Under the pieces are notes generated by a model, which saw only the letters and a list, made by a program, of their open reading frames with translations, ran no database searches and had not been told where the DNA came from. Of a DNA stretch of 64,000 nt, positions 1 to 64,000 are shown piece by piece. The stretch is from Lepidurus packardi. Taxonomy: Eukaryota; Arthropoda; Branchiopoda; Notostraca; Triopsidae. The DNA lies in contig JAKZAN010000051.1 in NCBI GenBank assembly GCA_023053545.1, positions 62,001 through 126,000 on the forward strand. The letters run 5' to 3'. Position 1 is the first letter of the stretch, and every line of letters begins with the position of its first letter. Position numbers and translations under genes: made by a program.

Positions 1-3000
1 CTTACGGACTGAATTAATTCCTTACGGACTGAATTAATTCCTTACGGACTGAATTAATTCATTACGGACTTAATTAAATCCTTACAGACTGAATTAATTC
101 CTTATGGACTTAATTAATTCCGTAAGGAATGAATTAATTAATTACGGACTGAATTAATTCCTTACGGACTGAATTAATTCCTTAATTAATTCCTTACGGA
201 CTGAGTTAATTTCATACGGACTGAATTAATTCATTACGGACTTAATTAATCGATTACGGACTGAATTAATTCCTTACGTACTGAAGTTATTCCTTACGGA
301 CTGAATTAATTCATTACGGACTTAATTAAATCCTTACAGACTAAATTAATTCCTTATGGACTTAATTAATTCCGTAAGGAATGAATTAATTAATTACGGA
401 CTGAAATAATTCCTTACGGACTGAAATAATTCCTTACGGACTGAATTAATTCCTTACGGACTGAATTAATTTCATACGGACTGAATTAATTCATTACGGA
501 CTTAATTAATCGATTACGGACTGAATTAATTCCTTACGTACTGAACTTATTCCTTACTGACTGAATGAATTCCTTACGGACTGAATGAATACCTTACGGA
601 CTGAATTAATTTCATACGGACTGAATTAATTCATTACGGACTTAATTAATTCCTTACGGACTGAATTAATTCCTTACGGACTGAATTAATACCTTACGGA
701 CTGAATTAAACCCTTACGGACTTAATTAATTCCTTACGGACTGAATTAATTCCTTACGGACTGAATTAATCCCTTACGGATTGAATTAAATCCTTACGGA
801 CTGAATTAATTCCTTACGGACTGAATTAATTCCTTACGGACTGAATTAATTCCTTACGGACTGAATTAATTCATTACGGACTTAATTAAATCCTTACAGA
901 CTGAATTAATTCCTTATGGACTTAATTAATTCCGTAAGGAATGAATTAATTAATTACGGACTGAATTAATTCCTTACGGACTGAATTAATTCCTTAATTA
1001 ATTCCTTACGGACTGAGTTAATTTCATACGGACTGAATTAATTCATTACGGACTAAATTAATCGATTACGGACTGAATTAATTCCTTACGTACTGAACTT
1101 ATTGATTACGGACTGAATTTATTCCTTACGGACTTAATTAATTCATTACGGACTGAATTAATTCCTTACGGACTGAATTAATCCCTTACGGATTGAATTA
1201 AATCCTTACGACTGAATTAATTCCTTACGGACTGAATTAATTCCTTACGGACTGAATTAATTCCTTACGGACTGAATTAATTCATTACGGACTTAATTAA
1301 ATCCTTACAGACTGAATTAATTCCTTATGGACTTAATTAATTCCGTAAGGAATGAATTAATTAATTACGGACTGAATTAATTCCTTACGGACTGAATTAA
1401 TTCCTTAATTAATTCCTTACGGACTGAGTTAATTTCATACGGACTGAATTAATTCATTACGGACTTAATTAATCGATTACGGACTGAATTAATTCCTTAC
1501 GTACTGAAGTTATTCCTTACGGACTGAATTAATTCATTACGGACTTAATTAAATCCTTACAGACTAAATTAATTCCTTATGGACTTAATTAATTCCGTAA
1601 GGAATGAATTAATTAATTACGGACTGAAATAATTCCTTACGGACTGAAATAATTCCTTACGGACTGAATTAATTCCTTACGGACTGAATTAATTTCATAC
1701 GGACTGAATTAATTCATTACGGACTTAATTAATCGATTACGGACTGAATTAATTCCTTACGTACTGAACTTATTCCTTACTGACTGAATGAATTCCTTAC
1801 GGACTGAATGAATACCTTACGGACTGAATTAATTTCATACGGACTGAATTAATTCATTACGGACTTAATTAATTCCTTACGGACTGAATTAATTCCTTAC
1901 GGACTGAATTAATACCTTACGGACTGAATTAAACCCTTACGGACTTAATTAATTCCTTACGGACTGAATTAATTCCTTACGGACTGAATTAATCCCTTAC
2001 GGATTGAATTAAATCCTTACGGACTGAATTAATTCCTTACGGACTGAATTAATTCCTTACGGACTGAATTAATTCCTTACGGACTGAATTAATTCATTAC
2101 GGACTTAATTAAATCCTTACAGACTGAATTAATTCCTTATGGACTTAATTAATTCCGTAAGGAATGAATTAATTAATTACGGACTGAATTAATTCCTTAC
2201 GGACTGAATTAATTCCTTAATTAATTCCTTACGGACTGAGTTAATTTCATACGGACTGAATTAATTCATTACGGACTAAATTAATCGATTACGGACTGAA
2301 TTAATTCCTTACGTACTGAACTTATTGATTACGGACTGAATTTATTCCTTACGGACTTAATTAATTCATTACGGACTGAATTAATTCCTTACGGACTGAA
2401 TTAATCCCTTACGGATTGAATTAAATCCTTACGACTGAATTAATTCCTTACGGACTGAATTAATTCCTTACGGACTGAATTAATTCCTTACGGACTGAAT
2501 TAATTCATTACGGACTTAATTAAATCCTTACAGACTGAATTAATTCCTTATGGACTTAATTAATTCCGTAAGGAATGAATTAATTAATTACGGACTGAAT
2601 TAATTCCTTACGGACTGAATTAATTCCTTAATTAATTCCTTACGGACTGAGTTAATTTCATACGGACTGAATTAATTCATTACGGACTTAATTAATCGAT
2701 TACGGACTGAATTAATTCCTTACGTACTGAAGTTATTCCTTACGGACTGAATTAATTCATTACGGACTTAATTAAATCCTTACAGACTAAATTAATTCCT
2801 TATGGACTTAATTAATTCCGTAAGGAATGAATTAATTAATTACGGACTGAAATAATTCCTTACGGACTGAATTAATTCCTTACGGACTGAATTAATTCCT
2901 TACGGACTGAATTAATTTCATACGGACTGAATTAATTCATTACGGACTTAATTAATCGATTACGGACTGAATTAATTCCTTACGTACTGAACTTATTCCT

Positions 3001-3577
3001 TACTGACTGAATGAATTCCTTACGGACTGAATGAATACCTTACGGACTGAATTAATTTCATACGGACTGAATTAATTCATTACGGACTTAATTAATTCCT
3101 TACGGACTGAATTAATTCCTTACGGACTGAATTAATACCTTACGGACTGAATTAAACCCTTACGGACTTAATTAATTCCTTACGGACTGAATTAATTCCT
3201 TACGGACTGAATTAATCCCTTACGGATTGAATTAAATCCTTACGGACTGAATTAATTCCTTACGGACTGAATTAATTCCTTACGGACTGAATTAATTCCT
3301 TACGGACTGAATTAATTCATTACGGACTTAATTAAATCCTTACAGACTGAATTAATTCCTTATGGACTTAATTAATTCCGTAAGGAATGAATTAATTAAT
3401 TACGGACTGAATTAATTCCTTACGGACTGAATTAATTCCTTAATTAATTCCTTACGGACTGAGTTAATTTCATACGGACTGAATTAATTCATTACGGACT
3501 AAATTAATCGATTACGGACTGAATTAATTCCTTACGTACTGAACTTATTGATTACGGACTGAATTTATTCCTTACGG
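1..3577 (+). repeat. 1,223-bp higher-order repeat, about 2.9 copies
   Basis: The CGTAAGGAATG landmark occurs at 121, 373, 933, then 1,344, 1,596, 2,156, then 2,567, 2,819, 3,379. The spacing is 252, 560, 411, repeated, giving an exact period of 1,223 bp (sixty 20-bp monomers plus two 12-bp inserts minus one base). The missing base is visible as CCTTACGACTG at about 1,204 and 2,427. Copies look almost identical: one clear difference is GACTGAAATAATTCC in copies 1 and 2 versus GACTGAATTAATTCC in copy 3 near 2,862. The repeat breaks at about 3,578, where the third copy diverges. The first copy is already under way at the window edge, so the HOR extends to the left. Confidence 0.93.
61..150 (+). 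repeat. Conserved multi-monomer cassette (first example)
   Basis: A run of diagnostic monomers in fixed order: ATTACGGACTTAATTAAAT, CTTACAGACTGAATTAATTC, CTTATGGACTTAATTAATTC, CGTAAGGAATGAATTAATTA, ATTACGGACTGA. The same order recurs many times across the left arm (for example 313-402, 873-962, 1,284-1,373, 2,096-2,185, 14,440-14,529, 23,651-23,740, 39,029-39,118) and in modified form on the right (40,351-40,437; 54,780-54,834). It contains two monomers whose only CpG has become CA or TG, and an imperfect dyad around ATTCC-gtaa-GGAAT. I treat it as the core marker of the higher-order units; any protein-binding role is only a possibility. Confidence 0.85.
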
Positions 3578-5100
3578 ACTGAATTAATTCCTTACGTACT
3601 GAATTAATCCATTACGGACTGAATTATTTCCTTACGTACTGAAGTTATTCCTTACGGACTGAATTAATTCATTACGGACTTAATTAAATCCTTACAGACT
3701 AAATTAATTCCTTATGGACTTAATTAATTCCGTAAGGAATGAATTAATTAATTACGGACTGAAATAATTCCTTACGGACTGAATTAATTCCTTACGGACT
3801 TAATTAATTCCTTACGGACTTAATTAATTCCTTACGGACTGAATTAATTCCTTACGGACTGAATTAGTTCCTTACGGACTGAATTAATTCTTTAAGATTG
3901 ATTGAATTCTTTTCTCACTGAATGAATTCCTTACGGACTGAATGAATTCCTTACGGACTGAATTAATTTCATACGGACTGAATTAATTCATTACGGACTT
4001 AATTAATTCCTTACGGACTGAATTAATTCCTTACGGACTGAATTAATACCTTACGGACTGAATTAAACCCTTACGGACTTAATTAATTCCTTACGGACTG
4101 AATTAATTCCTTACGGACTGAATTAATCCCTTACGGATTGAATTAAATCCTTACGGACTGAATTAATTCCTTACGGACTGAATTAATTCCTTACGGACTG
4201 AATTAATTCCTTACGGACTGAATTAATTCATTACGGACTTAATTAAATCCTTACAGACTGAATTAATTCCTTATGGACTTAATTAATTCCGTAAGGAATG
4301 AATTAATTAATTACGGACTGAATTAATTCCTTACGGACTGAATTAATTCCTTAATTAATTCCTTACGGACTGAGTTAATTTCATACGGACTGAATTAATT
4401 CATTACGGACTTAATTAATCGATTACGGACTGAATTAATTCCTTACGTACTGAAGTTATTCCTTACGGACTGAATTAATTCATTACGGACTTAATTAAAT
4501 CCTTACAGACTAAATTAATTCCTTATGGACTTAATTAATTCCGTAAGGAATGAATTAATTAATTACGGACTGAAATAATTCCTTACGGACTGAATTAATT
4601 CCTTACGGACTGAATTAATTCCTTACGGACTGAATTAATTTCATACGGACTGAATTAATTCATTACGGACTTAATTAATCGATTACGGACTGAATTAATT
4701 CCTTACGTACTGAACTTATTCCTTACGGACTGAATTAATTCCTTACGGACTGAATTAATTCCTTACGGACTAAATTAATTCATTACGGACTTAATTAAAT
4801 CCTTACAGACTGAATTAATTCCTTATGGACTTAATTAATTCATTTCGAACTGAATTAATTATTTACGGACTGAATTAATTCTTTACGGACTGAATTAATT
4901 CCTTACTGACTGAATTAATTCCTTACGGACTGAATTAATTCCTTACGGACTGAATTAATTCCTTACGGTCTGAATTAATTCCGTACGGATTTTATTAATT
5001 CCTTACGGACTTAAATTAATTCATTACGGACTTAATTAATCCATTACGGACTGAATTATTTCCTTACGTACTGAAATTATTCCTTACGGACTGAATTAAT

Positions 5101-6100
5101 TCATTACGGACTTAATTAAATCCTTACAGACTAAATTAATTCCTTATGGACTTAATTAATTCCGTAAGGAATGAATGAATTAATTACGGACTGAAATAAT
5201 TCCTTACGGAATGAATTAATTCCTTAGGGACTGCATTAATTCCTTACGAACTGAATTAATTCCTTACGGACTGAATTAATTCCTTACGGACTGAATTAAT
5301 TCCTTACTGACTGAATTAATTCCTTACGGACTGAATTAATTCCTTACGGACTGAATTAATTCCTTACTGTCTGAATAAATTCCGTACGGATTTTATTAAT
5401 TCCTTACGGACTGAATTAATTCATTACGGACTTAATTAATCCATTACGGACTGAATTAATTCCTTACGTACTGAACTTATTCCTTACGGACTGAATTAAT
5501 TCCTTACGGACTGAATTAATTCCTTACGTACTGAATTAATCCATTACGGACTGAATTAATTCCTTTCTTACTGAATTAATTCCTTACGGACTGAATGAAT
5601 TCATTACGGACTTAATTAAATCCTTACAGACTAAATTAATTCCTTATGGACTTAATTAATTCCGTAAGGAATGAATGAATTAATTACGGACTGAAATAAT
5701 TCCTTACGGAATGAATTAATTCCTTAGGGACTGCATTAATTCCTTACGAACTGAATTAATTCCTTACGGACTGAATTAATTCCTTACGGACTGAATTAAT
5801 TCCTTACTGACTGAATTAATTCCTTACGGACTGAATTAATTCCTTACGGACTGAATTAATTCCTTACTGTCTGAATAAATTCCGTACGGATTTTATTAAT
5901 TCCTTACGGACTGAATTAATTCATTACGGACTTAATTAATCCATTACGGACTGAATTAATTCCTTACGTACTGAACTTATTCCTTACGGACTGAATTAAT
6001 TCCTTACGGACTGAATTAATTCCTTACGTACTGAATTAATCCATTACGGACTGAATTAATTCCTTTCTTACTGAATTAATTCCTTACGGACTGAATGAAT
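5101..6100 (+). repeat. 500-bp tandem duplication (25 monomers)
   Basis: Lines 5,101-5,600 and 5,601-6,100 match in every segment I compared, including rare variants such as TTAGGGACTGCATTAAT, TTACTGTCTGAATAAATTCC, CCGTACGGATTTTATT and CCTTTCTTACTG. The copies part company at 6,101, where the second continues into CCTTACGGAATG rather than CATTACGGACTT. Identity without visible changes implies a very recent unequal exchange or replication-slippage event, or an assembly duplication. Confidence 0.92.
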
Positions 6101-6302
6101 TCCTTACGGAATGAATTAATTTCATACGGACTGAATTAATTCCTTACGGACTGAATTAATATATTACGGACTGAATTAATACCTTACGGACTGAATTAAT
6201 TCCTTACGGACTTAATTAATTCCTTACGGACTGAATTAATTCCTTACGGACTGAATTAGTTCCTTACGGACTGAATTAGTTCCTTACGGACTGAATTAAT
6301 TC

Positions 6303-9300
6303 TTTAAGATTGATTGAATTCTTTTCACACTGAAGGAATTCCTTACGGACTGAATGAATTTCATACGGACTGAATTAATTCATTACGGACTTAATTAATC
6401 CATTACGGACTGAATTAATTCCTTACGGACTGAACTTATTCCTTACGGACTGAATGAATTCCTTACGGACTGAATGAATTCCTTACGGACTGAATTAATT
6501 TCATACGAACTGAATTAATTCATTACGGACTGAATTAATCCATTACGGACTGAATTAATTCCTTACGTACTGGACTTATTCCTTACGGATTGAATTAATT
6601 CCTTACGGACTGAATTAATTCCTTATGGACTTAATTAATTCCGTAAGGAATGAATTAATTAATTACGGACTGAAATAATTCCTTACGGACTGAATTAATT
6701 CCTTACGGACTGAATTAATTCCTTACGGACTGAATTAATTTCATACGGACTGAATTAATTCATTACGGACTTAATTAATCGATTACGGACTGAATTAATT
6801 CCTTACGTACTGAACTTATTCCTTACGGACTGAATTAATTCCTTACGGACTGAATTAATTCCTTACGGACTGAATTAATTCATTACGGACTTAATTAAAT
6901 CCTTACAGACTGAATTAATTCCTTATGGACTTAATTAATTCATTTCGAACTGAATTAATTATTTACGGACTGAATTAATTCATTACGGACTTAATTAATC
7001 CATTACGGACTGAATTAATTCCTTACGTACTGAACTTATTCCTTACGGACTGAATTAATTCCTTACGGACTGAACTAATTCCTTTCTTACTGAATTAATT
7101 CCTTACGGACTGAATGAATTCCTTACGGACTGAATTAATTTCATACGGACTGAATTAATTCCTTACGGACTGAATTAATACCTTACGGACTGAATTAATA
7201 CCTTACGGACTGAATTAATTCCTTACGGACTTAATTAATTCCTTACGGACTGAATTAATTCCTTACGGACTGAATTAGTTCCTTACGGACTGAATTAATT
7301 CTTTAAGATTGATTGAATTCTTTTCACATTGAATGAATTCCTTACGGACTGAATTAATTCATTACGGACTGAATTAATCCATTACGGACTGAATTAATTC
7401 CTTACGTACTGAACTTATTCCTTACGGATTGAATTAATTCCTTACGGACTGAATTAATTCCTTACGTACTGAATTAATCCATTACGGACTGAATTATTTC
7501 CTTACGTACTGAAGTTATTCCTTACGGACTGAATTAATTCATTACGGACTTAATTAAATCCTTACAGACTAAATTAATTCCTTATGGACTTAATTAATTC
7601 CTTACGGACTGAATTAATTCCTTACGGACTTAATTAATTCCTTACGGACTTAATTAATTCCTTACGGACTGAATTAATTCCTTACGGACTGAATTAGTTC
7701 CTTACGGACTGAATTAATTCTTTAAGATTGATTGAATTCTTTTCTCACTGAATGAATTCCTTACGGACTGAATTAATTCCTTACGGACTGAATTAATTTC
7801 AAACGGACTGAATTAATTACTTGCGGACTGAATGAATTCCTTACGGACTGAATGAATTCCTTACGGACTGAATTAATTTCATACGTACTGAATTAATTCT
7901 CTACGGACTTAATTAATCCATTACGGACTGAATTAATTCCTTACGTACTGAACTTATTCCTTACGGACTGAATGAATTCCTTACGGACTGAATGAATTCC
8001 TTACGGATTGAATTAATTTCATACGGATTGAACTAATTCATTACGGACTTAATTAATCCATTACGGACTGAATTAATTCCTTACGTACTGAACTTATTCC
8101 TTACGGACTGAATTAATTCCTTACGGACTGAATTAATTCCTTAAGGACTGAATTAATTCCTTACGGACTGAATTAATTCATTTCGGACTTAATTAAATCC
8201 TTACAGACTGAATTAATTCCTTACGGACTGAATTAATTCCTTACTGACTGAATTAATTCCTTACGGACTGAATTAATTCCTTACGGACTGAATTAATTCC
8301 TTACTGTCTGAATAAATTCCGTACGGATTTTATTAATTCCTTACGGACTGAATTAATTCATTACGGACTTAATTAATCCATTACGGACTGAATTAATTCC
8401 TTTCTTACTGAATTAATTCCTTACGGACTGAATGAATTCCTTACGGACTGAATTAATTTCATACGGACTGAATTAATTCCTTACGGACTGAATTAATACC
8501 TTACGGACTGAATTAATACCTTACGGACTGAATTAATTCCTTACGGACTGAATTAATTCCTTACGGACTTAATTAATTCCTTACGGACTGAATTAATTCC
8601 TTACGGACTGAATTAGTTCCTTACGGACTGAATTAATTCTTTAAGATTGATTGAATTCTTTTCACACTGAATGAATTCCTTACGGACTGAATGAATTTCA
8701 TACGGACTGAATTAATTCATTACGGACTGAATTAATTCCTTACGGACTGAACTTATTCCTTACTGACTGAAAGAATTCCTTACGGAATGAATGAATTCCT
8801 TACGGACTGAATTAATTTCATACGGACTGAATTAATTCATTACGGACTGAATTATTTCCTTACGTACTGAAGTTATTCCTTACGGACTGAATTAATTCAT
8901 TACGGACTTAATTAAATCCTTACAGACTAAATTAATTCCTTATGGACTTAATTAATTCTTTACGGAATGAATTAATTCCTTACGGACTTAATTAATTCCT
9001 TACGGACTTAATTAATTCCTTACGGACTGAATTAATTCCTTACGGACTGAATTAGTTCCTTACGGACTGAATTAATTCTTTAGGATTGATTGAATTCTTT
9101 TCTCACTGAATGAATTCCTTACGGACTGAATGAATTCCTTACGGACTGAATTAATTTTATACGGACTGAATTAATTCCTTGCGGACTGAATGAATTCCTT
9201 ACGGACTGAATGAATTCCTTACGGACTGAATTAATTTCATACGTACTGAATTAATTCTCTACGGACTTAATTAATCCATTACGGACTGAATTAATTCCTT

Positions 9301-12300
9301 ACGTACTGAACTTATTCCTTACGGACTGAATTAATTCCTTACGGACTGAATGAATTCCTTACGGATTGAATTAATTTCATACGGATTGAATTAATTCATT
9401 ACGGACTTAATTAATCCATTACGGACTGAATTAATTCCTTACGTACTGAACTTATTCCTTACGGACTGAATTAATTCCTTACGGACTGAATTAATTCCTT
9501 AAGGACTGAATTAATTCCTTACGGACTGAATTAATTCATTACGGACTTAATTAAATCCTTACAGACTGAATTAATTCCTTACGGACTGAATTAATTCCTT
9601 ACTGACTGAAATAATTCCTTACGGACTGAATTAATTCCTTAGGGACTGAATTAATTCCTTACGAACTGAATTAATTCCTTACGTACTGAATTAATCCATT
9701 ACGGACTGAATTAATTCCTTTCTTACTGAATTAATTCCTTACGTACTGAAATTATTCCTTACGGACTGAATTAATTCATTACGGACTTAATTAAATCCTT
9801 ACAGACTAAATTAATTCCTTATGGACTTAATTAATTCCGTAAGGAATGAATGAATTAATTACGGACTGAAATAATTCCTTACGGACTGAATTAATTAATT
9901 AGGGACTGAATTAATTCCTTACGAACTGAATTAATTCCTTACGGACTGAATTAATTCCTTACGGACTGAATTAATTCCTTACTGACTGAATTAATTCCTT
10001 ACGGACTGAATTAATTCCTTACGGACTGAATTAATTCCTTACTGTCTGAATAAATTCCGTACGGATTTTATTAATTCCTTACGGACTGAATTAATTCCTT
10101 ACGGACTGAATTAATTCCTTACGTACTGAATTAATCCATTACGGACTGAATTAATTCCTTTCTTACTGAATTAATTCCTTACGGACTGAATGAATTCCTT
10201 ACGGACTGAATTAATTTCATACGGACTGAATTAATTCCTTACGGACTGAATTAATACCTTACGGACTGAATTAATACCTTACGGACTGAATTAATTCCTT
10301 ACGGACTTAATTAATTCCTTACGGACTGAATTAATTCCTTACGGACTGAATTAGTTCCTTACGGACTGAATTAATTCTTTAAGATTGATTGAATTCTTTT
10401 CACACTTAATGAATTCCTTACGGACTGAATGAATTTCATACGGACTGAATTAATTCATTACGGACTTAATTAATCCATTACGGACTGAATTAATTCCTTA
10501 CGGACTGAACTTATTCCTTACGGACTGAATGAATTCCTTACGGACTGAATGAATTCCTTACGGACTGAATTAATTTCATACGGACTGAATTAATTCATTA
10601 CGGACTGAATTAATCCATTACGGACTGAATTATTTCCTTACGTACTGAAGTTATTCCTTACGGACTGAATTAATTCATTACGGACTTAATTAAATCCTTA
10701 CAGACTAAATTAATTCCTTATGGACTTAATTAATTCCTTACGGACTTAATTAATTCCTTACGGACTTAATTAATTCCTTACGGACTGAATTAATTCCTTA
10801 CGGACTGAATTAGTTCCTTACGGACTTAATTAATTCTTTAAGATTGATTGAATTCTTTTCTCACTGAATGAATTCCTTACGGACTGAATGAATTCCTTAC
10901 GGACTGAATTAATTTCATACGGACTGAATTAATTCCTTGCGGACTGAATGAATTCCTTACGGACTGAATGAATTCCTTACGGACTGAATTAATTCCTTAC
11001 GGACTGAATTAATTCATTACGGACTTAATTAAATCCTTACAGACTGAATTAATTCCTTATGGACTTAATTAAAATAATTCCTTACGGACTGAATTAATTC
11101 CTTACGGACTGAATTAATTCCTTACGGACTGAATTAATTCCTTACGGACTGAATTAATTCCTTACGTACTGAACTTATTCCTTACATACTGAATTAATTC
11201 CATACGGACTGAATTAATTCCTTACGGACTGAATTAATACCTTCCGGACTGAATTAAATCCTTACGGACTGAATTAATTCCTTACGGACTGAATTAATTC
11301 CTTACGGACTGAATTAATTCCTTACTGACTGAATTAATTCATTACGGACTTAATTAAATCCTTACAGACTAAATTAATTCCTTATGGACTAAATTAATTC
11401 CGTAAGGAATGAATTAATTAATTACGGACTGAAATATTTCCTTACGTACTGAATTAATTCCTTACGGACTTAATTAATTCCTTACGGACTGAATTAATTC
11501 CTTACGGACTGAATTACATCCTCACGGACAGAATTAATTCCTTACGGACTGAATTAACTCCTTACGGACTGAATTAATTCCTTACGGACTGAATTAATTC
11601 CTTACGGACTGAATTAATACCTTACGGATTGAATTAAATCCTTACGGACTGAATTAATTCCTTACGGACTGAATTAATTCCTTACGGACTGAATTAATTC
11701 CTTACGGACTGAATTAATTCATTACGGACTTAATTAAATCCTTACAGACTGAATTAATTCCTTATGGACTTAATTAATTCCGTAAGGAATGAATTAATTA
11801 ATTACGGACTGAAATAATTCCTTACGGACTGAATTAATTCCTTACGGACTGAATTATTTCCTTACGGACTGAATTAATACCTTACGGACTGAATTACATC
11901 CTCACGGACAGAATTAATTCCTTACGGACTGAATTAACTCCTTACGGACTGAATTAATTCCTTACGGACTGAATTAATTCCTTACGGACTGAATTAATAC
12001 CTTACGGATTGAATTAAATCCTTACGGACTGAATTAATTCCTTACGGACTGAATTAATTCCTTACGGACTGAATTAATTCCTTACGGACTGAATTAATTC
12101 ATTACGGACTTAATTAAATCCTTACAGACTGAATTAATTCCTTATGGACTTAATTAATTCCGTAAGGAATGAATTAATTAATTACGGACTGAAATAATTC
12201 CTTACGGACTGAATTAATTCCTTACGGACTGAATTATTTCCTTAATTAATTCCTTACGGACTGAGTTAATTTCATACGGACTGAATTAATTCATTACGGA

Positions 12301-13598
12301 CTTAATTAATCGATTACGGACTGAATTAATTCCTTACGTACTGAACTTATTCCTTACGGACTGAATTAATTCCTTACGGACTGAATTAATTCCTTACGGA
12401 CTGAATTAATTCCTTACGGACTGAATTAATTCCTTACGGACTGAATTAATTCCTTACGGACTGAATTAATTCCTTACGGACTGAATTAATACCTTACGGA
12501 CTGAATTAAATCCTTACGGACTGAATTAATTCCTTACGGACTGAATTAATTCCTTACGGACTGAATTAAATCCTTACGGACTGAATTAATTCATTACGGA
12601 CTTAATTAAATCCTTACAGACTGAATTAATTCCTTATGGACTTAATTAAAATAATTCCTTACTGACTGAATTAATTCCTTACGGACTGAATTAATTCCTT
12701 ACGGACTGAATTAATTCCTTACTGTCTGAATAAATTCCGTACGGATTTTATTAATTCCTTACGGACTGAATTAATTCCTTACGGACTGAATTAATTCCTT
12801 ACGTACTGAATTAATCCATTACGGACTGAATTAATTCCTTTCTTACTGAATTAATTCCTTACGGACTGAATGAATTCCTTACGGACTGAATTAATTTCAT
12901 ACGGACTGAATTAATTCCTTACGGACTGAATTAATACCTTACGGACTGAATTAATACCTTACGGACTGAATTAATTCCTTACGGACTTAATTAATTCCTT
13001 ACGGACTGAATTAATTCCTTACGGACTGAATTAGTTCCTTACGGACTGAATTAATTCTTTAAGATTGATTGAATTCTTTTCACACTGAATGAATTCCTTA
13101 CGGACTGAATGAATTTCATACGGACTGAATTAATTCATTACGGACTTAATTAATCCATTACGGACTGAATTAATTCCTTACGGACTGAACTTATTCCTTA
13201 CGGACTGAATGAATTCCTTACGGACTGAATGAATTCCTTACGGACTGAATTAATTTCATACGGACTGAATTAATTCATTACGGACTGAATTAATCCATTA
13301 CGGACTGAATTAATTCCTTACGTACTGAACTTATTCCTTACGGATTGAATTAATTCCTTACGGACTGAATTAATTCCTTACGTACTGAATTAATCCATTA
13401 CGGACTGAATTATTTCCTTACGTACTGAAGTTATTCCTTACGGACTGAATTAATTCATTACGGACTTAATTAAATCCTTACAGACTAAATTAATTCCTTA
13501 CGGACTGAATTTAATTCCTTACGGACTGAATTAGTTCCTTACGGACTTAATTAATTCTTTAAGATTGATTGAATTCTTTTCTCACTGAATGAATTCCT
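6303..13598 (+). repeat. Paired-marker HOR with stepwise spacing
   Basis: Two versions of the divergent marker alternate: TTTTCACA(C/T) at 6,303, 7,302, 8,640, 10,378 and 13,058; TTTTCTCAC at 7,721, 9,079, 10,837 and 13,558. Spacing within each CACA-to-CTCA pair is 419, 439, 459 and 500 bp, differing by one or two monomers each step. Pair-to-pair spacing is 1,338, 1,738 and 2,680 bp. One marker (9,079) reads TTTAGGATTGATTG, intermediate between left-arm and right-arm types. This is the same ancestral unit altered by gain or loss of whole monomers. Confidence 0.8.
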
Positions 13599-13800
13599 TA
13601 CGGACTGAATGAATTCCTTACGGACTGAATTAATTTCATACGGACTGAATTAATTCCTTGCGGACTGAATGAATTCCTTACGGACTGAATGAATTCCTTA
13701 CGGACTGAATTAATTCCTTACGGACTGAATTAATTCATTACGGACTTAATTAAATCCTTACAGACTGAATTAATTCCTTATGGACTTAATTAAAATAATT
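9981..13800 (+). repeat. Segment pair about 2,680 bp apart
   Basis: The stretch from 9,981 to about 10,630 is repeated at 12,661 to about 13,310 at a constant offset of 2,680, including TTACTGTCTGAATAAATTCC at 10,041 and 12,721. After that the later copy carries extra monomers, and the offset rises to 2,721 at the AAAATAATTCC landmark (11,071 and 13,792). The block between (11,080-12,650) is rich in monomers with CATCCTCACGGACAG and AACTCC variants and contains its own internal repetition. Confidence 0.8.
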
Positions 13801-15164
13801 CCTTACGGACTGAATTAATTCCTTACGGACTGAATTAATTCCTTACGGACTGAATTAATTCCTTACGTACTGAACTTATTCCTTACATACTGAATTAATT
13901 CCTTACGGACTGAATTAATTCCTTACGGACTGAATTAATACCTTCCGGACTGAATTAAATCCTTACGGACTGAATTAATTCCTTACGGACTGAATTAATT
14001 CCTTACGGACTGAATTAATTCCTTACTGACTGAATTAATTCATTACGGACTTAATTAAATCCTTACAGACTAAATTAATTCCTTATGGACTTAATTAATT
14101 CCGTAAGGAATGAATTAATTAATTACGGACTGAAATATTTCCTTACGTACTGAATTAATTCCTTACGGACTTAATTAATTCCTTACGGACTTAATTAATT
14201 CCTTACGGACTGAATTAATTCCTTACGGACTGAATTACATCCTCACGGACAGAATTAATTCCTTACGGACTGAATTAACTCCTTACGGACTGAATTAATT
14301 CCTTACGGACTGAATTAATTCCTTACGGACTGAATTAATACCTTACGGATTGAATTAAATCCTTACGGACTGAATTAATTCCTTACGGACTGAATTAATT
14401 CCTTACGGACTGAATTAATTCCTTACGGACTGAATTAATTCATTACGGACTTAATTAAATCCTTACAGACTGAATTAATTCCTTATGGACTTAATTAATT
14501 CCGTAAGGAATGAATTAATTAATTACGGACTGAAATAATTCCTTACGGACTGAATTAATTCCTTACGGACTGAATTAATTCCTTACGGATTGAATTAATA
14601 CCTTACGGACTGAATTACATCCTCACGGACAGAATTAATTCCTTACGGACTGAATTAACTCCTTACGGACTGAATTAATTCCTTACGGACTGAATTAATT
14701 CCTTACGGACTGAATTAATACCTTACGGATTGAATTAAATCCTTACGGACTGAATTAATTCCTTACGGACTGAATTAATTCCTTACGGACTGAATTAATT
14801 CCTTACGGACTGAATTAATTAATTACGGACTTAATTAAATCCTTACAGACTGAATTAATTCCTTATGGACTTAATTAATTCCGTAAGGAATGAATTAATT
14901 AATTACGGACTGAAATAATTCCTTACGGACTGAATTAATTCCTTACGGACTGAATTATTTCCTTAATTAATTCCTTACGGACTGAGTTAATTTCATACGG
15001 ACTGAATTAATTCATTACGGACTTAATTAATCGATTACGGACTGAATTAATTCCTTACGTACTGAACTTATTCCTTACGGACTGAATTAATTCCTTACGG
15101 ACTGAATTAATTCCTTACGGACTGAATTAATTCCTTACGGACTGAATTAATTCCTTACGGACTG

Positions 15165-17236
15165 AATTAATTCCTTACGGACTGAATTAATTCCTTACGG
15201 ACTGAATTAATACCTTACGGACTGAATTAAATCCTTACGGACTGAATTAATTCCTTACGGACTGAATTAATTCCTTACGGACTGAATTAAATCCTTACGG
15301 ACTGAATTAATTCATTACGGACTGAATTATTTCCTTAATTAATTCCTTACGGACTGAGTTAATTTCATACGGACTGAATTAATTCATTACGGACTTAATT
15401 AATCGATTACGGACTGAATTAATTCCTTACGTACTGAACTTATTCCTTACGGACTGAATTAATTCCTTACGGACTGAATTAATTCCTTACGGACTGAATT
15501 AATTCCTTACGGACTGAATTAATTTCTTACGGACTGAATTAATTCCTTACGGACTGAATTAATTCCTTACGGACTGAATTAATACCTGACGGACTGAATT
15601 AAATCCTTACGGACTGAATTAATTCCTTACGGACTGAATTAATTCCTTACGGACTGAATTAAATCCTTACGGACTGAATTAATTCATTACGGACTTAATT
15701 AAATCCTTACAGACTGAATTAATTCCTTATGGACTTAATTAAAATAATTCCTTACGGACTGAATTAATTCCTTACGGACTGAATTAATTCCTTACGGACT
15801 GAATTAATTTCATACGGACTGAATTAATTCATTACGGACTGAATTAATTCCTTACTGACTGAATTAATTCATTACGGACTTAATTAAATCCTGACAGACT
15901 AAATTAATTCCTTATGGACTAAATTAATTCCGTAAGGAATGAATTAATTAATTACGGACTGAAATAATTCCTTACGGACTGAATTAATTCCTTACGGACT
16001 TAATTAATTCCTTACGGACTTAATTAATTCCTTACGGACTGAATTAGTTCCTTACGGACTGAATTAGTTCCTTACGGACTGAATTAATTCTTTAAGATTG
16101 ATTGAATTCTTTTCTCACTGAATGAATTCCTTACGGACTGAATGAATTCCTTACGGACTTAATTAATCCATTGCGGACTGAATTAATTCCTTACGGACTG
16201 AATTAATTCCTTACGGACTGAATTAATTCCTTACGGACTGAATTAATACCTTACGGACTGAATTAAATCCTTACGGACTGAATTAATTCCTTACGGACTG
16301 AATTAATTCCTTACGGACTGAATTAAATCCTTACGGACTGAATTAATTCATTACGGACTGAATTATTTCCTTAATTAATTCCTTACGGACTGAGTTAATT
16401 TCATACGGACTGAATTAATTCATTACGGACTTAATTAATCGATTACGGACTGAATTAATTCCTTACGTACTGAACTTATTCCTTACGGACTGAATTAATT
16501 CCTTACGGACTGAATTAATTCCTTACGGACTGAATTAATTCCTTACGGACTGAATTAATTTCTTACGGACTGAATTAATTCCTTACGGACTGAATTAATT
16601 CCTTACGGACTGAATTAATACCTGACGGACTGAATTAAATCCTTACGGACTGAATTAATTCCTTACGGACTGAATTAATTCCTTACGGACTGAATTAAAT
16701 CCTTACGGACTGAATTAATTCATTACGGACTTAATTAAATCCTTACAGACTGAATTAATTCCTTATGGACTTAATTAAAATAATTCCTTACGGACTGAAT
16801 TAATTCCTTACGGACTGAATTAATTCCTTACGGACTGAATTAATTTCATACGGACTGAATTAATTCATTACGGACTGAATTAATTCCTTACTGACTGAAT
16901 TAATTCATTACGGACTTAATTAAATCCTGACAGACTAAATTAATTCCTTATGGACTAAATTAATTCCGTAAGGAATGAATTAATTAATTACGGACTGAAA
17001 TAATTCCTTACGGACTGAATTAATTCCTTACGGACTTAATTAATTCCTTACGGACTTAATTAATTCCTTACGGACTGAATTAGTTCCTTACGGACTGAAT
17101 TAGTTCCTTACGGACTGAATTAATTCTTTAAGATTGATTGAATTCTTTTCTCACTGAATGAATTCCTTACGGACTGAATGAATTCCTTACGGACTTAATT
17201 AATCCATTGCGGACTGAATTAATTCCTTACGGACTG
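15165..17236 (+). repeat. 1,036-bp tandem duplication
   Basis: Unit 1 is about 15,165-16,200 and unit 2 about 16,201-17,236. Shared private variants lie exactly 1,036 bp apart: AATACCTGACGG (15,585 and 16,621), AATCCTGACAGACT (15,892 and 16,928), the TTTAAGATTG marker (16,091 and 17,127) and CCATTGCGG. The copies split at about 17,240, where GAATGAATTCC replaces GAATTAATTCC. The left boundary is uncertain by several monomers because canonical monomers flank it. Shortened derivatives follow, with the CCTGACAGACT variant recurring at about 18,243, 18,782 and 19,274. Confidence 0.9.
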
Positions 17237-20200
17237 AATGAATTCCTTACGGACTGAACGAATTCCTTACGGACTTAATTAATTCCTTACGGACTGAATT
17301 AATTCCTTACGGACTGAATTAATACCTTACGGACTGAATTAAACCCTTACGGACTGAATTAATTCCTTACGGACTGAATTAATTCCTTACGGACTGAATT
17401 AATTCATTACGGACTTAATTAAATCCTTACAGACTGAATTAATTCCTTATGGACTTAATTAATTCCGTAAGGAATGAATTAATTAATTACGGACTGAAAT
17501 AATTCCTTACGGACTGAATTAATTCCTTACGGACTGAATTATTTCCTTAATTAATTCCTTACGGACTGAGTTAATTTCATACGGACTGAATTAATTCATT
17601 ACGGACTTAATTAATCGATTACGGACTGAATTAATTCCTTACGTACTGAACTTATTCCTTACGGACTGAATTAATTCCTTACGGACTGAATTAATTCCTT
17701 ACGGACTGAATTAATTCCTTACGGACTGAATTAATTCCTTACGGACTGAATTAATTCCTTACGGACTGAATTAATTCCTTACGGACTGAATTAATACCTT
17801 ACGGACTGAATTAAATCCTTACGGACTGAATTAATTCCTTACGGACTGAATTAATTCCTTACGGACTGAATTAATTCCTTACGGACTGAATTAATTCCTT
17901 ACGGACTGAATTAATTCCTTACGGACTGAATTAATACCTTACGGACTGAATTAAATCCTTACGGACTGAATTAATTCCTTACGGACTGAATTAATTCCTT
18001 ACGGACTGAATTAAATCCTTACGGACTGAATTAATTCATTACGGACTTAATTAAATCCTTACAGACTGAATTAATTCCTTATGGACTTAATTAAAATAAT
18101 TCCTTACGGACTGAATTAATTCCTTACGGACTGATTTAATTCCTTACGGACTGAATTAATTTCATACGGACTGAATTAATTCATTACGGACTGAATTAAT
18201 TCCTTACTGACTGAATTAATTCATTACGGACTTAATTAAATCCTGACAGACTAAATTAATTCCTTATGGACTAAATTAATTCCGTAAGGAATGAATTAAT
18301 TAATTACGGACTGAAATAATTCCTTACGGACTGAATTAATTCCTTACGGACTTAATTAATTCCTTACGGACTTAATTAATTCCTTACGGACTGAATTAGT
18401 TCCTTACGGACTGAATTAGTTCCTTACGGACTGAATTAATTCTTTAAGATTGATTGAATTCTTTTCTCACTGAATGAATTCCTTACGGACTGAATGAATT
18501 CCTTACGGACTTAATTAATCCATTGCGGACTGAATTAATTCCTTACGGACTGAATGAATTCCTTACGGACTGAACGAATTCCTTACGGACTTAATTAATT
18601 CCTTACGGACTGAATTAATTCCTTACGGACTGAATTAATACCTTACGGACTGAATTAAACCCTTACGGACTGAATTAATTCCTTACGGACTGAATTAATT
18701 CCTTACGGACTGAATTAATTCATTACGGACTGAATTAATTCCTTACTGACTGAATTAATTCATTACGGACTTAATTAAATCCTGACAGACTAAATTAATT
18801 CCTTATGGACTAAATTAATTCCGTAAGGAATGAATTAATTAATTACGGACTGAAATAATTCCTTACGGACTGAATTAATTCCTTACGGACTTAATTAATT
18901 CCTTACGGACTTAATTAATTCCTTACGGACTGAATTAGTTCCTTACGGACTGAATTAGTTCCTTACGGACTGAATTAATTCTTTAAGATTGATTGAATTC
19001 TTTTCTCACTGAATGAATTCCTTACGGACTGAATGAATTCCTTACGGACTTAATTAATCCATTGCGGACTGAATTAATTCCTTACGGACTGAATGAATTC
19101 CTTAATTCCTTATGGACTTAATTAAAATAATTCCTTACGGACTGAATTAATTCCTTACGGACTGAATTAATTCCTTACGGACTGAATTAATTTCATACGG
19201 ACTGAATTAATTCATTACGGACTGAATTAATTCCTTACTGACTGAATTAATTCATTACGGACTTAATTAAATCCTGACAGACTAAATTAATTCCTTATGG
19301 ACTAAATTAATTCCGTAAGGAATGAATTAATTAATTACGGACTGAAATAATTCCTTACGGACTGAATTAATTCCTTACGGACTTAATTAATTCCTTACGG
19401 ACTTAATTAATTCCTTACGGACTGAATTAGTTCCTTACGGACTGAATTAGTTCCTTACGGACTGAATTAATTCTTTAAGATTGATTGAATTCTTTTCTCA
19501 CTGAATGAATTCCTTACGGACTGAATGAATTCCTTACGGACTTAATTAATCCATTGCGGACTGAATTAATTCCTTACGGACTGAATGAATTCCTTACGGA
19601 CTGAACGAATTCCTTACGGACTTAATTAATTCCTTACGGACTGAATTAATTCCTTACGGACTGAATTAATACCTTACGGACTGAATTAAACCCTTACGGA
19701 CTGAATTAATTCCTTACGGACTGAATTAATTCCTTACGGACTGAATTAATTCCTTACTGACTGAATTAATTCCTTACGTACTGAATTAATCCATTACGGA
19801 CTGAATTATTTCCTTACGTACTGAAGTTTTTCCTTACGGACTGAATTAATTCATTACGGACTTAATTAAATCCTTACAGACTAAATTAATTCCTTATGGG
19901 CTTAATTAATTCCGTAAGGAATGAATTAATTAATTACGGACTGAAATATTTCCTTACGTACTGAATTAATTCCTTACGGACTTAATTAATTCCTTACGGA
20001 CTTAATTAATTCCTTACGGACTGAATTAATTCCTTACGGACTGAATTACATCCTCACGGACAGAATTAATTCCTTACGGACTGAATTAACTCCTTACGGA
20101 CTGAATTAATTCCTTACGGACTGAATTAATTCCTTACGGACTGAATTAATACCTTTCGGATTGAATTAATTCCTTACGGACTGAATTAATTCCTTACGGA

Positions 20201-23200
20201 CTGAATTAATTCCTTACGGACTGAATTAATACCTTACGGACTGAATTAAATCCTTACGGACTGAATTAATTCCTTACGGACTGAATTAATTCCTTACGGA
20301 CTGAATTAAATCCTTACGGACTGAATTAATTCATTACGGACTTAATTAAATCCTTACAGACTGAATTAATTCCTTATGGACTTAATTAAAATAATTCCTT
20401 ACGGACTGAATTAATTCCTTACGGACTGAATTAATTCCTTACGGACTGAATTAATTTCATACGGACTGAATTAATTCATTACGGACTGAATTAATCGATT
20501 ACGGACTGAATTAATTCCTTACGTACTGAACTTATTCCTTACGGACTGAATTAATTCCTTACGGACTGAATTAATTCCTTACGGACTGAATTAATACCTT
20601 CCGGACTGAATTAAATCCTCACGGACTGAATTAATTCCTTACGGACTGTATTAATTCCTTACGGACTGAATTAATTCCTTACTGACTTAATTAATTCATT
20701 ACGGACTTAATTAAATCCTTACAGACTAAATTAATTCCTTATGGACTAAATTAATTCCGTAAGGAATGAATTAATTAATTACGGACTGAAATAATTCCTT
20801 ACGGACTGAATTAATTCCTTACGGACTTAATTAATTCCTTATGGACTTAATTAATTCCTTACGGACTGAATTAATTCCTTACGGACTGAATTAGTTCCTT
20901 ACGGACTGAATTAATTCTTTAAGATTGATTGAATTCTTTTCTCACTGAATGAATTCCTTACGGACTGAATGAATTCCTTACGGACTTAATTAATCCATTA
21001 CGGACTGAATTAATTCCTTACGGACTGAATGAATTCCTTACGGACTGAACGAATTCCTTACGGACTGAATGAATTCCTTACGGACTGAATTAATTTCATA
21101 CGGACTGAATTAATTCATTACGGACTTAATTAATTCCTTACGGACTGAATTAATTCCTTACGGACTGAATTAATACCTAACGGACTGAATTAAACCCTTA
21201 CGGACTGAATTAATTCCTTACGGACTGAATTAATTCCTTACGGACTGAATTAATTCCTTACTGACTGAATTAATTCCTTACGTACTGAATTAATCCATTA
21301 CGGACTGAATTATTTCCTTACGTACTGAAGTTTTTCCTTACGGACTGAATTAATTTATTACGGACTTAATTAAATCCTTACAGACTAAATTAATTCCTTA
21401 TGGACTTAATTAATTCCGTAAGGAATGAATTAATTAATTACGGACTGAAATATTTCCTTACGTACTGAATTAATTCCTTACGGACTTAATTAATTCCTTA
21501 CGGACTTAATTAATTCCTTACGGACTGAATTAATTCCTTACGGACTGAATTAGTTCCTTACGGACTGAATTAATTCTTTAAGATTGATTGAATTCTTTTC
21601 ACACTGAATGAATTCCTTACGGACTGAATGAATTCCTTACGGACTGAATTAATTTCATACGGACTGAATTAATTCCTTACGGACTGAATGAATTCCTTAC
21701 GGACTGAATGAATTCCTTACGGACTGAATTAATTTCATACGGACTGAATTAATTCATTACGGACTGAATTAATCGATTACGGACTGAATTAATTCCTTAC
21801 GTACTGAACTTATTCCTTACGGACTGAATTAATTCCTTACGGACTGAATTAATTCCTTACGGACTGAATTAATACCTTCCGGACTGAAATAAATCCTTAC
21901 GGACTGAATTAATTCCTTACGGACTGAATTAATTCCTTACGGACTGAATTAATTCCTTACTGACTGAATTAATTCATTACGGACTTAATTAAATCCTTAC
22001 AGACTAAATTAATTCCTTATGGACTAAATTATTTCCGTAAGGAATGAATGAATTAATTACGGACTGAAATAATTCCTTACGGACTGAATTAATTCCTTAC
22101 GGACTTAATTAATTCCTTACGGACTTAATTAATTCCTTACGGACTGAATTAATTCCTTACGGACTGAATTAGTTCCTTACGGACTGAATTAATTCTTTAA
22201 GATTGATTGAATTCTTTTCTCACTGAATGAATTCCTTACGGACTAAATGAATTCCTTACGGACTTAATTAATCCATTGCGGACTGAATTAATTCCTTACG
22301 GACTGAATGAATTCCTTACGGACTGAATGAATTCCTTACGGACTGAATGAATTCCTTACGGACTGAATTAATTTCATACGGACTGAATTAATTCATTACG
22401 GACTGAATTAATCGATTACGGACTGAATTAATCCTTACGTACTGAACTTATTCCTTACGGACTGAATTAATTCCTTACGGACTGAATTAATTCCTTACGG
22501 ACTGAATTAATACCTTCCGGACTGAATTAAATCCTTACGGACTGAATTAATTCCTTACGGACTGAATTAATTCCTTACGGACTGAATTAATTCCTTACTG
22601 ACTGAATTAATTCATTACGGACTTAATTAAATCCTTACAGACTAAATTAATTCCTTATGGACTAAATTATTTCCGTAAGGAATGAATTAATTAATTACGG
22701 ACTGAAATAATTCCTTACGGACTGAATTAATTCCTTACGGACTTAATTAATTCCTTACGGACTTAATTAATTCCTTACGGACTGAATTAATTCCTTACGG
22801 ACTGAATTAGTTCCTTACGGACTGAATTAATTCTTTAAGATTGATTGAATTCTTTTCTCACTGAATGAATTCCTTACGGACTGAATGAATTCCTTACGGA
22901 CTTAATTAATCCATTGCGGACTGAATTAATTCCTTACGGACTGAATGAATTCCTTACGGACTGAACGAATTCTTTACGGACTGAATGAATTCCTTACGGA
23001 CTGAATTAATTTCATACGGACTGAATTAATTCATTACGGACTTAATTAATTCCTTACGGACTGAATTAATTCCTTACGGACTGAATTAATACCTTACGGA
23101 CTGAATTAAACCCTTACGGACTGAATTAATTCCTTACGGACTGAATTAATTCCTTACGGACTGAATTAATTCCTTACTGACTGAATTAATTCCTTACGTA

Positions 23201-26200
23201 CTGAATTAATCCATTACGGACTGAATTATTTCTTTCCGTACTGAAGTTTTTCCTTACGGACTGAATTAATTCATTACGGACTTAATTAAATCCTTACAGA
23301 CTAAATTAATTCCTTATGGACTTAATTAATTCCGTAAGGAATGAATTAATTAATTACGGACTGAAATATTTCCTTACGTACTGAATTAATTCCTTACGGA
23401 CTTAATTAATTCCTTACGGACTTAATTAATTCCTTACGGACTGAATTAATTCCTTACGGACTGAATTAACTCCTTACGGACTGAATTAATTCCTTACGGA
23501 CTGAATTAATTCCTTACGGACTGAATTAATACCTTACGGATTGAATTAAATCCTTACGGACTGAATTAATTCCTTACGGACTGAATTAATTCCTTACGGA
23601 CTGAATTAATTCCTTACGGACTGAATTAATTCCTTACGGACTGAATTAATTCATTACGGACTTAATTAAATCCTTACAGACTGAATTAATTCCTTATGGA
23701 CTTAATTAATTCCGTAAGGAATGAATTAATTAATTACGGACTGAAATATTTCCTTACGTACTGAATTAATTCCTTACGGACTTAATTAATTCCTTACGGA
23801 CTTAATTAATTCCTTACGGACTGAATTAATTCCTTACGGACTGAATTACATCCTCACGGACAGAATTAATTCCTTACGGACTGAATTAACTCCTTACGGA
23901 CTGAATTAATTCCTTACGGACTGAATTAATTCCTTACGGACTGAATTAATACCTTACGGATTGAATTAAATCCTTACGGACTGAATTAATTCCTTACGGA
24001 CTGAATTAATTCCTTACGGACTGAATTAATTCCTTACGGACTGAATTAATTCATTACGGACTTAATTAAATCCTTACAGACTGAATTAATTCCTTATGGA
24101 CTTAATTAATTCCGTAAGGAATGAATTAATTAATTACGGACTGAAATAATTCCTTACGGACTGAATTAATTCCTTACGGACTGAATTAATTCCTTACGGA
24201 CTGAATTAATACCTTACGGACTGAATTACATCCTCACGGACAGAATTAATTCCTTACCTACTGAATTAACTCCTTACGGACTGAATTAATTCCTTACGGA
24301 CTGAATTAATTCCTTACGGACTGAATTAATACCTTACGGATTGAATTAAATCCTTACGGATTGAATTAATTCCTTACGGACTGAATTAATTCCTTACGGA
24401 CTGAATTAATTCCTTACGGACTGAATTAATTCATTACGGACTTAATTAAATCCTTACAGACTGAATTAATTCCTTATGGACTTAATTAATTCCGTAAGGA
24501 ATGAATTAATTAATTACGGACTGAAATAATTCCTTACGGACTGAATTAATTCCTTACGGACTGAATTAATTCCTTAATTAATTCCTTACGGACTGAGTTA
24601 ATTTCATACGGACTGAATTAATTCATTACGGACTTAATTAATCGATTACGGACTGAATTAATTCCTTACGTACTGAACTTATTAATTACGGACTGAATTA
24701 ATTCCTTACGGACTGAATTAATTCCTTACGGACTGAATTAATTCCTTACGGACTGAATTAATTCCTTACGGACTGAATTAATTCCTTACGGACTGAATTA
24801 ATTCCTTACGGACTGAATTAATACCTTACTGACTGAATTAAATCCTTACGGACTGAATTAATTCCTTACGGACTGAATTAATTCCTTACGGACTGAATTA
24901 AATCCTTACGGACTGAATTAATTCATTACGGACTTAATTAAATCCTTACAGACTGAATTAATTCCTTATGGACTTAATTAAAATAATTCCTTACGGACTG
25001 AATTAATTCCTTACGGACTGAATTAATTCCTTACGGACTGAATTAATTTCATACGGACTGAATTAATTCATTACGGACTGAATTAATCGATTACGGACTG
25101 AATTAATTCCTTACGTACTGAACTTATTCCTTACGGACTGAATTAATTCCTTACGGACTGAATTAATTCCTTACGGACTGAATTAATACCTTCCGGACTG
25201 AATTAAATCCTTACGGACTGAATTAATTCCTTACGGACTGAATTAATTCCTTACGGACTGAATTAATTCCTTACTGACTGAATTAATTCATTACGGACTT
25301 AATTAAATCCTTACAGACTAAATTAATTCCTTATGGACTAAATTAATTCCGTAAGGAATGAATTAATTAATTACGGACTGAAATAATTCCTTACGGACTG
25401 AATTAATTCCTTACGGACTTAATTAATTCCTTACGGACTGAATTAATTCCTTACGGACTGAATTAATTCCTTACGGACTGAATTAGTTCCTTACGGACTG
25501 AATTAAATCTTTAAGATTGATTGAATTCTTTTCTCACTGAATGAATTCCTTACGGACTGAATGAATTCCTTACGGACTTAATTAATCCATTGCGGACTGA
25601 ATTAATTCCTTACGGACTGAATGAATTCCTTACGGACTGAACGAATTCCTTACGGACTGAATGAATTCCTTACGGACTGAATTAATTTCATACGGACTGA
25701 ATTAATTCATTACGGACTTAATTAATTCCTTACGGACTGAATTAATTCCTTACGGACTGAATTAATACCTTACGGACTGAATTAAACCCTTACGGACTGA
25801 ATTAATTCCTTACGGACTGAATTAATTCCTTACGGACTGAATTAATTCCTTACTGACTGAATTAATTCCTTACGTACTGAATTAATCCATTACGGACTGA
25901 ATTATTTCCTTACGTACTGAAGTTTTTCCTTACGGACTGAATTAATTCATTACGGACTTAATTAAATCCTTACAGACTAAATTAATTCCTTACGGACTTA
26001 ATTAATTCCGTAAGGAATGAATTAATTAATTACGGACTGAAATATTTCCTTACGTACTGAATTAATTCCTTACGGACTTAATTAATTCCTTACGGACTTA
26101 ATTAATTCCTTACGGACTGAATTAATTCCTTACGGGCTGAATTACATCCTCACGGACAGAATTAATTCCTTACGGACTGAATTAACTCCTTACGGACTGA

Positions 26201-26447
26201 ATTAATTCCTTACGGACTGAATTAATTCCTTACGGACTGAATTAATACCTTACGGATTGAATTAAATCCTTACGGACTGAATTAATTCTTTACGGACTGA
26301 ATTAATTCCTTACGGACTGAATTAATTCCTTACGGACTGAATTAATTCATTACGGACTTAATTAAATCCTTACAGACTGAATTAATTCCTTACGGACTGA
26401 ATTAATTCATTACGGACTTAATTAAATCCTTACGGACTGAATTAATT

Positions 26448-27615
26448 CATTACGGACTTAATTAAATCCTTACAGACTGAATTAATTCCTTATGGACTTA
26501 ATTAAAATAATTCCTTACGGACTGAATTAATTCCTTACGGACTGAATTAATTCCTTACGGACTGAATTAATTTCATACGGACTGAATTAATTCATTACGG
26601 ACTGAATTAATCGATTACGGACTGAATTAATTCCTTACGTACTGAACTTATTCCTTACGGACTGAATTAATTCCTTACGGACTGAATTAATTCCTTACGG
26701 ACTGAATTAATTCCTTACTGACTGAATTAATTCATTACGGACTTAATTAAATCCTTACAGACTAAATTAATTCCTTATGGACTAAATTAATTCCGTAAGG
26801 AATGAATTAATTAATTACGGACTGAAATAATTCCTTACGGACTGAATTAATTCCTTACGGACTTAATTAATTCCTTACGGACTTAATTAATTCCTTACGG
26901 ACTGAATTAATTCCTTACGGACTGAATTAGTTCCTTACGGACTGAATTAATTCTTTAAGATTGATTGAATTCTTTTCTCACTGAATGAATTCCTTCCGGA
27001 CTGAATGAATTCCTTACGGACTTAATTAATCCATTACGGACTTAATTAAATCCTTACAGACTGAATTAATTCCTTATGGACTTAATTAAAATAATTCCTT
27101 ACGGACTGAATTAATTCCTTACGGACTGAATTAATTCCTTACGGACTGAATTAATTTCATACGGACTGAATTAATTCATTACGGACTGAATTAATCGATT
27201 ACGGACTGAATTAATTCCTTACGTACTGAACTTATTCCTTACGGACTGAATTAATTCCTTACGGACTGAATTAATTCCTTACGGACTGAATTAATTCCTT
27301 ACTGACTGAATTAATTCATTACGGACTTAATTAAATCCTTACAGACTAAATTAATTCCTTATGGACTAAATTAATTCCGTAAGGAATGAATTAATTAATT
27401 ACGGACTGAAATAATTCCTTACGGACTGAATTAATTCCTTACGGACTTAATTAATTCCTTACGGACTTAATTAATTCCTTACGGACTGAATTAATTCCTT
27501 ACGGACTGAATTAGTTCCTTACGGACTGAATTAATTCTTTAAGATTGATTGAATTCTTTTCTCACTGAATGAATTCCTTCCGGACTGAATGAATTCCTTA
27601 CGGACTTAATTAATC
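26448..27615 (+). repeat. 584-bp tandem duplication
   Basis: CATTACGGACTTAATTAAAT at 26,448 and 27,032, the TTTAAGATTG marker at 26,954 and 27,538, and the rare CCTTCCGGACTG monomer at 26,992 and 27,576 all lie 584 bp apart. 584 is 29 monomers plus 4 bp, because the unit carries an AAAATAATTCC register shift. The second copy runs on into AACGAATTCC monomers shared with other blocks, which the first lacks, so the junction is at about 27,030. Confidence 0.9.
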
Positions 27616-28269
27616 CATTACGGACTGAATTAATTCCTTACGGACTGAATGAATTCCTTACGGACTGAACGAATTCCTTACGGACTGAATGAATTCCTTA
27701 CGGACTGAATTAATTTCATACGGACTGAATTAATTCATTACGGACTTAATTAATTCCTTACGGACTGAATTAATTCCTTACGGACTGAATTAATACCTTA
27801 CGGACTGAATTAAACCCTTACGGACTGAATTAATTCCTTACGGACTGAATTAATTCCTTACGGACTGAATTAATTCCTTACTGACTGAATTAATTCCTTA
27901 CGTACTGAATTAATCCATTACGGAATGAATTATTTCCTTACGTACTGAAGTTTTTCCTTACGGACTGAATTAATTTACTACGGACTTAATTAAATCCTTA
28001 CAGACTAAATTAATTCCTTATGGACTTAATTAATTCCGTAAGGAATGAATTAATTAATTACGGACTGAAATATTTCCTTACGTACTGAATTAATTCCTTA
28101 CGGACTTAATTAATTCCTTACGGACTTAATTAATTCCTTACGGACTGAATTAATTCCTTACGGACTGAATTAGTTCCTTACGGACTGAATTAATTCTTTA
28201 AGATTGATTGAATTCTTTTCACACTGAATGAATTCCTTACGGACTGAATGAATTCCTTACGGACTGAAT

Positions 28270-31200
28270 TAATTTCATACGGACTGAATTAATTCCTTAC
28301 GGACTGAATGAATTCCTTACCGACTGAATGAATTCCTTACGGACTGAATTAATTTCATACGGACTGAATTAATTCATTACGGACTGAATTAATCGATTAC
28401 GGACTGAATTAATTCCTTACGGACTGAATTAGTTCCTTACGGACTGAATTAATTCTTTAAGATTGATTGAATTCTTTTCTCACTGAATGAATTCCTTACG
28501 GACTGAATGAATTCCTTACGGACTTAATTAATCCATTACGGACTGAATTAATTCCTTACGGACTGAATGAATTCCTTACGGACTGAACGAATTCCTTACG
28601 GACTGAATGAATTCCTTACGGACTGAATTAATTCCTTACGGACTGAATTAATTCCTTACGGACTTAATTAATTCCTTACGGACTGAATTAATTCCTTACG
28701 GACTGAATTAATACCTTACGGACTGAATTAAACCCTTACGGACTGAATTAATTCCTTACGGACTGAATTAATTCCTTACGGACTTAATTAATTCCTTACT
28801 GACTGAATTAATTCCTTACGTACTGAATTAATCCATTACGGACTGAATTATTTCCTTACGTACTGAAGTTTTTCCTTACGGACTGAATTAATTCATTACG
28901 GACTTAATTAAATCCTTACAGACTAAATTAATTCCTTATGGACTTAATTAATTCCGTAAGGAATGAATTAATTAATTACGGACTGAAACATTTCCTTACG
29001 TACTGAATTAATTCCTTACGGACTTAATTAATTCCTTACGGACTTAATTAATTCCTTACGGACTGAATTAATTCCTTACGGACTGAATTACATCCTCACG
29101 GACAGAATTAATTCCTTACGGACTGAATTAACTCCTTACGGACTGAATTAATTCCTTACGGACTGAATTAATTCCTTACGGACTGAATTAATACCTTACG
29201 GATTGAATTAAATCCTTACGGACTGAATTAATTCCTTACGGACTGAATTAATTCCTTACGGACTGAATTAATTCCTTACGGACTGAATTAATTCATTACG
29301 GACTTAATTAAATCCTTACAGACTGAATTAATTCCTTATGGACTTAATTAATTCCGTAAGGAATGAATTAATTAATTACGGACTGAAATAATTCCTTACG
29401 GACTGAATTAATTCCTTACGGACTGAATTAATTCCTTACGGACTGAATTAATTCCTTACGGACTGAATTAATAGCTTACGGATTGAATTAAATCCTTACG
29501 GACTGAATTAATTCCTTACGGACTGAATTAATTCCTTACGGACTGAATTAATTCCTTACGGACTGAATTAATTCATTACGGACTTAATTAAATCCTTACA
29601 GACTGAATTAATTCCTTACGGACTGATTTAATTCCTTACGGACTGAATTAATTCCTTAATTAATTCCTTACGGACTGAGTTAATTTCATACGGACTGAAT
29701 TAATTCATTACGGACTTAATTAATCGATTACGGACTGAATTAATTCCTTACGTACTGAACTTATTCCTTACGGACTGAATTAATTCCTTACGGACTGAAT
29801 TAATTCCTTACGGACTGAATTAATTAATTACGGACTGAATTAATTCCTTACGGACTGAATTAATTCCTTACGGACTGAATTAATTCCTTACGGACTGAAT
29901 TAATACCTTACGGACTGAATTAAATCCTTACGGACTGAATTAATTCCTTACGGACTGAATTAATTCATTACGGACTTAATTAAATCCTTACAGACTGAAT
30001 TAATTCCTTATGGACTTAATTAAAATAATTCCTTACGGACTGAATTAATTCCTTATGGACTGAATTAATTCCTTACGGACTGAATTAATTTCATACGTAC
30101 TGAATTAATTCCTTACGGACTTAATTAATCGATTACGGACTGAATTAATTCCTTACGTACTGAACTTATTCCTAACGGACTGAATTAATTCCTTACGGAC
30201 TAAATTAATTCCTTACGGACTGAATTAATTCCTTACGGACTGAATTAATTCCTTACGTACTGAACTTATTCCTTACGGACTGAATTAATTCCTTACGGAC
30301 TGAATTAATTCCTTACGGACTGAATTAAATCCTTACGGACTGAATTAATTCATTACGGACTTAATTAAATCCTTACAGACTGAATTAATTCCTTACGGAC
30401 TGAATTAATTCCTTACGGACTGAATTACATCCTCACGGACAGAATTAATTCCTTACGGACTGAATTAACTCCTTACGGACTGAATTAATTCCTTACGTAC
30501 TGAATTAATTCCTTACGGACTGAATTAATACCTTACGGATTGAATTAAATCCTTACGGACTGAGTTAATTCCTTACGGACTGAATTAATTCCTTACGGAC
30601 TGAATTAATTCCTTACGGACTGAATTAATTTCATACGGACTGAATTAATTCCTTACGGACTGAATGAATTCCTTACGGACTGAATGAATTCCTTACGGAC
30701 TGAATTAATTTCATACGGACTGAATTAATTCATTACGGACTGAATTAATCGATTACGGACTGAATTAATTCCTTACGGACTGAATTAGTTCCGTACGGAC
30801 TGAATTAATTCTTTAAGATTGATTGAATTCTTTTCTCACTGAATGAATTCCTTACGGACTGAATGAATTCCTTACGGACTTAATTAATCCATTACGGACT
30901 GAATTAATTCCTTACGGACTGAATGAATTCCTTACGGACTGAACGAATTCCTTACGGACTGAATGAATTCCTTACGGACTGAATTAATTCCTTACGGACT
31001 GAATTAATTCCTTACGGACTTAATTAATTCCTTACGGACTGAATTAATTCCTTACGGACTGAATTAATACCTTACGGACTGAATTAAACCCTTACGGACT
31101 GAATTAATTCCTTACGGACTGAATTAATTCCTTACGGACTGAATTAATTCCTTACTGACTGAATTAATTCCTTACGTACTGAATTAATCCATTACGGACT

Positions 31201-33090
31201 GAATTATTTCCTTACGTACTGAAGTTTTTCCTTACGGACTGAATTAATTCATTACGGACTTAATTAAATCCTTACAGACTAAATTAATTCCTTATGGACT
31301 TAATTAATTCCGTAAGGAATGAATTAATTAATTACGGACTGAAACATTTCCTTACGTACTGAATTAATTCCTTACGGACTTAATTAATTCCTTACGGACT
31401 TAATTAATTCCTTACGGACTGAATTAATTCCTTACGGACTGAATTACATCCTCACGGACAGAATTAATTCCTTACGGACTGAATTAACTCCTTACGGACT
31501 GAATTAATTCCTTACGGACTGAATTAATTCCTTACGGACTGAATTAATACCTTACGGATTGAATTAAATCCTTACGGACTGAATTAATCCCTTACGGACT
31601 GAATTAATTCCTTACGGACTGAATTAATTCCTTACGGACTGAATTAATTCATTACGGACTTAATTAAATCCTTACAGACTGAATTAATTCCTTATGGACT
31701 TAATTAATTCCGTAAGGAATGAATTAATTAATTACGGACTGAAATAATTCCTTACGGACTGAATTAATTCCTTACGGACTGAATTAATTCCTTACGGACT
31801 GAATTAATTCCTTACGGACTGAATTAATACCTTACGGATTGAATTAAATCCTTACGGACTGAATTAATTCCTTACGGACTGAATTAATTCCTTACGGACT
31901 GAATTAATTCCTTACGGACTGAATTAATTCATTACGGACTTAATTAAATCCTTACAGACTGAATTAATTCCTTATGGACTTAATTAATTCCGTAAGGAAT
32001 GAATTAATTAATTACGGACTGAAATAATTCCTTACGGACTGATTTAATTCCTTACGGACTGAATTAATTCCTTAATTAATTCCTTACGGACTGAGTTAAT
32101 TTCATACGGACTGAATTAATTCATTACGGACTTAATTAATCGATTACGGACTGAATTAATTCCTTACGTACTGAACTTATTCCTTACGGACTGAATTAAT
32201 TCCTTACGGACTGAATTAATTCCTTACGGACTGAATTAATTAATTACGGACTGAATTAATTCCTTACGGACTGAATTAATTCCTTACGGACTGAATTAAT
32301 TCCTTACGGACTGAATTAATACCTTACGGACTGAATTAAATCCTTACGGACTGAATTAATTCCTTACGGACTGAATTAATTCCTTACGGACTGAATTAAA
32401 TCCTTACGGACTGAATTAATTCATTACGGACTTAATTAAATCCTTACAGACTGAATTAATTCCTTATGGACTTAATTAAAATAATTCCTTACGGACTGAA
32501 TTAATTCCTTACGGACTGAATTAATTCCTTACGGACTGAATTAATTTCATACGTACTGAATTAATTCCTTACGGACTTAATTAATCGATTACGGACTGAA
32601 TTAATTCCTTACGTACTGAACTTATTCCTTACGGACTGAATTAATTCCTTACGGACTAAATTAATTCCTTACGGACTGAATTAATTCCTTACGGACTGAA
32701 TTAATTCCTTACGTACTGAACTTATTCCTTACGGACTGAATTAATTCCTTACGGACTGAATTAATTCCTTACGGACTGAATTAAATCCTTACGGACTGAA
32801 TTAATTCATTACGGACTTAATTAAATCCTTACAGACTGAATTAATTCCTTACGGACTGAATTAATTCCTTACGGACTGAATTACATCCTCACGGACAGAA
32901 TTAATTCCTTACGGACTGAATTAACTCCTTACTTACTGAATTAATTCCTTACGGACTGAATTAATTCCTTACGGACTGAATTAATACCTTACGGATTGAA
33001 TTAAATCCTTACGGACTGAGTTAATTCCTTACGGACTGAATTAATTCCTTACGGACTGAATTAATTCCTTACGGACTGAATTAATTCCTT
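28270..33090 (+). repeat. Two copies of a roughly 2.4-kb higher-order unit
   Basis: Copy 1 runs from about 28,270 to 30,625 and copy 2 from about 30,626 to 33,090. The offset is 2,356 at the marker (28,456 and 30,812) and at CTTACAGACTG (29,595 and 31,951). It rises to 2,416 after a three-monomer difference near 29,619, and rises further after another near 29,960. Shared private variants include GACTGATTTAATTCC (about 29,620 and 32,036), TTTCATACGTACTG and GACTGAGTTAATTCC after TTACGGATTG. Copy 1 has AATAGCTTACGG at about 29,470 where copy 2 keeps AATACC. Related but rearranged units follow to 39.5 kb. Confidence 0.85.
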
Positions 33091-33654
33091 ACGGACTGAA
33101 TTAATTCATTACGGACTTAATTAAATCCTTACAGACTGAATTAATTCCTTATGGACTTAATTAATTCCGTAAGGAATGAATTAATTAATTACGGACTGAA
33201 ATAATTCCTTACGGACTGAATTAATTCCTTACGGACTGAATTAATTCCTTAATTAATTCCTTACGGACTGAGTTAATTTCATACGGACTGAATTAATTCA
33301 TTACGGACTTAATTAATCGATTACGGACTGAATTAATTCCTTACGTACTGAACTTATTCCTTACGGACTGAATTAATTCCTTACGGACTGAATTAATTCC
33401 TTACGGACTGAATTAATTCCTTACGGACTGAATTAATTCCTTACGGACTGAATTAATTCCTTACGGACTGAATTAATTCCTTACGGACTGAATTAATACC
33501 TTACGGACTGAATTAAATTCTTACGGACTGAATTAATTCCTTACGGACTGAATTAATTCCTTACGGACTGAATTAAATCCTTACGGACTGAATTAATTCA
33601 TTACGGACTTAATTAAATCCTTACAGACTGAATTAATTCCTTATGGACTTAATT

Positions 33655-36600
33655 AAAATAATTCCTTATGGACTGAATTAATTCCTTACGGACTGAATTA
33701 ATTCCTTACGGACTGAATTAATTTCATACGGACTGAATTAATTCATTACGGACTGAATTAATCGATTACGGACTGAATTAATTCCTTACGTACTGAACTT
33801 ATTCCTTACGGACTGAATTAATTCCTTACGGACTGAATTAATTCCTTACGGACTGAATTAATACCTTCCGGACTGAATTAAATCCTTACGGACTGAATTA
33901 ATTCCTTACGGACTGAATTAATTCCTTACGGACTGAATTAATTCCTTACTGACTGAATTAATTCATTACGGACTTAATTAAATCCTTACAGACTAAATTA
34001 ATTCCTTATGGACTAAATTAATTCCGTAAGGAATGAATTAATTAATTACGGACTGAAATAATTCCTTACGGACTGAATTAATTCCTTACGGACTTAATTA
34101 ATTCCTTACGGACTTAATTAATTCCTTACGGACTGAATTAATTCCTTACGGACTGAATTAGTTCCTTACGGACTGAATTAATTCTTTAAGATTGATTGAA
34201 TTCTTTTCTCACTGAATGAATTCCTTACGGACTGAATGAATTCCTTACGGACTTAATTAATCCATTGCGGACTGAATTAATTCCTTACGGACTGAATGAA
34301 TTCCTTACGGACTGAACGAATTCCTTACGGACTGAATGAATTCCTTACGGACTGAATTAATTTCATACGGACTGAATTAATTCATTACGGACTTAATTAA
34401 TTCCTTACGGACTGAATTAATTCCTTACGGACTGAATTAATACCTTACGTACTGAATTAAACCCTTACGGACTGAATTAATTCCTTACGGACTGAATTAA
34501 TTCCTTACGGACTGAATTAATTCCTTACTGACTGAATTAATTCCTTACGTACTGAATTAATCCATTACGGACTGAATTTTTTCCTTACGTACTGAAGTTT
34601 TTCCTTACGGACTGAATTAATTCATTACGGACTTAATTAAATCCTTACAGACTAAATTAATTCCTTATGGACTTAATTAATTCCGTAAGGAATGAATTAA
34701 TTAATTACGGACTGAAATATTTCCTTACGTACTGAATTAATTCCTTACGGACTTAATTAATCGATTACGGACTGAATTAATTCCTTACGTACTGAACTTA
34801 TTCCTTACGGACTGAATTAATTCCTTACGGACTGAATTAATTCCTTACGGACTGAATTAATTCCTTACGGACTGAATTAATTCCTTACGGACTGAATTAA
34901 ATCCTTACGGACTGAATTAATTCATTACGGACTTAATTAAATCCTTACAGACTGAATTAATTCCTTACGGACTGAATTAATTCCTTACGGACTGAATTAC
35001 ATCCTCACGGACAGAATTAATTCCTTACGGACTGAATTAACTCCTTACGGACTGAATTAATTCCTTACGGACTGAATTAATTCCTTACGGACTGAATTAA
35101 TACCTTACGGATTGAATTAAATCCTTACGGACTGAGTTAATTCCTTACGGACTGAATTAATTCCTTACGGACTGAATTAATTCCTTACGGACTGAATGAA
35201 TTCCTTACGGACTGAACGAATTCCTTACTGACTGAATTAATTCCTTACGTACTGAATTAATCCATTACGGACTGAATTATTTCCTTACGTACTGAAGTTT
35301 TTCCTTACGGACTGAATTAATTCATTACGGACTTAATTAAATCCTTACAGACTAAATTAATTCCTTATGGACTTAATTAATTCCGTAAGGAATGAATTAA
35401 TTAATTACGGACTGAAATATTTCCTTACGTACTGAATTAATTCCTTACGGACTTAATTAATTCCTTACGGACTTAATTAATTCCTTACGGACTGAATTAA
35501 TTCCTTACGGACTGAATTAATTCCTTACGGACTGAATTACATCCTCACGGACAGAATTAATTCCTTACGGACTGAATTAACTCCTTACGGACTGAATTAA
35601 TTCCTTACGGACTGAATTAATTCCTTACGGACTGAATTAATACCTTACGGATTGAATTAAATCCTTACGGACTGAATTAATTCCTTACGGACTGAATTAA
35701 TTCCTTACGGACTGAATTAATTCCTTACGGACTGAATTAATTCATTACGGACTTAATTAAATCCTTACAGACTGAATTAATTCCTTATGGACTTAATTAA
35801 TTCCGTAAGGAATGAATTAATTAATTACGGACTGAAATAATTCCTTACGGACTGAATTAATTCCTTACGGACTGAATTAATTCCTTACGGACTGAATTAA
35901 TTCCTTACGGACTGAATTAATACCTTACGGATTGAATTAAATCCTTACGGACTGAATTAATTCCTTACGGACTGAATTAATTCCTTACGGACTGAATTAA
36001 TTCCTTACGGACTGAATTAATTCATTACGGACTTAATTAAATCCTTACAGACTGAATTAATTCCTTATGGACTTAATTAATTCCGTAAGGAATGAATTAA
36101 TTAATTACGGACTGAAATAATTCCTTACGGACTGAATTAATTCCTTACGGACTGAAGTAATTCCTTAATTAATTCCTTACGGACTGAGTTAATTTCATAC
36201 GGACTGAATTAATTCATTACGGACTTAATTAATCGATTACGGACTGAATTAATTCCTTACGTACTGAACTTATTCCTTACGGACTGAATTAATTCCTTAC
36301 GGACAGAATTAATTCCTTACGGACTGAATTAATTAATTACGGACTGAATTAATTCCTTACGGACTGAATTAATTCCTTACGGACTGAATTAATTCCTTAC
36401 GGACTGAATTAATACCTTACGGACTGAATTAAATCCTTACGGACTGAATTAATTCCTTACGGACTGAATTAATTCCTTACGGACTGAATTAAATCCTTAC
36501 GGACTGAATTAATTCATTACGGACTTAATTAAATCCTTACAGACTGAATTAATTCCTTATGGACTTAATTAAAATAATTCCTTACGGACTGACTTAATTT

Positions 36601-38540
36601 CTTACGGACTGAATTAATTCCTTACGGACTGAATTAATTTCATACGTACTGAATTAATTCCTTACGGACTTAATTAATCGATTACGGACTGAATTAATTC
36701 CTTACGTACTGAACTTATTCCTTACGGACTGAATTAATTCCTTACGGACTGAATTAATTCCTTACGGACTGAATTAATTCCTTACGGACTGAATTAATTC
36801 CTTACGGACTGAATTAAATCCTTACGGACTGAATTAATTCATTACGGACTTAATTAAATCCTTACAGACTGAATTAATTCCTTACGGACTGAATTAATTC
36901 CTTACGGACTGAATTACATCCTCACGGACAGAATTAATTCCTTACGGACTGAATTAACTCCTTACGGACTGAATTAATTCCTTACGGACTGAATTAATTC
37001 CTTACGGACTGAATTAATACCTTACGGATTGAATTAAATCCTTACGGACTGAGTTAATTCCTTAGGGACTGAATTAATTCCTTACGGGCTGAATTAATTC
37101 CTTACGGACTGAATTAATTCATTACGGACTTAATTAAATCCTTACAGACTGAATTAATTAATTACGGACTGAAATAATTCCTTACGGACTGAATTAATTC
37201 CTTACGGACTGAATTAATTCCTTAATTAATTCCTTACGGACTGAGTTAATTTCATACGGACTGAATTAATTCATTACGGACTTAATTAATCGATTACGGA
37301 CTGAATTAATTCCTTACGTACTGAACTTATTCCTTACGGACTGAATTAATTCCTTACGGACTGAATTAATTCCTTACGGACTGAATTAATTCCTTACGGA
37401 CTGAATTAATTCCTTACGGACTGAATTAATTCCTTACGGACTGAATTAATTCCTTACGGACTGAATTAAATCCTTACGGACTGAATTAATTCATTACGGA
37501 CTTAATTAAATCCTTACAGACTGAATTAATTCCTTATGGACTTAATTAAAATAATTCCTTATGGACTGAATTAATTCCTTACGGACTGAATTAATTCCTT
37601 ACGGACTGAATTAATTTCATACGGACTGAATTAATTCATTTCGGACTGAATTAATCGATTACGGACTGAATTAATTCCTTACGTACTGAACTTATTCCTT
37701 ACGGACTGAATTAATTCCTTACGGACTGAATTAATTCCTTACGGACTGAATTAATACCTTCCGGACTGAATTAAATCCTTACGGACTGAATTAATTCCTT
37801 ACGGACTGAATTAATTCCTTACGGACTGAATTAATTCCTTACTGACTGAATTAATTCATTACGGACTTAATTAAATCCTTACAGACTAAATTAATTCCTT
37901 ATGGACTAAATTAATTCCGTAAGGAATGAATTAATTAATTACGGACTGAAATAATTCCTTACGGACTGAATTAATTCCTTACGGACTTAATTAATTCCTT
38001 ACGGACTTAATTAATTCCTTAAGGACTGAATTAATTCCTTACGGACTGAATTAGTTCCTTACGGACTGAATTAATTCTTTAAGATTGATTGAATTCTTTT
38101 CTCACTGAATGAATTCCTTACGGACTGAATGAATTCCTTACGGACTTAATTAATCCATTGCGGACTGAATTAATTCCTTACGGACTGAATGAATTCCTTA
38201 CGGACTGAACGAATTCCTTACGGACTGAATGAATTCCTTACGGACTGAATTAATTTCATACGGACTGAATTAATTCATTACGGACTTAATTAATTCCTTA
38301 CGGACTGAATTAATTCCTTACGGACTGAATTAATACCTTACGGACTGAATTAAACCCTTACGGACTGAATTAATTCCTTACGGACTGAATTAATTCCTTA
38401 CGGACTGAATTTATTCCTTACTGACTGAATTAATTCCTTACGTACTGAATTAATCCATTACGGACTGAATTATTTCCTTACGTACTGAAGTTTTTCCTTA
38501 CGGAATGAATTAATTCATTACGGACTTAATTAAATCCTTA
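33655..38540 (+). repeat. Segment pair 3,893 bp apart
   Basis: The segment from about 33,655 to 34,600 reappears at about 37,548 to 38,500. Both begin with AAAATAATTCCTTATGGACTG, a private combination, and the TTTAAGATTG marker lies at 34,185 and 38,078, the same 3,893-bp offset. Upstream, the CTTAATTAATTCC landmark at 32,071 pairs with 36,164 at an offset of 4,093, so a net ten monomers (200 bp) were lost or gained between the two landmarks. Confidence 0.78.
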
Positions 38541-39594
38541 CAGACTAAATTAATTCCTTACGTACTGAATTAATTCCTTTCGGACTTAATTAATCGATTA
38601 CGGACTGAATTAATTCCTTACGTACTGAACTTATTCCTTACGGACTGAATTAATTCCTTACGGACTGAATTAAGTCCTTACGGACTGAATTAATTCCTTA
38701 CGGACTGAATTAATTCCTTACGGACTGAATTAAATCCTTACGGACTGAATTAATTCATTACGGACTTAATTAAATCCTTACAGACTGAATTAATTCCTTA
38801 CGGACTGAATTAATTCCTTACGGACTGAATTACATCCTCACGGACAGAATTAATTCCTTACGGACTGAATTAACTCCTTACGGACTGAATTAATTCCTTA
38901 CGGACTGAATTAATTCCTTACGGACTGAATTAATACCTTACGGATTGAATTAAATCCTTACGGACTGAGTTAATTCCTTACGGACTGAATTAATTCCTTA
39001 CGGACTGAATTAATTCCTTACGGACTGAATTAATTCATTACGGACTTAATTAAATCCTTACAGACTGAATTAATTCCTTATGGACTTAATTAATTCCGTA
39101 AGGAATGAATTAATTAATTACGGACTGAAATAATTCCTTACGGACTGAATTAATTCCTTACGGACTGAATTAATTCCTTACGGACTGAATTAATTCCTTA
39201 ATTAATTCCTTACGGACTGAGTTAATTTCATACGGACTGAATTAATTCATTACGGACTTAATTAATCGATTACGGAATGAATTAATTCCTTACGTACTGA
39301 ACTTATTCCTTACGGACTGAATTAATTCCTTACGGACTGAATTAATTCCTTACGGACTGAATTAATTCCTTACGGACTGAATTAATTCCTTACGGACTGA
39401 ATTAATTCCTTACGGACTGAATTAATTCCTTACGGACTGAATTAATACCTTACGGACTGAATTAAATCCTTACGGACTGAATTAATTCCTTACGGACTGA
39501 ATTAATTCCTTACGGACTGAATTAAATCCTTACGGACTGAATTAATTCATTACGGACTTAATTAAATCCTTACAGACTGAATTAATTCCTTATG

Positions 39595-39694
39595 NNNNNN
39601 NNNNNNNNNNNNNNNNNNNNNNNNNNNNNNNNNNNNNNNNNNNNNNNNNNNNNNNNNNNNNNNNNNNNNNNNNNNNNNNNNNNNNNNNNNNNNN
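39595..39694. other. Assembly gap (100 N)
   Basis: Exactly 100 N, the usual placeholder for a gap of unknown size. Satellite monomers run into it on both sides (TTATG before, TGAATTAATTC after), so the missing DNA is probably more of the array. The marker variants differ on the two sides, so a substantial amount may be missing, or the join may bring together distant parts of the array. Confidence 0.98.
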
Positions 39695-42600
39695 TGAATT
39701 AATTCATTACGGACTGAATTAATTCCTTTCGGACTTAGTTAATTCCTTACGTACTAAATTAATTCCTTACGGACTGAATTAATACCTTACTGACTAAATT
39801 AAATCCTTACGGACTGAATTAATTCCTTACGGACTGAATTAATTAATTACGGACTGAATTAATTCCTTACTGACTGAATTAAATCCTTACGGACTGAATT
39901 AATTCCTTACGGACTGAATTAGTTCCTTAAGGACTGTATTAATTCCTTACGGACTGAATTAATTCCTTACGGACTGAATTAATACCTTACGGACTGAATG
40001 AAATCCTTACGGACTGAATTAATTCCTTACGGACTGAATTAATTCCTTACGGACTGAATTAATTCCTTGCTGACTGAATTAATTCCTTACGGACTGAATT
40101 AATTCCTTACGGACTGAATTAATTCCTTACGGACTGAATTAATTCCTTACGGACTTAATTAATTCCTTACGTACTTAATTAATTCCTTACGGTCTGAATT
40201 AATTCCGTACGGATTTTATTACTTCCTTACGGACTTAATTAATTCCTTACGAACTGAATTAATTCCTTGCGGACTGAATTAATTCTTTACGGACTGAATT
40301 AATTCATTAAAGACTGAATTAATTCCTTACGGACTGAATTAATTCATTACGGACTTAATTAAATCCTTACAGATTGAATTAATTCCTTATGGACTTAATT
40401 AGTTCCGTAAGGAATGAATTAATTAATTACGGACTGAAATAATTCCTTACGGACTGAATTAATTCCTTACGGACTGAGTTAATTCCTTACGGACTGAATT
40501 AATTTCATACGGACTGAATTAATTCATTACGGACTTAATTAATCGATTACGGACTGAATTAATTCCTTACGGACTGAATTAATTCCTTACTGACTGAATT
40601 AATTCCTTACGGACTGAATTAATTCCTTACGGACTGAATTAATTCCTTACGGACTTAATTAATTCCTTACGTACTTAATTAATTCCTTACGGTCTGAATT
40701 AATTCCGTTCGGATTTTATTAATTCCTTACGGACTGAATTAATTCCTTACTGACTGAATTAATTCCTTACGGACTGAATTAATTCCTTACGGACTGAATT
40801 AATTCCTTACGGACTGAATTAATTCCTTAATTCCTTAATTAATTCCTTAATTCCTTAATTAATTCTTTAATTCCTTAATTAATTCCTTAATTCCTTAATT
40901 AATTCCTTACGGACTGAATTAATTTGATCCGGACTGAATTAATTCATTACGCACTTAATTAGTCCATAACGGACTAAATTATTTCCTTACGTATTGAAGG
41001 TATTCCTTACTTACTGAATTAATTCCTTACGGACTGAATTAATTCCTTACGGACTGAATTAATACCTTACGGACTTAATTAATTCCTTGCGGACTGAATT
41101 AATTCTTTACGGACTTAATTAATTCCTTACGGACTTAATTAATTCCTTACGTACTTAATTAATTCCTTACGGTCTGAATTAATTCCTTACGGACTGAATT
41201 AATTCCTTACGGACTGAATTAATTCATTATGGACTTAATTAATTCCGTAAGGAATGAATGAATTAATTACGGACTGAAATAATTCCTTACGGACTGAATT
41301 AATTCCTTACGAACTGAATTAATTCCTTACGGACTGAATTAATTCCTTACGGACTGAATTAATTCCTTAATTAATTCCTTACGGACTGAATTAATTTCAT
41401 ACGGACTGAATTAATTCATTACGGACTTAATTAATCGATTACGGACTGAATTAATTCCTTACGTACTGAACTTATTCCTTACGGACTTAATTAATTCCTT
41501 ACGGACTGAATTAATTCCTTACGGAGTGAATTAATTCCTTAAGGACTGAATTAATTCCTTACGGACTGAATTTATACCTTACGGACTGAATGAAATCCTT
41601 ACGGACTGAATTAATTCCTTACGGACTGAATTAATTCCTTACGGACTGAATTAATTCCTTACTGACTGAATTAATTCCTTACGGACTGAATTAATTCCTT
41701 ACGGACTGAATTAATTCCTTACGGACTTAATTAATTCCTTACGTACTTAATTAATTCCTTACGGTCTGAATTAATTCCGTACGGATTTTATTAATTCCTT
41801 ACGGACTGAATTAATTCCTTACGAACTGAATTAATTCCTTACGGACTGAATTAATTCTTTACGGACTGAATTAATTCCTTAAAGACTGAATTAATTCCTT
41901 ATGGACTTAATTAGTTCCGTAAGGAATGAATTAATTAATTACGGACTGAAATAATTCCTTACGGACTGAATTAATATCTTACGGACTGAATTAATTCCTT
42001 ACGGACTGAATTAATTCCTTACGGACTGAATTAATTCCTTACGGACTGAATTAATTCCTTACGGACTGAATTTATACCTTACGGACTGAATGAAATCCTT
42101 ACGGACTGAATTAATTCCTTACGGACTGAATTAATTCCTTACGGACTGAATTAATTCCTTACTGACTGAATTAATTCCTTACGGACTGAATTAATTCCTT
42201 ACGGACTGAGTTAATTCCTTACGGACTGAATTAATTTCATACGGACTGAATTAATTCATTACGGACTTAATTAATCGATTACGGACTGAATTAATTCCTT
42301 ACGGACTGAATTAATTCCTTACTGACTGAATTAATTCCTTACGGACTGAATTAATTCCTTACGGACTGAATTAATTTCATACGGACTGAATTAATTCCTT
42401 ACGGACTTAATTAATCGATTACGGACTGAGTTAATTCCTTACGGACTGAATTAATTCCTTACTGACTGAATTAATTCTTTAGGATTTATTGAATTCCTTT
42501 CTTACTGAATTAACTACTTACGGACTGAATGAATTCCTTACGGACTGAATTAATTCCTTACGGACTTAATTAATTCCTTACGTACTTAATTAATTCCTTA

Positions 42601-45500
42601 CGGTCTGAATTAATTCCGTACGGATTTTATTAAGTTCTTACGGACTGAATTAATTCCTTACGAACTGAATTAATTCCTTACGGACTGAATTAATTCTTTA
42701 CGGACTGAATTAATTCCTTAAAGACTGAATTAATTCCTTATGGACTTAATTAGTTCCGTAAGGAATGAATTAATTAATTACGGACTGAAATAATTCCTTA
42801 CGGACTGAATTAATATCTTACGGACTGAATTAATTCCTTACGGACTGAATTAATTCCTTACGGACTGAATTAATTCCTTACGGACTGAATTAATTCCTTA
42901 CGGACTGAATTTATACCTTACGGACTGAATGAAATCCTTACGGACTGAATTAATTCCTTACGGACTGAATTAATTCCTTACGGACTGAATTAATTCCTTA
43001 CTGACTGAATTAATTCCTTACGGACTGAATTAATTCCTTACGGACTGAATTAATTCCTTACGGACTTAATTAATTCCTTACGGTCTGAATTAATTCCGTA
43101 CGGATTTTATTAATTCCTTACGGACTGAATTAATTCCTTACGAACTGAATTAATTCCTTACGGACTGAATTAATTCTTTACGGACTGAATTAATTCCTTA
43201 TGGACTTAATTAGTTCCGTAAGGAATGAATTAATTAATTACGGACTGAAATAATTCCCTACGGACTGAATAATTAATTACGGACTGAAATAATTCCTTAC
43301 GGACTGAATTAATTCCTTACGGACTGAGTTAATTCCTTACGGACTGAATTAATTTCATACGGACTGAATTAATTCATTACGGACTTAATTAATCGATTAC
43401 GGACTGAATTAATTCCTTACGGACTGAATTAATTCCTTACTGACTGAATTAATTCCTTACGGACTGAATTAATTCCTTACGGACTGAATTAATTTCATAC
43501 GGACTGAATTAATTCCTTACGGACTTAATTAATCGATTACGGACTGAGTTAATTCCTTACGGACTGAATTAATTCCTTAATTAATTCCTTACGGACTGAA
43601 TTATTTTCATACGGACTGAATTAATTCATTACGGACTTAATTAATCGATTACGGACTTAATTAATCCATTACAGACTGAATTAATTAATTACGGACTGAA
43701 TTAATTCCTTACGGACTGAATTAATTCCTTACGGACTGAATTAATTCCTTACGTACTTAATTAATTCCTTACGGTCTGAATTAATTCCGTACGGATTTTA
43801 TTAATTCCTTACGGACTGAATTAATTCCGTACGGATTTTATTAATTCCTTACGGACTGAATAAATTCCTTACGAACTGAATTAATTCCGTACGGATTTTA
43901 TTAATTCCTTACGGACTGAATTTATTCATTACGGACTTAATTAATCCATTACAGACTGAATTAATTCCTTACGGACTGAATTAATTCCTTACGGACTGAA
44001 TTAATACCTTACGGACTGAATTAAATCCTTACGGACTGAATTAATTCCTTACGGACTGAATTAATTCCTTACGGACTGAATTAATTCCTTACTGACTGAA
44101 TTAAATCCTTACTGACTGAATTAATTCCTTACGGACTGAATTAATTCCTTTCGGACTGAATTAATTCCTTACGGACTGAATTAATTCCTTTCGGACTGAA
44201 TTAATTCCTTACGGACTGAATTAATTCCTTACGGACTTAATTAATTCCTTACGTACTTTATTAATTCCTTACGGTCTGAATTAATTCCGTACGGATTTTA
44301 TTAATTCCTTACGGACTGAATTAATTCCGTACGGATTTTATTAATTCCTTACGGACTGAATAAATTCCTTACGAACTGAATTAATTCCGTACGGATTTTA
44401 TTAATTCCTTACGGACTGAATAAATTCCTTACGGACTGAATTAATTCATTACGGACTTAATTAATCGATTACGGACTGAATTAATTCCTTACGTACTGAA
44501 CTTATTCCTTACGGACTGAATTAATTCCTTACGGACTGAATTAATTCCTTACGGACTTAATTAATTCCTTACGGACTGAATTAATACCTGACGGACTGAA
44601 TTAAATCCTTACGGACTGAATTAATTCCTTACGGACTGAATTAATTCCTTACGGACTGAATTAATTCCTTACGGACTGAATTAATTCCTTACTGACTGAA
44701 TTAATTCCTTACGGACTGAATTAATTCCTTACAGACTGAATTAATTCCTTACGGACTGAATTAATTCCTTTCGGACTTAATTAATTCCTTACGTACTTTA
44801 TTAATTCCTTACGGTCTGAATTAATTCCGTACGGATTTTATTAATTCCTTACCGACTGAATAAATTCCTTACGAACTGAATTAATTCCGTACGGATTTTA
44901 TTAATTCCTTACGGACTGAAGAAATTCCTTACGAACTGAATTAATTCCGTACGGATTTTATTAATTCCTTACGGACTGAATTTATTCATTACGGACTTAA
45001 TTAATCCATTACAGACTGAAATAATTCCTTACGGACTGAATTAATTCCTTACGGACTGAATTAATTCCTTACGGACTGAATTAAATCCTTAATTAATTCC
45101 TTACGGACTGAATTAATTCCTTACGGACTGAATTAATACCTTACTGACTGAATTAAATCCTTACGGACTGAATGAATTCCTTACGGACTGAATTAATTAA
45201 TTACGGACTGAATTAATTCCTTACTGACTGAATTAAATCCTTACGGACTGAATTAATTCCTTACGGACTGAATTAGTTCCTTACGGTCTGAATTAATTCC
45301 GTACGGATTTTATTAATTCCTTACGGACTGAATTAATTCATTACGGACTTAATTAATCCATTACGGACTGAATTATTTCCTTATGTACTGAAGTTATTCC
45401 TTACGGACTGAATTAATTCCTTACGTACTGAAATAATTCCTTACGGACTGAATTAATTCCTTACGGACTGAATTAATTCCTTACGGACTGAATTAATTCC

Positions 45501-48500
45501 TTAATTAATTCCTTACGGACTGAATTAATTTCATACGGACTGAATTAATTCATTACGGACTTAATTAATCGATTACGGACTGAATTAATTCCTTACGTAC
45601 TGAACTTATTCCTTACGGACTGAATTAATTCCTTACGGACTGAATTAATTCCTTACGGACTGAATTAATTCCTTACGGACTGAATTAATTCCTTACGGAC
45701 TGAATTAATTCCTTACGGACTGAATTAATACCTTACGGACTGAATGAAATCCTTACGGACTGAATTAATTCCTTACGGACTGAATTAATTCCTTACGGAC
45801 TGAATTAATTCCTTACTGACTGAATTAATTCCTTACGGACTTAATTAATTCCTTACGTACTTAATTAATTCCTTACGGTCTGAATTAATTCCGTACGGAT
45901 TTTATTAATTCCTTACGGACTGAATTAATTCCTTACGAACTGAATTAATTCCTTACGGACTGAATTAATACCTTACGGACTTAATTAATTCCTTACGGAC
46001 AGAATTAATTCCTTACGGACTTAATTAATTCCTTACGGACTTAATTAATTCCTTACGTACTTAATTAATTCCTTACGGTCTGAATTAATTCCGTACGGAT
46101 TTAATTAATTCCTTACGGACTGAATTAATTCCTTACGGACTGAATTAATTTATTATGGACTTAATTAATTCCGTAAGGAATGAATGAATTAATTACGGAC
46201 TGAAATAATTCCTTACGGACTGAATTAATTCCTTACGAACTGAATTAATTCCTTACGGACTGAATTAATTCCTTACTTACTGAATTAATTCCTTACGGAC
46301 TGAATTAGTTCCTTACATACTGAATTAATTCTTTAGGATTTATTGAATTCCTTTCTTACTGAATTAACTACTTACGGACTGAATGAATTCCTTACGGACT
46401 GAATTAATTCCTTACGGAATTAATTAATTCCTTACGGACTGAATTAATTCCTTACGAACTGAATTAATTCCTTACGGACTTAATTAATTCCTTACGGACT
46501 GAATGAATTCCTTACGGACTGAATTAATTCCTTACGGACTGAATTAATTCCTTAATTCCTTAATTAATTCCTTACGGACTGAATTAATTTCATCCGGACT
46601 GAATTAATTCATTACGCACTTAATTAATCCATTACGGACTAAATTATTTCCTTACGTATTGAAGTTATTCCTTACGGACTGAATTAATTCCTTACGGACT
46701 GAATTAATTCCTTACGGACTGAATTAAAACCTTACGGACTTAATTAATTCCTTACGGACTGAATTAATTCTTTACGGATTTAATTAATTCCTTACGGACT
46801 TAATTAATTCCTTACGTACTTAATTAATTCCTTACGGTCTGAATTAATTCCGTACGGATTTAATTAATTCCTTACGGACTGAATTAATTCATTATGGACT
46901 TAATTAATTCCGTAAGGAATGAATGAATTAATTACGGACTGAAATAATTCCTTACGGACTGAATTAATTCCTTACGAACTGAATTAATTCCTTACGGACT
47001 GAATTAATTCCTTACGGACTGAATTAGTTCCTTACGGACTGAATTAATTCTTTAGGATTTATTGAATTCCTTTCTTACAGAATTAACTACTTACGGACTG
47101 AATGAATTCCTTACGGACTGAATTAATTCCTTACGGAATTAATTAATTCCTTACGTACTTAATTAATTCCTTACGGTCTGAATTAATTCCGTACGGATTT
47201 TATTAATTCCTTACGGACTGAATTAATTCCTTACGATCTGAATTAATTCCTTACTGACTGAATTAATTCCTTACGGACTGAATGAATTCCTTACGGACTG
47301 AATGAATTCCTTACGGACTGAATTAATTCCTTACGGACTGAATTAATTCCTTAATTAATTCCTTACGGACTGAATTAATTTCATCCGGACTGAATTAATT
47401 CATTACGCACTTAATTAATCCATTACGGACTGAATTATTTCCTCACGTATTGAAGTTATTCCTTACGGACTGAATTAATTTCATACGGACTGAATTAATT
47501 CATTACGGACTGAATTAATTCATTACGGACTGAATTAATTCCTTACGGACTGAATTAATTCCTTACGGACTTAATTAATTCCTTACGTACTTTATTAATT
47601 CCTTACGGTCTGAATTAATTCCGTACGGATTTTATTAATTCCTTACGGACTGAATTAATTCCGTACGGATTTTATTAATTCCTTACGGACTGAATAAATT
47701 CCTTACGAACTGAATTAATTCCGTACGGATTTTATTAATTCCTTACGGACTGAATAAATTCCTTACGGACTGAATTAATTCATTACGGACTTAATTAATC
47801 GATTACGGACTGAATTAATTCCTTACGTACTGAACTTATTCCTTACGGACTGAATTAATTCCTTACGGACTGAATTAATTCCTTACGGACTGAATTAATT
47901 CCTTACGGACTGAATTAATACCTGACGGACTGAATTAAATCCTTACGGACTGAATTAATTCCTTACGGACTGAATTAATTCCTTACGGACTGAATTAATT
48001 CCTTACGGACTGAATTAATTCCTTACTGACTGAATTAATTCCTTACGGACTGAATTAATTCCTTACAGACTGAATTAATTCCTTACGGACTGAATTAATT
48101 CCGTACGGATTTTATTAATTCCTTACGGACTGAATAAATTCCTTACGAACTGAATTAATTCCGTACGGATTTTATTAATTCCTTACGGACTGAAGAAATT
48201 CCTTACGAACTGAATTAATTCCGTACGGATTTTATTAATTCCTTACGGACTGAATTTATTCATTACGGACTTAATTAATCCATTACAGACTGAAATAATT
48301 CCTTACGGACTGAATTAATTCCTTACGGACTGAATTAATTCCTTACGGACTGAATTAAATCCTTAATTAATTCCTTACGGACTGAATTAATTCCTTACGG
48401 ACTGAATTAATACCTTACTGACTGAATTAAATCCTTACGGACTGAATGAATTCCTTACGGACTGAATTAATTAATTACGGACTGAATTAATTCCTTACTG

Positions 48501-51500
48501 ACTGAATTAAATCCTTACGGACTGAATTAATTCCTTACGGACTGAATTAGTTCCTTACGGTCTGAATTAATTCCGTACGGATTTTATTAATTCCTTACGG
48601 ACTGAATTAATTCATTACGGACTTAATTAATCCATTACGGACTGAATTATTTCCTTATGTACTGAAGTTATTCCTTACGGACTGAATTAATTCCTTACGT
48701 ACTGAAATAATTCCTTACGGACTGAATTAATTCCTTACGGACTGAATTAATTCCTTACGGACTGAATTAATTCCTTAATTAATTCCTTACGGACTGAATT
48801 AATTTCATACGGACTGAATTAATTCATTACGGACTTAATTAATCGATTACGGACTGAATTAATTCCTTACGTACTGAACTTATTCCTTACGGACTGAATT
48901 AATTCCTTACGGACTGAATTAATTCCTTACGGACTGAATTAATTCCTTACGGACTGAATTAATTCCTTACGGACTGAATTAATTCCTTACGGACTGAATT
49001 AATACCTTACGGACTGAATGAAATCCTTACGGACTGAATTAATTCCTTACGGACTGAATTAATTCCTTACGGACTGAATTAATTCCTTACGGACTGAATT
49101 AGTTCCTTACGGACTGAATTAATTCTTTAGGATTTATTGAATTCCTTTCTTACAGAATTAACTACTTACGGACTGAATGAATTCCTTACGGACTGAATTA
49201 ATTCCTTACGGAATTAATTAATTCCTTACGTACTTAATTAATTCCTTACGGTCTGAATTAATTCCGTACGGATTTTATTAATTCCTTACGGACTGAATTA
49301 ATTCCTTACGATCTGAATTAATTCCTTACTGACTGAATTAATTCCTTACGGACTGAATGAATTCCTTACGGACTGAATTAATTCCTTACGGACTGAATTA
49401 ATTCCTTAATTAATTCCTTACGGACTGAATTAATTTCATCCGGACTGAATTAATTCATTACGCACTTAATTAATCCATTACGGACTGAATTATTTCCTCA
49501 CGTATTGAAGTTATTCCTTACGGACTGAATTAATTTCATACGGACTGAATTAATTCATTACGGACTGAATTAATTCATTACGGACTGAATTAATTCCTTA
49601 CGGACTGAATTAATTCCTTACGGACTTAATTAATTCCTTACGTACTTTATTAATTCCTTACGGTCTGAATTAATTCCGTACGGATTTTATTAATTCCTTA
49701 CGGACTGAATTAATTCCGTACGGATTTTATTAATTCCTTACGGACTGAATAAATTCCTTACGAACTGAATTAATTCCGTACGGATTTTATTAATTCCTTA
49801 CGGACTGAATAAATTCCTTACGGACTGAATTAATTCATTACGGACTTAATTAATCGATTACGGACTGAATTAATTCCTTACGTACTGAACTTATTCCTTA
49901 CGGACTGAATTAATTCCTTACGGACTGAATTAATTCCTTACGGACTGAATTAATTCCTTACGGACTGAATTAATACCTGACGGACTGAATTAAATCCTTA
50001 CGGACTGAATTAATTCCTTACGGACTGAATTAATTCCTTACGGACTGAATTAATTCCTTACGGACTGAATTAATTCCTTACTGACTGAATTAATTCCTTA
50101 CGGACTGAATTAATTCCGTACGGATTTTATTAATTCCTTACGGACTGAATAAATTCCTTACGAACTGAATTAATTCCGTACGGATTTTATTAATTCCTTA
50201 CGGACTGAAGAAATTCCTTACGAACTGAATTAATTCCGTACGGATTTTATTAATTCCTTACGGACTGAATTTATTCATTACGGACTTAATTAATCCATTA
50301 CAGACTGAAATAATTCCTTACGGACTGAATTAATTCCTTACGGACTGAATTAATTCCTTACGGACTGAATTAAATCCTTAATTAATTCCTTACGGACTGA
50401 ATTAATTCCTTACGGACTGAATTAATACCTTACTGACTGAATTAAATCCTTACGGACTGAATGAATTCCTTACGGACTGAATTAATTAATTACGGACTGA
50501 ATTAATTCCTTACTGACTGAATTAAATCCTTACGGACTGAATTAATTCCTTACGGACTGAATTAGTTCCTTACGGTCTGAATTAATTCCGTACGGATTTT
50601 ATTAATTCCTTACGGACTGAATAAATTCCTTACGAACTGAATTAATTCCGTACGGATTTTATTAATTCCTTACGGACTGAAGAAATTCCTTACGAACTGA
50701 ATTAATTCCGTACGGATTTTATTAATTCCTTACGGACTGAATTTATTCATTACGGACTTAATTAATCCATTACAGACTGAAATAATTCCTTACGGACTGA
50801 ATTAATTCCTTACGGACTGAATTAATTCCTTACGGACTGAATTAAATCCTTAATTAATTCCTTACGGACTGAATTAATTCCTTACGGACTGAATTAATAC
50901 CTTACTGAATGAATTAAATCCTTACGGACTGAATGAATTCCTTACGGACTGAATTAATTAATTACGGACTGAATTAATTCCTTACTGACTGAATTAAATC
51001 CTTACGGACTGAATTAATTCCTTACGGACTGAATTAGTTCCTTACGGACTGAATTAATTCCTTACTGACTGAATTAAATCCTTACGGACTGAATTAATTC
51101 CTTACGGACTGAATTAATTCCTTACGGACTGAATTAATTCCTTAATTAATTCCTTACGGACTGAATTAATTTCATACGGACTGAATTAATTCATTACGGA
51201 CTTAATTAATCGATTACGGACTGAATTAATTCCTTACGTACTGAACTTATTCCTTACGGACTGAATTAATTCCTTACGGACTGAATTAATTCCTTACGGA
51301 CTGAATTAATTCCTTACGGACTGAATTAATTCCTTACGGACTGAATTAGTTCCTTACGGACTGAATTAATTCTTTAGGATTTATTGAATTCCTTTCTTAC
51401 AGAATTAACTACTTACGGACTGAATGAATTCCTTACGGACTGAATTAATTCCTTACGGAATTAATTAATTCCTTACGGTCTGAATTAATTCCGTACGGAT

Positions 51501-54500
51501 TTTATTAATTCCTTACGGACTGAATTAATTCCTTACGATCTGAATTAATTCCTTACTGACTGAATTAATTCCTTACGGACTGAATGAATTCCTTACGGAC
51601 TGAATTAATTCCTTACGGACTGAATTAATTCCTTAATTAATTCCTTACGGACTGAATTAATTTCATCCGGACTGAATTAATTCATTACGCACTTAATTAA
51701 TCCATTACGGACTGAATTATTTCCTCACGTATTGAAGTTATTCCTTACGGACTGAATTAATTTCATACGGACTGAATTAATTCATTACGGACTGAATTAA
51801 TTCATTACGGACTGAATTAATTCCTTACGGACTGAATTAATTCCTTACGGACTTAATTAATTCCTTACGTACTTTATTAATTCCTTACGGTCTGAATTAA
51901 TTCCGTACGGATTTTATTAATTCCTTACGGACTGAATTAATTCCGTACGGATTTTATTAATTCCTTACGGACTGAATAAATTCCTTACGAACTGAATTAA
52001 TTCCGTACGGATTTTATTAATTCCTTACGGACTGAATAAATTCCTTACGGACTGAATTAATTCATTACGGACTTAATTAATCGATTACGGACTGAATTAA
52101 TTCCTTACGTACTGAACTTATTCCTTACGGACTGAATTAATTCCTTACGGACTGAATTAATTCCTTACGGACTGAATTAATTCCTTACGGACTGAATTAA
52201 TACCTTACGGACTGAATTAAATCCTTACGGACTGAATTAATTCCTTACGGACTGAATTAATTCCTTACGGACTGAATTAATTCCTTACGGACTGAATTAA
52301 TTCCTTACTGACTGAATTAATTCCTTACGGACTGAATTAATTCCTTACAGACTGAATTAATTCCTTACGGACTGAATTAATTCCGTACGGATTTTATTAA
52401 TTCCTTACGGACTGAATAAATTCCTTACGAACTGAATTAATTCCGTACGGATTTTATTAATTCCTTACGGACTGAAGAAATTCCTTACGAACTGAATTAA
52501 TTCCGTACGGATTTTATTAATTCCTTACGGACTGAATTTATTCATTACGGACTTAATTAATCCATTACAGACTGAAATAATTCCTTACGGACTGAATTAA
52601 TTCCTTACGGACTGAATTAATTCCTTACGGACTGAATTAAATCCTTAATTAATTCCTTACGGACTGAATTAATTCCTTACGGACTGAATTAATACCTTAC
52701 TGACTGAATTAAATCCTTACGGACTGAATGAATTCCTTACGGACTGAATTAATTAATTACGGACTGAATTAATTCCTTACTGACTGAATTAAATCCTTAC
52801 GGACTGAATTAATTCCTTACGGACTGAATTAGTTCCTTACGGTCTGAATTAATTCCGTACGGATTTTATTAATTCCTTACGGACTGAATAAATTCCTTAC
52901 GAACTGAATTAATTCCGTACGGATTTTATTAATTCCTTACGGACTGAAGAAATTCCTTACGAACTGAATTAATTCCGTACGGATTTTATTAATTCCTTAC
53001 GGACTGAATTTATTCATTACGGACTTAATTAATCCATTACAGACTGAAATAATTCCTTACGGACTGAATTAATTCCTTACGGACTGAATTAATTCCTTAC
53101 GGACTGAATTAAATCCTTAATTAATTCCTTACGGACTGAATTAATTCCTTACGGACTGAATTAATACCTTACTGACTGAATTAAATCCTTACGGACTGAA
53201 TGAATTCCTTACGGACTGAATTAATTAATTACGGACTGAATTAATTCCTTACTGACTGAATTAAATCCTTACGGACTGAATTAATTCCTTACGGACTGAA
53301 TTAGTTCCTTACGGACTGAATTAATTCCTTACTGACTGAATTAAATCCTTACGGACTGAATTAATTCCTTACGGACTGAATTAATTCCTTACGGACTGAA
53401 TTAATTCCTTAATTAATTCCTTACGGACTGAATTAATTTCATACGGACTGAATTAATTCATTACGGACTTAATTAATCGATTACGGACTGAATTAATTCC
53501 TTACGTACTGAACTTATTCCTTACGGACTGAATTAATTCCTTACGGACTGAATTAATTCCTTACGGACTGAATTAATTCCTTACGGACTGAATTAATTCC
53601 TTACGGACTGAATTAATTCCTTACGGACTGAATTAATACCTTACGGACTGAATGAAATCCTTACGGACTGAATTAATTCCTTACGGACTGAATTAATTCC
53701 TTACGGACTGAATTAATTCCTTACTGACTGAATTAATTCCTTACGGACTTAATTAATTCCTTACGTACTTAATTAATTCCTTACGGTCTGAATTAATTCC
53801 GTACGGATTTTATTAATTCCTTACGGACTGAATTAATTCCTTACGAACTGAATTAATTCCTTACGGACCGAATTAATACCTTACGGACTTAATTAATTCC
53901 TTACGAACTGAATTAATTCCTTACGGACTTAATTAATTCCTTACGGACTTAATTAATTCCTTACGTACTTAATTAATTCCTTACGGTCTGAATTAATTCC
54001 GTACGGATTTAATTAATTCCTTACGGACTGAATTAATTCCTTACGGACTGAATTAATTTATTATGGACTTAATTAATTCCGTAAGGAATGAATGAATTAA
54101 TTACGGACTGAAATAATTCCTTACGGACTGAATTAATTCCTTACGAACTGAATTAATTCCTTACGGACTGAATTAATTCCTTACGGACTGAATTAATTCC
54201 TTACGGACTGAATTAGTTCCTTACATACTGAATTAATTCTTTAGGATTTATTGAATTCCTTTCTTACTGAATTAACTACTTACGGACTGAATGAATTCCT
54301 TACGGACTGAATTAATTCCTTACGGAATTAATTAATTCCTTACGGACTGAATTAATTCCTTACGAACTGAATTAATTCCTTACGGACTTAATTAATTCCT
54401 TACGGACTGAATGAATTCCTTACGGACTGAATTAATTCCTTACGGACTGAATTAATTCCTTAATTCCTTAATTAATTCCTTACGGACTGAATTAATTTCA

Positions 54501-55300
54501 TCCGGACTGAATTAATTCATTACGCACTTAATTAATCCATTACGGACTAAATTATTTCCTTACGTATTGAAGTTATTCCTTACGGACTGAATTAATTCCT
54601 TACGGACTGAATTAATTCCTTACGGACTGAATTAAAACCTTACGGACTGAATTAATTCTTTACGGATTTAATTAATTCCTTACGGACTTAATTAATTCCT
54701 TACGTACTTAATTAATTCCTTACGGTCTGAATTAATTCCGTACGGATTAAATTAATTCCTTACGGACTGAATTAATTCATTATGGACTTAATTAATTCCG
54801 TAAGGAATGAATGAATTAATTACGGACTGAAATAATTCCTTACGGACTGAATTAATTCCTTACGAACTGAATTAATTCCTTACGGACTGAATTAATTCCT
54901 TACGGACTGAATTAATTCCTTACGGACTGAATTAGTTCCTTACGGACTGAATTAATTCTTTAGGATTTATTGAATTCCTTTCTTACTGAATTAACTACTT
55001 ACGGACTGAATGAATTCCTTACGGACTTAATTAATTCCTTACGGAATTAATTAATTCCTTACGTACTTAATTAATTCCTTACGGTCTGAATTAATTCCGT
55101 ACGGATTTTATTAATTCCTTACGGACTGAATTAATTCCTTACGATCTGAATTAATTCCTTACTGACTGAATTAATTCCTTACGGACTGAATGAATTCCTT
55201 ACGGACTGAATTAATTCCTTACGGACTGAATTAATTCCTTAATTAATTCCTTACGGACTGAATTAATTTCATCCGGACTGAATTAATTCATTACGCACTT
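45501..55300 (+). repeat. Segment pair 7,908 bp apart flanking an HOR
   Basis: About 45,500-47,400 matches about 53,410-55,300. The TTAATTAATT landmark (45,501 and 53,409) and the TTTAGGATTTATT marker (46,332 and 54,240; then 47,051 and 54,959) all keep an offset of 7,908. A private TTACATACTGAATT monomer precedes the first marker in both. The right copy lost one monomer near 54,640 and gained one near 54,900, so the total stays the same. Between them sit the 2.1-2.2-kb HOR units, suggesting that amplification expanded the interior after or during duplication of the flank. Confidence 0.85.
47051..53400 (+). repeat. 2.1-2.2-kb HOR, three units, with nested 472-bp duplication
   Basis: Units begin at the markers 47,051, 49,126 and 51,373 (lengths 2,075 and 2,247; the third is open-ended). 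All three share CTTTCTTACAGAATTAAC, whereas the other right-arm markers have TTACTGAATTAAC. They also share CCTCACGTATTGAAG, TTACGTACTTTATT and repeated CCGTACGGATTTTATT. Units 2 and 3 each carry an additional 472-bp tandem duplication (GAATAAATTCCTTACGAACTG at 50,151 and 50,623; 52,418 and 52,890) that unit 1 lacks, so units 2 and 3 share a more recent ancestor. A related unit with the same TTACGTACTTTATT block starts near 44,220. Confidence 0.88.
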
Positions 55301-55559
55301 AATTAATCCATTACGGACTGAATTATTTCCTCACGTATTGAAGTTATTCCTTACGGACTGAATTAATTTCATACGGACTGAATTAATTCATTACGGACTG
55401 AATTAATTCATTACGGACTTAATTAATTCCTTACGTACTTAATTAATTCCTTACGGTCTGAATTAATTCCGTTCGGATTTTATTAATTCCTTACGGACTG
55501 AATTAATTCCTTACTTACTGAATTAATTCCTTACGGACTGAATTAATTCCTTACGGACT

Positions 55560-58500
55560 GAATTAATTCCTTACGGACTGAATTAATTCCTTAATTAATT
55601 CCTTAATTCCTTAATTAATTCCTTAATTAATTGCTTACGGACTGAATTAATTTCATCCGGACTGAATTAATTCATTACGCACTTAATTAATCCATTACGG
55701 ACTAAATTATTTCCTTACGTATTGAAGTTATTCCTTACGGACTGAATTAATTCCTTACGGACTGAATTAATTCCTTACGGACTGAATTAATACCTTACGG
55801 ACTTAATTATTTCCTTACGGACTGAATTAATTCTTTACGGACTTAATTAATTCCTTACGGTCTTAATTAATTCCTTACGTACTTAATTAATTCCTTACGG
55901 TCTGAATTAATTCCGTACGGATTTAATTAATTCCTTTCGGACTGAATTAATTCCTTACGGACTGAATTAATTCATTATGGACTTAATTAATTCCGTAAGG
56001 AATGAATGAATTAATTACGGACTGAAATAATTCCTTACGGACTGAATTAATTCCTTACGAACTGAATTAATTCCTTACGGACTGAATTAATTCCTTACGG
56101 ACTGAATTAATTCCTTACGGACTGAATTAGTTCCTTACGGACTGAATTAATTCTTTAGGATTTATTGAATTCCTTTCTTACTGAATTAACTACTTACGGA
56201 CTGAATGAATTCCTTACGGACTGAATTAATTCCTTACGGAATTAATTAATTCCTTACGGACTGAATTAATTCCTTACGAACTGAATTAATTCCTTACTGA
56301 CTGAATTAATTCCTTACGGACTGAATGAATTCCTTACGGACTGAATTAATTCCTTACGGACTGAATTAATTCCTTAATTCCTTAATTAATTCCTTACGGA
56401 CTGAATTAATTTCATCCGGACTGAATTAATTCATTACGCACTTAATTAATCCATTACGGACTAAATTATTTCCTTACGTATTGAAGTTATTCCTTACGGA
56501 CTGAATTAATTCCTTACGGATTGAATTAATTCCTTACGGACTGAATTAAAACCTTACGGACTTAATTAATTCCTTACGGACTGAATTAATTCTTTACGGA
56601 TTTAATTAATTCCTTACGGACTTAATTAATTCCTTACGTACTTAATTAATTCCTTACGGTCTGAATTAATTCCGTACGGATTTAATTAATTCCTTACGGA
56701 CTGAATTAATTCATTATGGACTTAATTAATTCCGTAAGGAATGAATGAATTAATTACGGACTGAAATAATTCCTTACGGACTGGATTAATTCCTTACGAA
56801 CTGAACTAATTCCTTACGGACTGAATTAATTCCTTACGGACTGAATTAATTCCTTACGGACTGAATTAGTTCCTTACGGACTGAATTAATTCTTTAGGAT
56901 TTATTGAATTCCTTTCTTACTGAATTAACTACTTACGGACTGAATGAATTCCTTACGGACTGAATTAATTCCTTACGGAATTAATTAATTCCTTACGTAC
57001 TTAATTAATTCCTTACGGTCTGAATTAATTCCGTACGGATTTTATTAATTCCTTACGGACTGAATTAATTCCTTACTGACTGAATTAATTCCTTACGGAC
57101 TGAATTAATTCCTTACGGACTGAATTAATTCCTTACGGACTGAATTAATTCCTTAATTCCTTAATTAATTCCTTAATTCCTTAATTAATTCCTTACGGAC
57201 TGAATTAATTTCATCCGGACTGAATTAATTCATTACGCACTTCATTAATCCATTACGGACTAAATTATTTCCTTACGTATTGAAGTTATTCCTTACGGAC
57301 TGAATTAATTCCTTACGGACTGAATTAATTCCTTACGGACTGAATTAATACCTTACGGACTTAATTAATTCCTTACGGACTGAATTAATTCTTTACGGAC
57401 TTAATTAATTCCTTACGGACTTAATTAATTTCTTACGTACTTAATTAATTCCTTACGGTCTGAATTAATTCCGTACGGATTTTATTAATTCCTTACGGAC
57501 TGAATTAATTCCTTACGATCTGAATTAATTCCTTACTGACTGAATTAATTCCTTACGGACTGAATGAATTCCTTACGGACTGAATTAATTCCTTACGGAC
57601 TGAATTAATTCCTTAATTAATTCCTTACGGACTGAATTAATTTCATCCGGACTGAATTAATTCATTACGCACTTAATTAATCCATTACGGACTGAATTAT
57701 TTCCTCACGTATTGAAGTTATTCCTTACGGACTGAATTAATTTCATACGGACTGAATTAATTCATTACGGACTGAATTAATTCATTACGGACTTAATTAA
57801 TTCCTTACGTACTTAATTAATTCCTTACGGTCTGAATTAATTCCGTTCGGATTTTATTAATTCCTTACGGACTGAATTAATTCCTTACTGACTGAATTAA
57901 TTCCTTACGGACTGAATTAATTCCTTACGGACTGAATTAATTCCTTACGGACTGAATTAATTCCTTAATTCCTTAATTAATTCCTTAATTCCTTAATTAA
58001 TTCCTTACGGACTGAATTAATTTCATCCGGACTGAATTAATTCATTACGCACTTCATTAATCCATTACGGACTAAATTATTTCCTTACGTATTGAAGTTA
58101 TTCCTTACGGACTGAATTAATTCCTTACGGACTGAATTAATTCCTTACGGACTGAATTAATACCTTACGGACTTAATTAATTCCTTACGGACTGAATTAA
58201 TTCTTTACGGACTTAATTAATTCCTTACGGACTTAATTAATTTCTTACGTACTTAATTAATTCCTTACGGTCTGAATTAATTCCGTACGGATTTAATTAA
58301 TTCCTTACGGACTGAATTAATTCCTTACGGACTGAATTAATTCATTATGGACTTAATTAATTCCGTAAGGAATGAATGAATTAATTACGGACTGAAATAA
58401 TTCCTTACGGACTGAATTAATTCCTTACGCACTGAATTAATTCCTTACGGACTGAATTAATTCCTTACGGACTGAATTAATTCCTTAGGGACTGAATTAG

Positions 58501-61330
58501 TTCCTTACGGACTGAATTAATTCTTTAGGATTTATTGAATTCCTTTCTTACTGAATTAACTACTTACGGACTGAATGAATTCCTTACGGACTGAATTAAT
58601 TCCTTACGGAATTAATTAATTCCTTACGGACTGAATTAATTCCTTACGAACTGAATTAATTCCTTACGGACTTAATTAATTCCTTACGGACTGAATGAAT
58701 TCCTTACGGACTGAATTAATTCCTTACGGACTGAATTAATTCCTTAATTCCTTAATTAATTCCTTACGGACTGAATTAATTTCATCCGGACTGAATTAAT
58801 TCATTACGCACTTAATTAATCCATTACGGACTGAATTATTTCCTCACGTATTGAAGTTATTCCTTACGGACTGAATTAATTTCATACGGACTGAATTAAT
58901 TCATTACGGACTGAATTAATTCATTACGGACTTAATTAATTCCTTACGTACTTAATTAATTCCTTACGGTCTGAATTAATTCCGTTCGGATTTTATTAAT
59001 TCCTTACGGACTGAATTAATTCCTTACTGACTGAATTAATTCCTTACGGACTGAATTAATTCCTTACGGACTGAATTAATTCCTTACGGACTGAATTAAT
59101 TCCTTAATTCCTTAATTAATTCCTTAATTCCTTAATTAATTCCTTACGGACTGAATTAATTTCATCCGGACTGAATTAATTCATTACGCACTTAATTAAT
59201 CCATTACGGACTGAATTATTTCCTCACGTATTGAAGTTATTCCTTACGGACTGAATTAATTTCATACGGACTGAATTAATTCATTACGGACTGAATTAAT
59301 TCATTACGGACTTAATTAATTCCTTACGTACTTAATTAATTCCTTACGGTCTGAATTAATTCCGTTCGGATTTTATTAATTCCTTACGGACTGAATTAAT
59401 TCCTTACTGACTGAATTAATTCCTTACGGACTGAATTAATTCCTTACGGACTGAATTAATTCCTTACGGACTGAATTAATTCCTTAATTAATTCCTTAAT
59501 TCCTTAATTAATTCCTTAATTAATTGCTTACGGACTGAATTAATTTCATCCGGACTGAATTAATTCATTACGCACTTAATTAATCCATTACGGACTAAAT
59601 TATTTCCTTACGTATTGAAGTTATTCCTTACGGACTGAATTAATTCCTTACGGACTGAATTAATTCCTTACGGACTGAATTAATACCTTACGGACTTAAT
59701 TATTTCCTTACGGACTGAATTAATTCTTTACGGACTTAATTAATTCCTTACGGTCTTAATTAATTCCTTACGTACTTAATTAATTCCTTACGGTCTGAAT
59801 TAATTCCGTACGGATTTAATTAATTCCTTTCGGACTGAATTAATTCCTTACGGACTGAATTAATTCATTATGGACTTAATTAATTCCGTAAGGAATGAAT
59901 GAATTAATTACGGACTGAAATAATTCCTTACGGACTGAATTAATTCCTTACGAACTGAATTAATTCCTTACGGACTGAATTAATTCCTTACGGACTGAAT
60001 TAATTCCTTACGGACTGAATTAGTTCCTTACGGACTGAATTAATTCCTTAATTCCTTAATTAATTCCTTACGGACTGAATTAATTTCATCCGGACTGAAT
60101 TAATTCATTACGCACTTAATTAATCCATTACGGACTAAATTATTTCCTTACGTATTGAAGTTATTCCTTACGGACTGAATTAATTCCTTACGGACTGAAT
60201 TAATTCCTTACGGACTGAATTGAAACCTTACGGACTTAATTAATTCCTTACGGACTGAATTAATTCTTTACGGATTTAATTAATTCCTTACGGACTTAAT
60301 TAATTCCTTACGTACTTAATTAATTCCTTACGGTCTGAATTAATTCCGTACGGATTTAATTAATTCCTTACGGACTGAATTAATTCATTATGGACTTAAT
60401 TAATTCCGTAAGGAATGAATGAATTAATTACGGACTGAAATAATTCCTTACGGACTGAATTAATTCCTTACGAACTGAATTAATTCCTTACGGACTGAAT
60501 TAATTCCTTACGGACTGAATTAATTCCTTACGGACTGAATTAGTTCCTTACGGACTGAATTAATTCTTTAGGATTTATTGAATTCCTTTCTTACTGAATT
60601 AACTACTTACGGACTGAATGAATTCCTTACGGACTGAATTAATTCCTTACGGAATTAATTAATTCCTTACGTACTTAATTAATTCCTTACGGTCTGAATT
60701 AATTCCGTACGGATTTTATTAATTCCTTACGGACTGAATTAATTCCTTACGGATTTTATTAATTCCTTACGGACTGAATTAATTCCTTACGATCTGAATT
60801 AATTCCTTACTGACTGAATTAATTCCTTACGGACTGAATGAATTCCTTACGGACTGAATTAATTCCTTACGGACTGAATTAATTCCTTAATTAATTCCTT
60901 ACGGACTGAATTAATTTCATCCGGACTGAATTAATTCATTACGCACTTAATTAATCCATTACGGACTGAATTATTTCCTCACGTATTGAAGTTATTCCTT
61001 ACTGACTGAATTAATTTCATACGGACTGAATTAATTCATTACGGACTGAATTAATTCATTACGGACTTAATTAATTCCTTACGTACTTAATTAATTCCTT
61101 ACGGTCTGAATTAATTCCGTTCGGATTTTATTAATTCCTTAAGGACTGAATTAATTCCTTACTGACTGAATTAATTCCTTACGGACTGAATTAATTCCTT
61201 ACGGACTGAATTAATTCCTTACGGACTGAATTAATTCCTTAATTAATTCCTTAATTCCTTAATTAATTCCTTAATTAATTGCTTACGGACTGAATTAATT
61301 TCATCCGGACTGAATTAATTCATTACGCAC
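55560..61330 (+). repeat. Right-end block with truncated-monomer runs
   Basis: Runs of 8-12-bp partial monomers (CCTTAATT CCTTAATTAATT) recur at about 55,590, 56,370, 57,150, 57,965, 58,740, 59,100, 59,485, 60,045 and 61,235. Linked variants are TTGCTTACGG at 55,631, 59,524 and 61,279; TTACGGTCTTAATT at about 55,860 and 59,755; and ACTTCATTAATCC at 57,241 and 58,053 (812 bp apart). A 380-bp unit is tandem near 58,740-59,500. Unit length is irregular here, unlike the exact periods at the left end of the window. Confidence 0.8.
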
Positions 61331-61552
61331 TTAATTAATCCATTACGGACTGAATTAATTCCTTACGGACTGAATTAATTCCTTACGGACTGAATTAATA
61401 CCTTACGGACTTAATTAATTCCTTACGGACTGAATTAATTCTTTACGGACTTAATTAATTCCTTACGGACTTAATTAATTCCTTACGTACTTAATTAATT
61501 CCTTACGGTCTGAATTAATTCCGTACGGATTTAATTAATTCCTTACGGACTT

Positions 61553-61554
<2 letters not shown>

Positions 61555-61583
<29 letters not shown>
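61555..61583 (-). other. Poly(A) tail of the retrotransposon (29 T on + strand)
   Basis: Twenty-nine uninterrupted T on the plus strand, the poly(A) tail of the minus-strand element. The first two T can equally belong to the satellite monomer (TTAATT), so the true tail is 27-29 nt. It begins 24 nt downstream (in element sense) of an AATAAA signal. A pure, long tail is typical of a recent target-primed insertion. Confidence 0.93.
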
Positions 61584-61588
<5 letters not shown>

Positions 61589-61607
61589 TAACAGGCGTAG
61601 GCTCGCG

Positions 61608-61613
61608 TTTATT
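61608..61613 (-). promoter_or_regulatory. Polyadenylation signal AATAAA
   Basis: The plus strand reads TTTATT, giving the canonical AATAAA in the sense of the element. It lies 24 nt upstream of the start of the poly(A) tail, within the usual 10-30-nt distance, which supports both the orientation of the element and a completed 3' end. Confidence 0.88.
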
Positions 61614-61669
61614 GCCTCAAGCTTTTTTAAATATGCCTTCTGTACATTGTCAATAATTTTAAAAAAATT

Positions 61670-61704
61670 GTTAAAGGGGTGATGCTTCTGCATTACCCTT
61701 TAAC
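61670..61704 (-). other. 35-nt hairpin in the 3' UTR with AGAA loop
   Basis: In the RNA sense, GTTAAAGGG pairs perfectly with CCCUUUAAC (9 bp). After one bulged C the stem continues through UAAUGC against GCAUCA (five pairs and one A-C mismatch), closing an AGAA tetraloop. It begins 115 nt after the stop codon and ends 86 nt before the poly(A) tail. It may serve as an RT or RNP recognition structure, as known for some LINE 3' tails; no function is shown by sequence alone. Confidence 0.7.
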
Positions 61705-61720
61705 ATAGCACATAGAACAA

Positions 61721-61793
61721 AAGGGTGGAGAGGGGGATAGGACACAAAGGGGGGTGGAGGGGGGGACACATGACAAGGAGGGTGGAGGGGGGG
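61721..61793 (+). repeat. G-rich imperfect tandem repeat, G-quadruplex candidate
   Basis: Three degenerate units of about 28 bp built on GGGTGGAGGGGG (61,721-61,736; 61,746-61,765; 61,775-61,793), separated by ACACA/GACAA spacers. They contain G-runs of 5, 6, 7 and 7, with further GG and GGG blocks, more than enough for an intramolecular quadruplex on the plus strand. The plus strand is antisense to the element, so it would be the first cDNA strand; the element RNA is C-rich here. Confidence 0.8.
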
Positions 61794-61819
61794 AGACAGC
61801 AGGGCAAAAACTCTGCTAA

Positions 61820-64000
61820 CTAGAACTCGCTTATGCAACTTTGATTCGCTTCGTGTAGAAAAATAGTAAGTGTGTTGAAAGCTTTAGGGCTGGTTAGCAA
61901 TTCTTTTGCGTTAAAATGGATTTTTAACTTGTTTAGCTTCTGGAGTAGTTGGGCACGTTGCTTGTTGAGTCGACGACAGTGGAACAGTAGATGCGGTAGG
62001 TCCTGTCTAGTTCTATCCTGGCATGGACATAGGTCCGAGTCGGATTTTTGGATTCGTTGGAGGTAGCTCCTGGTTGGGAAGTGTGTGGTTCTCACTTGAA
62101 TCATCTTTGAGATGATTGTCCTGGGAAGGTGGACGTGCACTATTCCTTGACGAGATGGTCCATGGGTCAGATCCTGTAACGGGCTCTGAGAATTATTCCA
62201 ACGTTCCTTCCATTGACTCATCGTTGCTTCTTCTATCCAACCACGAGCTACCTTTATGGAATCTGGGCTTGACTTCCAGACGACGGCTGCAAGTACTCTT
62301 GCCCTCTCCAAACAGGACGTGTATCGTCTGTGCCTGGGTACCTCTTCGGAAACGGGCCATTTGTCCCAGTATCTTGAAGCGTAGTGGCGGAGCACTAATC
62401 TCTCGAGGTACAAATCGAATGGTGGTAGGCCCGATTCTATTTCCAAAGCAACGGTTGGGGTTGTTTTGAGGGCTCCTGTTATTGCTAACAGGCCCTTTCT
62501 ATACAGTTGGATAATGGGTCGTAGCTTAGCCAAAGAGATGTTGAACCAGGCTGGGAAAGCGTAGCTTAGTTTTGAGAGGACCGTCGTCTGAAAAAGAGTA
62601 CGGACCTGACGGCAAGTGACAGCTCTTGAAAATCTCATCACTTTGTGTATCCTTTGCAGGGTTAAATTGCATTGGACTACCAGACGGTTAACATGGTGTG
62701 TCCATGTGAGACTATTGTCATAAACTAGACCGAGGTACCTGACCGCATCCTTAGAATGGACTATCGTACCGTCCCAAACGAGGGGTGTGGCTTCTGGTTG
62801 GTGCTTTTTGGAAAAGTGAATTAATTCCGTCTTTTCTTTCGCAAACTGTAGTCGGTGCTTCTTAGCCCATTTTTCGAGCGCAGCCAAGTTGTTGCTCAGA
62901 AGCTTGACATTTTTCTCGCTGGAGGTGCTCGATGTAAAAATCAACAGGTCATCCGCGAAAGCTTGCATGTCGATCTTCTTCCGTTTTATGCATCCCAACG
63001 CTCCATCAATGTACATCAAGAATAATATCGGTGATAGGGGAGAGCCTTGCGGAACTCCCTTAATAATCGAGACGACATCGCTTTTTTCTTCACCAAAAAC
63101 CACATATGCTCTCCGTTTCTCGAGAAAACTCTTAATCCATCTGGTCACTTGTGATGGAACTTTCAGCGCCCAAAGCTCTTCAACTAACACTTCGTGGTTT
63201 ACATTGTCAAATGCTCCGGAAATGTCCAACAGTAAGGCTGAAAGGACTTTTCCTTTATCGAAGCTATCCAAAATCGCATCGCTGAAATTCACCATGGCAT
63301 CCACTGTTGATCGCCCTGGTCTAAAACCCCATTGCATATCCGACAACTTATCGTTATCTTCTAGAAACAGCTTTAACCGATTTGCTATTGCCTTTTCTAG
63401 TATTTTCCCCAATACCGGTAGCAGGGAGATTGGTCGAAAACTCTTGATTGACGTGTAGCTCTGCTTCCCCGGCTTAGGGAGCGTAATAACTTTAGCAGTC
63501 TTCCATGCTTTGGGGTGATATTCCAGGGCCAGAGAGGCATTATACAAGCTAACCACTGTTGGGCCAATAACACTCCATAGGGATTTAATGATGATTGCTT
63601 GGATTTCATCCACTCCAGCAGCTTTACGTGGTTGGAGTCCCTCGATTATCTCAGAAATTTCCTCCCTGGTGAAAGGGGCTTCATAAAAAGAACCTCTGGT
63701 TTTCCGAGCTTTGTACAGGGAAGAACGGCGTCGTAGGGAATCTTCTTGCGAATTTACCGGGGCCCCGTCCAGCAGGTGTGTCGCCACAAAATTTAATTTC
63801 TTAATCGCATCTGGGAAAGGCGTTCCATCATTTCGTCTCAGGAATTCGAGCTTGTTATTATTGTAGACCCTCATTTGCCGGTCTAGGTTCCAAATAACCC
63901 TGCTGTCTGGTGTATTAAGTTGTTCAGACCAATACGTATTCCTGAATTCCCTGGTTTTCGCTCTATAGGCATTCCTGGTTTCTTTCCATAACTTTTCCCT
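61820..64000 (-). CDS. LINE reverse transcriptase polyprotein, 5'-partial
   Basis: The frame is open from the window edge to the TAG stop at 61,820-61,822 (726 residues plus stop). The ATG at 63,872-63,874 is internal: the 42 codons before it also lack stops and read like the interdomain linker of LINEs (KETRNAYRAKTREFRNTYW...IWNLDRQ). Numbering from that Met: linker 1-80; RT about 115-390 with SFRPISLLPVLGKILEK (145-161), GFRPGRST (183-190), motif A LLLDISGAFD (D217 catalytic), motif B GVPQGSPLSPILF (273-285), motif C FADD (306-309, D308 and D309 catalytic) and KTELIHFSKK (348-357). A thumb/connection region follows, with GLLAITGALKTTPTVALEIE (461-480) and SQWKERWNNS (553-562), then C616-x-C618-x9-H628-x4-C633, a putative zinc or nucleic-acid-binding motif. 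The RT acts by target-primed reverse transcription in the nucleus. All key residues are present and there is no frameshift, so this copy could be active if its 5' part is intact. An RNase H domain is not seen. Confidence 0.94.
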   Translation of the reverse strand, partial: REKLWKETRNAYRAKTREFRNTYWSEQLNTPDSRVIWNLDRQMRVYNNNKLEFLRRNDGTPFPDAIKKLNFVATHLLDGAPVNSQEDSLRRRSSLYKARKTRGSFYEAPFTREEISEIIEGLQPRKAAGVDEIQAIIIKSLWSVIGPTVVSLYNASLALEYHPKAWKTAKVITLPKPGKQSYTSIKSFRPISLLPVLGKILEKAIANRLKLFLEDNDKLSDMQWGFRPGRSTVDAMVNFSDAILDSFDKGKVLSALLLDISGAFDNVNHEVLVEELWALKVPSQVTRWIKSFLEKRRAYVVFGEEKSDVVSIIKGVPQGSPLSPILFLMYIDGALGCIKRKKIDMQAFADDLLIFTSSTSSEKNVKLLSNNLAALEKWAKKHRLQFAKEKTELIHFSKKHQPEATPLVWDGTIVHSKDAVRYLGLVYDNSLTWTHHVNRLVVQCNLTLQRIHKVMRFSRAVTCRQVRTLFQTTVLSKLSYAFPAWFNISLAKLRPIIQLYRKGLLAITGALKTTPTVALEIESGLPPFDLYLERLVLRHYASRYWDKWPVSEEVPRHRRYTSCLERARVLAAVVWKSSPDSIKVARGWIEEATMSQWKERWNNSQSPLQDLTHGPSRQGIVHVHLPRTIISKMIQVRTTHFPTRSYLQRIQKSDSDLCPCQDRTRQDLPHLLFHCRRLNKQRAQLLQKLNKLKIHFNAKELLTSPKAFNTLTIFLHEANQSCISEF

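Follow-up and report, generated by a model that had tools for sequence, protein, structure and literature searches.

Three kinds of described satellite come closest to the array reported here, one of them, the alpha-satellite type, being taken up below. Centromeres rich in short dyads (inverted repeats of <10 bp), the subject of the non-B-DNA hypothesis of Kasinathan and Henikoff, are contrasted with CENP-B-box centromeres in PMC9070824, which reports dyad richness in D. melanogaster for its Y centromere only. In Tribolium madens, the related satellites TmSat1 and TmSat2 occupy large putative (peri)centromeric regions and combine short inverted repeats with arrays that change orientation (PMC13081366). 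The window analysed here, 64,000 nucleotides of Lepidurus packardi DNA, is filled from 1 to 61556 by a 20-bp satellite with the consensus CTTACGGACTGAATTAATTC, hereafter sat1. Neither its monomer nor three other forms were found in the literature searched, and among abstracts dealing with satellite DNA, with 20-bp satellites or with the genomes of branchiopods and springtails no account of it was recognised. Sat1 shares with the short-dyad satellites its dense short inverted repeats and, in the window, the lack of a CENP-B box, but its dyad follows from one monomer, and the perfect palindrome is lost in about half of the monomers. With TmSat1 and TmSat2, sat1 and its sister satellite sat3 share their relatedness and their putative (peri)centromeric setting as well as inverted repeats and orientation changes, whereas the monomers are 20 bp here and the subunits ~110 bp there, and orientation changes here were mostly observed at probe level, with a single N-free one on scaffold C1. 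Short-period satellites in a small crustacean genome, well outside the models usually studied, offer a case on which to try the idea that (peri)centromeric satellites have dyad symmetry in common, not sequence.

The 20-bp tandem array of the original prediction is borne out by TRF on the first 12 kb of the window (period 20, 602.9 copies, 85% matches) and by wraparound alignment to CTTACGGACTGAATTAATTC over 1-61560, which gave 92.7% identity across 61,471 aligned bases, counting 100 N as mismatches, and was cut into 3,091 monomers. The array had also been called uninterrupted, which the sequence does not show: 100 N at 39595-39694 join two variant domains on the plus strand, at 1-39594 and 39695-61556. 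The first is the right-hand end of C40:1-101594, the longest gap-free run of sat1 (101.6 kb without N or loss of 20-bp periodicity, at a 200-bp smoothing that short inserts would escape). Exact monomers in the window number 896 on the plus strand and also 896 on both strands together, leaving none reversed, and 100 dinucleotide shuffles contained none; with its long head-to-tail arrays and high copy number, sat1 is satellite DNA. The half-palindromic design, a single CpG together with the perfect palindrome GAATTAATTC, describes the consensus, but not every monomer as had been claimed: among the 2,978 gapless monomers of the window, the palindrome is intact in 47.7%, CTTACGGACT is intact in 52.6%, and exactly one CpG is present in 2,487. 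Neither half of the monomer is better conserved than the other (0.934 vs 0.928). AseI, expected to cut nearly every monomer, would find 2,348 ATTAAT sites in the window array, or 0.76 per monomer.

Sharing of variant trigrams drops to 0.06-0.12 from one side of the 100-N gap to the other; seven other split points gave 0.35-0.77, and an eighth, lying 5 kb right of the gap, gave 0.20/0.40. For the split points nearer the gap, the comparison windows overlap it. This change of variant set at a gap, together with the 12 of 30 contigs checked whose lengths divide exactly by 1,000 bases, as expected of cut pieces, might hint at an assembly artefact, either in the array as such or in its length; weighed against the >93,000 exact monomers genome-wide and the 101.6-kb run without N, such an origin is extremely improbable. 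Within the window, the 3,091 monomers fall into just 220 types, which indicates local homogenisation, and exact repeats of 200 bp or more form 299 maximal pairs, the longest of 1,648 bp. No regular higher-order period appeared at lags of 1-399 monomers; non-consensus monomers recurred exactly in at most 5.9% of cases at any lag (best lag 118), and block sizes are many. Alpha-satellite-type higher-order repeats likewise combine variant monomers in recurring blocks with local homogenisation, but sat1 lacks their regular block period and, in the window, a CENP-B box. Unequal exchange or segmental amplification of ~0.2-1.6 kb blocks probably maintains sat1, while retroelements enter its arrays.

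Across the 108.6-Mb assembly, exact monomers number 93,548 (52,943 + 40,605), and local exact-monomer densities put total sat1 at an estimated 6.4-11.2 Mb or so. On four of the six large scaffolds it lies at an end, within about 0.5 Mb (the end of C1 and the starts of C2, C3 and C4), the remaining sat1 observed being on smaller contigs. Probed points placed it at the C1 end, the C2 and C4 starts and 10-15 kb on C3, and the first exact monomer listed on C1 (a 14.05 Mb scaffold), in contig order, is at position 13,957,343. Six-fold tandem copies on large scaffolds occur only at C1 13.99 Mb, C4 0-126 kb and C4 348 kb among the first 100 of 482 matches, which already extend past C6, and eight-fold copies (all 79 matches) only at C1 13.99 Mb and C4 23 kb. 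On C2, sat1 was met in probes only, being absent from the eight-fold matches and from the same first 100 six-fold matches, and on C5 and C6 it was found neither at the probed points nor in either of these sets of tandem matches. The single orientation originally described applies inside the window; elsewhere sat1 flips on C4 and C30, as judged from probes and pattern matches only, and on C1 in one short flip without N (14.0148-14.0160 Mb), flanked on either side by a copy of a short non-satellite sequence. The scaffolds may contain misjoins.

Just before sat1, C1:13.943-13.950 Mb carries 18S and 5.8S, followed by 28S as far as the end of its second third; this rDNA is R2-interrupted, and a 4,574-N stretch separates it from sat1, hiding the junction. 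C30, rich in sat1, begins within 28S. Three further short-period satellites, of 11 bp, 20 bp (sat3, related to sat1) and about 10 bp, lie near sat1 and were placed on C3, C4 and C49. Sat1 adjoins other satellites, rDNA and retroelements, a pericentromeric kind of setting. Because of its high copy number, its one-end placement on four of six large scaffolds and these neighbours, we consider sat1 heterochromatic and perhaps pericentromeric, which preserves the fit of the original prediction and drops two of its arguments, the lack of transposons and the unbroken array. Specifically, sat1, the most abundant satellite seen, probably belongs to heterochromatin at a single repeat-rich end in each of several chromosomes; a pericentromeric or acrocentric short-arm location is the likeliest, and on C1 it sits beside rDNA. 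This reading builds on abundance, scaffold-end placement, neighbours, variant structure and insertions, all observed directly; packaging as constitutive heterochromatin would accompany it.

The adjoining rDNA on C1 and C30 would also suit subtelomeric or nucleolus-organiser heterochromatin, in which case sat3, with mitochondrial inserts nearby, would mark the centromeres (C1 2.4-3.0 Mb, C4 0.55-1.17 Mb). Sat3 and COX1-like fragments do lie close together on C1 (2.41-2.88 Mb and 2.95-3.01 Mb) and on C4, yet sat1 and sat3 occupy the same 0.2-1.2 Mb on C4 and C49. Moreover, no TTAGG array was found in the window or adjoining sat1, and all 60 seven-fold TTAGG matches fall elsewhere (C1 10.69 and 13.28 Mb, the C3 end, C86), although the assembly spans no junction between sat1 and a telomere. 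We regard this arrangement as a rather unlikely alternative. Read by eye, a mitochondrial fragment has the gene order tRNA-cox1-tRNA-cox2, which, along with TTAGG repeats and the paired globin exons noted below, fits a branchiopod crustacean.

Could sat1 itself be centromeric DNA bearing CenH3 nucleosomes, its palindromes helping via non-B structure? It is the most abundant satellite seen, it lies near one end of four of the six large scaffolds, and the opposite ends bear TTAGG (C3) or a tandem repeat with AACCTAACC motifs (C4). Dyad density reaches 0.46-0.52 in four sat1 stretches, compared with 0.17-0.22 in shuffles of these and 0.17-0.19 in one LINE stretch and two rDNA-region stretches, and the window has no match to the CENP-B box TTCGNNNNANNCGGG; dyad-rich and CENP-B-box centromeres are set apart in PMC9070824. 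However, since one monomer passes its dyad on to the whole tandem array, one draw is the fair test, and the single-monomer test gives P 0.039; general compensatory change is absent within the array; and, in that same paper, dyad richness in D. melanogaster belongs to the Y centromere alone. The layout of C1, where sat3 and the COX1-like inserts lie 11 Mb from sat1 at the far end, is a further point against sat1 marking the centromere, and we judge a centromeric role rather unlikely. A search for CENP-C gave no match, with a weak control (only bacteria and archaea, below the cut-off) that makes it uninformative.

Selection on the palindrome within the array, considered separately, is unsupported. 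The five symmetric palindrome pairs carry 72 double changes, of which 12 are complementary, all at pair 14-17 (22 double changes there, 3.3 complementary expected by chance), while pair 11-20 has 47 double changes and none complementary against 20.1 expected. Ten of the 12 may go back to a single amplified type, A............A..T..., present in 10 copies. Nor does bending by phased AT tracts, as originally suggested, hold up: with the wedge parameters used, the tandem consensus has a predicted curvature of 0.085 deg/bp, whereas shuffled monomers in tandem average 0.141 (P 0.70), and sat1 is not a curved (phased A-tract) satellite by this measure. Under stress, the palindromes may fold strands into hairpins or cruciforms, a guess from the sequence.

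Each of the three neighbouring satellites also carries a palindrome of 8-14 bp; those of the satellites with periods of ~10, 11, 20 and 20 bp are GTTTAAAC, TGAAATTTCA, GAATTAATTC and TAATTCATGAATTA. The related pair sat1 and sat3 have different palindromes, that of sat3 being longer. It is conceivable, though doubtful, that these chromosome ends keep a structural rule and not a sequence, namely four satellites whose periods approximate one or two turns of the helix, each organised about a palindrome of 8-14 bp. If so, a dyad at helical spacing would persist through turnover of the sequence, pointing to selection in centromere-proximal heterochromatin for repeats that can fold strands, or to a bias of replication or repair towards them. 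With four such satellites, arrays linked to rDNA and entry points for retroelements, a compact genome would make chromatin profiling by satellite type straightforward.

The array had been described as free of transposon insertions, which stands for its interior within the window and fails at its end. There, a LINE has inserted at 61553-61556, the AATT at the centre of a sat1 palindrome. Its 3′ part (poly(A), 3′ UTR and 726 codons of the second frame, reverse transcriptase) occupies 61557-64000 on the minus strand and continues to about C40:128458; the T run at 61555-61583 is its poly(A), and its frames are open. The 12 bases ACGGACTTAATT flank it on both sides in the manner of a target-site duplication, the right copy ending at C40:128469. 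Sat1 resumes beyond the LINE, ~4.9 kb later, and a Ty3/Gypsy-like element lies ~13 kb further on. A satellite-specific retrotransposon, like those targeting rDNA or telomere repeats, was an attractive candidate on junction phase, as the palindrome centre is the site of 15 of the 17 distinct poly(T) junctions, whatever the element (among 100 listed of 131 matches); it was dropped because of insertions in unique DNA, and we hold it very improbable. Among 16 LINE 3′ flanks fetched of 41 matches, six are in sat1 and three in sat3, but six are in other DNA (for example at C4 3.10 Mb and C1 4.06 and 11.69 Mb) and one is uninformative, so insertions are not confined to a target repeat. An endonuclease of the kind found in this LINE, if it prefers T^A steps, would yield the same insertion phase, and some junctions may be copies from array amplification. 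Elsewhere on C1 and C3, five pairs of globin exons have starts 546-611 bases apart.

The 20-bp satellite that fills window positions 1–61556 (hereafter sat1) is an abundant, short-period satellite, itself new and of a type already known, and is best read as putative heterochromatin at repeat-rich chromosome ends, partly beside rDNA, with a pericentromeric or short-arm location being likely. The original prediction correctly saw the repeat and its palindrome: the array consists of tandem copies of CTTACGGACTGAATTAATTC, a consensus unit that holds a 10-bp perfect palindrome, and matches this consensus at 92.7% identity across 61,471 aligned bases (a gap of 100 N scored as mismatches). It is less pure than first described; its 3,091 monomers fall into 220 types, with 896 exact and none reversed. 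Position 11 varies most (G to T, 18%), followed by position 1 (C to A, 14.5%), and positions 10 and 3 vary least. Within the only CpG, changes of C to T and of C to A are equally frequent (3.2% each) and those of G to A and of G to T nearly so (4.6% and 5.0%), and the substitution spectrum of the window array thus gives no sign of methylation-driven decay, which homogenisation could mask. One variant, CCGTAAGGAAT, recurs at window 120–130 and elsewhere on C40, the contig that holds the window, where the 156 kb examined contain 204 copies of it; it is the exact reverse complement of the consensus segment ATTCCTTACGG, and either two substitutions or a micro-inversion would explain its core.

Variant monomers come back in blocks, among whose recurrences in the window array no fixed higher-order period was found. 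Maximal exact repeats of 200 bp or longer form 299 pairs, 214 within the left variant domain (1–39594), 70 within the right (39695–61556) and 15 across both; in the longest, copies of 1,648 bp start at positions 1 and 1224. These pairs suggest that the array may have been shaped by repeated local segmental amplification. Its supposedly uninterrupted length is broken by 100 N at 39595–39694, across which variant trigram sharing is 0.06–0.12, as compared to 0.35–0.77 at seven comparison splits and 0.20/0.40 at 44868. The two halves are different variant domains.

Throughout the assembly (108.56 Mb, 344 contigs), exact sat1 monomers number 52,943 forward and 40,605 reverse, from whose local density we estimate a total of 6.4–11.2 Mb. 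Among the six large scaffolds (C1–C6, spanning 10.7–14.0 Mb each), the probed stretches contain sat1 at the end of C1, at the starts of C2 and C4, and at 10–15 kb on C3, where a second satellite precedes it; none was found at the points probed on C5 and C6. The first exact monomer on C1, among the matches listed, is at 13,957,343. Among the 100 of 482 six-fold tandem matches listed, which run in contig order to C35, the only large-scaffold locations are C1 13.99 Mb, C4 0–126 kb, and C4 348 kb, and all 79 matches to an eight-fold pattern lie at the C1 end, the C4 start, and on 14 smaller contigs. C3 terminates in TTAGG repeats; a separate TTAGG array lies not at an end but mid-contig in the 114-kb C86 (57001–58600). 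Another contig opens in a CCCCAA hexamer repeat (C120:1–120), the telomere type of ciliates, and may come from a ciliate living in association.

The terminal sat1 block of C1 is preceded by 18S, 5.8S, and partial 28S rDNA (13.9428–13.9528 Mb). This rDNA copy is interrupted, since its 28S runs to model position 2,341 of 3,401 and is there replaced by an open frame that matches reverse transcriptase and has a zinc-finger-like start. We take this insert to be an R2-like element; 4,574 N follow, ahead of sat1. C30, also bearing sat1, begins inside 28S.

The single orientation originally claimed holds through the window and through the 156 kb examined on C40, from both of which AGTCCGTAAG is absent, and does not extend to C1, C4, and C30. 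Probes of C4 read forward at 0–120 kb, reverse at 160/200 kb, forward at 300/400 kb, and reverse at 500 kb, and C30 is reverse up to 280 kb, forward at 300–620 kb, and reverse from 694 kb. Misjoins could explain these flips; one flip, at C1 14.0148–14.0160 Mb, was read without N. There, an opposite-direction sat1 block of about 1 kb (~14014880–14016060) sits between two direct copies of a non-satellite sequence of about 50 bp starting TGTTGTAAATATTTGATCG.

Upstream of the window (C40:62001–126000), sat1 extends to base 1 of C40, and C40:1–101594 is free of N and never lastingly loses periodicity. Downstream, the reported lack of transposons fails. From the array end runs a minus-strand LINE with two open frames, the first of 460 codons with a zinc-knuckle match slightly below cut-off and the second of 1,045 codons matching endonuclease and reverse transcriptase, flanked on each side by the same 12 bases, ACGGACTTAATT. 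Sat1 starts again at ~C40:128458, and about 13 kb farther on lies an element, Ty3/Gypsy-like by its domain order, with a 1,185-codon open frame that matches gag, RT, RNase H, and integrase in turn. The 3′ end of the LINE matches 41 places; for 16 of them the 3′ flank was examined, and it is sat1 in six, the sister satellite sat3 in three, other DNA in six, and uninformative in one. Because six of these 16 flanks lie outside sat1 and sat3, a satellite-specific LINE is rejected in favor of a general element. Among the 100 of 131 poly(T) matches listed, 15 of the 17 distinct junctions fall at GACT(G/T)AATT|, the palindrome centre, some of which may be copies made through array amplification.

Sat3 (CTGACTTAATTCATGAATTA; 604 + 462 exact three-unit matches) agrees with sat1 at 14 of its 20 positions (P 0.004 vs. 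shuffles), and lies, among the matches listed (100 in each of two listings), at C1 2.41–2.88 Mb, C4 0.55–1.17 Mb, and on smaller contigs. Several COX1-like mitochondrial fragments share the sat3 zones C1:2.41–3.01 Mb and C4:0.55–1.53 Mb, which are possibly true pericentromeres or misjoins. Sat2 has an 11-bp unit, GAAATTTCATT, and longer periods of 45, 123, 168, and 291 bp; its exact 46-mers (379 + 843) place it at the starts of C3 and C6 and at C4 519–525 kb among the 100 of 1,222 matches listed. The diverged sat4 (~10 bp, CTGGTTTAAA) was seen at C36 300 kb and at C49 50–110 kb, on a contig that also bears sat3 and sat1.

The proposed bending of sat1 does not stand, and the remaining interest lies in a palindromic, helical-period design common to four satellites of one genome. 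The longest perfect palindrome per circular unit is 10 bp in sat1, 14 in sat3, 10 in sat2, and 8 in sat4 (shuffle P 0.039, 0.007, 0.125, and 0.103; Fisher's P 0.0015 over the four together, 0.019 minus sat3, 0.005 minus sat1), an enrichment that is suggestive only because the units were picked after being seen. Dyad density in sat1 is 0.46–0.52 vs. 0.17–0.22 in shuffles; in controls (one stretch of LINE and two of the rDNA region) it is 0.17–0.19 vs. 0.16–0.17. Folded as a single strand, a perfect sat1 tetramer falls far below its shuffles (z −7.8), as do stretches of sat3 (z −9.9) and sat2 (z −9.5); two real sat1 stretches give z −3.9 and −3.0, the latter equalled by 4 of 200 shuffles, and the LINE control is not far below its shuffles (z −0.6). 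Within the window array, no general compensatory change was found at the palindrome and both monomer halves are equally conserved, which counts against selection on it.

Elsewhere in the assembly, paired globin exons at C3:8.583–8.698 Mb and C1:8.303 Mb resemble two-domain haemoglobins. COX1-family genes without internal stops (table 11) at C52:160321–161757 and C214:60865–62079 are probably of bacterial origin, from bacteria in the sample.
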